A stretch of DNA of 64,000 nucleotides, taken from positions 62,001 through 126,000 of the forward strand of contig CANNAC010000007.1 of NCBI GenBank assembly GCA_947502495.1, given 5' to 3'. Below, in pieces: positions 1-64,000 of the stretch. Source of the DNA: an uncultured Flavobacteriaceae bacterium (GTDB lineage Bacteria > Bacteroidota > Bacteroidia > Flavobacteriales > Flavobacteriaceae). How positions within the stretch are numbered: position 1 is the first letter of the stretch; the number at the start of each line of letters is the position of its first letter. Position numbers and translations under genes: made by a program. The notes beneath the pieces were generated by a model. The model saw only the letters and a list, made by a program, of their open reading frames with translations, was not told the DNA's origin and searched no databases.

Positions 1-592
1 ATTTTGGTTTTCCTAAAACTTGCATGATATTTTTAACAGACATTTTAGGAGGCATTGCCAACCCATTTCTAATATCTCTTGGTCTAAATCCTAAAGTAGG
101 TACATCACACAGTATAACTAATACAGGGCATTCTGCAGCTGCTGCTCTTTTTATAATATCGTCTCTTAAACGGTTTTCTGTAGGATGGTATAATTGAAAC
201 CATGCTTTTCCTTCCGTTAGTTCTGCAGCTCTTTCAATACTTGTTGTAGTAACGGTACTTAAAATAAAAGGAACATTATGTTTATGTGCCGCTTTTGCTA
301 AAATTTCTGGTGCATTTGGCCACATTAATCCTTGTAATCCAACTGGTGCTATTCCAAAAGGAGCGTCATATTCGATACCAAATAACTTAGTTTTTAAACT
401 TGCTCCATTAAAATCCCTTAAATATTGAGGAACTAATTGAACGTCTCTTAGTTCGGATGTGTTTCTATGCAGATTCACATCTTCATTGCATCCACCATCT
501 AGATATTCAAAAGCAAATTTTGGAATCATTTTCTCTGCCTTTGTTCTTAAATCATCTACGGATGGGTATTTTGAGTTAAATTCTATAGCCAT
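1..592 (-). CDS. FMN-dependent alpha-hydroxy-acid oxidase/dehydrogenase (C-terminus beyond window)
   Basis: The reverse strand encodes the first 197 residues of an FMN-dependent alpha-hydroxy-acid dehydrogenase (lactate oxidase/L-lactate dehydrogenase family), starting MAIEFNSKYPSVDDLRTKAE at 592. Family features visible are FEYLDGGCNED near residues 28-38 (the N-terminal FxYxxGG motif), FGIAPVGLQGLMWP in the first barrel strands, and STVTTTSIE followed by WFQLYHP, which surrounds the flavin site. The catalytic His/Arg of the C-terminal half lie outside the window. Such enzymes oxidise L-lactate or similar 2-hydroxyacids to 2-oxoacids. Seven bases separate it from a mutarotase gene on the same strand, and a fucose-permease remnant follows, so a role in handling lactate from deoxy-sugar breakdown is likely but inferred. 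Confidence 0.88.
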   Translation of the reverse strand, partial: MAIEFNSKYPSVDDLRTKAEKMIPKFAFEYLDGGCNEDVNLHRNTSELRDVQLVPQYLRDFNGASLKTKLFGIEYDAPFGIAPVGLQGLMWPNAPEILAKAAHKHNVPFILSTVTTTSIERAAELTEGKAWFQLYHPTENRLRDDIIKRAAAAECPVLVILCDVPTLGFRPRDIRNGLAMPPKMSVKNIMQVLGKPK

Positions 593-599
593 AGTTTTA

Positions 600-935
600 T
601 TAGTCTTGTAGTTGATAAATATTATCCATTAATAACCATTTTTCATTTTCATTTGCCCAAGGCAATTTTTGCTGATAGTTGCCCATTAAATTTTCCCACT
701 CTTGTACTTTCGGATTTTCTAAATCCATAGTAGTTTTCTTTTCAAAAGAAAAAGAGTCGTTCACTTCCATAATCATGAACAATCGGTTACCAGTTAAGTA
801 AATCTCTAAATGCTCTATGCCTGCAGATTGAATACTTTTTGTAATCTCAGGCCATATTTTTTCATGATACTTTTTGTATTCTGAAATGAGCTTAGCATCA
901 TTAATGAGATCTAAAGCAAAACAATGTCTTTTCAT
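600..935 (-). CDS. L-rhamnose/L-fucose mutarotase family protein (DUF718)
   Basis: This 111-residue protein has the length and pattern of the RhaM/DUF718 mutarotase family, small dimeric alpha/beta proteins that interconvert alpha and beta anomers of deoxy-sugars. Visible family marks are the N-terminal RHCFALDL strand, YHEKIWPEI around residues 23-31 (carrying a conserved His), HLEIYLTGNRLFMIMEV in the middle, and a WENLMGNYQQKLPWA stretch near residues 80-95. It lies between the alpha-hydroxy-acid oxidase (7 bp) and the truncated fucP (10 bp) on the same strand, so it belonged to a deoxy-sugar operon. Whether the sugar is L-fucose or L-rhamnose cannot be told from the sequence; the permease next door favours fucose. 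Confidence 0.85.
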   Translation of the reverse strand: MKRHCFALDLINDAKLISEYKKYHEKIWPEITKSIQSAGIEHLEIYLTGNRLFMIMEVNDSFSFEKKTTMDLENPKVQEWENLMGNYQQKLPWANENEKWLLMDNIYQLQD

Positions 936-945
936 TAATACCGAA

Positions 946-1716
946 TTAGTTATGAATTTTCAATGTTCTATAACCATATACAGCAATAAAACAGAAACAG
1001 ATAAACGGAAGAATAAAAGAAAAATTAACTCCAGAAAAAGGTCCGATTTTCTCCATATCAATCATGGACCCTTGTAAGATAGGCATTAATGCGCCACCTA
1101 CAATTGCCATTACTAAACCAGCAGCTCCAAGTGCTGTATCTTCTTTGTTTAATCCGTCTAATGCAATACCGTAAATGGTTGGAAACATTAAAGACATAAA
1201 TGCGGAAGTTGCAAGTAGTAAATAAACGCCCATAATTCCTTCTATTAATATAACTCCAGAAATGGTTGCCATTGCACAAAGTGCGAAAATCATTAATAAT
1301 TTTTTAGAGTTTATGTATTTCATTAAAAAGGTACTTATAAATCTGCTACATAAAAAGATAGTCATTGCAACAATGTTATAGTTTTGTGCTTCCGCTTTAG
1401 GAATACCCAGGTTACCTGCATACTGAATAATGAATGTCCAACACATGATCTGTGCAGCTACATAAAAAAGTTGTGCTAAAACACCTTCTTTGTATTTACT
1501 GTTTTTAAATAATCTTTTAAAAGAAGATATCGCACTAGTTGGGTTATCTAGGTTTTTTCTTTTAGGCATTTTTAAGAAACTGATAATAATAAACATCGCG
1601 ATTACTACAAAACCTAATATTACATAAGGGTTTCTAATGATGGCTAAATCGTGTGTTCTAACGGTTGCTTTTTCAATTTCAGATAGGGTACTAAAAATAA
1701 TTTCACCTGCTTCATT
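946..1716 (-). pseudogene. fucP: fucP remnant: L-fucose/proton symporter (MFS) lacking its N-terminal half
   Basis: The reverse frame ending at 946 matches the C-terminal roughly 256 residues of FucP-type major facilitator permeases, which are normally about 420-440 residues. Recognisable pieces are RNPYVILGFVV (start of TM7 region), AQLFYVAAQIMCWTFIIQYA, FMSLMFPTIYGIALDGL and GLVMAIVGGALMPILQGSMI. Homology runs upstream of the first ATG (1596) to codon 1714-1716 and is then ended by an in-frame TGA at 1717-1719. Beyond that lies A/T-homopolymer-rich DNA with no permease-like sequence. TM1-6 are therefore missing and the gene is most likely non-functional. A deletion or rearrangement is the simplest explanation; a mis-assembly at the homopolymers is possible. 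A short product from ATG 1596 is conceivable but would not be a working MFS transporter. Confidence 0.8.
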
Positions 1717-2126
1717 TCAAAAAATAAAGGGATAATTTTCAATAGAAAAATAGGGCATTAATTTAATACCTATTTTAGTCCAATAACAAGGTTTTTTTAA
1801 TTTTTTTTGTAAGTGTAATCCTTCATAAATTAGCATTTGAGCATGCAAAAAACGTTTTTTATCGTGATAAATGTCTTTTTTTTCACTTTTTTTAACTTTT
1901 TTTTTTAACAAAAAATAGTTCTAGTTTTTTTTTCCTCGAGATGCTCTAAAAGATAGTGATAGCTTTAATTTAGATGCTTTTTTGCAATGTACTTTCTTTA
2001 GTCTTTAGTTGCAAATTACAGATGAAAATCTGTTATTACATGAGGTTAAATTAAAATGTAGCGTTGTGCTTTTTGATTATTTGCCTAGATTTGTTGCATA
2101 ATTTTAATTATTAAAGACTTACAAAT
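1717..2126. other. gene-poor AT-rich junction between fucP remnant and next gene
   Basis: About 410 bases hold no convincing gene. The part at 1717-1920 is full of A and T runs (up to about 10) and includes a 64-codon reverse ORF that is rich in Lys and resembles no family I know. At 1935-2003 a forward frame without a start codon reads like the tail of a protein (RDALKDSDSFNLDAFLQCTF) before a stop; it may be another gene scrap, but this is weak. The stretch looks like a rearrangement scar. Confidence 0.5.
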
Positions 2127-2582
2127 ATGAAGCTTAAACTTGTTTTTTTTAGTGTTATTTTTTTATTAATTACAGGAGTAGGAACAGCTCAAAATAGAAG
2201 TGGAGCTCCGAAGAGTATTATTAATAAAGATGTTGCAATCTCTAAATATCATGATCTTAAAGAATTGGAGGATATGCAAAAAGGAAAATTATTGGAGTTG
2301 TATACCGAACGAATGGAGATAATTATCAAACTATTACCATCTATTGCTTTCGGTATTAAACCGGGTATAACAATGTCTAGTTTTGGTATTCCAGATTCCA
2401 AAGAAAATAGAAGTGCATTGGAGGATCATCATGAGGCTACTTCAAATTATTTTACAAATACTATTGCTTTTCAGAGCAGAATTTTGCCATACTCCGACAA
2501 AGCTAATTTAATAGCAGCTATTTTGTTTTATGAACAAGTTTTAAAGTCCCTGCATATTTACGGACAGGAAAATAAGTTCTAA
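2127..2582 (+). CDS. small exported protein of unknown function
   Basis: The 151-residue product starts with a clear Sec signal peptide (MKLKLVFFSVIFLLITGVGTAQ, likely cleaved after the alanine/glutamine near residue 21), so it should be periplasmic or outer-surface. The mature part is mainly helical, with charged helices around residues 35-75 (KYHDLKELEDMQKGKLLELY) and a second helical half ending EQVLKSLHIYGQENKF. No lipobox, sorting domain or catalytic motif was recognised. A strong intrinsic terminator lies 118 bases downstream, so it appears to be monocistronic. I do not recognise the family. Confidence 0.7.
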   Translation: MKLKLVFFSVIFLLITGVGTAQNRSGAPKSIINKDVAISKYHDLKELEDMQKGKLLELYTERMEIIIKLLPSIAFGIKPGITMSSFGIPDSKENRSALEDHHEATSNYFTNTIAFQSRILPYSDKANLIAAILFYEQVLKSLHIYGQENKF

Positions 2583-2700
2583 ATGGATTTCAAAAAATGA
2601 GGAATTACTTGAATATAATTACAGACGTAAGAAAAAGAGTTCAATGTGATTTTATTTTTTTAACCATTACTTTCTAGAATTAATTTATAGATATTCTGTG

Positions 2701-2760
2701 AAAGCCCGATTAACAGTCGTTTTATTACGTAAGTATCTGTTAATCGGGCTTTTTTATTTT
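2701..2760 (+). terminator. intrinsic terminator after the small exported protein
   Basis: A perfect 16-bp stem (2701-2716 pairing with 2737-2752, arm AAAGCCCGATTAACAG) closes a 20-nt loop and runs into a T-rich tract (TTTATTTTTT). It ends the unit that starts at 2127 and insulates the next gene at 2875. Confidence 0.9.
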
Positions 2761-2874
2761 TTAGATTTTTATTTTATATTTTGCATTTCGTCGATAATAT
2801 TTGCATTACATGGAATTTATTTCTAGATTTACTGTCTTAAATAACCTACTTTGAATTATTAAATATTTTTTGTT

Positions 2875-4173
2875 ATGAAACATCTATCCAAAATCGTATC
2901 TATATTTCTTTTAATTATTGGAAGTACCCATGCACAGCAGGAAAAAGGTATAATAGGCAATAGCAACTGGTTAAGTTCTTGGACCGAATTTAAACCAGAC
3001 GTAGTGGAATATAATGAGGCTACCGAAATTCTTACAGGAATTATTTCAACAGACACAAAATTACTAAAGAGAAACACTTACATGTTACTCGGTGACGTTT
3101 TTGTTACAGATGGAGCAGTACTAACTATAGAACCAGGTACTGTTATTATTGGTGATTTTAAAACCAAAGGATCTTTAACTATAACTAAAGGATCTACAAT
3201 AATTGCTAATGGTCTAGAAACAGACCCAATTATCTTCACATCCAATAGAAGTGTTAAAAAAGCTGGTGATTGGGGTGGAATAATTATCCTTGGAGATGCA
3301 CCAATTAATACCTACGGTAATGGTGTTTTAACGGGCTACAATTTTGCAACGGATGCTTCTATAGATATTAGCTACGGAGGAGAAAACCTAGAAAGCAATG
3401 CTGGGATTTTACGATATGTAAGAATAGAGTATGCTGGCAAAAGAACAAAAGATGGCAATAATTTTAACGCACTATTGTTAGCTGGTTTGGGTACCGAAAC
3501 AACTATTGATAATGTGATGGTAAGCTATTCAGCAGGTAATTCATTTGATATATATGGCGGAGAATTATACTTAGAAAAATTAGTTTCCTATAAATCGAAT
3601 CGTATCGACTATAACTTTAATTATGGAACACAGTGTAATTTATTTAACTCGTTAGCAGTTCGATCTTCTTATGTTTCTAGTTCTAAAGGATCCAGATGCA
3701 TGAATGTTGCTTCCTACGAAAAAGGACAAGATGTTAGTTCTGTTAAACAAGAAACTGCAGTAACCGCATTAAATTTAACATTGGTTAATGTTAGTGATGA
3801 TTTAGATTACGAAATTAAATTAGACTTAGTTAAGGAGTCTATTTTTATTGGGAATGATGCATCTCTTAGTATGAAAGAGAGCGTAGTGTCTGGGTTTAGT
3901 CCTGCCGTTATAATAGATAGTGACGTTCGTGTGAATAACGAAAGCTTAAAGAAAATAGTATTTCAAAAAATGTATTTCAATAATTGTAATGGAAATATCT
4001 TTAAGGAATACAATAGTAACAATGAAGATTTAGAAAATTGGTATGGTAACAGTAGCTTTTTTAATGTGTACTCTAAAGGTCTAGATTCGGAGACGTTTAT
4101 TGATATTAAAAATGATAATAGACTAGATTTTAGATTACGTATTAATAAAATTCTTGCATCTAATATTGATTAG
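2875..4173 (+). CDS. secreted right-handed beta-helix-like protein
   Basis: The 432-residue protein has a signal peptide (MKHLSKIVSIFLLIIGSTHAQ) and the pattern common in exported Bacteroidota beta-solenoid proteins: VFVTDGAVLTIEPGTVI, then SLTITKGSTIIANG, DPIIFTSNR, and GDWGGIIILGDAPIN (residues about 75-150), followed by RYVRIEYAGK and repeated short strands. This pattern forms the start of a parallel beta-helix domain. No type A or type B T9SS sorting domain is visible at the C-terminus, which ends RLRINKILASNID, so how it is exported beyond the periplasm is unclear. It sits 93 bp upstream of the spr-like gene group on the same strand and may be transcribed with it. Function unknown; surface or cell-wall location is inferred. 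Confidence 0.72.
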   Translation: MKHLSKIVSIFLLIIGSTHAQQEKGIIGNSNWLSSWTEFKPDVVEYNEATEILTGIISTDTKLLKRNTYMLLGDVFVTDGAVLTIEPGTVIIGDFKTKGSLTITKGSTIIANGLETDPIIFTSNRSVKKAGDWGGIIILGDAPINTYGNGVLTGYNFATDASIDISYGGENLESNAGILRYVRIEYAGKRTKDGNNFNALLLAGLGTETTIDNVMVSYSAGNSFDIYGGELYLEKLVSYKSNRIDYNFNYGTQCNLFNSLAVRSSYVSSSKGSRCMNVASYEKGQDVSSVKQETAVTALNLTLVNVSDDLDYEIKLDLVKESIFIGNDASLSMKESVVSGFSPAVIIDSDVRVNNESLKKIVFQKMYFNNCNGNIFKEYNSNNEDLENWYGNSSFFNVYSKGLDSETFIDIKNDNRLDFRLRINKILASNID

Positions 4174-4266
4174 ACTTCAACGATATAATATAGCTGTCTT
4201 AAATGCGGAAGCATGACGTTTAAATAAGCATATACTTTTTAGTATTTGTCTTGAATAAGTAAGTGA

Positions 4267-5727
4267 ATGATGAAAACTACCTTTGTATGTAAATTGTTTT
4301 TAGGGTTATGCATGAGTGTTTTTTTAGTTTCTCAAAAAATAAATGCACAAATTGTAATTGGTACTCCAAATTTAGGATTCGGTCCAGCATGTGCAAATGC
4401 GTCCTTCAATTCCTATAATGTCAATTTTGTGTTTTCACATAGCGTACCACTAGATGCATCCAATCAATTTACCATTTTATTGTCGGATGCCAACGGCGAT
4501 TTTACAAACGAAACCATTATTATTCCAAACAATGCTGGAGATATAACTACTTCACCAGCAACTTTAAATTTTTTATTACCAACCAATCTTGCTGGTGAAG
4601 GATATAAAATAAAAATAAGAAGTACGGCTCCTGTTGGAACGAGCTCGAGATCTGTAGCATTTGCCGCATATTATAAAGTCCAAGACGAACCATTTACCAT
4701 TAATAATTTAATAGATACTGCGGTTTTTTGTGCCGGCGGAAGCTATTTATTAACCATTGATAATCCTGGAACAGGAACCAATGATTCTCCATTAAACTAT
4801 CCTTCTTTATCCTTTAAATGGTACAAGGAAACAAGTCTTACAACATCTGTTTTTGTTGCAGACGGACCTACTTTAGCTGTAGATGTTCCCGGAACTTATT
4901 TTGTAGAAACAGATTATGGTTCTTGTACTTCAAGTTCGTATTCAAATAGAGTACAGGTTTCTGAAGCTACTTCAAGTATAGAAGCTGTAATAATCTCTAG
5001 TTTAGGGAATCCATATTGCCCAAGTGCTATACCAACTATTTTAAGTACAACAAACGGTGAAACATACCAATGGTACCAAGACGGAGTTCTTATTTCGGGA
5101 GCTACCAACCAAATGTATGCAACCACAGAATCTGGATTATTTGAAGTCCGTGTAGATTTAGGTGGATGTGTTGCAATGGGGAGTATCGATTTAATAAGCG
5201 AACAGTTTTCTAGTAGTATCAATGTTTTAGACGAAAACAATATAGAATCTGACGAAACTTTAGAAGTCATTGTCACTTCATCTGCAACAAACCCAGAATA
5301 CCAATGGTTTTTTAATGATGTACTTATTACGGATGCTTTATCAGATACTTATACAGCTAGCCAAGAAGGAAATTATAAAGTAATTATTACGGAAACTACA
5401 GGTTGCCAAGCTTCAAAAGAATACGTTTTTACTGTAATTCAAGCAGAAGACCCATTTCCAGATGTTGCCGAAATTCCAAATTTAATTAGTCCTAATGGAG
5501 ATGGAATAAATGATACCTGGATAATTCCAAACGCATATGTAAGTGGTACAAATACCGAAATAGTTATTATGGATTCCTACGGGAAAATAGTTTTTAAAAC
5601 CGAGGACTATCAAAATAATTGGCCGGAAAGTGAATTGCTTTTTAATGCCGTAAATCCGGTGTATTATTATGTGATCCTAACGGAAGATAAAAACACCAAA
5701 AACGGATCTATAACAATCGTTAAATAG
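4267..5727 (+). CDS. T9SS type B sorting-domain protein with Ig-like modules (sprC-like position)
   Basis: The 486-residue protein has a signal peptide ending near INAQ, several Ig/PKD-like beta modules marked by YQWYQDGVLISGATNQMY (about residues 265-285) and YQWFFNDVLITDALSDTY, and a C-terminal gliding-motility-type sorting domain (IPNLISPNGDGINDTW through YYYVILTEDKNTKNGSITIV, residues about 400-486; CHU_C/TIGR04131). Such proteins cross the outer membrane through T9SS and usually need a PorP/SprF partner. The next gene, one base after its stop codon, is a PorP/SprF protein, so the two are probably co-translated partners. In F. johnsoniae sprC and sprD precede sprB in one operon; by position this gene corresponds to sprC, but orthology was not tested. 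Confidence 0.87.
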   Translation: MMKTTFVCKLFLGLCMSVFLVSQKINAQIVIGTPNLGFGPACANASFNSYNVNFVFSHSVPLDASNQFTILLSDANGDFTNETIIIPNNAGDITTSPATLNFLLPTNLAGEGYKIKIRSTAPVGTSSRSVAFAAYYKVQDEPFTINNLIDTAVFCAGGSYLLTIDNPGTGTNDSPLNYPSLSFKWYKETSLTTSVFVADGPTLAVDVPGTYFVETDYGSCTSSSYSNRVQVSEATSSIEAVIISSLGNPYCPSAIPTILSTTNGETYQWYQDGVLISGATNQMYATTESGLFEVRVDLGGCVAMGSIDLISEQFSSSINVLDENNIESDETLEVIVTSSATNPEYQWFFNDVLITDALSDTYTASQEGNYKVIITETTGCQASKEYVFTVIQAEDPFPDVAEIPNLISPNGDGINDTWIIPNAYVSGTNTEIVIMDSYGKIVFKTEDYQNNWPESELLFNAVNPVYYYVILTEDKNTKNGSITIVK

Positions 5728-5728
5728 T

Positions 5729-8419
5729 ATGAAAAAAACATTACTCGTAATAGCTTTATTTTTTGGTATCACTCAGTGTTTCTTTGGACAAGAAGAAGAC
5801 GGAGTGATTTCGCTAGCTATACCTGTGAGAAATTCATTGAAATTTAATAGATTTAATATTAACCCAACCTTTAGTTTTGTAAGAGAACAAAACAAATATA
5901 TAAGTGTAAATAATAAAAGGGAATGGGTGCAATTTGAAGACGCTCCACAAACCTATTTATTAAGTTATTCTGGTCGGTTTAGAGAGAATATAGGAGTCGG
6001 TATTGGATTCTTTCAACAAAATTATGGTGTTTTAACTTCCTATGGAGGAATTTTAAATCTAGCCTACAATGCCATGCTGCAACCAGATAGTAATTTAACT
6101 TTCGGATTGAATATTGGCTTTTATCAAAGTGGTATCAATGAAGGTAAAGTGGTTACAAATGTGGCAGATCCTTCTTTAGAAAATATACCATCCAATTCTA
6201 TTTTAAGTGTTAGTCCAGGAATTAATTACGGAACGGTATTTTTTGACTTCGGAGTTTCTGTAAATAATCTAGTACAGTATAATTTTAAAACATCACAACT
6301 TCTTAAAGAAGATCCGCAACAAGTTATTCAGGCGCATATTATGTATACCGGATATATGAGTAGTTATGGTTTTCTAGATGAAAGTAAATTTTCTGGTATT
6401 ATAAAATCAGAATTTAAAAAAGACAAAACAGTGCTTTCCGGATTAGCAATGCTTACGGTGCCTAAAGGAATTTGGGGACAAGTTGGTTATAACACGCAAT
6501 ATGGTATTTCAGGTGGTATCGGACTTAATATTACTTCGCAAATAGCTATTGAGTATAACTATGAGAAGGCTATTGGCGATCTTTCCGCTTTTGGTTCTTC
6601 CCATGATATTACGTTGGCATATAAATTTAAAAACACAAATAATTTTTATTATAGTGGAGATGATGAAGAAGAAACGATGCTTTTCAAAAAGAAGAAAAGA
6701 CGAGTGGTTTCTTCAAAACCAAAAGTGGATTTAGAAGCTAGAGCTATAATTGCGAAAGAAAAAGCAGATGCTAGAGCAGCAAAAATACAAGCAAAGGCAG
6801 ATAAAGATGCGCTTTTAGCGGCAGAAGCAGCAGAAAAAGCGCAAGCGGAAGAAGATGCTAGGTTAGCAGCGGAAGCGATAACACTAGAAGAAACGGATGA
6901 AGAAGCAAGATTAGCAGCAGAAGCAGCAGCACAAGCACAAGCCGATGAAGAAGCAAGATTAGCAGCAGAAGCAGCAGCACAAGCACAAGCAGATGAAGAA
7001 GCAAGATTAGCGGCAGAAGCAGCAGCACAAGCACAAGCCGATGAAGATGCAAGATTAGCAGCAAAAGCAGCAGCACAAGCACAAGCCGATGAAGATGCAA
7101 GATTAGCGGCAGAAGCAGCAACAAAAGCACAAGCTGATGAAGAAGCAAGATTAGCGGCAGAAGCAGCAGCGCAAGCACAAGCAGATGAAGAAGCAAGATT
7201 AGCGGCAGAAGCAGCAGCACAAGCACAAGCCGATGAAGATGCAAGATTAGCGGCAGAAGCAGCAGCACAAACGCAAGTAGATGAAGAAGCAAGATTAGCA
7301 GCAGAAGCAGCAGCACAAACGCAAGTAGATGAAGAAGCAAGATTAGCAGCAGAAGGAGCAGCACAAACGCAAGCAGATGAAGAAGCAAGATTAGCAGCAG
7401 AAGGAGCAGCACAAACGCAAGCAGATGAAGAAGCAAGATTAGCAGCAGAAGCAGCAGCGCAAGCACAAGCCGATGAAGATGCAAGATTAGCGGCAGAAGC
7501 AGATAAAGCTTTAGAGAAAGAAGCTTCTTTATCCGAAATCACACAGAAAGATGTGATCGCAAAAGAGATGTTTGCAATTACAGAATCTGCAAAAATATCT
7601 AAAGAAAAGCAAGATTTACTGTTAGCGAAATTAAATGAAGTCGTTGCTACTAAAGATAAAGACCTTAAAGACTTAAAAGAAGAAAATGATTTAAGCGAAA
7701 AAGGTATTTATTCAGAACCTAAACCATTTAAAAGTATTGCTGCAGAAAACAGAATGCTAGAATCCTTAAAAACGGAAGTAGATCAAGTTATCCAGGAGCG
7801 TAGTGAAGAAATAGTAGCATTAGAAAACCTATATAATAATAGACTTAAAGATGTTTCCAGTAAAAAGGACGAAACGAATCAGTATTATTTAAATGCAATT
7901 CAAACTTTAAAAGAAGAACAATTACAATCTAAAAGAGCGAAAGAAAAATTAGTATCTACTTTAGAAAGTATCAAGATCGCTACAGATTTTGAACGTAAAC
8001 GAAGAATTAAACGTGCTGTTTATGATAATGAGAAAGATCGATATCTAAAGGATAAAGCAACTTTAGAAAGCATTATAGAAAATACGCCATTAAGCACAGA
8101 ACCTGTTACAGCAGAAGATTTTGATTTTGGAGAGACGCAAAGTGCAACGGTACAAATATTAAAGGATGTACAAAATGTAGATGAAGGATATTATATTATA
8201 ATAGCGGTACATAATGACAAGGTAAAAAGAGATGCCTTTCTAGAAAAAGTAGTCTCTACAGGACAATCTAATATTAATTTCTTTTTTGATGTAAACACCA
8301 ATAAATACTTTATTTACTATGAAAAATTTGATTATGTAGAGGCAGCTATGCGAGCTTTAGAAGCTAAAGGTAGTAAACCTTATAACGGCAAAATGTCTGT
8401 TATTAAAATAGAAAATTGA
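5729..8419 (+). CDS. PorP/SprF-family outer-membrane protein fused to Ala/Glu repeat stalk and SPOR-like end (sprD-like position)
   Basis: Of 896 residues, 1-20 are a signal peptide and about 21-315 a PorP/SprF beta-barrel (TYLLSYSGRFRENIGVGIGF, VSPGINYGTVFFDFGVSVNN, GQVGYNTQYGISGGIGLN, then DITLAYKF). A basic link (KKKKRR near 330) leads to fifteen 16-residue units, typically DEEARLAAEAAAQAQA, at residues 358-597. A charged coiled coil (about 600-790) follows. The end (residues 810-896; GYYIIIAVHNDKVKRDAFLE, FFFDVNTNKYFIYYEKFD) has the alternating strand-helix look of a SPOR or similar peptidoglycan-associated domain. The stalk resembles the TolA central helix and could span the periplasm. 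Its neighbour 4267-5727 is the likely secreted partner. By position it matches sprD; a role in gliding or SprB secretion is inferred. Confidence 0.85.
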   Translation: MKKTLLVIALFFGITQCFFGQEEDGVISLAIPVRNSLKFNRFNINPTFSFVREQNKYISVNNKREWVQFEDAPQTYLLSYSGRFRENIGVGIGFFQQNYGVLTSYGGILNLAYNAMLQPDSNLTFGLNIGFYQSGINEGKVVTNVADPSLENIPSNSILSVSPGINYGTVFFDFGVSVNNLVQYNFKTSQLLKEDPQQVIQAHIMYTGYMSSYGFLDESKFSGIIKSEFKKDKTVLSGLAMLTVPKGIWGQVGYNTQYGISGGIGLNITSQIAIEYNYEKAIGDLSAFGSSHDITLAYKFKNTNNFYYSGDDEEETMLFKKKKRRVVSSKPKVDLEARAIIAKEKADARAAKIQAKADKDALLAAEAAEKAQAEEDARLAAEAITLEETDEEARLAAEAAAQAQADEEARLAAEAAAQAQADEEARLAAEAAAQAQADEDARLAAKAAAQAQADEDARLAAEAATKAQADEEARLAAEAAAQAQADEEARLAAEAAAQAQADEDARLAAEAAAQTQVDEEARLAAEAAAQTQVDEEARLAAEGAAQTQADEEARLAAEGAAQTQADEEARLAAEAAAQAQADEDARLAAEADKALEKEASLSEITQKDVIAKEMFAITESAKISKEKQDLLLAKLNEVVATKDKDLKDLKEENDLSEKGIYSEPKPFKSIAAENRMLESLKTEVDQVIQERSEEIVALENLYNNRLKDVSSKKDETNQYYLNAIQTLKEEQLQSKRAKEKLVSTLESIKIATDFERKRRIKRAVYDNEKDRYLKDKATLESIIENTPLSTEPVTAEDFDFGETQSATVQILKDVQNVDEGYYIIIAVHNDKVKRDAFLEKVVSTGQSNINFFFDVNTNKYFIYYEKFDYVEAAMRALEAKGSKPYNGKMSVIKIEN
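6800..7519 (+). repeat. 48-bp in-frame tandem repeat (15 units)
   Basis: Fifteen consecutive 48-base units encode 16-residue Ala/Glu/Gln-rich repeats. The first two units (6800, 6848) and the last (7472) are diverged; the twelve between start every 48 bases from 6896 and differ mainly at a few codons (GAA/GAT at position 3, Ala/Thr/Val at positions 14-16, Ala/Gly at position 10). Near-identical neighbours such as the units at 7328 and 7376 indicate recent unit duplication, so copy number may vary among strains. Confidence 0.95.
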
Positions 8420-8440
8420 TGAAAATTTGAATTAAAAATA

Positions 8441-8474
8441 ACATTTAACCCAACCTCCCAAATGGGTTAAATGT
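8441..8474 (+). promoter_or_regulatory. 12-bp inverted repeat in the leader of the giant adhesin gene
   Basis: The arms 8441-8452 (ACATTTAACCCA) and 8463-8474 (TGGGTTAAATGT) are perfectly complementary with a 10-nt loop. The hairpin ends 14 bases before the chosen start codon at 8489 and has no T tract after it. It could be an operator, a weak pause/attenuator that tunes transcription from the sprD-like gene into the 13.8-kb gene, or an mRNA end protector. An ATG at 8471 lies inside the right arm, which argues against that codon as the start. Confidence 0.65.
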
Positions 8475-8488
8475 ATGAAACATATAGC

Positions 8489-11400
8489 ATGAAAAAACCT
8501 ACTTTTTTTAAGATCGGAATAGTAATTATATTACTAGCAATCAGCTTGCCGTCTATCGCTCAAAATTACGTACCATTTACACCTCGATTTAACCAAGACC
8601 TAAAAGGTGATATTCGCTTGATTGGGAATAATATATTAGGTCCAGATAACAATGCTTTCAATAATGATAATGTGTATAATCACAATGTGGATATGCAATA
8701 TATTGATATTGATAGCGACGCTGCAACATTCAATTCTTCAAGTGCGGATTTAGAAATTCCCAATCCTGGTTGTTATAAAATTATACATGCAGGTTTGTAT
8801 TGGGGAGCAGTTACAAATGGGACAGACCCAATTACAAATGTAAAATTTAAAGGCCCAGAAGGAGGTTATAATGATGTTGTAGGAACGCCAATTTATAGTG
8901 CTGGAGGAGTAGCAACAGGGGATAGTTATCCGTATTCTTGTTATGCAGATGTAACAAGTATAGTTAATGGTTTTACAAATAATCTAGGTACCTATACCAT
9001 AGGGAATGTTTCTACCGCACAAGGAGAAACATCCGATTTTACACCTTATAACGGGACTGGATATTCTGCAGGTTGGTCTTTATTTATTGTTTTTGAAGAT
9101 CCAACTTTACCAGGGAAATCGATTACTAGTTTTGATGGTTTTAGTGCTATTAGTTTTGCCGATAACCCTAATTTAGATATTCCTGTTTCTGGTTTTAGAA
9201 CAGTACCAGCACCTATACCTGTAAGAGCAAATTTTGCATTTGCAGCTTTAGAAGGAGATAAACCAATTCAAGGAGATAGATTAAGAATTAATGGCGTAAA
9301 CATGTCTACGGTAGATCGTCTTGCAAACAACTTTTTTGATAGTTCTGTAACGCAACTAGACGCAACTCCTGTAATGAATAGAAATCCTAACAGTACAAAT
9401 ACTTTAGGTTTTGATACAGGGATTATGGCGGTTCCTAATCCTGGAAATTCCGTTATCACAAATGATTCTAACAATGCAACAATTAGTTTATCAACACAAG
9501 GAGATACCTATTTTGTGTATCTGTCTGCTATAGCTGTAGAAATTATAGAGCCTAATATTGTTCTTACTAAAATTGTATTGGATGAATTTGGAGCCGATAT
9601 TGGTGGGCAAATGGTTGCTTTAGGACAACCTTTAACCTACGTTATTGGTTTTGAGAATACCGGAAATGATGATGCTGGGAATTTAATTATTAGAGATATA
9701 CTTCCTATTAATACTATTTTTGATTATCCAAGTGGATTAGAATTACCTCCAGGTGTTTCGGTTGTGAGTTATGACCCTATTACTAGAGAAGTTGTCTTTA
9801 GTGTAGCTAATTCCTATGTGGAACAAGGATATCCTGTTTCCGAAATTCGAATTAATGTAACCGTTGTCGAAAACTGTAATGAAATTGATGACGCTTGTTC
9901 TAATATTATAAATAATCAAGCTTTCGCAACCTATACAGGTGTTACAAATCCGAATTATACAATTACAGATGATCCTAGTTTAAATAGTAATACCGGTTGT
10001 TTACTAACACCGCAAGCGACTAATTTTCTTGCAGATTTAAACGACTGTATCTTTACACAAAATGAAGTGCTTTGTGGGGAAAGTGTGCAGTTAACTGCAG
10101 CCGATGGTTATGATACGTATTCTTGGTCTACAAGTGCTACAGGTACGCCGGTAATAGGAACAACGCAAACAATTACAGTGACCAATGTTGGTACGTATTA
10201 TGTGCATAATGCTGCTGTAGCTCCTTGTCAATCTATAGATCAAATATTTACAGTTACGCCGTATGGTACTTCTATTACAAATCCTGTAATTCCGTATGCG
10301 GATGAAGTTGTTACTTGTCCGAATGATGGAAAATTCCTACCAAATATATTCTTATGTGGTGCCAATGATTTCGTGTTTATCGAAACAAATATTGCAGATG
10401 CATCTACGATTATTTGGGAACAATTAGACGAAGCAAGTTGTGCGCCAGTTTCCGATACCGATTGCGCTAATGAAAATACTTCTTGTACTTGGAATCAAGT
10501 TGGAACAGGACCAGACTTTTTAGCAAATACTTCCGGACAGTTTAGGTTAACTTTAAATTATGATGGTGGATGTTTTAATCAGTTTTATTTTAATGTATAT
10601 CAGAATATTTTAATTCCGACGGTTAACGCTCGTGATATTATTTGTACCACTCCTGGTCAAATTACAGTTGGTGGTGTTCCTTCCGGATATGAATATAGCA
10701 TAGATGGAACAAATTTCCAGGCTAGTAATATTTTTTCCGTTACTGTTGCAGGTATTTATACAATCTATATTAGACAAACTGGAGTAACTACAAATCCTTG
10801 TATTTTTACGGTTCCAGATATTCAAATTAGAGAAAGAGATTTTACAGTTTCTACAAACGTGACACAACCACTTTGTCATGGCGATAAAGGAAGTATTCAA
10901 TTGGTTGCAAATGATGTTAGACCACAATATTTTTTCACCATCCATAATGGCGCTACCCTTGTAAATAGTGTTGGTCCGATTACGGAAAATAATTATGCAT
11001 TTAATAATTTAAACCCTGGTACTTATACTGTTTTAGTAGAAACGGAAGACGGATGTACCTATACAGAAGATATTACAATTTCTGAACCTCCATTATTAAC
11101 GGTTACCGCAGCTATTACTAGTCCGTTAACCTGTGCCGATGGTGAAATTACAGTATATCCGCAAGGCGGAACACCTCCTTATTTTTATTATATAAATAGT
11201 ACAACAGATTTTCAAACCGTACCAGAAATAGTGGTAACCGCTGGAGGGACTTATGATATTACAGTATTAGATGCTAACAACTGTAGTGCTAGTACGACTA
11301 TTGAAATAGTAGATATTCCAGCTCCAGAATATACGATTAGCCAAACCGATGTTTTATGTTATAATGATACTACTGGTGAGATTCAAATTAATGTTACCAA

Positions 11401-14400
11401 CGCAAATGGATATACTTTAGAATATAGTATAGACAACGGAACAACTTTTACTTCCAGTTCCACTTTTACAAATCTAAATGCTGGTAATTATCCAGTGATA
11501 ATTAGATACACGCTTGGTGCTTCTGAATGTTTTACAACCGTAGAAACGATTACCATAAACCAACCAGATGAAGCTTTAACCGCTACAGCAGGAATCTCTG
11601 CACTTGCAGGTTGTGGACCATCGGGAGAAGGGACAATTAGAATTACCAATCCGCAAGGAGGAACACCATTTCCTACTCCAAATTTTTATGAATATAGTTT
11701 TGATAACCAGGCGACTTGGACCACATCTAATGAAGCATTTGTAAATCCGGGAACGTACACCGTTTACATTCGGGATGCTAATGGCTGTGTTTTTGTTATG
11801 CAGGATACCATTCTAGATCAGGAGCCTCCTGCGCCAACGATTGAAGTTGGAGAAACTATTTTTAATTGTGATGGTTCGGGGAATGCAACGGTAACGGTAA
11901 CTAATAATGGTGGGACTTCTTATGCTTACGATTATTACTTAGATGGTACACTTAATTCGAATACAGCAGATCCTCAAACATTTGTAAATGTACCTTCAGG
12001 ATCACATACGATTAGTGTAGAGTACACTTTATTAACGGTACCAACATTTAGTAATTTACTTTATGAGACATTTGGTTATGGTGAAGACACTACTTCTCCT
12101 GGAATTAACCCAACGTATTATTGTTTTGAAAGACAGGTGGTTGCAACGCAGTGTAGGAATAACCCAGCAATTAACGATGGCGATTATTCTGTTACTTCTA
12201 GTATTGTACATCCATTTGGTACTTGGATAAATCCAATAGATCATACACCAGCAACGACTCCTGCAACACCAAACGGACGATTTATGGTTGTAAATATCGG
12301 AGCAGCAATTCCTGCAACCGAAATATTATATGAAAAACAAATATTTGATATTATTCCAAATCAGCCAATACAAGTAGAGTTTGCTGCTATGAATTTACTG
12401 GAAACTGGAAATTCACAATATGACCCTAATTTAAGAGTAGCATTAGTAGATGGTTCTGGTACAGAAATATCTTTTTACAATACTGGAGATATTCCTAAAA
12501 CAGAAAACTGGGTAGAATATCCTACAACACCAATTACTTTAGATCCTGGAGCGAATACTAGTTTGAAATTCATTTTAAGATCCAACGTGCAACAAGTTAG
12601 TGGAAACGATGTAGCAATAGATGATTTGAAAGTATTCCAACTTCCTGTTGCGTGTGCGAATCTTGTCGATTTTCCTTTTGTTATTCCTTCCGGAAATGCA
12701 TTTACTGCAGATATTACAGGAACTTCAATGATAAGCTGTTCTGGTAATGCAGATGGTGAAATTACAATTGCGGTACAAAATTTTGATCCTATTTTAGGTT
12801 TTCAATATTCTATGGATAATGGTGTAACTTGGATAACCGAAACAACATCGCCACAAACGATTACAGGGTTAACAGATACAACCTATACTATTCAAGTACG
12901 TTATGAAGATGCCGCGGATACTTGTGTTTTTGACTTTACAGAAACGATAACCTCAGCAAATCCTTTAGAAATTAGTATTACTAATACAGAAGTGAATTGT
13001 GTGGATGGCGCAACCATTACAGCTACTGCAACCGAAGGAACGCCTGGATATTCTTTTCAATTGATAGATACCGTTTCTCCTTTTACAGTAACCGATTTTG
13101 AAAATGGTACGTTAACAGATGTTGCCGCGGGAACTTATACGGTACAAGTAACAGATGCTTTGGGCTGTACTGCAGAAACAACACTTACGCTAAATGCAAC
13201 AACGGCACCAACAGCAATAATAAGTACGACCTCTAATTTTTGTTATGAACCAACAAATGGAGCAACTCTAGAAGTTACCGCTTCAGGAGGTGTAGCACCA
13301 TATCAATATAATATCAATGGAGGCGCATTTCAAAATGACAATATTTTCAATGGTTTAACGCCTGGAACATATACCATAACGGTAAGAGATACTTTTGGAT
13401 GTGAGGTTACTTTACCTGCGGAAACTATAGAACCTCAATTAATATTAAGTACTATAATAACAAAAGATTTAGACTGTACAACGTCTCCAGATGCTGTAAT
13501 GACAGGAACTATATCTGGCGGTACTGCGCCATTTACGTATGCAGTATCTGAAAACGGAGGAACATACACCGATTTAGGAACTACTGGTACTCCTTTTACC
13601 TATACAACGGCAACAGCAGGAACGTTTCAATTTCAGGTAACAGATGCACTAGGTTGTATTGCAACGTCGGAAGTCAATACTGTGGACGCTATTTCAACGC
13701 CAACAGGAACCGCTAACGGTGTGGATCCACTTTGTTTTAATGATGCAAATGGAGAAATTCAATTGTTTGCAGCAGATGGTTCTGGAGGATATACTTTCAG
13801 TTTTAATGGAGGTGCTTTTTCAACAACGTCATTCTATGACGCCTTAGATGCAAATACTACCACCGCTACAACTACAGATTATACCTATCAAATTCAAGAT
13901 AGTAATAACTGTGTATCTCCTATATATACCATTACTTTAAATAACCCAACGGAGATTGTTGCAGCTGCTACTTTATCGAATAACACCAACTGTAGTATTA
14001 CAACAGATATTACAGTAACTGCTTCTGGTGGTGCTGGTAATTATACGTATAGTTTTAATGGGAACGCAACTTATACTGCTACAAACGTATTAACAGTAAC
14101 GAATACAACTACAGCGCAAACCATAACGTTTTCGGTAAGAGATGCTAATGGTTGTATCGATACAGAAACTATTGAGGTGCCGCCATTCGATCCTTTAACA
14201 GGAATGACTTTTGTGGACTCTAATACCATTACTTGTAATACTGCCACTACAGATGTGACTGTAACTGCTACAAATGGAATAGCTACATTTTTATACGAAA
14301 TTACTGCTCCAGCAACAGCAACTTCTAATACTTCTGGTGCAACAAGTGGAATCTTTACCAATGTTGGTCCTGGAGATTATACCTTTCAAATAACAGATGG

Positions 14401-17400
14401 TAATGGTTGTACAACTACTGCTTCTCATACCATTGCACCAGCAATTAATATTGCAGTAGCGCAAACAAACACAGATCAAATATGTTCTGGTTCGGATGAT
14501 GGAACTGCTGTTTTTACAATGACAGATGTTAGTAGTCTAGGAAACTATAGCTATACATTAACGCCTTCAGCAGGAACAATGACACAAACTGGTAATGAAG
14601 TTACAGTAACTAATTTACCAACAGGAACCTATACGTTTGATGTTGTAGATACTATAACAGGTTGTACTAGTTCTGCATCTATTACTATAGATCCAGTAAC
14701 GCCAATTACTTTTACAGTAAACGCAAGTAATATCAGTTGTAACACGGTTACTTCAACTATTAGTTTTGCAACATTATCAGGAGGAACTGGTGGTTATAGC
14801 TATGCGTATGTAACTTCTGGAAGTGCAGCTCCCGCTAGTAGTGATTACAGTACTTCAACAACGGTAGATACTAGTGTTTTAGGATTGATAATTGATGTGT
14901 ACGTAATGGATAGTAATAATTGTGTGGTTATGGATACCATAACTATTACAAGTGATGTTTTACCTACCGTAACAGCAAGTATCGATAACCAGTGTACAGG
15001 AACAGGAAATAATTTTACAATTACAGCAACGGCAACAGGTATTGCTACGTTAATGTATAGTATCGATGGAACGAATTATCAAACAGGAAATATATTTACA
15101 GTAACTGCAGGAACATATACTATAACCGTTAGAGATGGTAATGGTTGTGAAGTAACAGATACGGTTATTGTTAATCCGCAATTAACACTTGCTGCTGTAT
15201 TAGATAAAGATATTACTTGTGTTTTACCAGCGGAAGCGGAAGTAACACTAACAGCTTCAGGAGGAGATGCATCGGTTTATACCTATGCATATTCTACAGA
15301 TGGCGGTACTACATATACCAATATGGCTACCAACGTACTAAATACAACTACACCTGGAAGCTATATTTTTATGGTTACGGATGCTAATTCTTGTACGGCA
15401 GCAACAATAACGCCAATAGAGATTACAGCAGCAGTCAACCCAGACATTACAGTAGTGCAAACCGGATTCATTAATTGTAATGGAGAAGAAACAGGTGCTA
15501 TTTCTATAACACCAGATATTACACTTGGTCAAGCTCCATTTGTTTTTGAAGTATATAATACAATCACAAGTACTTCTTATGGAACACAAACTTCAGGTTT
15601 GCCAGCAGGAGATTATACGGTTACTGTAACGGATGCGAGAGGATGTACAGAAGTAGAACCTATTAGTATTTTACAACCAGCTGCGATTATTGTTAATCAT
15701 TCTACAGTGCCAATTACATGTACTGCAAGTGGAGTTTCGCAAGGATCGGTAATTGTGGATAGCGTTACAGGAGGAACAGGACCTTACAACTATTTTGTTA
15801 CAGGAACTAATGGTTACGATGAGGTAGAACTTAATAATATAGGAGATACATCTACTACTTTTGATGTTGTAGATTTCGGTTTATACCAAATTAATGTTGT
15901 GGATACCAATGGATGTTCCGTGTTAATACAAAATGTATTAGTAGCTTCTCCTCCAGATGATTTAGATATTACTATTGACGCGACTGCAGACTGTGCAACA
16001 GGTGGAGAAGCTGTGGTTACCGTAAGTACTACATTAGTTGGTTCGGGACCTTTCTATTTTGATATTTATAATGGTACTATTCCAACAGCACCACCAGGAG
16101 GAACATGGCAACTAGAGACATCACCTGGTTCTATTACATTTTCAGGATTAACAACTGGTGTTTTATATACTTTTATCGTTTATGATTCGCTTACAGGTTG
16201 TACTTATTTTGAAACTGCAGCTGCTCCAATACCAACAAATGCAACTTTAACAATAGATACTGTAACTTCTAATAATATAACATGTACAGGAAGTGCAGAT
16301 GGTAATGTTTCTTTCACAATACATAATCCGGAAACGAATGCTATTGATGTAGATTTTGAAATTTTTGATTCCTTATCACAAATATCAACAGGTGTTAATG
16401 GAAACGGAACAGTACCAGCAAATGGATCACTTCCTATTTCTAACTTAGGACCTTTACCTTTTGGGAACTATTATGTTTTAATTACGGAAACCTCTGGTAC
16501 AAATGCTGGTTGTAGTATTGTAACTGCTTCCCCATTTAATATTACAGAATCTGCTATAGATTTTAATTTAACAGCTTCGGTTTCTTCGAATGAAAATTGT
16601 AACGATTTAGGAGTTATCACTGCAATTGCTAGTGATGGAACAGCACCTTATCAATATCAAATTTTATTGGATTCAGATACTGCTCCAATCGCATCAAGTA
16701 CAGGTTGGGCATCTGCTAACACATTTACTGTAGAGGCAAATGGATATACGGTTTACGCTATCGATGCTTACGGTTGTATTAGAGATTTTGATGTTACTCT
16801 AACTAAAGATGCAGAACCAACAATTGATCCGCAAACGGCACCTTGTTTTGTCGGTAATCCCCTAAATATTACCATTACTGGTAGTGTTGCTATTGGAAGT
16901 CCGCTATATAGTATGAATGGAAGCACTTTTGTTTCTAATCCAAACTTTACGGTTTCTGCTTCCGGAACGTACACTTTATACCTACAAGATGGAAATGGTT
17001 GTGTGGCATCCACACCTTATATTGTTAATGATCAACTATTATTAAGTGCTGCTTTAACTAGTGCATTAGATTGTAGTGCAACACCAAATGCGGAAATTAC
17101 TTTATCCGCAACAGGAGGAGATACTACATTATATACCTATGAAGTATCTACCGATGGTGGTTCTACATATAGTGCGATGGGTACCAATGTATATACCACA
17201 ACAACAGCAGGAACGTATATGTTTATGGTTACAGATGCTGCAGGTTGTACATCTACGGTAACCTATGTTTTAGATGCTATACAAGCAACAACTTTTACAA
17301 CTGCAGAAATAAATGTGAGTTGTAATGGTGGTAGTGATGGCTCTATTACGGTAACCACAACGTCATCTACTGGTCCTTTTATGTATCAATTAGATTCTGG

Positions 17401-20400
17401 AACTCCACAAAGTTCTAATGTATTTAACGGATTATCCCAAGGAACGTATACAGTAACCGTTATAGATGCTAATGCTTGTGATTATACAAGTACTCCAATT
17501 ACTATCACAGAACCGTTGCCATTAACAGCAACCGATTCTATTATACCAACGACTACTTGTGATGTTGCAACTGTTATTACGGTATTAGGTCATGATGGAA
17601 CGCCTACCGCTTCTGGCGCGTATTATTATGATTTTAATGGTACTGGTTTTTCAACAACAAATACATATACCGTCAACAGTAACGGAACGGTACAAACTAT
17701 TAATTATACCGTAAGAGATGCAAATGGATGTGAGGTTACAGGTGCTGTAATTGTTAATCCGTTAGATTCGCCAACAGATTTAGATTTTTCTGCAACGCCA
17801 ATTACCTGTTTAGTTAGTACTAGCGATATTACTTTAACAGCAACTGGAGGTACTGCTGCATTAAGTTATGAGATTTTGTCTCCTGCAAGTGCAACAACAA
17901 ACACTACAGGTGCAACAAATGGTGTTTTCACCGGATTAACAACAGATAGTTATACGTTCCAAGTTACAGATGCAAATGGTTGTTCTTACCAAGAATTATA
18001 TGTGTTAGAAGATGTAGATAATATAGAAGTTAACGGTCAGTTAATTAGTGATGTTACTTGTAACCCAGGAACAGATGGAGAAGTGGTATTTACAATTTCT
18101 AATTTTACAGGAACTTACAGTTATTCTATTAATGGAAATCCACAGGTAACCGGACAAACAAATCCTACAGTTACCATAAACGGATTAACAGCTGCAAGTA
18201 CACAAACGATTGTCGTTACCGATGAAGCAACAGGATGTACAGCAACAACATTCATAACAGTATCTCAATCTACACCATTAAGTTTAGTGGCAGACCCTTT
18301 TATTAATGCGAATTGTAATGCGGGTGCTCAAGTAAGTGTAACTGCTTCCGGAGGAAACGGATCTTACAGTTATTCTTTTGTAGTAAGTGGTGCGCCAGCA
18401 GGAACGTATTCTAGTTCCAATACTGCTGTTTTAGATCCAACGATTTCAACAACGTGGGATGTCTATGTTCAGGATACTAATAGTTGTGTTATTTCTACAC
18501 CTTTAACAATTACGATTGCTACAGATCCTATTCCAGCAGGAATAACGGTTGCAGGTTCTCCATGTCTAAGTGGAGCAAACGATTATACATTTACCGTAAA
18601 TGTAGCTTCCGGAATAGCGCCTTACCAATACAGCATAGGAAACGGTTTTCAAACGAGCCCTATATTTACAGTAAGTGCTCCAGGTACTTATACGATAACG
18701 GTGCAAGATGCTAATGGTTGTGAGAATACAATAACGTATACCATTGACGACCCAATAGCATTAACGCTAGCTGGTGTATCACCAAGTTGTAGTGATGACG
18801 ATGGAGAAATTACAGTAACAGGTTTTGGAGGAACTGGTAGTTATACCTATGCTATAAGTCCTAATCCTGCTTCCATAACGGTAACCGGAAATGTGTTTTC
18901 TGGAGTGCCTTCTGGAAATTATGTAGTTACTATTACAGATGCTACAACATCTTGTTCTAAAGATGCTAGCGTAGTCTTAGATACGGCAACACCAGTATTA
19001 TTTTCTACTAGTGTTAACGATGTAACTTGTAATGGAGATGCGAATGGTGTCATTTCGGTAGATTTACCTGCTAGTAATGATAATCCAATCTATACGTATG
19101 AGATTACTGCGCCAATTATTGTAGCGCCACAAAGTTCAAATATATTTACAGGATTAGCTGCAAATACCTATACGGTGCAAGTAACTTCGGGAAGAGGTTG
19201 TATAATGACAGCTAATGTTCTTGTTGAAGAACCAACAGCTATCGATGTTCCTGCACCAGCAACAGTACAATATACTTGTACTGTAGGAACGAACACCATT
19301 AATTATGCTTCCATAACGGTAACTGGTGTTACTGGAGGTTCTGGAACCTACACTATTTATGAATTTCTAGAAAGTGGTACAGTCGTACAATCTGGAAGTA
19401 GTAATGTGTATACCGAATCGGATGCTACTGGAGGGAATTATACCGTGAATGTGTATGACGATCAAGGTTGTTTAGGAAGTACACTGACAGCAGTTATTAT
19501 CAATCCATATCTAGATTTAGATACGATATCCGTTACCGTAGATAATGGGATTACCTGTACTAATTTAGAAGATATTACCGTTACCGCTTCAGGAACTACT
19601 GGTACGCCAACAAATTTAGAATATACAGTAGAAGATGTTACTGGCGCTGTAACGGGAGGAATATATAGCGAAACAAATACAACAGGAATCTTTACCGGAT
19701 TAGATGTTGGAAACTACAGTATTACCGTATTAAATTTAGATACGGGATGTACGCTTGAAAGTGTACATTATGTAGACAGTCCAAATACTTTCGATCTTAT
19801 TGTAGATGCGGTTATAGATGTTACTTGTTATAACGACAACAGCGGTAGTGTTACCATTACTTTTGTAGATGAGGTTATTACAGGTACAAACCCAGATCAA
19901 TCCGGACCATTTGATTATACTATTTTAGATAGTTCTGGTGCCACCGTAGATTCTGGAGCAACTGCAAATGCAGGACCAGTTAATATTACAGGATTAGCAG
20001 GAGGAACGTATACTATAAATGCTACTTTAATAGGAAGTCCTTTTTGTACCGTAAGTGAAAACTTTACAATTACAAGACCTACAGAAGCATTGACACTTAC
20101 TACAACACAAACTTCGGTAACCTGTTTGGATGGGGTAGGTACCATTTCAGCTGTTGGTACCGGTGGTTGGGGTAATCTAGAATATGAATTAACTGGAGAT
20201 GCTACTGTTGCATATTCTGCTAACGGGACATTTACAGGACTGTTTGCAGGAAATTATGTAGTGAATGTAAGAGATGTTCAAGGTTGTATTGTTTCCGAAA
20301 ATGTAAATTTAGCTGCAACACCTCCAATAGATAGTACTTTCATTCTAACGCCAAGTGTATTATCTTGTTTTGGAGATCAAGATGCAACATTAACGGTAAC

Positions 20401-22321
20401 GAATGTTACTGGCGGACAAGGAAGTAATTATACATATACTTTAAATAGCTCATCGCCAAGTGTTACTAATTCTGGACCACAAACGTCTAATGTCTTTACC
20501 GATTTAGCAGCCGGAGTATACTCTGTTACTATAGCAGATGGTTTTAATTGTACGATTACTTCCGCAGATATCACTATACAAGCACCAGCAGAAGTAGAAG
20601 CAAGTTTAGTAAAAGAAACTTCTTTAACTTGTTTCAGTCCGGCAACACTTACTTTAAGTGCGACAGGCGGAACAGGTGCATATACCTATAGTGCTAATAG
20701 TAACTTCACGCCGATACTAGGTACCTTTGTAAACACAATTACGTTTCCAGTTTCTGAAGGTGATTACATGTACTATGTGCGTGATGCGAATGGTTGTGTT
20801 TCTAATGTTTCTAATGATATTGCTATTGATACGCTTCCTGACTTAACCATAGATTTAACATTAACCAATGCAATTATTAATTGTTATGGTGATAATAATG
20901 GTGCTGTTGTGGCAGTGGCAGCAGGTGGTTTAGGGAATTATGTGTATACATTACAAGATGCTTCCGGAGCTCCAATTCTTGCCACGCAAACAAGCCCAGG
21001 CGTTTTTACAGAATTAATTGCAGGTACCTATCAAGTAGAAGTGGTTAGCGGAGATTGTCTTACAACATCTGCATTAATTAACATTACAGAACCAGCAACT
21101 CCATTAACAGCAACCTTTATAGTAAATGATATAACGTGTAATGGCGCAGATGATGGTTCTTTAATTATTAATGCTTCAGGAGGATCAGATATTATTAAAT
21201 ATGCGATTTCTCCGCAAATGAATCAGTTTTTTGAAACCAATACGTTTGAAAATTTAGAACCAGGAAATTATGATGCTGTCGTTCAAGATGAATCAGGTTG
21301 CTATTTGACTTTTAGTTTTACCATAAATGAGCCAGATGCTGTGTTACTTAGTGTTGTTTCAGGATCTATTTTACCTGAAGTATGTTCTGGAGATAATAAT
21401 GGAGAATTTAGTATTGACATCTCTGGAGGAACACCTGTATATGCTGTGAGTTTAGATGATTATAATGGACCATATATTACAGGAGCAATAGGACAGACAC
21501 AATTTGATTTTATGAATTTAAGTGGTGGAGATCATACGGTATTTATAAGAGATAGTTTTGGTTGTGAATCGGAATGGAATATCACTTTCCCAGAATCTGT
21601 AACGATTAATCCAATAGTTAATATAGAGTACGGTTGTGTCAATAATGTTTCTAGTAATGTGGTTACCGTAACGGTAGACGATAGTATTACAGATCCTTCC
21701 GATTTAGATTATTCTTTAAACGGCGGACCATATCAAGCGAGTAATATCTTTATAGATGTGGTTCCTGGAATAGGGCATTATATTGATGTAAGACATACTA
21801 ATAGCTGTATTAAAAGAACAGCACTTTTCGATATTTCAACTTTTGATCCGTTAACACTTTCTATAATAGATGGGGAGTTTAATGAGATTGTTGCTGTAGT
21901 TACAGGAGGATCTGGTAATTATGAATTTACCTTTAATGGAGAAGATTATGGAAGCACAAGCACGTTCACAATCACCGAGTCTGGAAGCTATACCGTAACC
22001 GTTACCGATAGTAATGGATGTATGGCAATAGCTACAGATTATTTTGAATTTGTTGATATCTGTATTCCAGACTATTTTACGCCAAATGGCGATGGTGTTT
22101 TAGATGGTTGGGCGCCAGAATGTGTGAATCAATACCAAAATATTGAATATTCCATTTTTGATCGTTATGGTCGTAAAATAGCAACATTACGAAGAGGTGA
22201 AAAGTGGGACGGAAGATATAACCAAACAGAACTTCCTACGGGAGATTATTGGTATGTTATTGAATTAAATGATCCGTCAGAAAACAGAGATTTCGTAGGG
22301 CACTTTACATTATACAGATAA
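8489..22321 (+). CDS. sprB: giant SprB-type cell-surface gliding adhesin, T9SS type B (4610 aa)
   Basis: I start it at ATG 8489 because MKKPTFFKIGIVIILLAISL then begins a normal signal peptide; the in-frame ATG at 8471 sits in a hairpin. Order of parts: N-terminal globular region (about 25-355), a DUF11-like module (about 358-481; LGQPLTYVIGFENTGNDDAG), an Ig-like stretch, then from about residue 700 to 4510 several dozen SprB repeats, each about 75-100 residues with a leading Cys, GGTxxYxY core, GTYTVxVxDANGC end. A jelly-roll-like insert interrupts them at about 1188-1391. The C-terminus (about 4524-4610; CIPDYFTPNGDGVLDGW to FVGHFTLYR) is a type B sorting domain. Known SprB is propelled along the cell surface by the gliding motor. 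The following sprF-like gene supports this assignment. The reading frame is intact throughout. Confidence 0.88.
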   Translation: MKKPTFFKIGIVIILLAISLPSIAQNYVPFTPRFNQDLKGDIRLIGNNILGPDNNAFNNDNVYNHNVDMQYIDIDSDAATFNSSSADLEIPNPGCYKIIHAGLYWGAVTNGTDPITNVKFKGPEGGYNDVVGTPIYSAGGVATGDSYPYSCYADVTSIVNGFTNNLGTYTIGNVSTAQGETSDFTPYNGTGYSAGWSLFIVFEDPTLPGKSITSFDGFSAISFADNPNLDIPVSGFRTVPAPIPVRANFAFAALEGDKPIQGDRLRINGVNMSTVDRLANNFFDSSVTQLDATPVMNRNPNSTNTLGFDTGIMAVPNPGNSVITNDSNNATISLSTQGDTYFVYLSAIAVEIIEPNIVLTKIVLDEFGADIGGQMVALGQPLTYVIGFENTGNDDAGNLIIRDILPINTIFDYPSGLELPPGVSVVSYDPITREVVFSVANSYVEQGYPVSEIRINVTVVENCNEIDDACSNIINNQAFATYTGVTNPNYTITDDPSLNSNTGCLLTPQATNFLADLNDCIFTQNEVLCGESVQLTAADGYDTYSWSTSATGTPVIGTTQTITVTNVGTYYVHNAAVAPCQSIDQIFTVTPYGTSITNPVIPYADEVVTCPNDGKFLPNIFLCGANDFVFIETNIADASTIIWEQLDEASCAPVSDTDCANENTSCTWNQVGTGPDFLANTSGQFRLTLNYDGGCFNQFYFNVYQNILIPTVNARDIICTTPGQITVGGVPSGYEYSIDGTNFQASNIFSVTVAGIYTIYIRQTGVTTNPCIFTVPDIQIRERDFTVSTNVTQPLCHGDKGSIQLVANDVRPQYFFTIHNGATLVNSVGPITENNYAFNNLNPGTYTVLVETEDGCTYTEDITISEPPLLTVTAAITSPLTCADGEITVYPQGGTPPYFYYINSTTDFQTVPEIVVTAGGTYDITVLDANNCSASTTIEIVDIPAPEYTISQTDVLCYNDTTGEIQINVTNANGYTLEYSIDNGTTFTSSSTFTNLNAGNYPVIIRYTLGASECFTTVETITINQPDEALTATAGISALAGCGPSGEGTIRITNPQGGTPFPTPNFYEYSFDNQATWTTSNEAFVNPGTYTVYIRDANGCVFVMQDTILDQEPPAPTIEVGETIFNCDGSGNATVTVTNNGGTSYAYDYYLDGTLNSNTADPQTFVNVPSGSHTISVEYTLLTVPTFSNLLYETFGYGEDTTSPGINPTYYCFERQVVATQCRNNPAINDGDYSVTSSIVHPFGTWINPIDHTPATTPATPNGRFMVVNIGAAIPATEILYEKQIFDIIPNQPIQVEFAAMNLLETGNSQYDPNLRVALVDGSGTEISFYNTGDIPKTENWVEYPTTPITLDPGANTSLKFILRSNVQQVSGNDVAIDDLKVFQLPVACANLVDFPFVIPSGNAFTADITGTSMISCSGNADGEITIAVQNFDPILGFQYSMDNGVTWITETTSPQTITGLTDTTYTIQVRYEDAADTCVFDFTETITSANPLEISITNTEVNCVDGATITATATEGTPGYSFQLIDTVSPFTVTDFENGTLTDVAAGTYTVQVTDALGCTAETTLTLNATTAPTAIISTTSNFCYEPTNGATLEVTASGGVAPYQYNINGGAFQNDNIFNGLTPGTYTITVRDTFGCEVTLPAETIEPQLILSTIITKDLDCTTSPDAVMTGTISGGTAPFTYAVSENGGTYTDLGTTGTPFTYTTATAGTFQFQVTDALGCIATSEVNTVDAISTPTGTANGVDPLCFNDANGEIQLFAADGSGGYTFSFNGGAFSTTSFYDALDANTTTATTTDYTYQIQDSNNCVSPIYTITLNNPTEIVAAATLSNNTNCSITTDITVTASGGAGNYTYSFNGNATYTATNVLTVTNTTTAQTITFSVRDANGCIDTETIEVPPFDPLTGMTFVDSNTITCNTATTDVTVTATNGIATFLYEITAPATATSNTSGATSGIFTNVGPGDYTFQITDGNGCTTTASHTIAPAINIAVAQTNTDQICSGSDDGTAVFTMTDVSSLGNYSYTLTPSAGTMTQTGNEVTVTNLPTGTYTFDVVDTITGCTSSASITIDPVTPITFTVNASNISCNTVTSTISFATLSGGTGGYSYAYVTSGSAAPASSDYSTSTTVDTSVLGLIIDVYVMDSNNCVVMDTITITSDVLPTVTASIDNQCTGTGNNFTITATATGIATLMYSIDGTNYQTGNIFTVTAGTYTITVRDGNGCEVTDTVIVNPQLTLAAVLDKDITCVLPAEAEVTLTASGGDASVYTYAYSTDGGTTYTNMATNVLNTTTPGSYIFMVTDANSCTAATITPIEITAAVNPDITVVQTGFINCNGEETGAISITPDITLGQAPFVFEVYNTITSTSYGTQTSGLPAGDYTVTVTDARGCTEVEPISILQPAAIIVNHSTVPITCTASGVSQGSVIVDSVTGGTGPYNYFVTGTNGYDEVELNNIGDTSTTFDVVDFGLYQINVVDTNGCSVLIQNVLVASPPDDLDITIDATADCATGGEAVVTVSTTLVGSGPFYFDIYNGTIPTAPPGGTWQLETSPGSITFSGLTTGVLYTFIVYDSLTGCTYFETAAAPIPTNATLTIDTVTSNNITCTGSADGNVSFTIHNPETNAIDVDFEIFDSLSQISTGVNGNGTVPANGSLPISNLGPLPFGNYYVLITETSGTNAGCSIVTASPFNITESAIDFNLTASVSSNENCNDLGVITAIASDGTAPYQYQILLDSDTAPIASSTGWASANTFTVEANGYTVYAIDAYGCIRDFDVTLTKDAEPTIDPQTAPCFVGNPLNITITGSVAIGSPLYSMNGSTFVSNPNFTVSASGTYTLYLQDGNGCVASTPYIVNDQLLLSAALTSALDCSATPNAEITLSATGGDTTLYTYEVSTDGGSTYSAMGTNVYTTTTAGTYMFMVTDAAGCTSTVTYVLDAIQATTFTTAEINVSCNGGSDGSITVTTTSSTGPFMYQLDSGTPQSSNVFNGLSQGTYTVTVIDANACDYTSTPITITEPLPLTATDSIIPTTTCDVATVITVLGHDGTPTASGAYYYDFNGTGFSTTNTYTVNSNGTVQTINYTVRDANGCEVTGAVIVNPLDSPTDLDFSATPITCLVSTSDITLTATGGTAALSYEILSPASATTNTTGATNGVFTGLTTDSYTFQVTDANGCSYQELYVLEDVDNIEVNGQLISDVTCNPGTDGEVVFTISNFTGTYSYSINGNPQVTGQTNPTVTINGLTAASTQTIVVTDEATGCTATTFITVSQSTPLSLVADPFINANCNAGAQVSVTASGGNGSYSYSFVVSGAPAGTYSSSNTAVLDPTISTTWDVYVQDTNSCVISTPLTITIATDPIPAGITVAGSPCLSGANDYTFTVNVASGIAPYQYSIGNGFQTSPIFTVSAPGTYTITVQDANGCENTITYTIDDPIALTLAGVSPSCSDDDGEITVTGFGGTGSYTYAISPNPASITVTGNVFSGVPSGNYVVTITDATTSCSKDASVVLDTATPVLFSTSVNDVTCNGDANGVISVDLPASNDNPIYTYEITAPIIVAPQSSNIFTGLAANTYTVQVTSGRGCIMTANVLVEEPTAIDVPAPATVQYTCTVGTNTINYASITVTGVTGGSGTYTIYEFLESGTVVQSGSSNVYTESDATGGNYTVNVYDDQGCLGSTLTAVIINPYLDLDTISVTVDNGITCTNLEDITVTASGTTGTPTNLEYTVEDVTGAVTGGIYSETNTTGIFTGLDVGNYSITVLNLDTGCTLESVHYVDSPNTFDLIVDAVIDVTCYNDNSGSVTITFVDEVITGTNPDQSGPFDYTILDSSGATVDSGATANAGPVNITGLAGGTYTINATLIGSPFCTVSENFTITRPTEALTLTTTQTSVTCLDGVGTISAVGTGGWGNLEYELTGDATVAYSANGTFTGLFAGNYVVNVRDVQGCIVSENVNLAATPPIDSTFILTPSVLSCFGDQDATLTVTNVTGGQGSNYTYTLNSSSPSVTNSGPQTSNVFTDLAAGVYSVTIADGFNCTITSADITIQAPAEVEASLVKETSLTCFSPATLTLSATGGTGAYTYSANSNFTPILGTFVNTITFPVSEGDYMYYVRDANGCVSNVSNDIAIDTLPDLTIDLTLTNAIINCYGDNNGAVVAVAAGGLGNYVYTLQDASGAPILATQTSPGVFTELIAGTYQVEVVSGDCLTTSALINITEPATPLTATFIVNDITCNGADDGSLIINASGGSDIIKYAISPQMNQFFETNTFENLEPGNYDAVVQDESGCYLTFSFTINEPDAVLLSVVSGSILPEVCSGDNNGEFSIDISGGTPVYAVSLDDYNGPYITGAIGQTQFDFMNLSGGDHTVFIRDSFGCESEWNITFPESVTINPIVNIEYGCVNNVSSNVVTVTVDDSITDPSDLDYSLNGGPYQASNIFIDVVPGIGHYIDVRHTNSCIKRTALFDISTFDPLTLSIIDGEFNEIVAVVTGGSGNYEFTFNGEDYGSTSTFTITESGSYTVTVTDSNGCMAIATDYFEFVDICIPDYFTPNGDGVLDGWAPECVNQYQNIEYSIFDRYGRKIATLRRGEKWDGRYNQTELPTGDYWYVIELNDPSENRDFVGHFTLYR
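13475..18790 (+). repeat. higher-order repeat: three 1.72-1.85 kb blocks of about seven SprB modules
   Basis: Within the adhesin a distinctive module junction recurs: a module ending TITVRDxxGCE or similar, a short link containing PQLxLS or DQLLLS, then a module starting with LDC or ITC. The cysteine codons of that junction are at 13475, 15218, 17072 and (diverged) 18788, spacings of 1743, 1854 and 1716 bases. Blocks one and three contain the same ordered series of module subtypes (for example the ATTNTTGATNGVFTGL type in block three against ATSNTSGATSGIFTNV in block one); block two keeps only the outer ones. This indicates old duplication of multi-module cassettes. Confidence 0.7.
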
Positions 22322-22361
22322 TCATAATGTGTTTTTATTATCCAACTAAATACTATTTAAA

Positions 22362-23339
22362 ATGAAAAAATTAACCATATATATTCTTTTATTGTCTTTA
22401 ACAGTAAGTTATAGTCAAGAGTTAAACATACCTGTATTTACGCAGTATTTAGCAGATAATAGTTTCGTAGTTTCTCCAACCTATGCAGGTATTGGTGACA
22501 ATATAAAAATTAGAGCGAATGGATTAACACAATGGGTTGGTATTAAAGGTGCTCCTGATAATCAATCCTTATATATGGATGCTAGACTAGGTAATCGTTC
22601 TGGTGTGGGACTATCTTTATATAATGATAGAAATGGAAACACCGTCCAAAAAGGATTTAAAGCCTCTTTTGCACATCACCTTACTTTAGATTATTACTCC
22701 AAACAATATTTGTCTTTAGGGATTTCATATAATTATAATACGTTTAAAATTGATATCCATAATTTTAGACCTACAGAGAGTATGCCAGTAATAGATCCTA
22801 GAGTAACAGACGATAGATATATTGCGAATAATAACTTTGATGTTGGTGCTCTATATAGAAATAAAGGTTTTTATTTTAGTTTTAACGCGAGTAATATTCT
22901 ACCTAAAAAGATTGATAATTTTGTTGGAGTAGAACCAGATTTACTTTTAAATTATCAAGCATATACCGGAATTGTTCTTGTAAATCCTAGAAATAAGAAA
23001 GTGGAAATTGAGCCTTCTTTGTATTTTCAATATTTTGATAGTGATGATCGGTCTAGTACCGATGTAAATATTAAAGTGAGAAAATTTAGTCGAAATGAAG
23101 ATTATGTTTGGGGAGGAATTTCCTATCGTTTTCTGAATGATCAATTTTTTAATCCCTTAAATCTTGGACCAATGGTTGGTTTTAATAAGTCTAATTTTTA
23201 TTTCGGATATGCTTATCAAATCACCATAAATGAGTTGTCTGGTTATAATGCAGGTACGCATATGGTAACTATAGGATTCGACTTTTTACAAGGTATTAGC
23301 GAATGTGAATGTACACAGACTAGATCCCATGTAAAGTAA
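22362..23339 (+). CDS. sprF: PorP/SprF-family T9SS outer-membrane protein, partner of the adhesin
   Basis: The 325-residue protein has a signal peptide (MKKLTIYILLLSLTVSYSQE) and the complete PorP/SprF barrel pattern: PVFTQYLADNSFVVSPTYAG, NGLTQWVGIKGAPDNQSLYM, SGVGLSLYNDRNGNTVQKGF, LSLGISYNYN, and DNNFDVGALYRNKGFYFSFN-type strands, ending MVTIGFDFLQG. It starts 40 bp after the adhesin stop codon. In F. johnsoniae the gene directly after sprB is sprF, which is needed to secrete SprB; PorP/SprF proteins bind type B sorting domains and attach cargo to the T9SS shuttle. The same order here makes the functional assignment strong. A strong terminator follows immediately, closing the operon. Confidence 0.9.
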   Translation: MKKLTIYILLLSLTVSYSQELNIPVFTQYLADNSFVVSPTYAGIGDNIKIRANGLTQWVGIKGAPDNQSLYMDARLGNRSGVGLSLYNDRNGNTVQKGFKASFAHHLTLDYYSKQYLSLGISYNYNTFKIDIHNFRPTESMPVIDPRVTDDRYIANNNFDVGALYRNKGFYFSFNASNILPKKIDNFVGVEPDLLLNYQAYTGIVLVNPRNKKVEIEPSLYFQYFDSDDRSSTDVNIKVRKFSRNEDYVWGGISYRFLNDQFFNPLNLGPMVGFNKSNFYFGYAYQITINELSGYNAGTHMVTIGFDFLQGISECECTQTRSHVK

Positions 23340-23360
23340 ATCGTTTTACTTTTAAAGCAG

Positions 23361-23400
23361 AAGCGCCGTATAAAAGATGTTTTTATACGGCGCTTTTGTT
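23361..23400 (+). terminator. intrinsic terminator of the spr-like operon
   Basis: A perfect 15-bp stem (23361-23375 with 23381-23395, arm AAGCGCCGTATAAAA) with a 5-nt loop is followed by TTTGTTGTTTG. It lies 22 bases after the sprF stop codon and before the convergent gene ending at 23419. On the reverse strand the stem is not followed by a T run, so it mainly serves the plus strand. Confidence 0.88.
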
Positions 23401-23418
23401 GTTTGAAATTGGTATGTT

Positions 23419-26400
23419 TTATTCTAATAAAACCTTTCTAGAAAACACATTATTTTCGTTTGTTATTCTTATAATATAAACTCCTTTAGCTAAACCATTT
23501 GTTTGTATTAAGGATCTTTCCGCGTGAAGCGATCCAGTACTAACTTCTTGTCCTAGAATAGAAAATAGTGTGTAACTTTTTGAAGGGTTCGTTTGATTTC
23601 TATTTATAATTTCTAGGCTTTCCTTGTTGTTAATAATTAGGAAGTCGGTATTCGATAACATGTTATCTGCTGTACTAAGTGCAAAAGTCTCTTCAAATTT
23701 AATTCTGAAACGACCATTGTATTCTCCAGATTCTAGAATGTTTTGATAGTTATTCTCTCTTAGATTAATTATTTCTCCAGACGCTACATCTTCAAATAGA
23801 ATACGAATATTCTCTGGTATGTTTTGCGTAGATAGCAGTGAAATGTTTATGTATTCACTTTGATTTTGTTTTAAATTTAGAGGCAGTATCGTGTTGTTTT
23901 CAATAAAAGGAATTCCTTGAATAATGCAGTTTCTGTTTTCTATAGACCAATTTAAATCGGTGTTATTCGCATCTAAATTTTCACCATCATAACCTAAGTT
24001 ATACCCAAAGCTCGTATTGGTATCTACGGTTAATAATAACTCTCTAGAAACGCCATTTAAAGTCGTGTACTCTAATCTTAGTTTCATTCTGTCGTCTGTA
24101 CTTTCTGAAGAATTGTTTGTTCTTAAAAATACCGATTGCTCTGCACTTTTTGTTTTAAAAACTCTTTGACTGTTATTAAAATTAATACTTGCATCTCCAA
24201 CAGCTTTAACGAAAAAGCCCTGCGAAACAGGAATAAATCGCTCTGGTTTTTTATTTCCTACTCCTATATTAGATACCTCTGGATGGGATAAAGCTCGAAC
24301 AGAACCAGATAAATTATAAACAGCATATCCACCTTGATATTCTGTGGTAATATGAGATCCACCTCCAAAATGATCCCAAAAATATAATGTGCCATCCATG
24401 CTAGAGGTTAGGTTATTTCCTCCATTTGTAAAAGATAGATTGTCTTTAATAAACGTATCTGCATCTAATGCGGAAGGATATGGATTTCCTAATAAATATT
24501 GTTCTCCTGTATTTATGGTTAAACTAATATCGCCGTTATTAGGCTTTCCTATAAAAGTATAGTTTTGACGATCTGTAACGTTTCCTGTACCAGTTCCTTT
24601 CATGGTGTAACCTTCTCCAATAGCCAAGGCAGTATTACTTCCAACGTGTGACCAAGAATAATAATCTTCTTCTGGACCATGAAACTTATAGATCCAATAA
24701 TTACTTAAAATAATAGGATTACTCGCACCACTATCTGCGGCAGTATGGGAAGCTTGAAAGTTTATATTTAATACATTTTCAGGGTTTGTAGCATCAAACA
24801 ATACATTGTTTAACGATGCTGCTTTGTTATTTTGAATGCTGTTAATTTCACTAACTGGTAAGCTCCAATAGTTATACGTATAACTATCTGAAGTTCCTTG
24901 CTGGTCTATTTCAATATAACCACTACTGGTTACATCTAATGTGCTTTCTATGGTTTGAACCAATTGCGATTCGCCTTTTAAATCTAGAACACCATCTATT
25001 TTTAAGTACTTACTATTGGCAATAAACTGATTGTTGTTTACTTCTAGTTTCGCGTCATTTTCTATAATTAATCCGAGTAGAGTATGACTGTCATTGGTAT
25101 CTACTAATGTGTTATTTGTGATTTTTACAATGGCCCAATCTTTATGCTTAGAATTGTCAATATCCCAAACATTACCATGTTGCCAAATAGATTGACTAGT
25201 CCAGTTTCCGTTTTGATTAGCTATATAAGGAAGTGGCGCATTAATATCTTGACGTGTTCTCATGTTGTGTAAAACTCCATCCGATAATTGTGCACTAGTA
25301 TTTGGCGTTATTCCTTGTCTGCTGTCTGTGTCTATTAATTTATAATAAAGTAAAAGGTTGCTCCATGATAAATTGTTTATTTTATTTTTAATAACGCTAC
25401 CCATTACAACACCATTATTGTTTTCTATTTCTTGATAAATTTGATGTTGAATTTCTTCCGTATCCAGTGCAACATCAAAAACGCGAGCTTCTACAATAGA
25501 ACCTTTAAAATAGTTGTTGTCACTAAATGTATTTCGTCCAATTTCAAAATCATGATTCGCGTTCCAGGTATTATTGTTTTTTAATCTGCTTCCATTTAAG
25601 TTGGTGTACTTTGCAATTTCTTCGCCATTTAAATAGAGGTATAACTCATCTGTTGTTCCGTTATAAACAGTTGCGACATGATACCATAATTCGGTTTCTA
25701 AAGCAGCTATAGTATTGTTGTTTGCATAATAATTACTAGTACCATTATTGTTATTTGTCTTTACGTATGCATTCAGCTTGTTATTGTCTAAGTGCAGTCT
25801 AAAATTTCTTTGCCCCATAATCTCTCCATCCCCTGAAAAACCCGCATCTATTTTAACCCAACTCATCATCGTAGCTTCTCTCTTTCCGCCTAAAAAAGGA
25901 GCATGACTTAAATAATCGTTTTGACCATCAAAATCTAATTCTTGAGGAGTACAAAAACTAATTTTACCTAAACCAGAACCGTGAACAAACCCAGTTCTAC
26001 AAGTATTACAATCTTGCCATAAAAAAGAAACACTAGTGATGTAATTATTATCATAAAAATTTATTCCTACTTGCGCGTTATCTCCAGCTGTAGAGGAGTT
26101 ATTAGCATTTACAACACCGATAGCATTTGTGGTATACGAAGGATTTGCAGATTCGGAGAAAGTTGGATAAATAGTTTCGCCTAAATTATTGATTGCGCTT
26201 ACGGTGTACTTATCGCCATTAGAACCTCCAGCATTTACGTGGTAAAGATCAAAACCCAAACCAAATATTGGTTCGCTAAAGGTGATGGTCATAGTGATAC
26301 CTTGATTTGAATAACCTTCCGTAAATAAATGAAGAACATCTTCACCACCATTGGTTGCAATATCATCTACATTAGGCGTATTTGCGCCTCCTGAAAAATT

Positions 26401-26676
26401 CCAATCTTCAAAAGAATTCGTTTGACCAGTAAAGTTTATACTTATATCAATTCCGGAGTTATCCACATTATCAAAGGTGTTAGAAGTACTTCCTTTTGGT
26501 AACCAGTTGAATTGATCGTCTGCGCTTGGTGAACTATCCCAGTTTAAATTGTAACTGTTTACACAACCATTTTCTTCATGGAGTTGTGCGGTAATAATAT
26601 TGGAATTAAAAATCAAACAAATAAAAACAGTAAGTTTTAATAATTGCGTATAGCAATTTCTAGTAGGCTTTTTCAT
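23419..26676 (-). CDS. large secreted LamG-domain protein with T9SS type A sorting domain
   Basis: The 1085-residue product has a signal peptide (MKKPTRNCYTQLLKLTVFIC and on to NIITAQ). Residues about 40-235 form a beta-rich N-terminal domain (ITMTITFSEPIFGLGFDLYH). A LamG/concanavalin-type domain follows at about 245-400 (LDFDGQNDYLSHAP, TMMSWVKID, LWYHVATVYNGTTDELYLYL, GSIVEARVFDVALDTEEI). A long middle region contains the GWxxN/W-rich pattern typical of Bacteroidota surface proteins (YWSLPVSE, GNPYPSALDADTFI). The C-terminus (about 1010-1085; SYTLFSILGQEVSTGSLHAE, GVYIIRITNENNVFSRKVLL) is a type A sorting domain, removed by PorU when the protein is anchored or released. It is convergent with the adhesin operon and probably monocistronic. 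Glycan binding is possible from LamG but the ligand is unknown. Confidence 0.87.
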   Translation of the reverse strand: MKKPTRNCYTQLLKLTVFICLIFNSNIITAQLHEENGCVNSYNLNWDSSPSADDQFNWLPKGSTSNTFDNVDNSGIDISINFTGQTNSFEDWNFSGGANTPNVDDIATNGGEDVLHLFTEGYSNQGITMTITFSEPIFGLGFDLYHVNAGGSNGDKYTVSAINNLGETIYPTFSESANPSYTTNAIGVVNANNSSTAGDNAQVGINFYDNNYITSVSFLWQDCNTCRTGFVHGSGLGKISFCTPQELDFDGQNDYLSHAPFLGGKREATMMSWVKIDAGFSGDGEIMGQRNFRLHLDNNKLNAYVKTNNNNGTSNYYANNNTIAALETELWYHVATVYNGTTDELYLYLNGEEIAKYTNLNGSRLKNNNTWNANHDFEIGRNTFSDNNYFKGSIVEARVFDVALDTEEIQHQIYQEIENNNGVVMGSVIKNKINNLSWSNLLLYYKLIDTDSRQGITPNTSAQLSDGVLHNMRTRQDINAPLPYIANQNGNWTSQSIWQHGNVWDIDNSKHKDWAIVKITNNTLVDTNDSHTLLGLIIENDAKLEVNNNQFIANSKYLKIDGVLDLKGESQLVQTIESTLDVTSSGYIEIDQQGTSDSYTYNYWSLPVSEINSIQNNKAASLNNVLFDATNPENVLNINFQASHTAADSGASNPIILSNYWIYKFHGPEEDYYSWSHVGSNTALAIGEGYTMKGTGTGNVTDRQNYTFIGKPNNGDISLTINTGEQYLLGNPYPSALDADTFIKDNLSFTNGGNNLTSSMDGTLYFWDHFGGGSHITTEYQGGYAVYNLSGSVRALSHPEVSNIGVGNKKPERFIPVSQGFFVKAVGDASINFNNSQRVFKTKSAEQSVFLRTNNSSESTDDRMKLRLEYTTLNGVSRELLLTVDTNTSFGYNLGYDGENLDANNTDLNWSIENRNCIIQGIPFIENNTILPLNLKQNQSEYINISLLSTQNIPENIRILFEDVASGEIINLRENNYQNILESGEYNGRFRIKFEETFALSTADNMLSNTDFLIINNKESLEIINRNQTNPSKSYTLFSILGQEVSTGSLHAERSLIQTNGLAKGVYIIRITNENNVFSRKVLLE

Positions 26677-26778
26677 AGTTTGGGACTATTATGTGGTTAA
26701 TAATTATAGGTTGTCCATTACTTACGTAAAAAAGTCTAAAGTGGTTTTGTTAATTTTCAGTTAGATATAACGATACTA

Positions 26779-26821
26779 TGATTTATGTCATTTTTATAGC
26801 TGTCATTTTCAACTATATTTG
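26779..26821 (+). promoter_or_regulatory. Crp/Fnr-type site plus -7 box for mlaEFD
   Basis: The palindrome TGATTTATGTCA at 26779-26790 fits TGA-N6-TCA. Exactly 35 bases after its first base comes TATATTTG (26814-26821), a consensus Bacteroidota -7 element. With +1 at about 26826 the site is centred near -41.5, the class II activator position, and the leader to ATG 26840 is 14 nt. Confidence 0.72.
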
Positions 26822-26839
26822 AAATATAAATACTTAATA

Positions 26840-27610
26840 ATGAGTGGTTCAAATGGTTTTAAGTCTTTTTTTATAGAAATTGGCGAGCTTACTTTATTTG
26901 CTAAGCGCTTTTTTAAAGAATTGTTTAGCAGGCCTTTTGAGGGGAAAGAATTACTAAGGCAATGTTATAATATTGGTAACCGTTCCATTTTATTAGTTGC
27001 AGTTACAGGCTTTATTATTGGTTTAGTAATAACCTTACAAACGAGGCCAACTTTAGAAGGTTTTGGCGCAGAATCTTGGATGCCATCTATGGTTAGTTTA
27101 TCTATTATTAGAGAAATAGGACCTGTAATTATAGCCCTAACATTTGCCGGTAGAATAGCTTCTGGTATAGGAGCAGAGTTAGGTTCTATGCGTGTAACAG
27201 AGCAAATTGATGCTATGGAAGTATCTGGAACAAATCCGTTTAAGTTTTTAGTCGTTACCAGAATTGTTGCAGCTACTCTTATGTTGCCACTTTTAGTGCT
27301 TCTAGGGGATGCCATTGCGCTTTCCGGATCTTACTTAATAGAAAATGTTAAAGGCGAAGTTTCTTTCGTGCTTTATTTTAATAAGGTGTTTAAGGTTTTA
27401 GAGTTTAGTGATCTAATTCCTGCTACTATAAAAACGTTTTTCTTCGGATTTGCAATTGCTCTTGTTGGTTGTTTTAAAGGATATCATTGTGAAAAAGGAA
27501 CGGTTGGAGTAGGAGCAGCAGCCAATTCAGCCGTAGTGTTTTCATCTATGCTGTTATTTGTTATCGATTTTGTAGCCGTTTTTGTAACCGATATATTTTT
27601 CGAACTATAA
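26840..27610 (+). CDS. mlaE: MlaE-family ABC transporter permease
   Basis: I use ATG 26840 (256 residues); a TTG at 26819 would add seven residues but lies in the -7 element. The protein is an MlaE/YrbE permease: GFIIGLVITLQTRPTLEGFG, the hallmark SIIREIGPVIIALTFAGRIA and SGIGAELGSMRVTEQIDAME (residues about 85-135), and C-terminal hydrophobic helices with GVGAAANSAVVFSSM. In the Mla pathway the permease dimer works with the MlaF ATPase and the MCE protein MlaD to move phospholipids between inner and outer membranes. The ATPase starts 4 bp downstream and the MCE gene follows, an intact EFD operon. No mlaB or mlaC homologue is next to it. Confidence 0.92.
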   Translation: MSGSNGFKSFFIEIGELTLFAKRFFKELFSRPFEGKELLRQCYNIGNRSILLVAVTGFIIGLVITLQTRPTLEGFGAESWMPSMVSLSIIREIGPVIIALTFAGRIASGIGAELGSMRVTEQIDAMEVSGTNPFKFLVVTRIVAATLMLPLLVLLGDAIALSGSYLIENVKGEVSFVLYFNKVFKVLEFSDLIPATIKTFFFGFAIALVGCFKGYHCEKGTVGVGAAANSAVVFSSMLLFVIDFVAVFVTDIFFEL

Positions 27611-27614
27611 TAGT

Positions 27615-28394
27615 ATGAGCAGAGAACAAAACATATCCAAAGCAATAGAAAACATAGATACGAAATCTGTAATACTAGAGATTAAAGATTTAAGAAAAAG
27701 CTTTGGAAGCAACCATGTTTTAAATGGTTTTAATTTAAAACTATATGAAGGAGAGAACCTCGTTATTATGGGGAAATCGGGATCGGGGAAATCGGTGATG
27801 ATTAAATGCTTAGTTGGTTTGTTACAAGCAGATTCAGGAAGCATTAAAATAATGGGGCAAGAAATAAATACTATAAATCAAAAAGACTTGAACATCTTGA
27901 GAACGGAGATCGGATTTCTTTTTCAAGGAAGCGCTTTATATGATTCGATGACCGTTAGAGAAAATTTAGAATTTCCATTACGAAGACATAAAACCAGGTT
28001 TAAGGATGCTACTAATATGGACGAATTAGTAACCGAAGCTTTAGAAAGTGTAGGATTATTGCATGCCATAGATTTAATGCCAGCAGAACTTTCTGGAGGA
28101 ATGAAAAGACGTATTGCATTAGCAAGAACCTTAATTTTAAAACCGAAGATTATTTTATATGACGAACCAACTAGTGGTTTAGATCCTATCACCTCAAAAG
28201 AAATTATAGAACTTATGCGAAGCATACAAAAAAAATATAAAACGTCTTCACTAATAATTACGCACGATGTAGATTGTGCAAGAGTAGTGTCTGAACGTAT
28301 TATTTTGCTAGTGGATGGTATTAACTATGTAGAAGGTACATATAGCGAATTATCCACTTCTACAGATGCGCAAGTAAAAGCATTCTTTAAATAA
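27615..28394 (+). CDS. mlaF: MlaF-family ABC transporter ATPase
   Basis: The 259-residue ATPase has Walker A GKSGSGKS (residues 53-60), Q-loop FLFQGSALYDSMTV, signature LSGGMKRR (about 156-163), Walker B ILYDEPTSGLD and the switch His in ITHD. The phrase FQGSALYDSMTVRENLEFPL is characteristic of MlaF-type ATPases rather than of general exporters. It begins four bases after mlaE and is followed 14 bases later by the MCE protein, so the three are co-expressed. It energises lipid transfer through the MlaE permease at the inner membrane. Confidence 0.93.
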   Translation: MSREQNISKAIENIDTKSVILEIKDLRKSFGSNHVLNGFNLKLYEGENLVIMGKSGSGKSVMIKCLVGLLQADSGSIKIMGQEINTINQKDLNILRTEIGFLFQGSALYDSMTVRENLEFPLRRHKTRFKDATNMDELVTEALESVGLLHAIDLMPAELSGGMKRRIALARTLILKPKIILYDEPTSGLDPITSKEIIELMRSIQKKYKTSSLIITHDVDCARVVSERIILLVDGINYVEGTYSELSTSTDAQVKAFFK

Positions 28395-28408
28395 TTTAAA
28401 TATAACAG

Positions 28409-29395
28409 ATGAAAAAGACGAATAACGAAAAATTTAGATTAGGCCTCTTTGTCATTCTTGGGACACTCCTTTTTATTGCTACGATATATTTTCTAGGCGA
28501 ACGTCAAAACTTATTTGCGAAAACCTTTACTGTAAATTCAAATTTCAATAATGTAAACGGATTAATGCAAGGTAATAACGTGCGTTATTCGGGAATTAAT
28601 GTTGGGACGGTAAAAACGATATTTATGCGTAACGATAGTACCATTCAAGTGACCATGTATATTGATGAAAAAATGATGCCGCACATTAAAAAAGATGCTA
28701 TTGCTACCATTGGTTCCGATGGGTTGGTTGGTAATATGATTGTAAATATTATTCCTGGCGAAGGTAGCGCAGCCATTATTTCATCTGGAGATACCATTGC
28801 ATCCTATTCTAAAATTGGAACAGGAGAAATGCTAAATACATTAAATACCACCAATGAAAATGCCGCTTTACTGACCTCGAAGTTATTAGATATAACCAAT
28901 GCTATAACCAGCGGAAAAGGAACTTTGGGGATGCTTATTAATGACACAATTACGTCCAACGAGTTGCAGCAAACCATTCATTATTTAAAGTTAACAAGCA
29001 TGGAAGCTAATAAAACCATGAAAGATATAAATACTTTAGTTAGTGCTGTAAATATAGAAAATAGTGTTGCAGGAGTGTTACTTAAGGATCCGGAAGAAGC
29101 GCAAAAAGTAAAAGACATGATTTCTAATTTGAATCAATCTAGTGAAGAAATAAAAACAGTGGTAGATAATTTAAAGGAAACCATTGCTAATTTTAAAGAA
29201 GGAAATGGTGTATTTAATTATATAACAGAAGATGAAGATGCTGTTAAAAGTTTACAAGAATCTCTCGAAAATATAAAGGAAGGTACAGACAAGTTTAACC
29301 AAAATATGGAAGCACTGAAGCATAATTTTCTAATTCGAGGTTACTTTAAAAAATTAGACCGTCAAGAGAAAAAAGAAGCAGAAAAAGAGGATTAA
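28409..29395 (+). CDS. mlaD: MlaD-like MCE-domain lipid-binding protein
   Basis: The 328-residue protein has one N-terminal membrane anchor (FRLGLFVILGTLLFIATIYF, residues 8-27) and then a single MCE domain (about 38-125: VNGLMQGNNVRYSGINVGTV, MMPHIKKDAIATIGSDGLVG, VNIIPGEG). A long helical tail (150-328) with coiled-coil character ends in a run of Lys/Glu. MlaD-type proteins form hexamers on the periplasmic face of MlaE and carry the lipid. The 328-residue length exceeds E. coli MlaD (183) and is usual for Bacteroidota MCE proteins. It follows mlaF and precedes an unknown gene by 11 bp. Confidence 0.9.
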   Translation: MKKTNNEKFRLGLFVILGTLLFIATIYFLGERQNLFAKTFTVNSNFNNVNGLMQGNNVRYSGINVGTVKTIFMRNDSTIQVTMYIDEKMMPHIKKDAIATIGSDGLVGNMIVNIIPGEGSAAIISSGDTIASYSKIGTGEMLNTLNTTNENAALLTSKLLDITNAITSGKGTLGMLINDTITSNELQQTIHYLKLTSMEANKTMKDINTLVSAVNIENSVAGVLLKDPEEAQKVKDMISNLNQSSEEIKTVVDNLKETIANFKEGNGVFNYITEDEDAVKSLQESLENIKEGTDKFNQNMEALKHNFLIRGYFKKLDRQEKKEAEKED

Positions 29396-29406
29396 AAATA
29401 TATGTT

Positions 29407-29895
29407 ATGAAAGTAGAACATTTAGAAGAACGTGTTATCGATTATAAAAATTCAATTGAAACCGTTGTGAAAAAAAAGACTTTATGGGAAACAAGCATAA
29501 AAAAACTACTTGTAACTACGCTAAGTTCTATTGTTAAACAATTTAATATTGGATGGAATGTTCAACAATTAAATTGGATAAATAATAATGAAGCAGTGAA
29601 CATTATTTTTGAGTCCTTTCCTCCAGAATTAATTATTAGTACTAATAAAATACCTACTTATCAATTTATTCCAGGAGCTGCTTTGGTTTTTTCTCAATCT
29701 TATAATGGAGATGTATTTGTTTTTATTTTATTTCCAATAATAGAAAATATACCAATTGAAAATAGCACGATAGATCTAGGTATTTTAAACCCTAAAGAAA
29801 TTAATGAAAAATTAATTGTTGAAAAAGTGGATGAGTTTTTAAAAGAAATGATAAAATGGGAAGTGCCATCCATTAAAAATAAGCTTGGCTATTAA
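29407..29895 (+). CDS. uncharacterised protein at the end of the mla operon
   Basis: The 162-residue protein has no signal peptide, membrane helix or recognised motif. The N-terminal 40 residues are basic and helical (VVKKKTLWETSIKKLLVTTL). The middle is beta-rich with an aromatic/Pro pattern (PTYQFIPGAALVFSQSYNGD then VFVFILFPII), and the last third is a charged helix ending EVPSIKNKLGY. It starts 11 bp after mlaD and precedes the separately promoted sigma-like gene, so it is probably the fourth gene of the mla unit. I do not recognise the family; an accessory role with the MCE system is only a contextual guess. Confidence 0.6.
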   Translation: MKVEHLEERVIDYKNSIETVVKKKTLWETSIKKLLVTTLSSIVKQFNIGWNVQQLNWINNNEAVNIIFESFPPELIISTNKIPTYQFIPGAALVFSQSYNGDVFVFILFPIIENIPIENSTIDLGILNPKEINEKLIVEKVDEFLKEMIKWEVPSIKNKLGY

Positions 29896-29909
29896 TTATA
29901 AAGAATAGA

Positions 29910-29952
29910 TGATTAATGTCATTTTTTTGGATCTTGATTTTTATTATTTTTA
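29910..29952 (+). promoter_or_regulatory. Crp/Fnr-type site plus -7 box for the sigma-like gene
   Basis: TGATTAATGTCA (29910-29921) is followed at +35 by TATTTTTA (29945-29952). The predicted +1 at 29957 gives a 13-nt leader to ATG 29970. The region is T-rich, so this -7 call alone is weaker than the others; the identical geometry supports it. Confidence 0.6.
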
Positions 29953-29969
29953 TTTCTAATCTTGAAATT

Positions 29970-30740
29970 ATGAAAACTGATATCCGTTATTATCAAAACA
30001 AACAAGAGTTTCGTCTATTTGTAAAAGAATCCTATTCTAGTTTAATTAAATTAAAAAACGAAGGAGATAAAGAAGCCTTTAATGCTTTAGTTTTAAAAAT
30101 ATTACCAAGCTTAAGGAACTATGTAAATAGAGGCTTAAATGTTTTTATTAGCAGTGGGAATTTCTCAAAAGGAAAATACAAAGGAGATGATATTATTGAT
30201 CAGCTTTTTATTGAAATCTACGATCATATAGAAGAGGTGAAACATGAAAAAGATTTCTATGCTTGGTTGTATTTAAAAGCAGATGAAATCATGGAAGATA
30301 TTCAAGTAGAAGAAGCGTTTAATGAATTCTTTTTTAAAAATATAGATACCTATTCTAAACCAGAATGGGATGCCATGGAAGAAAAATATACCAAAGATGC
30401 CGATGGCGATTTATTGTTAATTGAAAAATTAAACGATAGCTCTTATAATCATAATGATTATGAATTAAAACCTGTTTTTGTTGAAGATAATGAAGTCGCT
30501 TTTGTAGATAAAATAGATAAACAATTAGAGCAAAATGCAGTGAAAAATCATACTGCTTTTGTAGTTCGTAATCTGCCATTTGCAATGCGTCAAGTTTTTG
30601 AACTATTTACAAATGAAGGTTTAACTTTAGAAGAAATAGCAGTGGCAAGAAAATCTACAACAAACGAAGTGAAGCAGTTGTTTGAAGATGCAAAACGTGC
30701 ATTACAAGTGAGTCTGTTTAATCGGTATTTAAATAAATAA
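29970..30740 (+). CDS. sigma-70/ECF-like protein
   Basis: I start at ATG 29970 (256 residues, MKTDIRYYQNKQEF); the longer frame from 29916 begins inside the predicted operator and encodes only a hydrophobic artefact. Residues about 30-110 look like sigma region 2 (EGDKEAFNALVLKILPSLRN, then DDIIDQLFIEIYDHIEEV), and residues about 205-245 like region 4 helix-turn-helix (LPFAMRQVFELFTNEGLTLE, EIAVARKSTTNEVKQLFEDA). The linker between them is long and acidic (about 110-200), unlike a standard ECF factor of roughly 190 residues. No anti-sigma gene is next to it. It may be a divergent sigma factor or a related regulator. Its own Crp/Fnr-type promoter places it in the island's regulon. Confidence 0.65.
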   Translation: MKTDIRYYQNKQEFRLFVKESYSSLIKLKNEGDKEAFNALVLKILPSLRNYVNRGLNVFISSGNFSKGKYKGDDIIDQLFIEIYDHIEEVKHEKDFYAWLYLKADEIMEDIQVEEAFNEFFFKNIDTYSKPEWDAMEEKYTKDADGDLLLIEKLNDSSYNHNDYELKPVFVEDNEVAFVDKIDKQLEQNAVKNHTAFVVRNLPFAMRQVFELFTNEGLTLEEIAVARKSTTNEVKQLFEDAKRALQVSLFNRYLNK

Positions 30741-30750
30741 TATAGAATTA

Positions 30751-30797
30751 TACCCATAAAAAAAAGAGCTAATATGTAGCTCTTTTTTTTTATGGGT
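30751..30797. terminator. bidirectional intrinsic terminator
   Basis: A long hairpin with core stem GAGCTA/TAGCTC (30766-30771 with 30777-30782, 5-nt loop) is flanked by 8 A on the left and 9 T on the right and extended by TACCCAT/ATGGGTA arms. The A and T tracts make it work on both strands, between the convergent genes ending at 30740 and 30810. Confidence 0.9.
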
Positions 30798-30809
30798 AAA
30801 TATTAAGGT

Positions 30810-31274
30810 TTAGGCTTTAAAATCTAAACGTTTTTTACCTGTTATTTCCTCAATATTTATTAAAAATACAGCAGGAATATCATCCTTGTAAATCTTGCTA
30901 GAAAAGTCGCTAATAAAGTTTGCTTTGCTTTGTTCTTTTTCTAAAATAATATTTTTTATTCCTAAAGAGAATTTGTGTAAATAGGCTTTAGCATCACTAC
31001 CAAAATGTTGTTCAAATTTTCCATGGACTAAAACAGATTTCCAATTGGTAACATTATCCACATCCGAAACAAGAATGGATACTGTTGGGTTTTTACGCAT
31101 CGCATTCATTTTGTGTCCATCTCCAGAGTAACATATAATCGCATTGCTTGCTTTATCAAAAAAGTAAGTGATTGGTACCACATAAGGAGAGCTGTTAAAG
31201 ATGTATCCTAACTGACCAATATAATTGTTCTCTAAAATGTATTCGATTTCTTTTTTTTCTAAATTTTTAAACAT
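30810..31274 (-). CDS. pyridoxamine 5'-phosphate oxidase-like flavin-binding protein
   Basis: The 154-residue protein is a single-domain split-barrel protein of the PNPOx-like/flavin-nucleotide-binding group. It has YIGQLGYIFNSSPYVVPITY (residues 18-37), HKMNAMRKNPTVSILVSDVD (about 54-73) and WKSVLVHGKFEQ, the usual order of the family, and ends with the FLINIEEITGKKRLDF strand. Members bind FMN or F420-type cofactors and include nitroimidazole-resistance-type reductases; the substrate here is unknown. It sits alone between a bidirectional terminator and a small exported protein gene. I see no perfect TGA-N6-TCA site in front of it, unlike its neighbours. Confidence 0.82.
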   Translation of the reverse strand: MFKNLEKKEIEYILENNYIGQLGYIFNSSPYVVPITYFFDKASNAIICYSGDGHKMNAMRKNPTVSILVSDVDNVTNWKSVLVHGKFEQHFGSDAKAYLHKFSLGIKNIILEKEQSKANFISDFSSKIYKDDIPAVFLINIEEITGKKRLDFKA

Positions 31275-31339
31275 TTTTTAGTTGTATTTATTAATGGTTG
31301 GAAGCAAATAGTACAGTAATTGTTTGTTGATTATTAAAT

Positions 31340-31843
31340 CTATAAAAAATTTCCTTCGTCATCTACTTTTACTTTTATGCGTTTCTCGCCATTTATTAAT
31401 GTAAGTTTATACTTTTTGTTAGCGGTTTCACCAGCTACATATTTAACTAAATACACTTCATTAGTTATGGACCAGTTTGGAAACCTTTTTACAATGGATA
31501 GTAAAACAGATTTTGGTAAATCGATACGCTTATATTTTTCGGCAGTTCTTATTATTTTCCCTTTACTATCATATGTCGCAAGAATTTTACCTTCAGGAAT
31601 AATAAAATATACCTCATAATAATCATATTCATCCGCATAAATATCTAATGTTTTAATGTCAAAATTTGCTGCTTTTATTTGTAATTGATCTGCCTCAATG
31701 GGCATGTCTGAGGCATTTGTACTACTAAGATATTTGTAGTTGTTTACCAATACAACTTCATCTAATAACTCTATTTTTGGATCTTGAGCATATAAGGAAG
31801 TGGTTAAAGCAAAAACGAATAAGCCTATTATTAATTTTTTCAT
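31340..31843 (-). CDS. small exported PepSY-like protein
   Basis: I start at ATG 31843 (MKKLIIGLFVFALTTSLYAQ), a standard signal peptide; an upstream in-frame ATG at 31855 would put four residues in front. The mature part (about 147 residues) alternates strands and helices, with YEVYFIIPEGKILATYDSKG, KIIRTAEKYKRIDLPKSVLL, SIVKRFPNWSITNEVYLVKY and INGEKRIKVKVDDEGNF, a pattern like PepSY/BLIP-like periplasmic proteins common in Flavobacteria. No catalytic residues are evident. A Crp/Fnr-type promoter lies just upstream on the same strand, so it is a predicted member of the regulon and probably monocistronic. Exact role unknown. Confidence 0.72.
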   Translation of the reverse strand: MKKLIIGLFVFALTTSLYAQDPKIELLDEVVLVNNYKYLSSTNASDMPIEADQLQIKAANFDIKTLDIYADEYDYYEVYFIIPEGKILATYDSKGKIIRTAEKYKRIDLPKSVLLSIVKRFPNWSITNEVYLVKYVAGETANKKYKLTLINGEKRIKVKVDDEGNFL

Positions 31844-31872
31844 AATTATTAACATTTAAAATTTATATATAA

Positions 31873-31915
31873 TAAATGTATAGATATCCTATTAGGAAAG
31901 CTATGATAAATATCA
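31873..31915 (-). promoter_or_regulatory. Crp/Fnr-type site plus -7 box for the PepSY-like gene
   Basis: Read on the minus strand, TGATATTTATCA (31915-31904) is followed at +35 by TACATTTA (31880-31873). Predicted +1 at 31868 gives a 25-nt leader to ATG 31843. The same -7 octamer occurs at 34292 (minus) and 41217 (plus). Confidence 0.72.
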
Positions 31916-31932
31916 GTTTAGATAATCGTTTT

Positions 31933-32838
31933 TTACGTTTTATTTTTTATATCTACTTGTAAATCAGAAATTTTAATTAGTTCTATCGTTTCAGAAGCCA
32001 ATACAACGTTACCATTTGTAGCTTCAATTTCTTTTCTAATCAAATCATTTAATAGGTGTTTGGTGTATCGTCTTTTTTTATAATCGACAATGTATCTTAA
32101 ATTAAATGTGATCCAATTATCGGTTAATGTGGTTGCTAATGTTGGTTCTACCATAGCATCTTCTATGTAATATTTATTTACAACTTCCTGCCATTGGATT
32201 TTAGATGCTTTGGTGTATTCGGCAAGTGTGGTTGTTGCGGCTTCAATGATTATGGCTTTTGCTAACTCTACATCAGAGCCATAACGGATTGGTAAATTAA
32301 ACGCATCCCAAATAAATGGAAAGTCTTTAGAATAGTTATATACAGCGCCTTTAAATACAAAAGCATTACTTAATTTTACTATTCGACCTGTATAATTATC
32401 GCTTTCCACCCATTGCCCAATTTCCATCATGGTGGTGTAAATACTATCTACATCAATAACGTCTCCTTTTATTCCGTTAATTTCAATGCGATCTCCTGGT
32501 TCGTACACTTTAACTACAAAAATATATACAGAACCAGCAATACTTAAAATAAGCTCTTGAAGTGTAAATGCTAGTCCGGCAGATAGCAATCCTAAGGTTA
32601 CCGTAAAGTCTTTTATGCTTCCAGTAAAATATAAAACAGTAATAAAAGCGAGTATAAAATAGCCTAATAACTCGATGCCTTTTTGCGACTTATATCTTAC
32701 CGAAGTATTGGCTATATTTCGTTTTAAAAAGCGTCTAATAATTTGTATGCATAGCAATACAAATAGCACTATTGCCATGTATTTTAAAACACTTTGTAAT
32801 AGCGGGTAATCTTTAAGCCATTGTTGTATTGTTTCCAT
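31933..32838 (-). CDS. small-conductance mechanosensitive channel (MscS family)
   Basis: The 301-residue protein has three N-terminal hydrophobic helices (YMAIVLFVLLCIQIIRRFL about 18-36; LLGYFILAFITVLYF; the pore helix LGLLSAGLAFTLQELILSIA about 82-101) followed by the MscS beta domain (VYEPGDRIEINGIKGDVIDV, with NAFVFKGAVYNYS). These are hallmark MscS elements. It opens under membrane tension to release solutes. It is the last gene of a four-gene unit (70-aa protein, cbpA, cbpM, mscS) with 18 bp after cbpM, so it is predicted to be controlled by the promoter at 34285-34327. Confidence 0.92.
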   Translation of the reverse strand: METIQQWLKDYPLLQSVLKYMAIVLFVLLCIQIIRRFLKRNIANTSVRYKSQKGIELLGYFILAFITVLYFTGSIKDFTVTLGLLSAGLAFTLQELILSIAGSVYIFVVKVYEPGDRIEINGIKGDVIDVDSIYTTMMEIGQWVESDNYTGRIVKLSNAFVFKGAVYNYSKDFPFIWDAFNLPIRYGSDVELAKAIIIEAATTTLAEYTKASKIQWQEVVNKYYIEDAMVEPTLATTLTDNWITFNLRYIVDYKKRRYTKHLLNDLIRKEIEATNGNVVLASETIELIKISDLQVDIKNKT

Positions 32839-32856
32839 TATTAGTATAAGATTGAT

Positions 32857-33153
32857 CTATAAATCTTCGTATAATCTTAGTTTATTATTTAGGGATGTTA
32901 TTTCGTTTTGCATGTTTTCTAAACGTTGTAATAAATGATAAATAGCATCTAAACCTTCAAGATTAATATGAAGATCAAAGTGCAAACGCATCAGTTTTTC
33001 AACCTCGTTAATTTGTGTCGTCTTAATAAAATGATCATTGTTTGAAACCACAATTTCAATCAGTTCATATTCTTTTAAATCCTTTATAAACGTTGCCGGC
33101 ACGTTGTAATGTTTACAAAAAGTAGTGATAGAAATTAAATCTGTTACTTCCAT
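32857..33153 (-). CDS. cbpM: CbpM-like modulator of the CbpA co-chaperone
   Basis: The 98-residue protein fits CbpM: an N-terminal MerR-like helical part (LISITTFCKHYNVPATFIKD, residues 6-25), an EYELIEIVVSNNDHFIKTTQ strand pair, then a long amphipathic helix with LHINLEGLDAIYHLLQRLEN and a C-terminal coiled coil (EITSLNNKLRLYEDL). CbpM binds the J domain of CbpA and blocks its work with DnaK. It starts two bases after the cbpA stop codon, the usual cbpA-cbpM arrangement, which makes the assignment firm. Confidence 0.9.
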   Translation of the reverse strand: MEVTDLISITTFCKHYNVPATFIKDLKEYELIEIVVSNNDHFIKTTQINEVEKLMRLHFDLHINLEGLDAIYHLLQRLENMQNEITSLNNKLRLYEDL

Positions 33154-33155
33154 AA

Positions 33156-34049
33156 TTATCTTAGTTTTTGAAGTTCTGTAAATAATTCTTTCTCTTTATC
33201 TGTCAGTTTTGTTGGTGTTTTTATTTGATAGGTTATGTATAAGTCACCAAACTGTCCTTCTTTTTTGTACTTCGGAAACCCTTTTCCTTTTAACTTTACT
33301 TTCGTTCCGTTTTGGGTTTCTGGTTTAATGGTGAGTTTAACTTTTCCGTTAAAGGTGTCAACCATCAAATCCCCTCCTAACATTGCTGTGTATAAATCTA
33401 AATCTACAGTAGCATAAAGGTTGTCTTTATCTCTTTTGAATTTGGAATGATTTTGAATAGAAAACTGAATATACAAGTCGCCATTTGGTGCGCCATTAAC
33501 CCCTTTGCCACCATGCCCTTTTATCTTAATGGTTTGTCCGTTTTCTACTCCTGCAGGAATCGTAATTCGTATGTTTTTATTGTTAACCGTTAGCGTGCGT
33601 TTGTGGTCTTCATAAACATCCTTTAGTTCTAGCTGAAGCTCTGCGTTAAAATCTTGACCTCTAAATCGAGATCTTCTCTGACTTCTTCCAGATGCTTGAC
33701 CGCCAAACATGTTACCAAAAATATCTTCAAAATCATTTGCACTATAACCTCCCGAACTTCCTGCTTGTCCTTGATACGCTCTTTGCTGCTGCTGTTGCCG
33801 TTTTGCTTGTTCGTAGGCTTCCGAGTTTTGCCAATGCTCTCCATACTGATCGTACTTTTTACGATTTTCAGAATTGCTCAATACTTCATTAGCCTCATTA
33901 ATTTCTTTAAACTTTTTTTCCGCTTCTTTATCGTTTGGGTTTAAATCGGGATGATACTTACGCGCCAGTTTTCTGTAGGCTTTTTTGATGTCTTTTTCAG
34001 AAGCTGTTTTAGAAATCCCTAAAGCTTTATAATAATCTATAAATGCCAT
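33156..34049 (-). CDS. cbpA: CbpA-type J-domain co-chaperone
   Basis: The 297-residue protein starts with a J domain (residues 5-70) carrying the HPD motif in [14 protein letters not shown], followed by a Gln/Gly-rich linker (about 80-125) and the two C-terminal substrate-binding beta domains ([50 protein letters not shown]). The zinc-finger cysteines of DnaJ are absent, which separates CbpA (DjlA/B-type class II) from DnaJ. It stimulates DnaK ATPase under stress. Stop of the upstream 70-residue gene abuts its ATG, so translation is coupled; cbpM and mscS follow. Confidence 0.93.
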
Positions 34050-34262
34050 TTATTTCGTTTTATGATTTTCAATATGATGTTTTAACGTTTCCTTTAAAGT
34101 GTTTAAGTAATCTTTCAAAACGGTAGGGTTTATGTCTGGATGTTCCATCGAAGGTATTGTACTTGGATCCTCTAATAGAAATGCATATAACTCTGGATAG
34201 TTAGTCTCTATATTATAGGTTAACTGTGTAATTTGCGTTAATAACTCTTGTTCCGTTTTCAT
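34050..34262 (-). CDS. small protein leading the cbpA operon
   Basis: The 70-residue, soluble, probably helical protein (MKTEQELLTQITQLTYNIET ... LKDYLNTLKETLKHHIENH) is acidic in the first half and has a proline-rich turn in the middle (EDPSTIPSMEHPDINPT). Its stop codon directly abuts the cbpA start and a Crp/Fnr-type promoter with a predicted 18-nt leader lies upstream, which supports that it is a real, expressed gene. I do not recognise a family; a chaperone-linked role is only suggested by position. Confidence 0.68.
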   Translation of the reverse strand: MKTEQELLTQITQLTYNIETNYPELYAFLLEDPSTIPSMEHPDINPTVLKDYLNTLKETLKHHIENHKTK

Positions 34263-34284
34263 ACCTTAACCTTTTTAATAACTA

Positions 34285-34327
34285 TAAATGTATAGTTAAA
34301 GTTACAAGAATAATATGATTAAAATCA
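34285..34327 (-). promoter_or_regulatory. Crp/Fnr-type site plus -7 box for the cbpA-cbpM-mscS operon
   Basis: On the minus strand TGATTTTAATCA (34327-34316) is followed at +35 by TACATTTA (34292-34285). Predicted +1 is 34280, 18 nt before ATG 34262. Confidence 0.72.
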
Positions 34328-34345
34328 GTTTTAGGTTTTTAATAG

Positions 34346-35020
34346 TTAGCTAATTATCCTGCCATCTTCCATCGTGATAATTCTATCGGTACGATTGGCG
34401 AAATCTTCATCATGTGTTACAATTAGTAAGGATAAGTTTTCTTCTACGCTCAACTTTTTAAAAATATTAAATACATTATCGGCATTATGGCTATCCAGGT
34501 TTCCTGTTGGTTCGTCTCCCATAATTATAGACGGATTATTTATAAGAGCTCTAGCAATTGCAACACGTTGTTTTTCACCACCAGATACTTGTGACGCTTT
34601 TTTATGTGCTAAATGTTCGATGTTTAAAATACGTAGTTTTTCAAGTGCATCTTTTTCAATTTGTTTGACACTTTTTTCGCCTAGCTTTTTAGCAGGAAGC
34701 ATCACGTTTTCTAAAACAGTAAATTCGGAAAGCAAATAATGAAACTGAAACACAAAGCCAATATGTTTATTTCTAACATAAGATAATTTGTTTCTGCTGT
34801 CTCCGGTAAGTAGGTCGTTATTTAAATATAAATCGCCTTCGTAGTCCGAATCCATGGTAGACAGAATGTATAATAAGGTAGATTTTCCGCAACCCGATTT
34901 TCCCATAATGGAAACAAATTCGCCTTCATTGATTTTAAAATTAATGTCTTTTAATACATGAAAAAGCACTGGCTTTTTAAAGTATTTATTGATGTTCTTG
35001 GCTTCTAGTACTGTTTTCAT
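34346..35020 (-). CDS. LolD/MacB-type ABC transporter ATPase
   Basis: I start at ATG 35020 (224 residues); the open frame runs further upstream only through the neighbouring permease. It has Walker A GKSGCGKS (residues 40-47), Q-loop FVFQFHYLLSEFTVLENVML, signature VSGGEKQRVAIARAL, Walker B IIMGDEPTGNLD and switch His in VTHD. The LENVMLP and GNLDS phrases mark the LolD/MacB/FtsE group. Two bases separate its start from the permease stop, and an adaptor precedes the permease, so it forms a tripartite export or lipoprotein-handling system (adaptor, FtsX-like permease, ATPase). The substrate is unknown. Confidence 0.9.
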   Translation of the reverse strand: MKTVLEAKNINKYFKKPVLFHVLKDINFKINEGEFVSIMGKSGCGKSTLLYILSTMDSDYEGDLYLNNDLLTGDSRNKLSYVRNKHIGFVFQFHYLLSEFTVLENVMLPAKKLGEKSVKQIEKDALEKLRILNIEHLAHKKASQVSGGEKQRVAIARALINNPSIIMGDEPTGNLDSHNADNVFNIFKKLSVEENLSLLIVTHDEDFANRTDRIITMEDGRIIS

Positions 35021-35022
35021 AA

Positions 35023-36285
35023 TTATTGCCCTCTTATTATTTTTACAGGATCTATTTTCTTCGCTTTTTGAGATGGCAAATAGCCTGCGAAAAAGGTGGA
35101 AATCATTGCGAATACAATTCCTATAACATAAAACCAACCATTAAAATTTATAGGATAGGTTTCTACGGTTGGCAATGCTTCCGTTTTAAACGGAATTGTG
35201 CTAATAATATTGGTGAAAATGAATCCGATTAATAATCCTAAAACACCTCCAACAATCCCAATAATCATGGCTTGACTCATGAAAATATACTGTACATCTT
35301 TTCCAGAAAAACCAATAGCTTTTAGAATAGCAATGTCATTCATTTTTTCGTAAATAAGCATGTTTAAAATGTTGTAAATACCAAAACCTGCAACGATTAA
35401 TAAGGTAACAGAAACAGCGTAAGTAATCAGGTTTCTAATAGTTGTTCCTGTTTCAAACTGTGCATTTGCCGTGTTTATATCTATGGCAGTTAAATTAAAT
35501 TGTGCTTCTATTTTTTTAGATAATGGCAATGCTTTATCTATATCAAAAAGTTTCACATTAATATCTGTAATATAATTTTCAGTTTCGCCTAAAATACGCT
35601 GTACGGTTTTCAGGTTTACAAAACTTTGAATGGCATCCAAATCTGCAACGCCACTTTGGTAAATGCCAACAATTCGCAATGGAAAAACATCCCCATTTAT
35701 AGTGCTTATTTGTACCCTTTCTCCAACGGTTAACGACATTTTTTTTGCAATTCCAGAACCTAATAAAATACCATTGTCTGTGTTTTTAAGTTTCTCTGGA
35801 GAACCTTCAATAATATAATCTCTAAAGTTGAATAATCTTGCTTCTTCCACAGGTTGAATGCCAGTAATGTTACCAGCGATTTCAATAGAGCCAGAGATGT
35901 AAAATATTTGTGTTTTAATTTGCGGAATGGCACCTTTGACTTCCTCTTTTTTATTTAAAAAATGAATAATTGGTAGGGCATTGTGTATCTTTTTTTGACT
36001 TAATTTTGGTTTAATAGAATGCACCACATTAAAGCTGTTTTTAAAAGCATCATATGCTTCTATAGGTTGCTCTTTTGAAGGTTCGATTTCATTATAGACA
36101 TGAATATGTGGTGTCTGATTTAAAATTAAATCGTCTAACATGGCATTTAAACCCGTCATAAAACTAACCAACGTAATGTAAGCGCCAATACCAAAAGTAA
36201 CACCTAAAGCTGCAATTGCAGTTTGTTTGAATTTAGTAAGCAAGTGCGTTTTTGCAATGTTCAGTATGATGGTCCAGTTTACCAT
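35023..36285 (-). CDS. FtsX/MacB-type ABC transporter permease
   Basis: The 420-residue protein has the architecture of LolC/E and MacB permeases: an N-terminal TM helix (AALGVTFGIGAYITLVSFMT, residues about 26-45), a periplasmic MacB_PCD domain (about 50-280; SGIAKKMSLTVGERVQISTI, FPLRIVGIYQSGVADLDAIQ), and three C-terminal TM helices of the FtsX fold (SVTLLIVAGFGIYNILNMLI, IGIVGGVLGLLIGFIFTNII, GWFYVIGIVFAMISTFFAGY). A cytoplasmic IAILKAIGFSGKDVQYIF loop couples to the ATPase. Its start overlaps the adaptor stop by one base. With neighbours it forms a mechanotransmission-type export complex. Confidence 0.9.
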   Translation of the reverse strand: MVNWTIILNIAKTHLLTKFKQTAIAALGVTFGIGAYITLVSFMTGLNAMLDDLILNQTPHIHVYNEIEPSKEQPIEAYDAFKNSFNVVHSIKPKLSQKKIHNALPIIHFLNKKEEVKGAIPQIKTQIFYISGSIEIAGNITGIQPVEEARLFNFRDYIIEGSPEKLKNTDNGILLGSGIAKKMSLTVGERVQISTINGDVFPLRIVGIYQSGVADLDAIQSFVNLKTVQRILGETENYITDINVKLFDIDKALPLSKKIEAQFNLTAIDINTANAQFETGTTIRNLITYAVSVTLLIVAGFGIYNILNMLIYEKMNDIAILKAIGFSGKDVQYIFMSQAMIIGIVGGVLGLLIGFIFTNIISTIPFKTEALPTVETYPINFNGWFYVIGIVFAMISTFFAGYLPSQKAKKIDPVKIIRGQ

Positions 36286-37364
36286 TATTCGGGTTTATAG
36301 ATGTAGATGTCTTTGGTAATTCCGCTAGTGATTTCTACAAAATCCATGTTTTCTAAACCTGTGGTAATAGATACCAGGCCGTCTTCTGTTTTTACTTGAT
36401 TGTTGTTTATAAGGTAACTTCTTGGAATCGTTAAAACCTTTTCTTTTTTAGATATTATAATATTTGCTTCACCCGAAAGTCCTGGATATAATACCTCTGG
36501 AGGATTTACAAAAACAGCTTCCACTTTAAAGGTTTGGTTACGTTCGTCTTTTTTTGGATATATTTTAGAAACCTTTCCTTTTAATATTTTACCACTATAA
36601 GCATCTAGCGTTATTAAAACATCTTGGTTTTTTGAGATTTTTACAATGTCTACTTCATCAACTAACATATCCATAATAAATGTAGAAGCACTACCAATAG
36701 AAGCTACAGGTTCCATGTTATTAACCAATTCTCCAGATTCTTTATAGAGCGCATAAACTTTACCATGTATAGCACTTTTTACGGTAAAATCTTTTGTGCT
36801 AATAAGTGAGGTTTGGTAATTGTTTTGCGCTTGTTTTACACTGGTATTTAACTGATTTTTTGTTTGGTTGTATTTGTTTTTAAGTAGCGTTAAATTGTTT
36901 TGCGATAGTTGGTAGTTTAACTGTTTTGCATCAAATTCGGCTTTAGAACCTATGCTTTGTTTCCATAGATTTTGTTGTCGGAAGAAGTTAATCGAATCGT
37001 TTTTATATTTTAAAATAGCGGCTTCCATTTCATTTTTAATCCCCGATAAAATGGCAGCACTTCCATTGTAATTTTCTTTTGCTAGATCTAAAGATAGTTT
37101 TGCGTTTTGCGAATTTAATATTGGTGAGTTGTTTATTATTTGTGAGATGGCTTCATTTTTTTTAATGATATCTCCTTCTTCCACAATATTCTTTTCTAGA
37201 ATACCGGAGACAATCGCATAAGCTTGGTATAAACTATCCGGTTGTACAGTGACAGAAGTATATACCGACTCGGTTAAATCTTGTTCTGTAGGAAGTGTTT
37301 TGTCTGTTTTGTTTTGACAGGTCCAGAGCAATAAAGTGGCTATAAATAGATAAAGGTTTTTCAT
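36285..37364 (-). CDS. HlyD/MacA-type periplasmic adaptor, probable lipoprotein
   Basis: The 359-residue protein starts MKNLYLFIATLLLWTCQNKT; the cysteine at 16 after a hydrophobic stretch suggests a lipoprotein, although the residues before it (LWT) are a loose lipobox. A half-motif VSGILEKNIVEEGDIIKKNE begins the lipoyl-like domain, a long hairpin of coiled coil follows (about 85-200), then SAIHGKVYALYKESGELVNN (second lipoyl half) and beta-barrel parts (VLITLDAYSGKILKGKVSKI; YPGLSGEANIIISKKEKVLT). It overlaps both neighbours (4 bp with the TerB-like gene, 1 bp with the permease), showing translational coupling in a four-gene unit. Confidence 0.88.
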   Translation of the reverse strand: MKNLYLFIATLLLWTCQNKTDKTLPTEQDLTESVYTSVTVQPDSLYQAYAIVSGILEKNIVEEGDIIKKNEAISQIINNSPILNSQNAKLSLDLAKENYNGSAAILSGIKNEMEAAILKYKNDSINFFRQQNLWKQSIGSKAEFDAKQLNYQLSQNNLTLLKNKYNQTKNQLNTSVKQAQNNYQTSLISTKDFTVKSAIHGKVYALYKESGELVNNMEPVASIGSASTFIMDMLVDEVDIVKISKNQDVLITLDAYSGKILKGKVSKIYPKKDERNQTFKVEAVFVNPPEVLYPGLSGEANIIISKKEKVLTIPRSYLINNNQVKTEDGLVSITTGLENMDFVEITSGITKDIYIYKPE

Positions 37365-37771
37365 GATTTCTTTAATTCAATATCTAGTCGAGCAAGAAGT
37401 ATAAGTTCCGATTTATTCTTACCAGCAAAACTACTTGCAATGGCATTTGCAGTCTTTATTATCAATTGTTTAATAGGTTTTGTGAACAAATGATTTTGTG
37501 CATTTTTATAACTTATAAAATCGGAGTAGCATTTTTCTGCATCTAAATTGTTTTCCCGATGTAGCATATCGAAGATAAATTCCATTTGGTAAGCAGCATC
37601 AGAACCAAATGCATCCTCTAAAGGATCTATTTCTAGCCATTCTGACTTTATGATTTCTTTTAAGGTTTCGATCTCTAAAGGTGCAACATGTTTATCGGTA
37701 GCAGCAATTGCATAAAATAGTTTACCTAAGTTTTGATAGAAATTTTGAGTTAATTTTTTTTTGTTTTTCAT
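37361..37771 (-). CDS. TerB-like helical protein heading the export operon
   Basis: The 136-residue, all-helical protein has a TerB-like beginning (FYQNLGKLFYAIAATDKHVA, residues 11-30, then PLEIETLKEIIKSEW), where the acidic/His residues resemble the metal-site region of TerB-type folds. The rest is less similar (YQMEFIFDMLHRENNLDAEK). Such domains are found in stress-linked cytoplasmic proteins. Its stop overlaps the adaptor start by four bases, so it is the first gene of the adaptor/permease/ATPase unit. A Crp/Fnr-type promoter lies 16 nt upstream (predicted leader). Function uncertain. Confidence 0.65.
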   Translation of the reverse strand: MKNKKKLTQNFYQNLGKLFYAIAATDKHVAPLEIETLKEIIKSEWLEIDPLEDAFGSDAAYQMEFIFDMLHRENNLDAEKCYSDFISYKNAQNHLFTKPIKQLIIKTANAIASSFAGKNKSELILLARLDIELKKS

Positions 37772-37791
37772 GCTACAAATATTTGCTTGTA

Positions 37792-37834
37792 TAAATCTAA
37801 TTACTTGTTAGCTATTAAATTATGATATTAATCA
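37792..37834 (-). promoter_or_regulatory. shared Crp/Fnr-type site between divergent export operon and sensor/regulator genes
   Basis: On the minus strand TGATTAATATCA (37834-37823) is followed at +35 by TAGATTTA (37799-37792), predicted +1 at 37787, 16-nt leader to ATG 37771. On the plus strand the same palindrome lies upstream of the kinase gene, but the best -7 box there (TAGTTTTG at 37870-37877) is at +47, so control of that side would use another geometry (possible autoregulation or repression). Confidence 0.68.
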
Positions 37835-37912
37835 GTTATTAGAATTAAATATATGTGGTTTTGCTCGTATAGTTTTGTATTTTTAAAGCAGTATTAAAAC
37901 TTTGCATTATAT

Positions 37913-39154
37913 ATGTTTCAAATAGATCAAGAGATTTTTAACGTGCTTTTTCAAGCGGTTTCTGAAGGTGTGATTGTAGTAGACGAACAGCAAAATATTG
38001 TGTTTACAAATTCTTCCACAGACTGCATGTTTGGTTATCAAAAAGGAGAACTTTTAAACCAAACGCTAAATGTACTTATTCCAAAAAACTATCATGCCGG
38101 ACATGGAGCGCATTTTAATGGTTTCATGAAACACAAGGAAAGTAGACCAATGGGAAGAGGTCGCGATTTGTATGGAGCACATAAAGATGGAAGTAGTTTT
38201 CCTGTCGAGGCTGGATTAAATCCATTCAAAATGGATGGAGAAAGTTACATAATGGCTTTGGTAATAGATATTTCTGTTCGAAAACAGCAAGAAATAGAAA
38301 TACAGCAGCTAAATGAAGAGTTGGAAGAAAAAGTATTACAAAGAACCAAGGAGTTAAGTAGCACAATAGATAAATTAAAAGTTGTAAATATTGAGTTGGA
38401 CGCAGAAAATAAAAAACGTATTGAAGCGGAGAACAAAATTAAAAATGCACTTAAAAAAGAAATAGAGCTTAACGAATTAAAAACGAAATTTTTATCCTTA
38501 GTATCTCATGAGTTTAAAACACCATTAAGTGGTATCTTAACATCTACAATGCTTTTAGGTAAGTATAAGTTAGAAGAACAACAGGCGAAAAGAGATAAGC
38601 ATATAGAAACGATTACCAATAAAGTGCATTATCTTAATAATATTTTAAATGATTTTTTATCTATTGAAAAACTAGAAACGGGTAATGTGAATTATAAGTT
38701 TAGTACCTTTAAATTAAGTAAAGTAGTAAACGAAGTCGTTTACAATGCTAATATGCTTTTAAAGCTTGGGCAAAAAATTAAATACCCAGAAAATATAGAT
38801 CATATTTCGTTAACGCAAGACGAAAAAATTATAGAATTAGCATTGTCAAACCTTGTAAATAATGCTATTAAGTATTCGCCAGAAAATGCTATTGTAAAAA
38901 TTATAATTAGTCAAGATAACAAAAATACTGCTATTGAGATAGTAGATAACGGTATGGGAATCCCTGAAAAAGATCAGAAAAATATATTTAATCGTTATTT
39001 TAGAGCAGAAAATGCATTGCTAACGCAAGGAACTGGAATTGGTCTAAACATAATTAAGACCCATTTTGAAAATTTAGGAGGAACAATATCCTTTACAAGT
39101 GAAGAAAATAAAGGATCCACATTTAGAATTACAATACCAAATATAGCCCAATAA
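37913..39154 (+). CDS. PAS-domain sensor histidine kinase (FixL-like PAS)
   Basis: The 413-residue kinase has no membrane segment. A PAS domain fills residues 5-125, with IVVDEQQNIVFTNSS, LIPKNYHAGHGAHFNGF and KDGSSFPVEAGLNPF; its histidine 64 aligns by eye with the heme ligand in the FixL phrase YRSEHDGY, though many non-heme PAS domains of this type also keep a His there. A coiled coil (125-185) leads to the HisKA helix with phospho-acceptor His199 (SLVSHEFKTPLSG) and a HATPase domain (NLVNNAIKYSP, VDNGMGIPEKDQ, GTGIGLNI). Its stop overlaps the ATG of the REC-Crp regulator by one base, so the two are a coupled sensor/regulator pair. Oxygen or redox sensing is a hypothesis. Confidence 0.88.
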   Translation: MFQIDQEIFNVLFQAVSEGVIVVDEQQNIVFTNSSTDCMFGYQKGELLNQTLNVLIPKNYHAGHGAHFNGFMKHKESRPMGRGRDLYGAHKDGSSFPVEAGLNPFKMDGESYIMALVIDISVRKQQEIEIQQLNEELEEKVLQRTKELSSTIDKLKVVNIELDAENKKRIEAENKIKNALKKEIELNELKTKFLSLVSHEFKTPLSGILTSTMLLGKYKLEEQQAKRDKHIETITNKVHYLNNILNDFLSIEKLETGNVNYKFSTFKLSKVVNEVVYNANMLLKLGQKIKYPENIDHISLTQDEKIIELALSNLVNNAIKYSPENAIVKIIISQDNKNTAIEIVDNGMGIPEKDQKNIFNRYFRAENALLTQGTGIGLNIIKTHFENLGGTISFTSEENKGSTFRITIPNIAQ

Positions 39155-40209
39155 TGAAGAAGATTTTATTAATTGAAGATGATGTTGTTTTAAGAGAAAA
39201 CACCGCCGAACTTTTAGAACTTTCCAACTATAATGTGGTTACAGCAGCAAATGGTAAATTAGGTGTAGAAGCTGCAATTAAAGAGCTTCCAAACATTATC
39301 ATTTGTGATATAATGATGCCAGAATTGGATGGTTACGGGGTTTTAGAACTGTTATCTAAAAATGAAAGTACTCAATATATTCCATTTATATTTTTATCCG
39401 CCAAAACAGAAAGAAAAGATGTTAGAAAAGGAATGGATCTTGGTGCAGATGATTACATCACTAAGCCTTTTCAAGAAGAAGAACTTACTAGTGCTATAGA
39501 AAGTAGAATTGCTAGAGCTTCCATTTTAAAAGATATTAGAGATAAGCGAAATAGCCAAGATAATACGGAAGAGGAAGATGAAATACGAACATTAAATGAT
39601 CTTAAAAACTATTTTGACGATAACGGAAAACCTTTTACTTTTAAAAAAGGAGAGATAATATATACCGAAGGACAGAACTCTAATTATATATTTTTAGTAA
39701 CTAAAGGTGTTGTGAAATGTTACAAGTTTGATGAGCAAGGAAAAGAACTAATAACTGCTTTGCACAAAGAAGACGATTTATTTGGCTACACTTCCTTTAT
39801 TCAAAACATTCCATATCAGGAATCTGCAGGAGTTATTAAAGACGCAGAATTAGCTGGTATTTCTAAAGAGCAACTTGCCGATGTTTTAAACAGTAATCAT
39901 AAAATAACTTTAGAACTGATTCAATTACTCACGGACGATTTAAAAGGAGTAAAAAACCAATTGTTAGAAATGGCTTACAGTTCGGTAAGTAAAAAAACGG
40001 CAAGTACTATTTTAAAATTTGCCGAAAAATTAAACAGCAAACCAAACCAACCTATAAAAATTTCGCGTAGTGATTTATCAAGCGTTGCTGGTATTGCAAC
40101 AGAAACTTTAATTAGAACGATGTCTAGTTTTAAAAAACAAGGTTTAATCGAGATTGAAGGTAGAAATGTTACCATTGTTAACCTGGAGAAACTCAAGGAA
40201 ATCGTTTAA
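39154..40209 (+). CDS. response regulator fused to Crp/Fnr-family DNA-binding protein
   Basis: The 351-residue protein has a receiver domain (1-120) with acidic pair D9/D10, phospho-acceptor D52 (CDIMMPELDG), S82 and K104; then a linker (121-155), a cyclic-nucleotide-binding-type beta-roll (about 157-245; FKKGEIIYTEGQNSNYIF, VTKGVVKCYKF), a dimerisation helix and a Crp-type winged helix (about 300-345). The recognition helix ATETLIRTMSSFKKQGLI keeps Glu317 and Arg321, the positions that read TGA half-sites in FNR and CRP. It lacks the N-terminal FNR cysteines, so no [4Fe-4S] sensor; the signal probably comes by phosphorylation from the kinase. It is the best candidate for the activator of the TGA-N6-TCA promoters around it. 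Confidence 0.92.
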   Translation: MKKILLIEDDVVLRENTAELLELSNYNVVTAANGKLGVEAAIKELPNIIICDIMMPELDGYGVLELLSKNESTQYIPFIFLSAKTERKDVRKGMDLGADDYITKPFQEEELTSAIESRIARASILKDIRDKRNSQDNTEEEDEIRTLNDLKNYFDDNGKPFTFKKGEIIYTEGQNSNYIFLVTKGVVKCYKFDEQGKELITALHKEDDLFGYTSFIQNIPYQESAGVIKDAELAGISKEQLADVLNSNHKITLELIQLLTDDLKGVKNQLLEMAYSSVSKKTASTILKFAEKLNSKPNQPIKISRSDLSSVAGIATETLIRTMSSFKKQGLIEIEGRNVTIVNLEKLKEIV

Positions 40210-40230
40210 TTGCTTAAAATGGTGTCAATA

Positions 40231-40273
40231 TGATATTCGTCATATTTTAAAAAGAGCGTTAAATTTAACTTTG
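40231..40273 (+). promoter_or_regulatory. Crp/Fnr-type site plus -7 box for the first universal stress gene
   Basis: TGATATTCGTCA (40231-40242) is followed at +35 by TAACTTTG (40266-40273), a full TAnnTTTG element. Predicted +1 is 40278 and the leader to ATG 40293 is 15 nt. Confidence 0.76.
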
Positions 40274-40292
40274 TTCTTCAAGTTGAATTACA

Positions 40293-41138
40293 ATGAACAA
40301 TATATTATTACCAACGGATTTTTCTGATAACTCATGGAATGCCATTACATATGCATTACGTTTTTATGAGCATGCGGTATGTAACTTTTATTTACTTCAT
40401 GTAAATGTATTAACCGATGTTGTGGTTAATGATTCTTCTTATAGTACTAGTCCAGAAACTATTCAAGAAGTATATAATAAAGCATCGAAGAAGAAGTTGG
40501 TAGCGTTGTTGAAAAAAGTGTCAGAGCAAATACCACAGAATATCAATCATAAATTTTATACCATTTCAGACAATAATTTTTTTATAGAATCTATTAGAGA
40601 ACAGGTTCTAGAAAAAAAGATTGATGTTGTTGTAATGGGAACTAAAGGTGCTTCCGGATTAAAAAAATATATTACGGGAAGTAATACTGGTGATGTAATA
40701 ACCAAAGTGAAGTGTACCACTTTAGTCGTGCCCGAAAACGCAAAATATAACAAAATTGAAGAAGTGGCATTTCCTACAGATTATTCCATGAATTACAATC
40801 TGCAAACCTTGTTGCCGCTTTCACAGATTTTAGACGCTAATCCTTCCAGCTTAAGAATATTACATATTAGCAATGAAGAGGAAAAACTAAATGTTAGTCA
40901 GCAACAAAACAAAGAGCTATTAGCCGATTATTTTGCTAATAGCAAATATAGTTTTCATAATCTCACCAATAAAAAAGTAGAAAATGCCATACAGTGTTTT
41001 ATTGAGTCTCGAAACATTGGTTTAATAGCGATGGTAGCAAAAAACCTTAATTATTTTCAGCAAATACTATTTCATAATAAGGTAGAAAATATTAGTTATC
41101 ATACTGATATTCCGTTTTTAGTATTGCATGAAATATAA
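40293..41138 (+). CDS. universal stress protein, two UspA domains (copy 1)
   Basis: The 281-residue protein contains two Usp folds. The first (1-145) starts LPTDFSDNSWNAITYAL and ends with the nucleotide-binding phrase MGTKGASGLKKYITGSNTGD followed by TTLVVP, which fits the G-x2-G-x9-G-S/T motif of ATP-binding Usps. The second (about 150-281; VAFPTDYSMNYNLQ) lacks that motif. Its own Crp/Fnr-type promoter precedes it and a 264-bp gap with a candidate small RNA separates it from copy 2. Usps of this kind help cells survive starvation or oxygen limitation; the precise activity is unknown. Confidence 0.9.
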   Translation: MNNILLPTDFSDNSWNAITYALRFYEHAVCNFYLLHVNVLTDVVVNDSSYSTSPETIQEVYNKASKKKLVALLKKVSEQIPQNINHKFYTISDNNFFIESIREQVLEKKIDVVVMGTKGASGLKKYITGSNTGDVITKVKCTTLVVPENAKYNKIEEVAFPTDYSMNYNLQTLLPLSQILDANPSSLRILHISNEEEKLNVSQQQNKELLADYFANSKYSFHNLTNKKVENAIQCFIESRNIGLIAMVAKNLNYFQQILFHNKVENISYHTDIPFLVLHEI

Positions 41139-41181
41139 GTGTTAGAATATGGAAGATTTATTGTAATAAAAAAGACAAACA

Positions 41182-41224
41182 TGACACAGGTCATTGTTTA
41201 GTCCTTTTATTATAGATACATTTA
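41182..41224 (+). promoter_or_regulatory. Crp/Fnr-type site plus -7 box with no protein gene directly downstream
   Basis: TGACACAGGTCA (41182-41193) is followed at +35 by TACATTTA (41217-41224). Predicted +1 is 41229. The first downstream landmark is a terminator hairpin at 41286-41315, not an ORF. Confidence 0.65.
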
Positions 41225-41228
41225 TAAT

Positions 41229-41315
41229 GTAATTTAAGGGGTGTATGTTAAACATATAAATTAAATTACTTGCTATTAATCCATGAAAAATCCAGATGTA
41301 AATCTGGCTTTTTTT
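41229..41315 (+). ncRNA. candidate Crp/Fnr-controlled small RNA (about 85 nt)
   Basis: Between a promoter with the island's standard geometry (+1 predicted at 41229) and an intrinsic terminator (T run ending at 41315) lie about 85 bases without a plausible protein gene: the ATG codons at 41225, 41242 and 41283 open frames of at most 13 codons, the last running through the terminator. An independent promoter for copy 2 of the stress genes follows at 41338, so this transcript is not simply its leader. An A/T-rich single-stranded body with a 3' hairpin and U tail is a typical bacterial sRNA layout. No known family was recognised. Confidence 0.5.
41286..41315 (+). terminator. intrinsic terminator of the candidate small RNA
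   Basis: A 6-bp GC-containing stem CCAGAT/ATCTGG (41292-41297 with 41302-41307, loop GTAA) is flanked by five A on the left and seven T on the right (41309-41315), which lengthen the stem and give the U tail. It lies before the operator at 41338. Confidence 0.78.
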
Positions 41316-41337
41316 ATATCCTGATTATTTGCTTTAC

Positions 41338-41380
41338 TGATATTTGTCATAGTTTTTTATCCCATACGTTGTTATATTTC
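41338..41380 (+). promoter_or_regulatory. Crp/Fnr-type site plus -7 box for the usp2-usp3-usp4 operon
   Basis: TGATATTTGTCA (41338-41349) is followed at +35 by TATATTTC (41373-41380). Predicted +1 is 41385, giving an 18-nt leader to ATG 41403. This operator differs from the one at 31904-31915 by a single base when both are read in gene direction. Confidence 0.74.
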
Positions 41381-41402
41381 ATTAAATATAAACACGTTAG
41401 CT

Positions 41403-42248
41403 ATGATTAAAATATTGATTCCTACCGATTTTTCAGATAATGCAATGAATGCTATTAAATATGCGTTAGAGTTTTTAAAATATCAACAAGCAGAATTTTA
41501 TTTTATGCATGCTTATGAAGCCGAAGTGTATAATCATAAAGAGTTATTAAGTAGAACCGATTTTAATTCTATTGTTGAACGCGTTAAAAAGCAATCGGAA
41601 GAAAATTTAGCAAGTCTGCTGCAGACCGTTAAAGAAATTTCTCCAAATCCAAGGTTTACATATTTTACCATATCTGCCTATAACTCTTTGTTAGATGAGG
41701 CAGATTTAATAGTCGATGGCAAAAATATAGACATCCTTATAATGGGAACAAAAGGAAAATCGAACCATAGTCACCTCACTTTTGGGAGCAATACATTACA
41801 GGTCTTAAAATATGTGCGATGTCCTGTATTGGCTATTCCTCAAAATTACAGCTATGAGCAACCAAAACACGCATTATTTCCAACCAATTACTTAATCCCT
41901 TATAAGAGAAGAGAACTAAAATTACTCTGTGATTTCCTTTCTCCGTACAGAACAAAAATAGATATGCTTTACGTTTCTAAAAGCAAAGCGCTATCCTTTA
42001 GGCAAGAAGATAATAAAGCATTTATAGAAGAAACCATTTGTAAAAACGAAATAAGCTTTTACAACACCGATAATAAAAAAATAGAGAATGCTATTAATAC
42101 CTATGTTGTGGATAATAATATAGACTTCCTTATTATGGTAAATACGCAACACTCTTACCTAGAAAATATATTATTTCAATCTACAATAGATAAAATTAGT
42201 TTAAAAATTGCAATTCCATTATTGGTTTTACAGAATCTAAGACGCTAA
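41403..42248 (+). CDS. universal stress protein, two UspA domains (copy 2)
   Basis: The 281-residue protein starts IPTDFSDNAMNAIKYALEFL and has the nucleotide-binding phrase MGTKGKSNHSHLTFGSNTLQ then CPVLAIP at about residues 112-140. The second Usp-like half (ALFPTNYLIPYKRRELKLLC onward) is degenerate, with no glycine motif, and ends AIPLLVLQNLRR. It begins a run of closely packed genes (gaps of 12-17 bp) reaching at least 46197. It diverges well from the other copies outside the motifs, so the array is old. Confidence 0.9.
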   Translation: MIKILIPTDFSDNAMNAIKYALEFLKYQQAEFYFMHAYEAEVYNHKELLSRTDFNSIVERVKKQSEENLASLLQTVKEISPNPRFTYFTISAYNSLLDEADLIVDGKNIDILIMGTKGKSNHSHLTFGSNTLQVLKYVRCPVLAIPQNYSYEQPKHALFPTNYLIPYKRRELKLLCDFLSPYRTKIDMLYVSKSKALSFRQEDNKAFIEETICKNEISFYNTDNKKIENAINTYVVDNNIDFLIMVNTQHSYLENILFQSTIDKISLKIAIPLLVLQNLRR

Positions 42249-42265
42249 TAATTAAAATAAATATC

Positions 42266-43105
42266 ATGAAAAAAATACTATTACCGACCGATTTTTCAGA
42301 CAATGCTAAGAATGCTATTGTCTATGCTTTAAAGTTATTTAAAGAGGAAGAATGCACTTTTTATATTTTAAATACATACACACCAATTGTATATCAAATG
42401 GAATATATGCAAGCGAGTACCGGACAATTTGAACTATTCGATGTGGTGAAGAAAAGTTCCTTAAATGGCTTGTCTGCTATTAAGGAGGAGATAGAGGAAA
42501 CGCATTTCAATGCAAAACATACGATCGAAACGATTTCTACATTTAACACCTTAATTTCTGAAATAAAAGATCTTATAAAATCTAAAAACATAGACATGGT
42601 GGTTATGGGAACGCAAGGAGCATCCGATGTAAAAGGCGTTTTGTTTGGTTCTAATACGGTTCATGTTATTAATGCAGTAAAGTCACCAGTTTTAGCTATT
42701 CCAAGTGGTTTTTCTTTTGAAGGACCTCATGAAGTATTATTTCCTTCCGATTATGAAGTGGATTTTCAAGATGCACAAATACTTCCATTAGTCGATTTAG
42801 CTTCTAGATATCATTCTCGTGTACATATTCTTCATGTTAATTATGGGGAAGCGCTTTCCGAAAAACAACAAAAGAACAAAGCAAAACTGGAAGGGTATTT
42901 TAAAAATATTGCACATCTGTTTCATGATGTTAAAAACAAGAATATCGATGGTGCAATTCATGAATTTCAAAGAAAAACTAGAGTGAACCTGTTGGTAATG
43001 ATCAATAATAAACATTCCTTTTTTGAAAATATATTCTTTAAATCCACAATAAAACAAATAGGATTTCAGCTAGATATTCCCTTTTTAGTGATTCCATCTA
43101 AATAA
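42266..43105 (+). CDS. universal stress protein, two UspA domains (copy 3)
   Basis: The 279-residue protein starts LPTDFSDNAKNAIVYALKLF and carries MGTQGASDVKGVLFGSNTVH followed by SPVLAIP (about residues 112-142), the ATP-type Usp motif. The second half starts VLFPSDYEVDFQDAQ and keeps the alpha/beta order without the glycine motif, ending LDIPFLVIPSK. It lies 17 bp after copy 2 and 12 bp before copy 4. A conserved NKHSFFENIFFKSTIKQI phrase near the end recurs in the other copies in altered form (for example KHSFIERVM in copy 4). Confidence 0.9.
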   Translation: MKKILLPTDFSDNAKNAIVYALKLFKEEECTFYILNTYTPIVYQMEYMQASTGQFELFDVVKKSSLNGLSAIKEEIEETHFNAKHTIETISTFNTLISEIKDLIKSKNIDMVVMGTQGASDVKGVLFGSNTVHVINAVKSPVLAIPSGFSFEGPHEVLFPSDYEVDFQDAQILPLVDLASRYHSRVHILHVNYGEALSEKQQKNKAKLEGYFKNIAHLFHDVKNKNIDGAIHEFQRKTRVNLLVMINNKHSFFENIFFKSTIKQIGFQLDIPFLVIPSK

Positions 43106-43117
43106 TAAATTTTATAA

Positions 43118-43951
43118 ATGAAAACAAATATATTATTACCTGCAGATTTTTCAGATAACGCATGGAGTGCCATCGTATACGCCTTAAAGTTGTATGCTAA
43201 CGAGTCTTGCGTGTTTTACTTTTTACACACTATAGATAATGAAGCATTATATAAAAGAAGTCTAGTAACTGATTATTTTTTAGAAGCATTAGAAGAAGGT
43301 GCTACTAAAGAGTTATTAGAATTAAAGGAGCAAACTATTGCTTCTAATGCCAACGAAAAGCATGAGTTTGAAGTGGTTTTAAGCGCCGAAAAAATAGAAG
43401 TTGCTATTAAAAATAGTATAGAAGCGTATGCTATAGATATGATAGTCATGGGAACCAAAGGCGCATCTAAAAATGAAAAGTTGTTTTTTGGAAGCAATAC
43501 GATTCGTGTTTTAAATAAAGTGAAAGCTTGTCCGCTATTGGTAGTTCCAGATGAGTTTGATTTTGTTGAGCCAACCCAAATTGCTTTTCCAACAGATTAT
43601 AATCGTTTTTATAATGGAGAAGAAATTGAAGTGTTGCGAAAGCTAACCGAATTGTATGATTCTAAAATTAGAGTCGTTCATATTGAAGAAGAAAAGAAGC
43701 TAAACGAAGTACAGCGATATAATATAAATGCATTAGACGAATACTTAAATCAAGTAGAACACAGTTTTCATTGGATGCCTAATTATGCTAAGAAAGCAAA
43801 TGTGATTAATGATTTTATTGCAGAATTAGACATCCACATACTTGCGATGGTGAATTATAAACACAGTTTTATTGAACGTGTTATGAACGAGCCAGTTCTT
43901 AAAAAAATTAGTTTTCAGCCTAGTATCCCTTTTTTAGTTATTCCAGAATAA
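43118..43951 (+). CDS. universal stress protein, two UspA domains (copy 4)
   Basis: The 277-residue protein starts LPADFSDNAWSAIVYALKLY and has MGTKGASKNEKLFFGSNTIR followed by CPLLVVP (about residues 110-140). The second half (IAFPTDYNRFYNGEEIEVLR to QPSIPFLVIPE) is again motif-poor. Twelve bases separate it from copy 3 and 17 bases from the ATP-cone gene, so it is inside the same operon. Heterodimer formation among the four copies is possible but not shown by sequence. Confidence 0.9.
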   Translation: MKTNILLPADFSDNAWSAIVYALKLYANESCVFYFLHTIDNEALYKRSLVTDYFLEALEEGATKELLELKEQTIASNANEKHEFEVVLSAEKIEVAIKNSIEAYAIDMIVMGTKGASKNEKLFFGSNTIRVLNKVKACPLLVVPDEFDFVEPTQIAFPTDYNRFYNGEEIEVLRKLTELYDSKIRVVHIEEEKKLNEVQRYNINALDEYLNQVEHSFHWMPNYAKKANVINDFIAELDIHILAMVNYKHSFIERVMNEPVLKKISFQPSIPFLVIPE

Positions 43952-43968
43952 TTTAAAATTTTAATACA

Positions 43969-44811
43969 ATGTACAATGTAGATATGAATATTATAAAGTC
44001 TTCCGGAGAAAAAGTTAAATTTTCCATGGACAAACTACGTAATTCGCTACAGCGTACCGGCGCAGATCATGCAACTGTTAGTAAGATTTTAGATGTGGTT
44101 AGAGATGAATTGTATCAAGGTATTTCTACCAAAGAGATTTATAACAGAGCTTTTGCATTATTAAAAAAGAAACACAGTTATTTAGCTTCCAAATACAAGC
44201 TTAAAAAAGCAATTTATGAACTTGGTCCAACCGGATTTCCTTTTGAAAATTTTATAAGTGCTATTTTAAAATATTCAGGGTATAAAACAACAACAGGAGA
44301 TATTGTACAAGGTAATTGTGTTACCCATGAAATTGATGTGTTAGCGAATAAAAATAATGAGACGACTTTAATCGAATGTAAGTTTCATAACGAGCAAGGT
44401 CTTAACTGTAATGTGAAAATCCCGTTATACATTAACTCTAGATATATAGATGTTAAAACCCATTGGAATGCGAATAAAAATAATACTTCCAAAATAACTA
44501 GTGGATGGGTAGTTACCAATACGCGTTTTACAGAAGATGCAACCCAGTTTGGTAACTGTGCAGGTTTATACTTGTTAAGTTGGGATTACCCAAAAAATGA
44601 CGGATTAAAAGATCGAATAGATAGACTAGGGCTCTATCCCGTAACCGTATCTACCTTATTAACCAACAGAGAAAAACAATTTTTATTAAGTAGAGACGCT
44701 GTTTTGTGCAGAGATTTAATAGATGATGCTTTCTTTTTAGATCATTTAGGGATTTCAGAAATACGCAAAACGAAAATATTAGAAGAAATAAAAAAGCTTT
44801 GTAATCACTAA
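43969..44811 (+). CDS. ATP-cone domain fused to a PD-(D/E)XK nuclease-like domain
   Basis: The 280-residue protein has an N-terminal ATP-cone (about 6-88; IIKSSGEKVKFSMDKLRNSL, then IYNRAFALLKKKHSYLASKY), the nucleotide-sensing module best known from ribonucleotide reductase and NrdR. A Mrr-like nuclease fold follows: FENFISAILKYSGY helix, then D123 in THEIDVLANK and E136-x-K138 in TLIECKFH, a complete PD-(D/E)XK set. The C-terminal 90 residues are helical with an HhH-like end. It could be an ATP/dATP-gated DNase or RNase. The alternative start at codon 6 (MNIIKSS) is possible. It lies inside the stress operon, 12 bp before a beta-CASP hydrolase. Target unknown. Confidence 0.83.
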   Translation: MYNVDMNIIKSSGEKVKFSMDKLRNSLQRTGADHATVSKILDVVRDELYQGISTKEIYNRAFALLKKKHSYLASKYKLKKAIYELGPTGFPFENFISAILKYSGYKTTTGDIVQGNCVTHEIDVLANKNNETTLIECKFHNEQGLNCNVKIPLYINSRYIDVKTHWNANKNNTSKITSGWVVTNTRFTEDATQFGNCAGLYLLSWDYPKNDGLKDRIDRLGLYPVTVSTLLTNREKQFLLSRDAVLCRDLIDDAFFLDHLGISEIRKTKILEEIKKLCNH

Positions 44812-44823
44812 AATATAAAAGCC

Positions 44824-46197
44824 ATGTCAGATTATGCCAACATAACCTTCTTAGGTGCAGCAGGAACCGTAACAGGATCCAAGTTCTTAATGGAAGCTTT
44901 TGGTAAAAACATACTTATAGATTGTGGTATGTTTCAAGGCCTTAAAGAGCTTCGCGAACGCAATTGGGAAAGCCTGCCAATAACAGTAGAAGATATAGAT
45001 GTAGTTTTATTAACTCACGGACATTTAGACCACGTTGGTTATTTACCAAGATTACTAAAAGAAGGATTTAAAGGAAAAATAATTGGTACAGCTCCAACTT
45101 TAGCTATTGCAGAAATTATACTGAAAGATAGCGCGAAGATTCATGAAGAAACTGCCGATAAAGCAAACGAAGAAAAGTTTACAAAACACCAACCTGCGCT
45201 TCCTTTTTATACGATGAAAGATGCCGAAAGAACCATACAGCATTTTCAAGTAGAAGTAGAAAATAAATGGATTGCTTTTACCGAAAACATCTCGTATCGC
45301 TTTCAGTATAACGGACATATCATAGGAGCAACTTTTATCGAATTAGATATTAACGGAAAACGATTCGTCTTTTCTGGAGATATCGGTAGAACAGATGATT
45401 TTTTATTGAACAATCCTAAAAAACCAGAATGGGCAGATTTTCTATTTATAGAAAGCACCTATGGTAACAAATTACATCCAAAGGAAGATGTAGGAACTAT
45501 TCTTTCCCAAATAATAAAAGAAACCATACATAAAAATGGAAACCTAATTATTCCAAGTTTTGCCGTAGAGCGTCTGCAAACACTCATGTATATTCTTTGG
45601 GAATTATATAAAGAAAATAAAATCCCGAACATTCCAATTTTTGTAGATAGTCCAATGGGAAATAATGTTTTAGATGTTTTTAAACGCTTTCCAAAATGGC
45701 ATAAATTATCTCCTGCCGATTATAATGCCATGTGTAATCATGTGAATATCATTCAGTCCTACAAAGAAACTTGGGAAACCATAGACGATAAAAGATCGAA
45801 AATAATTATTGCAGGAAGTGGTATGGTAACTGGCGGACGCGTTTTAACCTATTTGCAACAGCTTATAGATCACGCTTCAACAACTGTTTTATTGGTTGGC
45901 TATCAAGCCGAAGGAACTCGAGGAAGACAGCTGCAGGAAGGCGCACATGAAATTAAATTCTTCGGAAAATATTATCCGGTAAAGGCAAGCATTAAAATTA
46001 TCGATAGTCTTTCTGCACATGCAGATCAAGAGGATTTAATACAGTGGATGAGTGGTATTAAAAATGTTCCAGAAAAAATATATCTAATTCATGGAGAGCC
46101 AACAGCATTAGACGCTTTTAGAGTAAAAATTAAAGATACTTATAACTGGAATGCTACGATTCCTAAACTTTTAGATTCCGAACAAATCTTGATTTAA
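44824..46197 (+). CDS. beta-CASP metallo-beta-lactamase (CPSF/Ysh1-like RNase)
   Basis: The 457-residue protein has the metallo-beta-lactamase zinc motif THGHLDHVGYLP (about residues 62-73), further ligands in NGHIIGATFIELD and FSGDIGR, and the beta-CASP insert (FIESTYGNKLHPKED, IPSFAVERLQTLMYIL, FVDSPMG). The C-terminal motifs GSGMVTGGRV and SLSAHADQEDLI complete the family set. Members are RNA endo/exonucleases related to Ysh1/CPSF73. With the ATP-cone nuclease 12 bp upstream it suggests an RNA-turnover or nucleic-acid response in the stress operon. Substrate not shown by sequence. Confidence 0.92.
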   Translation: MSDYANITFLGAAGTVTGSKFLMEAFGKNILIDCGMFQGLKELRERNWESLPITVEDIDVVLLTHGHLDHVGYLPRLLKEGFKGKIIGTAPTLAIAEIILKDSAKIHEETADKANEEKFTKHQPALPFYTMKDAERTIQHFQVEVENKWIAFTENISYRFQYNGHIIGATFIELDINGKRFVFSGDIGRTDDFLLNNPKKPEWADFLFIESTYGNKLHPKEDVGTILSQIIKETIHKNGNLIIPSFAVERLQTLMYILWELYKENKIPNIPIFVDSPMGNNVLDVFKRFPKWHKLSPADYNAMCNHVNIIQSYKETWETIDDKRSKIIIAGSGMVTGGRVLTYLQQLIDHASTTVLLVGYQAEGTRGRQLQEGAHEIKFFGKYYPVKASIKIIDSLSAHADQEDLIQWMSGIKNVPEKIYLIHGEPTALDAFRVKIKDTYNWNATIPKLLDSEQILI

Positions 46198-46252
46198 TCG
46201 TATTCGGAACCTTTTTTAAAACGGATTTATTAACTTTTAAAAACATAACGTG

Positions 46253-46702
46253 ATGATAACTACAAAAACACAAGCCAAATATTTAGAGCTTATGAATGCT
46301 ACAGAAATGCATGAAGCATCCAAAAAATGGTATTCCGAATTAAGCTTCATAAAAGACGAACAACTATTTTTTGACGATTTAGTAACCACGTACACACTAC
46401 AGTTACTGGATAAAAAGGAATTCGCAAATAATAAAGAAATTGTAGATGTTTTAAATAGATCTCAAAAAAGAAACGACGAACTTTTAAATATTGTTAAAAC
46501 ACATATCAATGATTTAGAGGTTTTAGTAGATAATATCAAACAGCCAAAGGAAGAAATGGGCTATAAAAAAGAACATAAAGAGCTTGTTAAAGTGATTAGT
46601 GAATTTTTTATAGATTATAAAAGTCTGAAAATGCAATTGTTTGAAATTTTTAAAGGAATTCTAAAAGCGGAAAAACAAATCCGTTTAATGAATAAAAAAT
46701 AA
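46253..46702 (+). CDS. uncharacterised helical protein
   Basis: I start at ATG 46253 (149 residues); a GTG at 46250 is also in frame. The protein is entirely charged and helical (ATEMHEASKKWYSELSFIKD, NDELLNIVKTHINDLEVLVD, then a Lys-rich C-terminal helix) with no signal peptide or cysteine. It resembles coiled-coil stress proteins in composition only; no family recognised. A 52-bp gap separates it from the beta-CASP gene, so it may be the last gene of the stress operon. Confidence 0.65.
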   Translation: MITTKTQAKYLELMNATEMHEASKKWYSELSFIKDEQLFFDDLVTTYTLQLLDKKEFANNKEIVDVLNRSQKRNDELLNIVKTHINDLEVLVDNIKQPKEEMGYKKEHKELVKVISEFFIDYKSLKMQLFEIFKGILKAEKQIRLMNKK

Positions 46703-46826
46703 GTAGAAGCGTTTCCTTTTTATATTCCAAATTATACGATAAATAGGTCTTTGTTTTTTTATTATTTAAGAACGAATTACAGATGTTTATAAAATGGTAA
46801 TAACCTTAATAATTTATACCAATTTT

Positions 46827-46860
46827 ACCAATTGGTTTTATAAAATAATCAGCATCTTTG
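46827..46860 (+). promoter_or_regulatory. promoter of transketolase with overlapping palindrome
   Basis: A -33 type TTG (46832-46834) and a -7 like CATCTTTG (46853-46860) are 18 bases apart, 58 bp before the tkt start. The perfect 10-bp palindrome ACCAATTGGT (46827-46836) overlaps the -33 element, and a further ACCAATT copy lies just upstream, so an operator is possible. Confidence 0.5.
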
Positions 46861-46917
46861 CATCGTTAATTATAATAAGAATAAAATAAGTTTATTAAAC
46901 GTATTAAAATATAAAAA

Positions 46918-48954
46918 ATGAACAAGCAAATTGACCAACAAGCAGCAGATAACATAAGAGCATTGGCAGTAGCCATGGTAGAAAAAGCCAACTCAGGACA
47001 TCCAGGAGGACCAATGGGAGGAGCAGATTTTATGCACATTCTGTATTCCGAATTCTTTAACTACGATCCGTCAGATATGACATGGGCATTTAGAGATCGC
47101 TTTTTTATGGATGCTGGTCATTTATCTACATTAATGTATGCGCAATATTATCTTTTAGGAAATTACAAAAAAGACGATGTAGCAAACTTTAGACAATGGG
47201 GATCTATAACTCCTGGTCATCCAGAAGTAGATGTTGCAAGAGGAATTGAAAATACTTCGGGGCCTTTAGGTCAAGGACATACTATGGGTGTTGGAGCTGC
47301 AATTGCTGCCAAATACTTACAAGCACGTTCTGGAGATTGGATGAATCATAAAGTATATGGTTTTATTTCAGATGGAGGAATTCAAGAAGAAATTTCACAA
47401 GGTGCAGGTAGAATTGCTGGTCATTTAGGTTTGAATAACTTTATTATGTTTTTCGATTCTAATGATATTCAATTATCAACTTCTACAGATGAGGTAACTT
47501 CGGAAGATACCGCAATGAAGTATGAAGCTTGGGGTTGGAAAGTGATAACTATCGATGGTCATAATCATGACGAAATTAGAAAAGCACTAACAGACGCGAA
47601 TAACGAAACAGAAAAACCGACTTTAATTATTGGTAAAACAATAATGGGGAAAGGTTGTGTTACTGCAGATGGAAGTAAGTTTGAAGGACATTGTGAATCG
47701 CACGGACAACCAATTAGTAATACCGGAGCAGATTACGAAAAAACATTATTAAACTTAGGAGCAAATCCAGAAAGTCCTTTCGATATTTATGAAGATGTGC
47801 AAGCATTTTATAAAAATCTTGTTGCAGAAAAAACAGCAAAAGCGGCCGAAAAGAAAGCAGAAATTACTACTTGGAGAAATGCAAACGAAGCATTAGCTGC
47901 TAAATTAGACTTCTTCTTATCTGGGGAATTACCAGAATTAGATTTCGCAACTATAGAACATAAAGCAGGATTAGCAACAAGAGCTGCTTCGTCTGGAGTG
48001 CTAGGTTATTTGGCTGAAAATGTAGAAAACATGATTGTTTCTTCTGCAGATTTATCCAATTCAGATAAAACAGATGGTTTCTTAAAGAAAACACATGCTA
48101 TTCAAAAAGGAGACTTTTCAGGATCTTTCTTACAAGCTGGTGTTGCCGAGTTAACCATGGCTTGTATTGCAAACGGATTAGCATTACACGGAGGAGTTAT
48201 TCCTGTAGTAGCAACATTCTTTGTGTTTTCCGATTATATGAAACCTGCAATTCGTTTAAGCGCATTGCAAGAATTAGGAGTGAAATTTGTTTGGACACAT
48301 GATGCATTTAGAGTTGGTGAAGATGGACCAACACACCAACCAATTGAGCAAGAAGCGCAAATACGTTTATTAGAAAAATTAAAAAATCATAGTGGAGATC
48401 CTAGTTTCTTAGCGTTACGTCCTGCAGATTCTGCAGAAACTAGCGTGGCTTGGAAAATGGCTTTAGAAAACAAAAGCAGACCAACAGGTTTAATTTTATC
48501 TAGACAAGGAATTAAAGATCTAGAGCCTCAAGGAGATTCTAGATATAACGAAGCTTTAGCTGCCGAAAAAGGTGGTTACTTAGTGAAAGAAGTAGAAAAT
48601 CCAGATGTGGTTTTAATCGCAAACGGATCGGAAGTTGCAACATTATTTGCAGCAGCAGAAATATTAGAGAAAGAGAATAATTTAAAAGTGAATATCGCTT
48701 CTGTAATTTCAGAAGGTGTTTTTAGATTACAATCTAAGGAATATCAAAATAGCGTGATTCCTAAAAACAAACCATTATTTGGTTTAACAGCAGGTTTACC
48801 AGTAAACTTAGAAGGTTTAGTTGGGGATTCTGGTAAAGTTTTTGGTTTAGAACACTTTGGCTATTCTGCACCAGCAAAAGTATTAGACGAAAAATTCGGA
48901 TTTACTGGCGAAAAAGTAAGCAAACAAGTATTAGAATATTTACAAACCGTATAA
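46918..48954 (+). CDS. tkt: transketolase
   Basis: The 678-residue enzyme is a full-length transketolase: [20 protein letters not shown] (residues about 20-40), [20 protein letters not shown] and [20 protein letters not shown] with the thiamine-diphosphate/Mg motif (about 108-165), the pyrimidine-domain [40 protein letters not shown]-like segment ([20 protein letters not shown]) and a C-terminal domain ending [11 protein letters not shown]. It transfers two-carbon units between ketose and aldose phosphates in the pentose phosphate pathway. The transaldolase-like gene 10 bp downstream forms a non-oxidative pentose phosphate pair. Confidence 0.96.
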
Positions 48955-48964
48955 CATAATAAAT

Positions 48965-49618
48965 ATGAAATTTTTTATAGACACTGCAAACCTAGACCAA
49001 ATTAAAGAAGCACAAGATTTAGGTGTTTTAGATGGTGTAACAACCAATCCGTCTTTAATGGCTAAAGAAGGAATTACTGGAGCAGAAAATATTTTAAACC
49101 ACTACAAAAAGATTTGTGAAGTAGTAGAAGGCGATGTTTCGGCAGAAGTTATTGCTACAGATTTTGATGGTATGGTAAAAGAAGGTGAAGCTTTAGCTGC
49201 ACTGCATCCTCAGATTGTTGTAAAACTTCCTATGATTGCAGATGGTGTAAAAGCTTGTAAGTATTTTTCAGATAAAGGAATTAAAACCAACGTAACTTTA
49301 GTGTTTTCAGCAGGACAAGCATTATTGGCTGCTAAAGCTGGAGCAACTTATGTTTCTCCTTTCTTAGGAAGACTAGATGATATCTCTACAGATGGTTTAA
49401 ACCTTGTAGATGAAATTAGAATTATTTATGATAATTACGGATTCCAAACACAAATCTTAGCAGCGTCTATTCGTAACACGATGCACGTTATTAATTGTGC
49501 TAAAATTGGAGCAGATGTAATGACAGGTCCTTTATCTTCAATTACTGGGTTGTTAAAACACCCTTTAACAGATAGCGGATTAGCGAAGTTTTTAGAAGAC
49601 TATAATAAAGGAAACTAA
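48965..49618 (+). CDS. tal: transaldolase/fructose-6-phosphate aldolase family enzyme (TalC type)
   Basis: The 217-residue protein is the short TalC/FSA type: [34 protein letters not shown] (residues 23-36), Schiff-base Lys87 in [31 protein letters not shown] and [11 protein letters not shown]. At position 61 it has Glu ([12 protein letters not shown]), where E. coli fructose-6-phosphate aldolase has Gln59; Glu at that position is the transaldolase version of the catalytic residue, so transaldolase is the better call. It sits 10 bp after transketolase. A perfect terminator follows. Confidence 0.92.
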
Positions 49619-49640
49619 ATTCTTTATTCATACGATAACG

Positions 49641-49680
49641 AACAGGCTATATTTTAAAATATAGCCTGTTTTTTTATATA
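49641..49680 (+). terminator. intrinsic terminator of tkt-tal
   Basis: A perfect 15-bp inverted repeat (49641-49655 with 49656-49670, arm AACAGGCTATATTTT) without a separate spacer ends in TTTTTATATA, 22 bases after the tal stop. Confidence 0.9.
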
Positions 49681-49776
49681 TAAAACTCTTTTTTAAACTG
49701 TTAATATTAAGCAAGAGTTATTTTTTCTAGTAGATTAAATGTGGTAATTTGTAGTCTAATTTTAAAAGTTATTTAA

Positions 49777-50367
49777 ATGATTTGGTGCTTCATTCTATTT
49801 CATATATTATCGTGTCAAGAACAAGTTTTGCATACAAGCGATACACATTTAAAGTTTGATATTGTTTTAAAAGAGAAAGTGGTAGGACAGCTTCATGCTA
49901 CTAAAAGTTTTAAAGATGCCAAAGCACATTATCAAAGTTCAACAAATATCAGCACTAGATTTATAAAAGACATTACTGTAAATTATAAATACAATGTGAT
50001 TTTTAATACCAACAAATTACAAAAAGCAGATGTACATATTACGGTAAATAATAAACCACATGCAGAAACTAAAACAGAGTGGTTAGACAATCGATATCTC
50101 ATTCAAAAAAATGAAGACAAGGTAGTGGTTTTTAATAAAAGCATTAATTACAGTACTATCTTAATGTACTTTATAGAGCCAGAAAATATTAGTTTTTGTT
50201 TTTCGGAAGAAGATGGAAGTATAAATACCATTATACCTTTAGGAAATCATACCTATAAGAAAGTCAATGCAAAAGGAAAAGAAAATATTTATTACTATAA
50301 AAACGGAAAGCTTATCAAAGCAGAGATTGATGGCGGATTGATTAGCTTTCAAATGATAGCGAAATAA
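49777..50367 (+). CDS. DUF6134-like small lipoprotein
   Basis: The 196-residue protein starts MIWCFILFHILSCQEQ; the cysteine at 13 after ILS is a plausible lipobox, giving a short lipoprotein signal. The mature part is a single beta-rich domain: FDIVLKEKVVGQLHATKSFK, THFxxSSTxIxTRFI-like SSTNISTRFIKDITVNYKYN, then LMYFIEPENISFCFSEEDG and the repeated YYYKNGKLIKAEIDGGLISF end. This strand order matches the DUF6134 family of Bacteroidota envelope proteins. Function unknown. It precedes a patatin gene by 36 bp; possibly one unit. Confidence 0.7.
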   Translation: MIWCFILFHILSCQEQVLHTSDTHLKFDIVLKEKVVGQLHATKSFKDAKAHYQSSTNISTRFIKDITVNYKYNVIFNTNKLQKADVHITVNNKPHAETKTEWLDNRYLIQKNEDKVVVFNKSINYSTILMYFIEPENISFCFSEEDGSINTIIPLGNHTYKKVNAKGKENIYYYKNGKLIKAEIDGGLISFQMIAK

Positions 50368-50403
50368 ATGCAGTAATTAGGAAGTGAATAAAATCTCATA
50401 AAA

Positions 50404-51171
50404 ATGAATATAGGATTAGTTTTATCAGGTGGTGGCGTTCGAGGAGTTGCTCATATTGGAGCTATTAAAGCATTAGAAGAAGCAGGGATTTATCCTACGC
50501 ATATTTCTGGTACAAGTGCTGGAGCAATAGTTGGTTCTTTATATGCTGCAGGTTTAGGTTGGGAAGAAATGCTTCATTTTTTTAAAACGGTACCCATTTT
50601 TAAAACAAGTAAATTCACCTTTAAAAAACCTGGTTTTATAGATACTGAAAAGCTTGCCGATGAATTTAAAAGCTTTTTTCCAGTAGATGATTTTAATAGT
50701 TTACAGAAAAGACTTTTTGTTGCTGCGACCAATATAGAAACAGGAAAATTGAAGATTTTTAGCGCTGGTGAATTAATAAAACCAATATTAGCATCTGCTT
50801 CTTTTCCAGGTGTTTTTACTCCTGTTCATATTGAAAACTCGCATTATATAGATGGTGGCGTACTCAATAACTTTCCAATAGAACCTTTAAAAGATATATG
50901 TCCTTCTATTATTGGTGTGTATGTAAATCCGCTAAAACCAATTAAAGTAAAAAGCTTAAAGCACTCTTATTCTGTATTAGAAAGAGCGTATAAGATTATG
51001 GCAGAATCCCATTCTATCTCGAAGTTTTCAGATTGTGATTTAGTGATATCTCCAGACGAATTAATAAATTTCGGAACTTTTAGTATGAAAAGTATGGATG
51101 CCATTTTTGATCTTGGATATGCCAGTACGAAAGAAAAATTAGAGAATAATATTTTTAATTTAAAAGGTTAA
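50404..51171 (+). CDS. patatin-like phospholipase
   Basis: The 255-residue protein is a minimal patatin: oxyanion-hole GGGVRG (residues 9-14), nucleophile Ser38 in GTSAG, and catalytic Asp in IDGGVLNNFP (about 155-164). It lacks signal peptide, so it probably acts in the cytoplasm or at the inner membrane face on lipids. The PIFKTSKFTFKKPGFIDTEK stretch (about 63-82) is a common lid region in the RssA/YchK group. It follows the lipoprotein gene on the same strand. Substrate unknown. Confidence 0.9.
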   Translation: MNIGLVLSGGGVRGVAHIGAIKALEEAGIYPTHISGTSAGAIVGSLYAAGLGWEEMLHFFKTVPIFKTSKFTFKKPGFIDTEKLADEFKSFFPVDDFNSLQKRLFVAATNIETGKLKIFSAGELIKPILASASFPGVFTPVHIENSHYIDGGVLNNFPIEPLKDICPSIIGVYVNPLKPIKVKSLKHSYSVLERAYKIMAESHSISKFSDCDLVISPDELINFGTFSMKSMDAIFDLGYASTKEKLENNIFNLKG

Positions 51172-51207
51172 TTTTCAAATTTATTCATAAAATTTTACTT
51201 TTGTAAA

Positions 51208-51666
51208 ATGGTAGATAATTTTGAAAATGAATATTTCGGCATCGGAATTCAAAACGGAAAAACCCCCGAAAACTTAGGAGTGCTTTGGCGAACAGCGCAA
51301 AATTTAGGAGCGAGTTATATTTTTACAATAGGAAATAGATATGCGAAACAAGCTTGCGATACACACAATGCGGTAAAGGCAATGCCATATTTTCATTATG
51401 ATACTTTCGAAGATTTTTATAATAATATCCCCAAAGGAGCAAGATTAGTTGGTGTAGAGTTAGATCCAACAGCTATAGCTTTAGAAACCTTCCATCATCC
51501 TAGACGCTGTGTGTATTTATTAGGAGCAGAAGATCATGGATTATCGAAACAAGCCATAGAAAAAAGCCATTTCTTGATTAAATTTAAATCCCAATTAAGC
51601 CTAAATGTATCCGTTGCAGGAAGTATTGTTATGTATGATAGAGGTATAAACAAACCAAGGTCGTAA
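51208..51666 (+). CDS. SpoU/TrmH-family RNA 2'-O-methyltransferase
   Basis: The 152-residue protein has the SPOUT motifs in order: motif 1 NLGVLWRTAQNLGA (residues 22-35) with the conserved Asn-x-Gly and Arg, motif 2 VYLLGAEDHGLS (about 111-122), motif 3 LNVSVAGSIVMYDR (about 134-147). It is a core SpoU domain without the extra RNA-binding N-terminus of TrmH or RlmB. It should methylate ribose in tRNA or rRNA; position unknown. TACTTTTG at 51196-51203, five bases before the ATG, could be a -7 box, which would imply an almost leaderless mRNA. Confidence 0.9.
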   Translation: MVDNFENEYFGIGIQNGKTPENLGVLWRTAQNLGASYIFTIGNRYAKQACDTHNAVKAMPYFHYDTFEDFYNNIPKGARLVGVELDPTAIALETFHHPRRCVYLLGAEDHGLSKQAIEKSHFLIKFKSQLSLNVSVAGSIVMYDRGINKPRS

Positions 51667-51693
51667 CTTTGTAAACTATTAAAAGGAAATAAA

Positions 51694-52575
51694 ATGAAAC
51701 ATAAAGCAGGTTTTGTAAATATAATTGGAAACCCAAACGTTGGTAAATCGACACTAATGAATGCCTTTGTAGGCGAAAAACTATCTATAATTACCTCTAA
51801 AGCGCAAACTACGCGTCATAGAATTTTAGGGATTGTTAATGGGGAAGATTTTCAAGTAGTGCTTTCCGATACGCCAGGAATTATAAAACCAGCTTACGAG
51901 TTGCAAGCATCTATGATGGGGTTTGTAAAGTCGGCGTTTGAAGATGCAGATGTACTAATCTATATGGTAGAAATTGGTGAAAAAGAATTAAAAGATGAAG
52001 CATTTTTTAATAAAATAACCAATTCAAAAATCCCTGTTTTATTACTTCTTAATAAAATTGATAAATCCGACCAAGCACAATTAGAAGAACAAGTACAAAC
52101 TTGGCAAGAAAAAGTGCCAAATGGAGAGATTTTTCCTATTTCTGCTTTAGAAGGTTTTAATGTAAAAGAAGTCTTTGATAGAATTATTGAATTACTTCCA
52201 GAATCTCCTCCGTTTTATCCAAAAGACCAACTTACAGATAAACCTGAGCGTTTTTTTATAAACGAAACCATTAGAGAAAAAATCTTAATGCATTACAAAA
52301 AGGAAATTCCTTATGCAGTAGAGGTAGATACCGAAGAGTTTTTTGAAGAAGAAAAAATCATTCGTATTCGTTCTGTAATTATGGTAGAAAGAGAAACGCA
52401 AAAAGGAATTATTATTGGTCATAAAGGCGCTGCTTTAAAAAGAGTAGGAGTAGAAGCTAGAAAAGATTTAGAAAAATTCTTTGGAAAGCAAATCCATTTA
52501 GAGCTTTATGTGAAAGTGAATAAAAACTGGAGAAGCAATCAAAGACAGCTGAAACGTTTTGGTTACAATAACTAA
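51694..52575 (+). CDS. era: GTPase Era
   Basis: The 293-residue protein has the Era order: G1 GNPNVGKS (residues 12-19), the TTRH switch (AQTTRHRI), G3 DTPG, G4 NKID, G5 SALEG, then a KH RNA-binding domain (about 205-293; IIGHKGAALKRVGVEARKDL, then EKFFGKQIHLELYVKV). Era binds the 3' end of 16S rRNA and helps mature the 30S subunit. The 28-bp gap to the upstream methyltransferase suggests co-transcription. Length is typical. Confidence 0.96.
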   Translation: MKHKAGFVNIIGNPNVGKSTLMNAFVGEKLSIITSKAQTTRHRILGIVNGEDFQVVLSDTPGIIKPAYELQASMMGFVKSAFEDADVLIYMVEIGEKELKDEAFFNKITNSKIPVLLLLNKIDKSDQAQLEEQVQTWQEKVPNGEIFPISALEGFNVKEVFDRIIELLPESPPFYPKDQLTDKPERFFINETIREKILMHYKKEIPYAVEVDTEEFFEEEKIIRIRSVIMVERETQKGIIIGHKGAALKRVGVEARKDLEKFFGKQIHLELYVKVNKNWRSNQRQLKRFGYNN

Positions 52576-52660
52576 CCATTGCTAATAGTTTCTTTTTATT
52601 AAGCTAACATTAACTTAAAATGGATGCAGCATATTTGGAGGATAAATAAACCCACCAAAT

Positions 52661-54175
52661 ATGAAAAAAATAAACAGCCTTTTATTAGTATTATGTATTG
52701 CAATATTTTCTAGTTGTGATAACGATGACAACAATTCGCAAGACACGCCATTAAACACTACGGTAAATTTTCAATACAAATCTACCATTAATGTTGGAGG
52801 AGAAGGAGCGTCAGAAATCTCCGCTTTTGATGCAGCCACAAATAAGTTATATGTGGTTAATGTAGCGTCCAATCAGATATCTGTTTTTGATATTTCAGAT
52901 ATAAATGCACCTTTACAAGAGGCTCCAATAAATTTAAGTGTTTACGGAGCTCCAAATAGTGTTGCTGTTAAAGATGGTAAATTAGCTATAGCTGTTGAGG
53001 CTGCCGTGAAGCAAGATCCAGGAAAAGTTTTAGTGTATAATACAGCGGATGACTCTTTATTAAATCAGTATAATGTAGGGGCATTACCAGATATGGTGAT
53101 TTTCTCCAAAGACGGAAATTTAATTATTTCAGCTAATGAAGGAGAACCAAATGACGACTACACGGTAGATCCTATGGGAACGATTAGTATTATAGATTTA
53201 GCAGATAATACAACCACCACTTTAGATTTTACAAGTTTTAACACACAACAAGCAACGCTTGAAGCACAAGGTTTCCGCGTTTTTGGTCCCGGAGCAACTT
53301 TAGCGCAAGATGTAGAACCAGAATATGTTGCCGTTTCTGAAGATTCACAAACCGCTTGGGTTTCCTTACAAGAAAATAACGGAATGGCTAAAGTAAATTT
53401 AATATCTAAAACTATTGAAGCTATTTATCCTTTCGGATTTAAAGATCATAGCATTGCTGGTAATGAACTAGATGTTAGTGATAAAGATGGGCTTACCACA
53501 TTAAAAAATTGGCCAGTTTTTGGTATGTACCAACCAGATGCTATTGTGAATGTAAATATTAACGGTACAGATTATATTATTTCAGCTAATGAAGGAGATT
53601 CTAGAGATTATGATGGTTTTTCGGAAGAAGATAGAGTAGACGATTTAACTTTAGACGAAACTGTTTTTCCGCTAACGGAAGATTACCAAAACGAAATAAA
53701 CCTAGGGCGTTTAAAAACAACAAATACTTTGGGAGATATAGATAATGATGGCGATAATGATGTTATCTATTCGTATGGTGCAAGATCTTTTAGTGTTTGG
53801 TCTGCAAACGGAAACTTAATGTATGATAGTGGAAATAGTATCGCTACAGAAACATTGGCGTTTTCACCAGATAGATTTAATGATGAAGATAAAAGAAGTG
53901 ATGATAAAGGTGCAGAACCAGAAGCTGTAGAGGTTTTAAATATTGGCAATGAGCGTTATATTCTTTTTGTAGGTTTAGAGCGTACAGATCAAGTGATGGT
54001 TTATGATATTACCAATCCGACTGCACCAACATTTTTATCTATTTTATCCCATGCAGGGGACGAAGCTCCAGAAGGTGTTTTAATCATTCCGGCAGAGAAT
54101 AGTCCAACAGGAAAGGATTTGTTAGTGGTTTCTAATGAAGATAGTGGTACGGTTAGTTTTTACGAAAACGAATAA
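52661..54175 (+). CDS. choice-of-anchor I family lipoprotein (beta-propeller)
   Basis: The 504-residue protein has a lipoprotein signal (MKKINSLLLVLCIAIFSSCD) with Cys19, followed by an acidic tether (DNDDNNSQD). The body has propeller-like blades (ISAFDAATNKLYVVNVASNQ, GAPNSVAVKDGKLAIAVEA, PDMVIFSKDGNLIISANEGE) and the recurrent ANEGDSRDY/ANEGEPNDDY phrases of the choice-of-anchor I family. The Glu/Asp-rich GEPNDDY and GDSRDYDGF sites could bind metal. It is surface- or periplasm-anchored; some relatives are fused to phosphatase-like domains, but no enzyme is claimed here. A terminator follows closely. Confidence 0.88.
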   Translation: MKKINSLLLVLCIAIFSSCDNDDNNSQDTPLNTTVNFQYKSTINVGGEGASEISAFDAATNKLYVVNVASNQISVFDISDINAPLQEAPINLSVYGAPNSVAVKDGKLAIAVEAAVKQDPGKVLVYNTADDSLLNQYNVGALPDMVIFSKDGNLIISANEGEPNDDYTVDPMGTISIIDLADNTTTTLDFTSFNTQQATLEAQGFRVFGPGATLAQDVEPEYVAVSEDSQTAWVSLQENNGMAKVNLISKTIEAIYPFGFKDHSIAGNELDVSDKDGLTTLKNWPVFGMYQPDAIVNVNINGTDYIISANEGDSRDYDGFSEEDRVDDLTLDETVFPLTEDYQNEINLGRLKTTNTLGDIDNDGDNDVIYSYGARSFSVWSANGNLMYDSGNSIATETLAFSPDRFNDEDKRSDDKGAEPEAVEVLNIGNERYILFVGLERTDQVMVYDITNPTAPTFLSILSHAGDEAPEGVLIIPAENSPTGKDLLVVSNEDSGTVSFYENE

Positions 54176-54196
54176 TAAAAAGATACATCAAATACA

Positions 54197-54228
54197 AAAG
54201 CCTTAGTTTTTACTAGGGCTTTTTTTAT
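54197..54228 (+). terminator. intrinsic terminator after the choice-of-anchor I gene
   Basis: A 10-bp stem with one G-T pair (54197-54206 with 54213-54222, arm AAAGCCTTAG) and a 6-nt loop runs into seven or more T. It also lies just before the end of the convergent gene at 54249. Confidence 0.85.
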
Positions 54229-54248
54229 ATACCTTTTTTAAATTATAG

Positions 54249-54770
54249 TTAATTATGCATCGCATGAATACCTTTGCTTCTTAAAGTGTCACGCATAAAA
54301 GTATGCAGTTCGTGCATTTGAGCTGTTCCTGTTTTTTTACCAATACTTCCGCCAAAATAAAGCGCAACCCAAATAACAACCATAAATAGAGTTGTTGCTA
54401 GCTGTAAGGAGTAATTAGTGTCTAAAGACCAACTGGTATATGCCCAAACACCAAAACCAAAAAACAATGCTATTACTATAAAGTGGAAAAACATAAACAT
54501 GGTCCATACCGTTGGGTTCGGACCAAATAAACCATGAATAGTGCTGTTTATGTCGGTTTCATTTTTATTAATTTCTAAATGTAATTGTGGCGACCAAAAA
54601 TGTTGTTTTGCTTTAGGTATTTTAATAAAAACATGATCATCGATTCGGGATACAATAAAATCGGTTTGTGTGTTTTTAGTTTCTTCAAATAGTTTTAAAA
54701 GCGTTTCATTATCCAGTTTTACTTCAAATTTAAAACGAGGTCTTAATACTATTTCGTTGGTTAGAGACAT
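54249..54770 (-). CDS. membrane protein of unknown function, two TM helices
   Basis: The 173-residue protein has an N-terminal soluble part (1-85; VLRPRFKFEVKLDNETLLKL, FIVSRIDDHVFIKIPKAKQH, FWSPQLHLEI), then two membrane helices (TMFMFFHFIVIALFFGFGVW about 90-109; LATTLFMVVIWVALYFGGSI about 124-143) and a short C-terminal helix. This layout is widespread in Flavobacteria without a known function. It is monocistronic, divergent from der, with about 265 bases between the two starts. Confidence 0.78.
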   Translation of the reverse strand: MSLTNEIVLRPRFKFEVKLDNETLLKLFEETKNTQTDFIVSRIDDHVFIKIPKAKQHFWSPQLHLEINKNETDINSTIHGLFGPNPTVWTMFMFFHFIVIALFFGFGVWAYTSWSLDTNYSLQLATTLFMVVIWVALYFGGSIGKKTGTAQMHELHTFMRDTLRSKGIHAMHN

Positions 54771-55035
54771 TTTGCGTATTTTTAAGGTATTAATGTACCG
54801 TTTTTTCTGTAAACTCGTTTATACTTTTTAAATCGAAGGGTAAATTAAGGTTTTATATCTAGTCTGAATTTATTTTATAAGTCCCATAACAGCAGTATAT
54901 AAAGGAGTAAAAGATAAAAAGGAGATGCAGGAAAATAATTTTTCAGCGAATTGAAAAAAAACAGATAAGTTCAATAACTAAACACTACCTTTGCAGCCGC
55001 TTACAGGATATGTAAGGCAGATTAAAACAAAAAAT

Positions 55036-56349
55036 ATGAGTAATATAGTAGCTATTGTAGGAAGACCAAATGTTGGAAAATCAACATTTTTTAACCGTTT
55101 AATTCAACGTAGAGAAGCCATTGTAGATGCAGTTAGTGGTGTAACTAGAGACAGACATTACGGTAAAAGTGATTGGAACGGAAAAGAATTTTCGTTAATC
55201 GATACTGGTGGTTATGTAAAAGGAAGCGACGATGTATTCGAAGCTGAAATTGACAAACAAGTAGAATTAGCTATCGATGAAGCAGATGCCATTATCTTTA
55301 TGGTAGATGTAGAATCTGGAGTAACAGGAATGGATGAAGATGTTGCTAAATTGCTTCGTAAAATTACAAAACCTGTTTTTTTAGTAGTTAATAAAGTAGA
55401 TAACGGTAAACGTGCCGAAGATGCTGTAGAGTTTTACTCTTTAGGTTTAGGTGAATATTATACAGTTGCAAGTATTAATGGTAGTGGTACAGGAGATTTA
55501 TTAGATGATCTTGTAAAAGCATTACCAGAAGTAGAAGAAGTAGAAGAAGAACAAGAAGCACTTCCTCGTTTTGCAGTAGTTGGTCGTCCAAATGCAGGGA
55601 AATCTTCCTTTATAAATGCATTAATTGGAGAAGATAGATACATTGTTACAGACATTGCTGGAACAACTAGAGATTCTATTGATACAAAATACAATCGTTT
55701 TGGTTTTGAATTTAATCTTGTAGATACTGCAGGAATTAGAAAAAAATCGAAAGTAAAAGAAGATTTAGAATTTTATTCTGTAATGCGAAGCGTTAGAGCT
55801 ATCGAGCATTGTGATGTTTGTCTTGTTGTTTTAGATGCCACTCGTGGCTTTGATGGTCAAGTACAAAATATTTTTTGGTTAGCACAACGTAACCGAAAAG
55901 GTATTGTTGTTTTAGTGAACAAATGGGATTTAGTTGAGGATAAGGACAACAGAACCATGAAAGAGTTTGAACGCGCAATTAAACAACAAATGGAACCTTT
56001 TACAGATGTACCTGTTGTATTTATTTCGGTGTTAAATAAACAACGTATTTATAAAGCGATTGAAACTGCTGTAGAGGTTTACAAAAATAGAAGCAAACGT
56101 ATTAAAACAAGTGTGCTTAATGAGGTGATGTTACCTATTATAGAAAACCGTCCGCCACCAGCACTTAAAGCAAAATTTGTAAAAATTAAGTACATCATGC
56201 AATTGCCAACACCACAACCGCAATTTGCATTTTTCTGTAACTTACCACAATATGTAAAAGATCCGTATAAACGATTCTTGGAGAATAAATTACGTGAGAA
56301 ATTCGATTTTCACGGTGTTCCAATAAGTGTGTATATGCGTAAGAAGTAA
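55036..56349 (+). CDS. der: ribosome-associated GTPase Der (EngA)
   Basis: I start at ATG 55036 ([20 protein letters not shown]), which puts the first G1 motif at residues 9-16 as in other Der proteins; an in-frame ATG at 54991 would overlap the probable -7 box TACCTTTG (54986-54993). The 437 residues hold two G domains (GRPNVGKS with [16 protein letters not shown] with DTAG, NKWD) joined by an acidic linker ([14 protein letters not shown]), and a C-terminal KH-like domain ([20 protein letters not shown]). Der acts in 50S ribosome assembly. A terminator follows. Confidence 0.96.
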
Positions 56350-56371
56350 TACTACGCAAATTAAATTTTTT

Positions 56372-56411
56372 CAGGCTCCACATAAAGCAACAATGTTTTG
56401 TGTGGAGCCTG
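56372..56411 (+). terminator. stem-loop terminator after der
   Basis: An 11-bp stem (56372-56382 with 56401-56411, arm CAGGCTCCACA) encloses an 18-nt loop and is followed by TTTCCGTTTTTAT. It is 23 bases after the der stop. Confidence 0.8.
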
Positions 56412-56489
56412 TTTCCGTTTTTATAACTAAGCAATAAAAATAAAGAGGTAAATCTTTTATTTGCTATCTTGAGTTTTTAAAATTTTATT

Positions 56490-57059
56490 ATGAATAAATT
56501 TATTACGTGTTTAATTATATTTATTTCAAGCTACAGTTTTTCTCAACATAGGGATGTGCCTAGAAATATAGAAAAGGACAAATGCTATATTAGGTATATG
56601 GGGGAAAATGACTTTTCAGAATGGAGAGAAATTAAGTGTGATCTTTTAAATACATATCAAGAACTTTCTATTGATTTAACCCATACTACTTCTGGGTTTT
56701 CTAATAAAGATTCCAAAAAAATAAAAAGAAAAATTATTAGCTTAGTGAATAAAGGTTATACTGTCGAATTAAGAATACATCATGATTCACAGGAAATAGA
56801 TTCCATGAACTCTAAAATATCGGAACAGAAATCTAAAGTGTTAGCTGGGTACCTAGACAGTCTACATTTAAATCCGAAAAAAATTATTATTACAGCTTTA
56901 GGAAGTAGTTTAGTTAAAGATAAATGCAAATCTAAAGAAGAAGACTGTAGTAAGTTGTATGCTAAGAATTCTAAAATAGAGTATAAGGTTATTGGTCTTG
57001 GTGATGATAGTTGGTATTATGATAGTGCTCTTGGTAATTGGTGTAAATCGAAAAATTAA
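56490..57059 (+). CDS. exported protein with a divergent OmpA-C-like domain
   Basis: The 189-residue protein has a signal peptide (MNKFITCLIIFISSYSFSQH). Residues about 85-175 follow the OmpA C-terminal order: a strand then GYTVELRIHHDSQEIDSMNS (where OmpA has the GHTD turn), KISEQKSKVLAGYLDSLHLN helix, KIIITALGSS strand, and AKNSKIEYKVIG near the end (where OmpA has NRRVE). The key Asp and Arg that bind diaminopimelate are not obvious, so peptidoglycan binding is uncertain. Several Cys (about 35, 49, 145, 153, 186) might form disulfides. Monocistronic, convergent with the TPM genes. Confidence 0.62.
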   Translation: MNKFITCLIIFISSYSFSQHRDVPRNIEKDKCYIRYMGENDFSEWREIKCDLLNTYQELSIDLTHTTSGFSNKDSKKIKRKIISLVNKGYTVELRIHHDSQEIDSMNSKISEQKSKVLAGYLDSLHLNPKKIIITALGSSLVKDKCKSKEEDCSKLYAKNSKIEYKVIGLGDDSWYYDSALGNWCKSKN

Positions 57060-57109
57060 ATATTTTTACGGAACACGGAACAGACATAGTCCGAAGCTTT
57101 AGCGCAGGA

Positions 57110-57934
57110 CTACCAACCTCCAGAAGCGCCTCCACCTCCAAAGCCACCGCCACCGAAGCCACCACCAAATCCGCCACCAGAACTTCCTCCAAAACCGCCG
57201 CCGCCAAAGCCTCCAGAACCACTTCTGTAGCCGCCACGACCAGAGTTGCTTAATATGATTGCTTCTAGTATGCTTCTCGTGTTATTGCTTCCTCCTCCAA
57301 AATTATCGGTGCCATTTCCGCCACCTCGTCGGTTTTTAGAAATAGAAATTAGGATGATGATAAAAATGATAAAAAGAAGAACCACAAAACCTATTGGGAA
57401 CTCTCCAGAGTTGTTAGACTGACGAGAACCTTGATATTCGCCAATTAGGACTTCAAATATGGCATCAGCACCTCTATTTAAGCCGCCGTAATAATCGTTT
57501 TGTTTAAAGTATGGTATAATGTCGCGCTCAATAATACGTCTAGACATCGCGTCTGTAAGTAAATGCTCCACACCATAACCAGTTGCAATCGCAATTTTTC
57601 TGTCGTCTCTAGCAAGTAAAATAAAAACACCATTATCTTTTTCTTTACTACCACCAATACCCCATTTATGAGCCCATTGTGTGGCCAAGTACATGATGTT
57701 CTCTCCTTTTGTACTTGGAATTATAGAAACAACAATTTGTGTAGATGTGGTATCCGAATATTTAACAAGCTTGTTTTCTAAAGTGCTTTTTTCGTTAGCC
57801 GAAAGCATGTCCATATAATCATAAACACTTGTTTGAAATTCTGGTATTTCTGGAATATCAAATTGTGCAGAAACATTTCCGAAGGAAAGTAATGCGAAAC
57901 AGGTGATTAAAAATAAGTGTTTTAGCTTCTGCAT
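57110..57934 (-). CDS. TPM-domain membrane protein with glycine-rich tail (YgcG family)
   Basis: The 274-residue protein has a signal peptide (MQKLKHLFLITCFALLSFGN), a TPM domain (about 35-165; VYDYMDMLSANEKSTLENKL, TQIVVSIIPSTKGENIMYLA, KDNGVFILLARDDRKIAIAT, GYGVEHLLTDAMSRRII), a TM helix (FPIGFVVLLFIIFIIILISI about 180-199) and a Gly/Ser-rich C-terminus (from about 205). TPM domains occur in proteins linked to thylakoid photosystem repair and bacterial envelope functions. The stop codon of the upstream TPM gene overlaps its ATG region, so the pair and lemA form one operon. Confidence 0.88.
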   Translation of the reverse strand: MQKLKHLFLITCFALLSFGNVSAQFDIPEIPEFQTSVYDYMDMLSANEKSTLENKLVKYSDTTSTQIVVSIIPSTKGENIMYLATQWAHKWGIGGSKEKDNGVFILLARDDRKIAIATGYGVEHLLTDAMSRRIIERDIIPYFKQNDYYGGLNRGADAIFEVLIGEYQGSRQSNNSGEFPIGFVVLLFIIFIIILISISKNRRGGGNGTDNFGGGSNNTRSILEAIILSNSGRGGYRSGSGGFGGGGFGGSSGGGFGGGFGGGGFGGGGASGGW

Positions 57935-58374
57935 TAACTTTTAGATATTTCGTTAGCAAGTTCGTTTTTATCCGAATCACTAATAGGAAAATGTTTTTTT
58001 AATTGTTCGCCAGCGTGTAAGATACCATCTACTAAACCTTGTTTAAAATGTCCAGATTTAAAATGGTTTGCAATAGTCGTTTTGGTATCGTTCCAAAAGT
58101 TTGCTGCAACTACTTCATGAATACCTTTGTCGCCATAAATAGCAAAGGCTCTATCTTGAACGGCAACATAGATTAAAACGCCATTTTGTAATTTGGTATT
58201 ATGCATTTTTAAAATAGAAAACACTTCTAAAGCACGATTTTCTATATCGTCTTTAAAAGTGTTTTCTATATGCACACGTATTTCGCCCGAAGTGTTTTTT
58301 TCTGCTAAACGAATAGCTTCAACAACTTCTTGCTCTTCTATAGTGCTTAAAAATTCTTCAACTCTATCCGGCAT
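57934..58374 (-). CDS. TPM-domain protein (soluble)
   Basis: The 146-residue protein is a TPM domain without signal peptide or TM: FLSTIEEQEVVEAIRLAEKN, TSGEIRVHIENTFKDDIENR, NGVLIYVAVQDRAFAIYGDK and FKSGHFKQGLVDGILHAGEQ. It shares the domain with the following membrane protein (1-bp overlap of stop and start) and follows lemA by five bases. Lacking an export signal it may act on the cytoplasmic side. The lemA-TPM-TPM order is common in Bacteroidota. Confidence 0.87.
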   Translation of the reverse strand: MPDRVEEFLSTIEEQEVVEAIRLAEKNTSGEIRVHIENTFKDDIENRALEVFSILKMHNTKLQNGVLIYVAVQDRAFAIYGDKGIHEVVAANFWNDTKTTIANHFKSGHFKQGLVDGILHAGEQLKKHFPISDSDKNELANEISKS

Positions 58375-58379
58375 GATTT

Positions 58380-58979
58380 TTATTTGAAATCAAAATCTAC
58401 ATCAGGAGCATTTTCACTTCCTGCATCTGATTTGTAATAATCTAAAGGTGCAAAATTTAAAAATCCAGCTAATAAACTATTTGGAAATGTTTTAATATGC
58501 TTATTATAAGGTTCTACAGACTCATTAAATCGATCTCTTGCAACATTGATTCTGTTTTCAGTACCTTCTAATTGACTTTGTAATTCTAAAAAGTTTTGGT
58601 TTGCTTTAAGTTCTGGGTAACGCTCTACAGAAACTAATAATTTGGATAATGCACCACTTAAGCCACTTTGTGCCTGTTGAAATTGTGCCATATTATCTGC
58701 TGTTAAATTGCTAGCATCAATAGTTGTTGAGGTAGCCTTAGCACGTGCTTCTATTACTTCTCTTAAAGTTGTTCTTTCAAAATCTGCAGCTCCTTGCACC
58801 GTTTTTATTAAATTACCAATAAGATCATTTCGTCTTTGGTAAGAACTCTCCACATTTCCCCAGGTTTTGGTTGCAGATTCTTTTAAGTTTACTGCGGTGT
58901 TATTAAAATTCTTTCCCCAAGAAAATATAGCAAAAGCAATTAAGCCTAGTACTATTAATGGAATAAGTGCTTTTTTCAT
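58380..58979 (-). CDS. lemA: LemA family membrane-associated protein
   Basis: The 199-residue protein has one N-terminal TM helix (ALIPLIVLGLIAFAIFSWGK, residues 4-23) and the LemA helical bundle: NVESSYQRRNDLIGNLIKTV, REVIEARAKATSTTIDASNL, LSKLLVSVERYPELKANQNF, LQSQLEGTENRINVARDRFN, VEPYNKHIKTFPNSLLAGFL. These are hallmark LemA motifs. Function is not established; it is often next to TPM genes as here. It ends five bases before the TPM gene, so the three are co-transcribed. Confidence 0.93.
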   Translation of the reverse strand: MKKALIPLIVLGLIAFAIFSWGKNFNNTAVNLKESATKTWGNVESSYQRRNDLIGNLIKTVQGAADFERTTLREVIEARAKATSTTIDASNLTADNMAQFQQAQSGLSGALSKLLVSVERYPELKANQNFLELQSQLEGTENRINVARDRFNESVEPYNKHIKTFPNSLLAGFLNFAPLDYYKSDAGSENAPDVDFDFK

Positions 58980-58990
58980 AATTGTTAGTT

Positions 58991-59320
58991 TTAAAGTTGT
59001 TCTTTTATTTTAGTCAATTGATTTCTAATTCCTTCTAATTTACTAATAATATCGAAATTAGATAATGTTTTTTGCTTTTCTTCTTTTAAATGTATTTTTG
59101 CTCCGTCCAAAGTAAAACCTCTTTCTTTTACTAAATGATAAATAAGTTTTAGATTATTAATATCTTCTGGAGTGAATTTCCGATTGCCTTTAGCATTCTT
59201 TTTAGGCTTTAAAGCATCAAATTCTTTTTCCCAAAAACGAATGAGAGAAGTGTTCACACCAAATGCTTTGGCTACTTCGCCAATGGCATAATATCGTTTT
59301 TCTGGTAAATCTATAAACAT
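58991..59320 (-). CDS. MerR-family transcriptional regulator
   Basis: The 109-residue protein has a MerR winged helix: YYAIGEVAKAFGVNTSLIRF (residues 10-29), WEKEFDALKPKKNAKGNRKF and TPEDINNLKLIYHLVKERGF, then a short coiled coil (KLEGIRNQLTKIKEQL). There is no effector-binding domain or cysteine set. The start codon abuts the M23 peptidase stop, and lemA follows 11 bases later, so M23, merR, lemA and the TPM genes may form one operon. Targets unknown. Confidence 0.92.
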   Translation of the reverse strand: MFIDLPEKRYYAIGEVAKAFGVNTSLIRFWEKEFDALKPKKNAKGNRKFTPEDINNLKLIYHLVKERGFTLDGAKIHLKEEKQKTLSNFDIISKLEGIRNQLTKIKEQL

Positions 59321-60292
59321 TTAATCTAGGGATTGATTTTCTAAGGAAGCATGTTTTAATAACTCATTAAACTCTTCGGCAGTTAAACTACCATAGTAGA
59401 AGTTTATTGGGTTAATACGTTGGTCGTCTTTAAAAACTTCATAATGTACATGAGGCGCTTCACTTCTTCCTGTACTACCAACAAAACCAATTAAATCACC
59501 ACGATTTACTTTTTGGTTTTTTCTTACATTATACTTGTACATATGTGCGTATAAAGAGACGTAACCATAACCGTGATTTATTCTAATATGATTACCATAA
59601 CCCGCAGCATTACTGTCTGCACGTTCTACGACACCATCTCCTGCAGCGTAAATTGGCGTGCCTCTTGGCGCTGTGAAATCCATTCCCCAATGCATTTTTC
59701 TTGCTTTTGTAAAAGGATCTGTTCGCATACCATAACCCGAAGCCATTCGTGTTAAATCTTCATTTCTTACTGGCTGTATTGCTGGAATTGCTGCTAAAAG
59801 CTTTTCTTTTTCTGTTGCAAGAATGGCAATCTCATCTAAAGATTTAGATTGTACAACGATGCGTTTTTGTAGTCTGTCAATACGTTTATTGCTTTCAATA
59901 ATAAGTTTTGAGTTGTCATAACCTTCAAAACTTTTGTATCTATTAATTCCTCCAAAACCAGCTCTACGTTGTTCGTCTGGTATTGGGTTTGCTTCAAAAT
60001 AATGTCTGTAAATGTTATTGTCTCTATCTTCAACGTTTGCTAGAACAGCTTCCGCTTCATCAAACTTTTTATTTAGTAATTCAAAGTTTAGTTTTAAATT
60101 TTGAAGTTCTCTATTTAAAGCTTTTTCTTTTGGTGATTCAAAGTAATGCCCAGCAACAAATAGAAAAAAGAAACCAAACAATGCTGCAGCACTTAAAAAC
60201 CCAAGAATGTACTTAAAAGTCTTGCGTTTTTTGCGTTCTATCTTTCTATAAGAAAGCGTTTCAGAATCATAATAATATTTTACCTTACTCAT
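59321..60292 (-). CDS. M23-family cell-wall peptidase, membrane anchored
   Basis: The 323-residue protein has an N-terminal cytoplasmic basic stretch, a TM helix (ILGFLSAAALFGFFFLFVAG about 29-48), a coiled coil (about 55-100) and a C-terminal LytM/M23 domain (about 195-310) with metal ligands in KMHWGMDFTAPRGTP and in EAPHVHYEVFKD (HxH), plus YAAGDGVV and GYGNHIRINHGYGYVSLYAH. It resembles envelope M23 peptidases that cleave or regulate cleavage of peptidoglycan crosslinks. It is divergent from alaS and starts the merR-lemA group. Confidence 0.93.
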   Translation of the reverse strand: MSKVKYYYDSETLSYRKIERKKRKTFKYILGFLSAAALFGFFFLFVAGHYFESPKEKALNRELQNLKLNFELLNKKFDEAEAVLANVEDRDNNIYRHYFEANPIPDEQRRAGFGGINRYKSFEGYDNSKLIIESNKRIDRLQKRIVVQSKSLDEIAILATEKEKLLAAIPAIQPVRNEDLTRMASGYGMRTDPFTKARKMHWGMDFTAPRGTPIYAAGDGVVERADSNAAGYGNHIRINHGYGYVSLYAHMYKYNVRKNQKVNRGDLIGFVGSTGRSEAPHVHYEVFKDDQRINPINFYYGSLTAEEFNELLKHASLENQSLD

Positions 60293-60512
60293 TATATAAT
60301 TTATACTATTTTTGCATGAAATATAATAGAGGATTTCTCTTTATATTGTATTAGCAAACGAACAAACCTACAAAATTATTATTATAATAATATGTGATTT
60401 TTTTTATTGTAGGTAAACCTTCTCCATAATTTTAAATATTTTTGGAGAGTAAATATAGAAATTGTTTCGCATTAAAAGCAATTTAACAGATACAAGATAT
60501 TAATAAAAGTAC

Positions 60513-63128
60513 ATGAAGTCTCAAGATATTCGCTCAAAGTTTTTAAGTTTTTTTGAAGAAAAAAAGCATAGCATCGTACCATCTGCACCAATGGTTTTAA
60601 AAGATGACCCAACATTAATGTTTGTCAATTCTGGAATGGCACCTTTTAAAGAATACTTTTTAGGGAATGCAGAACCAAAAAATACGAGACTTACAGATAG
60701 CCAAAAATGCTTACGTGTTTCTGGTAAACATAATGATTTAGAAGAGGTTGGTTATGATACCTATCACCATACCTTATTCGAAATGTTAGGGAATTGGTCT
60801 TTTGGCGATTACTTTAAAAAGGAAGCAATTGCTTGGGCTTGGGAGCTTTTAGTCGATGTTTATAAGATTGATAAAGACATTTTATATGTTACCGTTTTTG
60901 AAGGAAGCGACGATGATGACAACCTTAAAATGGATACCGAAGCTTATGATCTTTGGAAACAATTTATTTCGGAAGACCGAATCTTAAAAGGAAATAAGAA
61001 AGATAATTTCTGGGAAATGGGCGAACAAGGACCTTGCGGACCTTGTAGTGAAATTCATGTAGATATTCGTTCTGCGGAAGAAAAAGCAAAAGTAGATGGT
61101 AAGTCTTTAGTAAATATGGACCATCCGCAAGTTGTGGAAATCTGGAATTTGGTATTCATGCAATACAACCGTAAAGCAAACGGATCTTTAGAGCCATTAC
61201 CAAACAAACATATCGATACCGGAATGGGATTTGAACGTCTTTGTATGGTTCTACAAAACGTGCAATCCAATTACGATACCGATGTTTTTACACCAATTAT
61301 TCGCGAAATAGAAGCGACTACAAATAAAGATTACGGTAAAGATGATAAAATAGATGTCGCTATTCGTGTGATCTCCGATCACGTGCGTGCAGTTGCATTT
61401 TCTATTGCAGACGGACAATTACCAAGTAATACAGGTGCTGGTTATGTGATTCGTAGAATTTTACGTCGTGCTATTCGTTATGCTTTTACCTTTTTAGATA
61501 AAAAAGAACCATTTATTTATAGATTGGTGGATGTGTTGTCTAAAAAAATGGGAACTGCATTTCCTGAATTAAAAGCGCAAAAACAATTAATTGAAAATGT
61601 AATTAAAGAGGAAGAAGCTTCCTTTTTAAGAACGCTAGATCAAGGATTGTTGTTGCTAGATAGAATTATTGAAACCACCAACGGAAAAGAAATATTAGGG
61701 TCTAAAGTATTTGAATTAAAAGATACCTACGGTTTCCCGGAAGATTTAACCGATTTAATTTTACGTGAAAAAGGCTATACCTATAATGTAGCAGAATTTA
61801 AAGCGGAATTAAAAAAACAAAAAGAAAGAGGTAGAGAATCTTCTGCATTAACTTCCGAAGATTGGACCGTTTTACTAGAAGATGCCGAACAAGAATTTGT
61901 TGGCTATGATACCTTAGAAACCAAAGTTAAGATTACTAGATACAGAAAGGTTACTTCTAAAAAGGACGGCGAGATGTATCAACTAGTATTTAATTTAACA
62001 CCATTCTATGCAGAAGGTGGCGGACAAGTAGGTGATAAAGGATATTTGGAAGATGAGCATGGTGACGTGGTTTATATTGTAGATACCAAGAGGGAAAATA
62101 ATGTAATCATTCATCTTACTAAAAATTTACCAAAGCATTTAAACGAGAGTTTTAAAGCTGCTGTAGACGGGAAGCAACGTAATAGAACAGAATGTAATCA
62201 TACAGCAACACATTTATTACACCAAGCGTTACGTGAGGTTTTAGGCGATCATGTAGAGCAAAAAGGTTCTGCAGTACACTCTAAATATTTACGTTTCGAT
62301 TTCTCGCATTTCTCTAAAGTTACTGTAGAGCAACTTCGAGATGTAGAAAACTTTGTAAATGCCAGAATTGATGGCAAATTAGCTTTACAGGAAAATAGAA
62401 ACGTGCCAATGGAAAAAGCTATTGAAGAAGGAGCAATGGCACTCTTTGGAGAAAAATACGGAGATACAGTGCGTACCATTCGTTTTGGACAATCCATGGA
62501 GCTTTGCGGTGGAACACACGTGAAAAATACAGCAGATATTTGGCATTTTAAAATTACTTCAGAAGGAGCTGTTGCTTCCGGAATTCGTAGAATTGAAGCC
62601 ATTACCAATGATGCGGTAAAAGATTTCTATTTTGAAAATAATAGATCTTATTTCGAAATGAAAGATTTGCTGAACAATGCTAAAGAGCCAGTAAAAGCAT
62701 TACAAAATCTGCAAAACGAGAATATCGATTTAAAAAAGCAAATAGAAGGCTTACTAAAAGATAAAGCTAAAAATATTATAGGCGATTTAAAAAACGAATT
62801 AACCGAAATAAATGGTGTTCAATTTTTGTCTAAGAAATTAGATTTGGATGCTGGAGGAATTAAAGATGTTTGCTTTAAGCTAGGCGAAAATCAAACCAAC
62901 TTATTCCTTTTATTCGCAACCGAACAAAACGGAAAAGCATTACTTTCTTGTTATATTTCTAAAGAACTAGTAGCCGAAAAAGGCTTGAATGCTGGAACCG
63001 TAGTTCGAGAACTTGGTAAGCATATTCAAGGTGGCGGTGGCGGACAACCTTTCTTTGCAACTGCAGGAGGTAAAAATCCAGAAGGAATTCAAGCTGCACT
63101 TAACGAAGGAAAAAGTTATATCGAATAA
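60513..63128 (+). CDS. alaS: alanyl-tRNA synthetase
   Basis: The 871-residue enzyme is complete: class II core ([60 protein letters not shown]), tRNA-binding middle, editing domain with [18 protein letters not shown] and the [11 protein letters not shown] zinc-like Cys/His site, and a C-Ala domain with [14 protein letters not shown]. It charges tRNA-Ala and edits mischarged Ser/Gly. TATTTTTG at 60437-60444 is a possible -7 box 69 bp before the ATG. It is divergent from the M23 gene and precedes a GSCFA gene. Confidence 0.97.
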
Positions 63129-63161
63129 TTTAGTTCTTTCTAACGGTATTCAGAACCCATT

Positions 63162-64000
63162 ATGAAACTACAAACACAAATACCATTACAGCAACAAGAG
63201 GATAATCGCATAGATTATGATGCTAAACTCTTGTTGTTGGGGTCGTGTTTTTCCGAAAATATAGGTAATAAATTTGGCTATTTTAAGTTTCAAAAAACAA
63301 TCAATCCTTTCGGTATTTTATTCCATCCAAAAGCTATTGAGTCCATAATAGTACATGCAGCACAAGGAAAAGTATATTCCGAAAAAGATGTCTTTTTTCA
63401 TCAAGAACAATGGCATTGTTTCGATGCGCATTCTAAATTAAGCAACGCGTCCAAAGAAAATATACTCGTAGATTTAAATACTGCTGTTGCATCCACAAAC
63501 AAACAAATAACCGAGGCTACACACGTTATCATTACGTTGGGAACCGCTTGGGTATATAAACATATAGAAACTAAGGCTGTTGTTGCTAATTGTCATAAAG
63601 TACCTCAAAAAGAGTTTACAAAGGAATTGCTTACAGTACCAGAAATTGTTGCATCCCTAGAAAATATGGTTGCAAGTCTTAAAGAAGTAAATACTAATGC
63701 TTCCGTGATTTTTACGGTTTCTCCGGTTCGTCATATAAAAGATGGTTTTGTAGAAAACACACAAAGCAAAGCGCATTTAATTGCGGCTATTCATGAGTTG
63801 TTGTCACCTCGAGCGCAGTCTAGAGGTCTAAGCTACTTTCCGTCTTACGAAATCATGTTAGATGAACTTCGAGACTATCGTTTCTATAAAGAAGACATGT
63901 TACACCCAAATAAAACAGCAATACAGTATATTTGGAATAAGTTTCAGGAAGTTTGGATTTCTTCCGAAGCAAGCAAAACCATGCAAGAAATAGATACAAT
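63162..64000 (+). CDS. GSCFA-domain protein (C-terminus beyond window)
   Basis: The reading frame opens at ATG 63162 and runs without stop to the window end (279 codons). It begins MKLQTQIPLQQQEDNRIDYD and contains LLLLGSCFSENIGNKF, the motif that names the GSCFA family, then NPFGILFHPKAIESII, VIITLGTAWVYKH and VIFTVSPVRHIKDGFVENTQ, SYFPSYEIMLDELRDYRFY and DMLHPNKTAIQYIW. The fold resembles SGNH hydrolases, with the GSC serine and the late Asp-x-x-His (DMLH) as likely catalytic residues. GSCFA genes often follow alaS in Flavobacteria. Substrate unknown. Confidence 0.9.
   Translation, partial: MKLQTQIPLQQQEDNRIDYDAKLLLLGSCFSENIGNKFGYFKFQKTINPFGILFHPKAIESIIVHAAQGKVYSEKDVFFHQEQWHCFDAHSKLSNASKENILVDLNTAVASTNKQITEATHVIITLGTAWVYKHIETKAVVANCHKVPQKEFTKELLTVPEIVASLENMVASLKEVNTNASVIFTVSPVRHIKDGFVENTQSKAHLIAAIHELLSPRAQSRGLSYFPSYEIMLDELRDYRFYKEDMLHPNKTAIQYIWNKFQEVWISSEASKTMQEIDT

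Follow-up and report, generated by a model that had tools for sequence, protein, structure and literature searches.

Eight predicted Crp/Fnr-type operators at a fixed distance from the promoter box beside a PAS kinase/REC-Crp gene pair in a Flavobacteriaceae bacterium

Do eight palindromes that share one distance to a promoter box, and that lie on both sides of a PAS kinase gene and the gene of a receiver-Crp fusion (REC-Crp), belong to one regulon, which protein would bind them, and in answer to which signal? The question arises from a 64,000-nucleotide stretch of DNA from an uncultured Flavobacteriaceae bacterium (the window). Bacteroidota rank among the major phyla of seas, soils and guts, yet how they respond to oxygen has so far been mapped only poorly.

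The first-pass annotation had placed eight TGA-N6-TCA palindromes upstream of transcription units, each with a TAnnTTT box exactly 35 bases from the first base of the site, and both the sites and the spacing (8/8) were recovered as described (Table 1). The window contains 15 such palindromes (30 site-strands), and with ~16 words predicted by chance in 64 kb the words alone show no excess, as had been pointed out. The box stands at offset 35 on 8 of the 30 site-strands, while each other offset from 12 to 119 is occupied at most twice. Because the density of TANNTTT is 0.0048 per strand-position in the window, ~0.14 boxes are expected at offset 35; the binomial probability of eight or more is 1.4e-12 at this preset offset and ~1e-10 when some 100 offsets are allowed for. 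The strict form of the site, TGAYN4RTCA (TGAN6TCA being the broad form), occurs nine times in the window, eight times with the box, and six of the seven palindromes that lack the geometry do not fit it. The operator-to-box spacing shared by the eight promoters of this 15-kb stretch is confirmed as real.

Table 1. Operators and genes of the island (positions in the window)
Feature	Position	Strand	Details
Operator TGATTTATGTCA	26779-26790	+	Box TATATTTG 26814-26821; 14-nt leader to mlaE ATG 26840
mlaE-mlaF-mlaD and 162-aa gene	26840-29895	+	Pfam MlaE, ABC_tran, MlaD
Operator TGATTAATGTCA	29910-29921	+	Box TATTTTTA 29945-29952; 13-nt leader to ATG 29970
256-aa gene, annotated at first pass as sigma-like	29970-30740	+	No Pfam family at E 0.001
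Operator TGATATTTATCA (minus reading)	31904-31915	-	Box TACATTTA 31880-31873; 13-nt leader to ATG 31855
171-aa gene, annotated at first pass as PepSY-like	31340-31855	-	No Pfam family at E 0.001
Operator TGATTTTAATCA	34316-34327	-	Box TACATTTA 34292-34285; 18-nt leader to ATG 34262
cbpA unit, whole	31933-34262	-	Pfam DnaJ, DnaJ_C, MerR_2, MS_channel_2nd
70-aa ORF, first in cbpA unit	34050-34262	-	
cbpA/DnaJ	33156-34049	-	
cbpM/MerR_2	32857-33153	-	
mscS-like	31933-32838	-	
Operator TGATTAATATCA	37823-37834	-	Box TAGATTTA 37799-37792; 16-nt leader to ATG 37771
136-aa gene, HlyD-type, MacB/FtsX permease, ABC ATPase	34346-37771	-	
PAS-HisKA-HATPase kinase, 413 aa	37913-39154	+	
REC-cNMP_binding-HTH_Crp response regulator, 351 aa	39154-40209	+	
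Operator TGATATTCGTCA	40231-40242	+	Box TAACTTTG 40266-40273; 15-nt leader to ATG 40293
Universal stress protein gene 1	40293-41138	+	Pfam Usp
Operator TGACACAGGTCA	41182-41193	+	Box TACATTTA 41217-41224
Candidate small RNA	41229-41315	+	Terminator-like hairpin and T run at end; fold z -3.96
Operator TGATATTTGTCA	41338-41349	+	Box TATATTTC 41373-41380; 18-nt leader to ATG 41403
Probable operon: three Usp genes, ATP-cone/Mrr-like protein, beta-CASP metallo-hydrolase	41403-46197	+	

With the transcription start predicted 12 bases after the start of the box, the leaders are short, as had been proposed, and their range narrows from 13-25 nt to 13-18 nt for the seven protein genes; ATG 26840 (mlaE) and ATG 29970 (the sigma-like gene) replace the upstream TTG/ATG of the list of open reading frames. 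The cbpA-cbpM-mscS genes are present behind the site at 34327, and their unit opens with a 70-aa ORF directly before cbpA that the first description had left unlisted. The 136-aa gene comes after the same operator layout in the window and in 25 named loci, and its protein has no PDB match at E 0.1 and no Pfam family. Autoregulation of the kinase gene from the 37823 site was rejected, the box at 35 being missing on the plus strand. Compared with 74 sequences (54 loci plus 20 stretches of relatives), the candidate small RNA gave no match of over 15 bases and was rejected on this ground as a conserved part of the regulon; Rfam gave no match at its position and two sub-threshold matches elsewhere in the island. 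A similar short terminator-ended transcript is predicted in one locus (L139) and a doubtful one in another (L144).

The genome-wide count that had been suggested as a check yields 44 matches for the broad form versus 16 for the reversed pattern, and the strict form 37 matches at offset 35, 2 reversed and 0 at offset 36; in twenty 20-kb control stretches, offset 35 is occupied in 0/42 strict and 1/264 broad site-strands. Nine relatives together have 150 strict site-strands no further than 20 kb from a clade-1 REC-Crp gene, and 41 of these carry the box at 35 (other offsets, mean 0.73). The 54 named loci of clade-1 REC-Crp orthologues give 227/748 site-strands at offset 35, 0 at 34, 5 at 36 and on average 3.85 at other offsets, with at least one at 35 in every locus and no peak at this offset for N5 or N7 palindromes. 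Note that the box at 35 is absent on both strands in 154/374 strict palindromes. No boxed site-strand is found deeper than 60 bases within an ORF of at least 90 aa (0/227, versus 94/308 unboxed), and leader quartiles are 15/19/23 nt for boxed versus 26/124/2631 nt for unboxed ones. A single Usp cluster accounts for 110/222 downstream ORFs. In four relatives of another family (f5), the box stands at 35 in just 3/80 strict site-strands near REC-Crp. Overall, the predicted layout recurs beside the same kinase/REC-Crp pair in dozens of related bacteria.

Excerpts of a published Flavobacterium transcription start map place this box at -12 to -5 (PMC9723704), so that an offset of 35 sets the site centre at -41.5, in line with the class II Crp/Fnr position initially proposed. 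The fixed offset recurs in genomes independent of this one and stands out from strong controls, and these sequences give good support to a Crp/Fnr regulon of class II geometry. A class I position was rejected: the peak at offset 57 outside clade 1 comes mostly from a further site that precedes the offset-35 one by 22 bp, and some offset-57 rows outside clade 1 have no recognisable second site. Where a -33 TTTG would be expected, with a 19-base spacer to the box, 10% have G as the final base.

Tandem pairs of this kind, with 22 bp between the two sites' positions, make up many of the predicted operators outside clade 1 and precede ccoS-ccoNO, for example. Operator form goes with the clade of REC-Crp: it is single in 64/64 clade-1 rows and tandem in 15/33 third-group rows. 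The targets of 20 of the 28 tandem operators outside clade 1 were scanned and include four ccoNO, one ccoI-like, one FixS/CcoS, four Usp, four Hsp20 and one hemerythrin-type gene; for three of the four ccoNO targets, a CcoS-like ORF starts 15-21 nt past the predicted start site. A spacing of exactly 22 bp, i.e. two helix turns, would imply that neighbouring dimers touch and bind cooperatively, perhaps by way of their receiver domains. Predicted targets in relatives also include ribosome hibernation factor genes. The tandem operator outside clade 1 is a new observation. Judged by the titles and abstract openings listed, no paper describes this operator or the condensed kinase/REC-Crp circuit, and none deals with a regulon of REC-Crp or with Crp sites kept at a fixed distance from the Bacteroidota box, some of the search phrases being too narrow.

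Which signal could such a regulon follow? A PDB search with the PAS domain of the kinase returned 13 sequences at 1e-6, twelve named FixL, DosP or haem PAS and one yddU, which we take to be DosP. Its His64 aligns with the haem-ligand His of FixL and DosP, and the kinase is most likely, from this likeness, a FixL-type O2 sensor with a haem PAS domain. It could instead sense redox poise, NO or a ligand, the resemblance to haem PAS domains reflecting sequence ancestry only: position 84, which by its numbering would correspond to the distal, O2-contacting Arg of FixL, is R in the window and in only 40/72 PAS hits, 5/72 hits have no His64, and the PDB matches are biased to the well-studied FixL and DosP. 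The neighbouring kinases also have sensor regions of varying length, with extra PAS domains in two longer ones scanned. Against a non-O2 signal, which we regard as unlikely, stand the retention of His64 in 67/72 hits and the cbb3 oxidase and assembly genes among the predicted targets.

As for the binding protein, REC-Crp carries cNMP_binding (62.8 bits) and HTH_Crp (51.9 bits) domains (Pfam cut-offs 27.5 and 27), and the 50 Foldseek matches listed are all Crp-family proteins; its domain arrangement was set aside because of a fold pTM of 0.54. Recognition-helix residues E317 and R321, which we equate with E181 and R185 of Crp that read TGA, are invariant in 23/23 sequences, as are receiver residues D52 and K104, and the kinase gene adjoins the regulator gene in 75/80 loci. 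The position equated by eye with E. coli R82 (the Arg of the cAMP pocket in Crp) is Glu in 18/23 and Asp in 5/23. REC-Crp lacks the N-terminal Cys cluster of FNR and, since it has just two Cys in all, an FNR-type [4Fe-4S] cluster.

The same genome encodes a second REC-Crp (C1:908-982k) and, with cbb3 and nosZ genes (C1:187-227k), a stand-alone Fnr-type regulator (243 aa, C1:224.8 kb), both with the same geometry. Five sites in the Fnr island match the eight in consensus and offset; they precede a radical-SAM gene, a run of genes with nosZ, a Usp gene, a PLP-decarboxylase gene and a unit made up of a 62-aa ORF and ccoNO. The eight sites may therefore be shared with Fnr or driven by it. If the Fnr-type activator were the main binder, with REC-Crp minor or modulatory, the island would be an ordinary Fnr regulon; eight genomes scored without REC-Crp do retain the layout (94 matches at offset 35, 33 at 36). 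This excess is weaker than in the 14 genomes with REC-Crp (353 genome-wide at 35 versus 31 at 36), matches are densest at the REC-Crp gene itself (41 full-length clade-1 loci), the operator form tracks the REC-Crp clade, and family f1 islands of other REC-Crp genes have C and G more often at site positions 3, 4 and 7, all of which makes an Fnr regulon fairly unlikely. From gene neighbourhood and phylogeny, we infer that REC-Crp, not Fnr, binds the eight sites.

That the geometry is an accident of AT-rich intergenic DNA, to which the unremarkable word count lends its only colour, is excluded for practical purposes by Markov-1 resampling of 1,020 bases of island intergenic DNA (mean 0.005 matches, maximum 1, observed 8) and by neighbouring offsets, N5/N7 palindromes, reversed patterns and the 20 control stretches, all at background.

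We favour, with a probability of about 0.7, a PAS kinase and REC-Crp that run a self-contained, co-located low-oxygen regulon through class II sites. Geometry, conservation, intergenic position, leader lengths, gene content and domain architecture are its sequence-derived parts; we infer the binding protein, phosphorylation, O2 as the signal and activation as the direction. The cytoplasmic kinase would phosphorylate the adjacent REC-Crp at D52, and phosphorylation, instead of cAMP or an Fe-S cluster, would enable a Crp-type dimer to bind TGAYN4RTCA. Centred at -41.5, with 29.5 bp between it and the first base of the sigma-A -7 box, the dimer would compensate for the poor -33 element and activate in class II mode. 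The targets would serve survival at low oxygen: universal stress proteins, the DnaJ-type CbpA and lipid transport by Mla, to which relatives add genes for Hsp20, ribosome hibernation factor and cbb3 oxidase; the layout probably turns on survival genes at low oxygen. The rule TGAYN4RTCAT-N22-TAnnTTT should find candidate activator-dependent promoters at low background, predict their start sites to the base and name a kinase/regulator pair for many of them, and single versus tandem operators offer a natural comparison within one regulator family.

The promoter geometry itself is textbook and common to stand-alone Fnr. E. coli CRP and FNR class II promoters have the site at -41.5 and share the 29.5 bp from site centre to the first base of the -10/-7 element, a poor upstream core element and a palindrome with TGA/TCA half-sites; unlike them, the box here is the Bacteroidota TAnnTTTR rather than TATAAT, the offset stays fixed (34: 0, 35: 227, 36: 5 in 54 loci) and a T directly follows the site in 94% with no matching A 5' of it. 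Stand-alone FNR, FixK and DNR likewise have TGAY...RTCA sites, the E..R helix pair and the class II position; REC-Crp differs from them in its receiver domain and in having just two Cys. In the rhizobial FixL-FixJ-FixK cascade, the output of FixJ is of LuxR/GerE type; that of REC-Crp is Crp-type. The parallels are a FixL-resembling PAS kinase, a receiver domain, a Crp/Fnr output and cbb3 oxidase and stress targets, but receiver and Crp output are fused here in one protein, which removes one transcription step, and much of the predicted regulon adjoins the regulator gene. We put at even odds that the system is a condensed FixL-FixJ-FixK of Bacteroidota, running from haem-PAS kinase through receiver-Crp fusion to direct activation of a co-located low-oxygen dormancy regulon at a fixed -41.5, with a single site in two Flavobacteriaceae clades versus an often 22-bp tandem operator elsewhere. 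Mycobacterial DosRST, for which we claim no homology, has a GAF haem sensor and the NarL-type DosR, unlike the PAS sensor and Crp output here, and resembles the present system in the idea of a haem-type sensor kinase and in co-located Usp, Hsp20 and ribosome-hibernation-type targets.

The window (64 kb, 33% GC, from a genome of 4.07 Mb in 60 contigs) contains 15 TGA-N6-TCA palindromes. In eight of them, all inside 26779-41349, a TANNTTT box begins exactly 35 bases after the first base of the site (offset 35; such sites are called boxed; P = 1.4e-12 with the offset preset), whereas no other offset from 12 to 119 gives more than two matches, confirming the fixed geometry that the first-pass annotation had claimed for eight palindromes. 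In the genome-wide count that it had also proposed, the broad pattern yields 44 matches versus 16 when reversed; the strict consensus TGAYN4RTCA yields 37 versus 2, and none once a base is added to the spacer. Clusters account for 33 of the 37 strict matches (see table).

The Crp HTH family is matched in six places of the genome, five above the cut-off, and each of the four clusters with three or more strict matches has one such match inside it or at most ~6 kb away. The window regulator, REC-Crp, is a 351-aa protein with REC, cNMP-binding and HTH_Crp domains. A second copy, REC-Crp2, shares 42% identity with it and is surrounded by Usp, FtsH, BON, LigD-type, PPDK-type and PCMT/erythromycin-esterase-like genes. 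The sites of the Fnr cluster have the same consensus and geometry as those of the REC-Crp islands, which counts against a reading of the pattern as specific to REC-Crp, as do eight genomes scored without REC-Crp, where offset 35 still gives 94 matches versus 33 at offset 36.

Features of the window and of its genome (contigs C1, C5 and C7; k, kb)
Feature	Location	Observation
Strict-match cluster	C1:195-222k	5 matches
Fnr-type protein	C1:225k	nearby radical-SAM gene, nosZ, Usp gene, ccoNO, ccoI-like gene
Strict-match cluster	C1:314k	divergent pair
Palindromes boxed on both strands	C1:314254-314265, C1:915604-915615	-7 box at 35 on each strand; possible divergent pairs of class II promoters, each from one operator
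Larger REC-Crp island (L034-L037)	C1:908-982k	15 offset-35 sites of higher C/G, TGACCTAGGTCA type; 1089-aa multi-PAS/GAF kinase with REC-Crp2
Strict-match cluster	C1:915-976k	15 matches
REC-Crp2	C1:958k	
Strict-match cluster	C5:50-63k	3 matches
Strict-match cluster	window island (C7)	8 matches
4616-aa ORF, then PorP/SprF gene	window 8471-22321 (single ORF)	type IX secretion; product perhaps a giant secreted surface protein
70-aa ORF	window 34050-34262 (minus)	heads the cbpA-cbpM-mscS unit; absent from the first-pass list
Candidate small RNA, 79-87 nt	window 41229-41315	between two Usp genes; own operator, box and terminator-like hairpin
Similar transcript	L139 (REC-Crp locus), 12365	resembles the candidate small RNA, without sequence match
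ATP-cone/Mrr-like protein and beta-CASP metallo-hydrolase	window 43969-46197	after the Usp genes

Among 196 genomes of the order, with ten candidates scored per genome, REC-Crp is present in 21, including the window's own (E <= 1e-45). The window protein has its best named matches in Winogradskyella, Flaviramulus and Algibacter, which makes its genome probably one of the Flavobacteriaceae. Within 20 kb of REC-Crp in nine relatives of the window protein's clade (clade 1), 41 of 150 strict site-strands (one palindrome read on one strand) have the box at offset 35, for a mean of 0.73 at other offsets (14-59). Around other REC-Crp genes of ten relatives the count is 30 of 206 (other-offset mean 1.40), this second group being uneven, with 3 of 80 in four genomes of another family (f5). 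In twenty control stretches the box stood at offset 35 in 0 of 42 strict and 1 of 264 broad site-strands. An independent named set of at least 80 loci was first divided by identity and title, and a tree later matched the division of the 80 listed loci into clade 1 (54, one of which, L178, is titled only Bacteroidetes) and the rest (26, including L205, titled Flavobacteriaceae and with no match at 35, and L209, titled Chryseobacterium). All 54 clade-1 loci have at least one offset-35 match, totalling 227 of 748 site-strands, with a mean of 3.85 at other offsets, 0 at 34 and 5 at 36; N5 or N7 palindromes in these loci show no peak at offset 35.

In clade 1, 220 of 374 palindromes are boxed, and the seven boxed on both strands, in 54 loci, are possibly divergent class II promoters sharing one operator. 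Of the 227 boxed site-strands, none lies deeper than 60 bases within an ORF of at least 90 aa, versus 94 of 308 unboxed ones, and leader quartiles, under an identical start-picking rule, are 15/19/23 nt versus 26/124/2631 nt. In class II activation by CRP or FNR of E. coli, the site is centred at -41.5. The box starts 29.5 bp past the site centre and, in a transcription start site (TSS) map of Flavobacterium psychrophilum, the sigma-A box TAnnTTTG lies at -12 to -5 (PMC9723704), so that the site centre is predicted at -41.5. With spacing constant across many relatives, the class II Crp/Fnr-type regulon of the first-pass annotation is strongly supported as real. At the would-be -33 TTTG the bases are T in 94%, 50%, 53% and 67%, the last being G in 10%, so these promoters have a weak or replaced upstream core element, as a need for an activator would predict. 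Clade-1 loci and window together have 235 boxed site-strands. T follows TCA directly in 94% of them, but A directly precedes TGA in only 37%, an asymmetry of the operator that faces the promoter. The final box base is A in 56%, G in 42%, and C or T almost never.

An ORF follows within 300 bases at 222 of these 235. Single linkage groups 110 of the 222, from 50 loci, with the window Usp genes; others fall with the window's 136-aa gene (26) or encode S30AE hibernation factor (10), a protein called thioredoxin-like from its WCGPCK motif (7), FixS/CcoS (6) and MlaE (6). Usp relatives occur in 52/54 clade-1 loci versus 9/26 others, and relatives of the ATP-cone/Mrr-like and beta-CASP proteins in 18/54 and 16/54. 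The window's sigma-like, PepSY-like and 70-aa genes have relatives in 1, 0 and 2 of the 54, and thus look like local members.

Receiver residues D52 and K104 and recognition-helix residues E317 and R321 are invariant across 23 sequences; the window REC-Crp has two Cys. In 75 of the 80 listed named loci, REC-Crp adjoins a kinase gene resembling that of the window (PAS-HisKA-HATPase); of the five exceptions, four lack such a kinase anywhere in the locus and one has it just past the distance limit. Searched alone, the window kinase PAS retrieved 13 PDB sequences at 1e-6, of which 12 are named FixL, DosP or haem PAS and one is labelled yddU; in the alignments listed, His64 of the window kinase pairs with the FixL and DosP His. 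PAS hits were obtained in 72/75 kinases (best hit per kinase, so that one PAS is judged in multi-PAS kinases); among them His64 is kept in 47/51 of clade 1 and 20/21 others, and position 84 is R in 35/51 and 5/21. Given the FixL/DosP matches and the retained His64, the sequence makes haem binding likely. The kinase/REC-Crp pair is probably a low-oxygen two-component system.

Outside clade 1, the 26 loci give 14 of 220 at offset 35 and 23 matches at offset 57, a peak mostly due to a second palindrome 22 bp upstream. When these loci are pooled with ten stretches from five genomes (four f5, one f7), a second site (at least 5 of 6 letters) stands at +22 in 77 of 307 strict site-strands, for 1 to 8 at other spacings from 16 to 29; clade 1 is at background (10/748). 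Promoters of cbb3-oxidase, Hsp20 and Usp genes carry such tandem operators, spaced by exactly 22 bp, in loci from the ranges L183-L210 and L091-L101. With a second site of at least 4 of 6 letters and a TANNTTT box, 28 tandem promoters were found, none inside an ORF. The 20 targets scanned comprise four ccoNO, one ccoI-like, one FixS, four Usp, four Hsp20, one cation ATPase, one hemerythrin-type, one DUF2267 and three without family. Leader quartiles are loose (20/34/152), partly because genes below 60 aa were not called: a CcoS-like ORF (55-65 aa) precedes three of the four ccoNO genes, starting 15, 21 and 17 nt past the predicted TSS, and none lies ahead of the fourth (L199). On a tree built from 102 REC-Crp proteins, each of the 64 clade-1 rows shows boxed single sites and lacks tandem ones, as does each of the five rows of a second Flavobacteriaceae clade that includes REC-Crp2; the remaining 33 rows (support 94/74, not firm) comprise 15 tandem, four single only and 14 neither. 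The operator-form label changes 5 times on the tree versus 14.1 when shuffled. Since two rows of family f1 (L064, L067) sit in the 33-row group with tandem sites, operator form tracks the regulator clade and not the host family.

The class II geometry is in itself ordinary. A literature search, with most subscription journals outside its coverage, returned no description of four other features, and it is these that are out of the ordinary: the geometry stays constant in many genomes, regulon and regulator lie together, the kinase is paired with REC-Crp, and operators also come in tandem.
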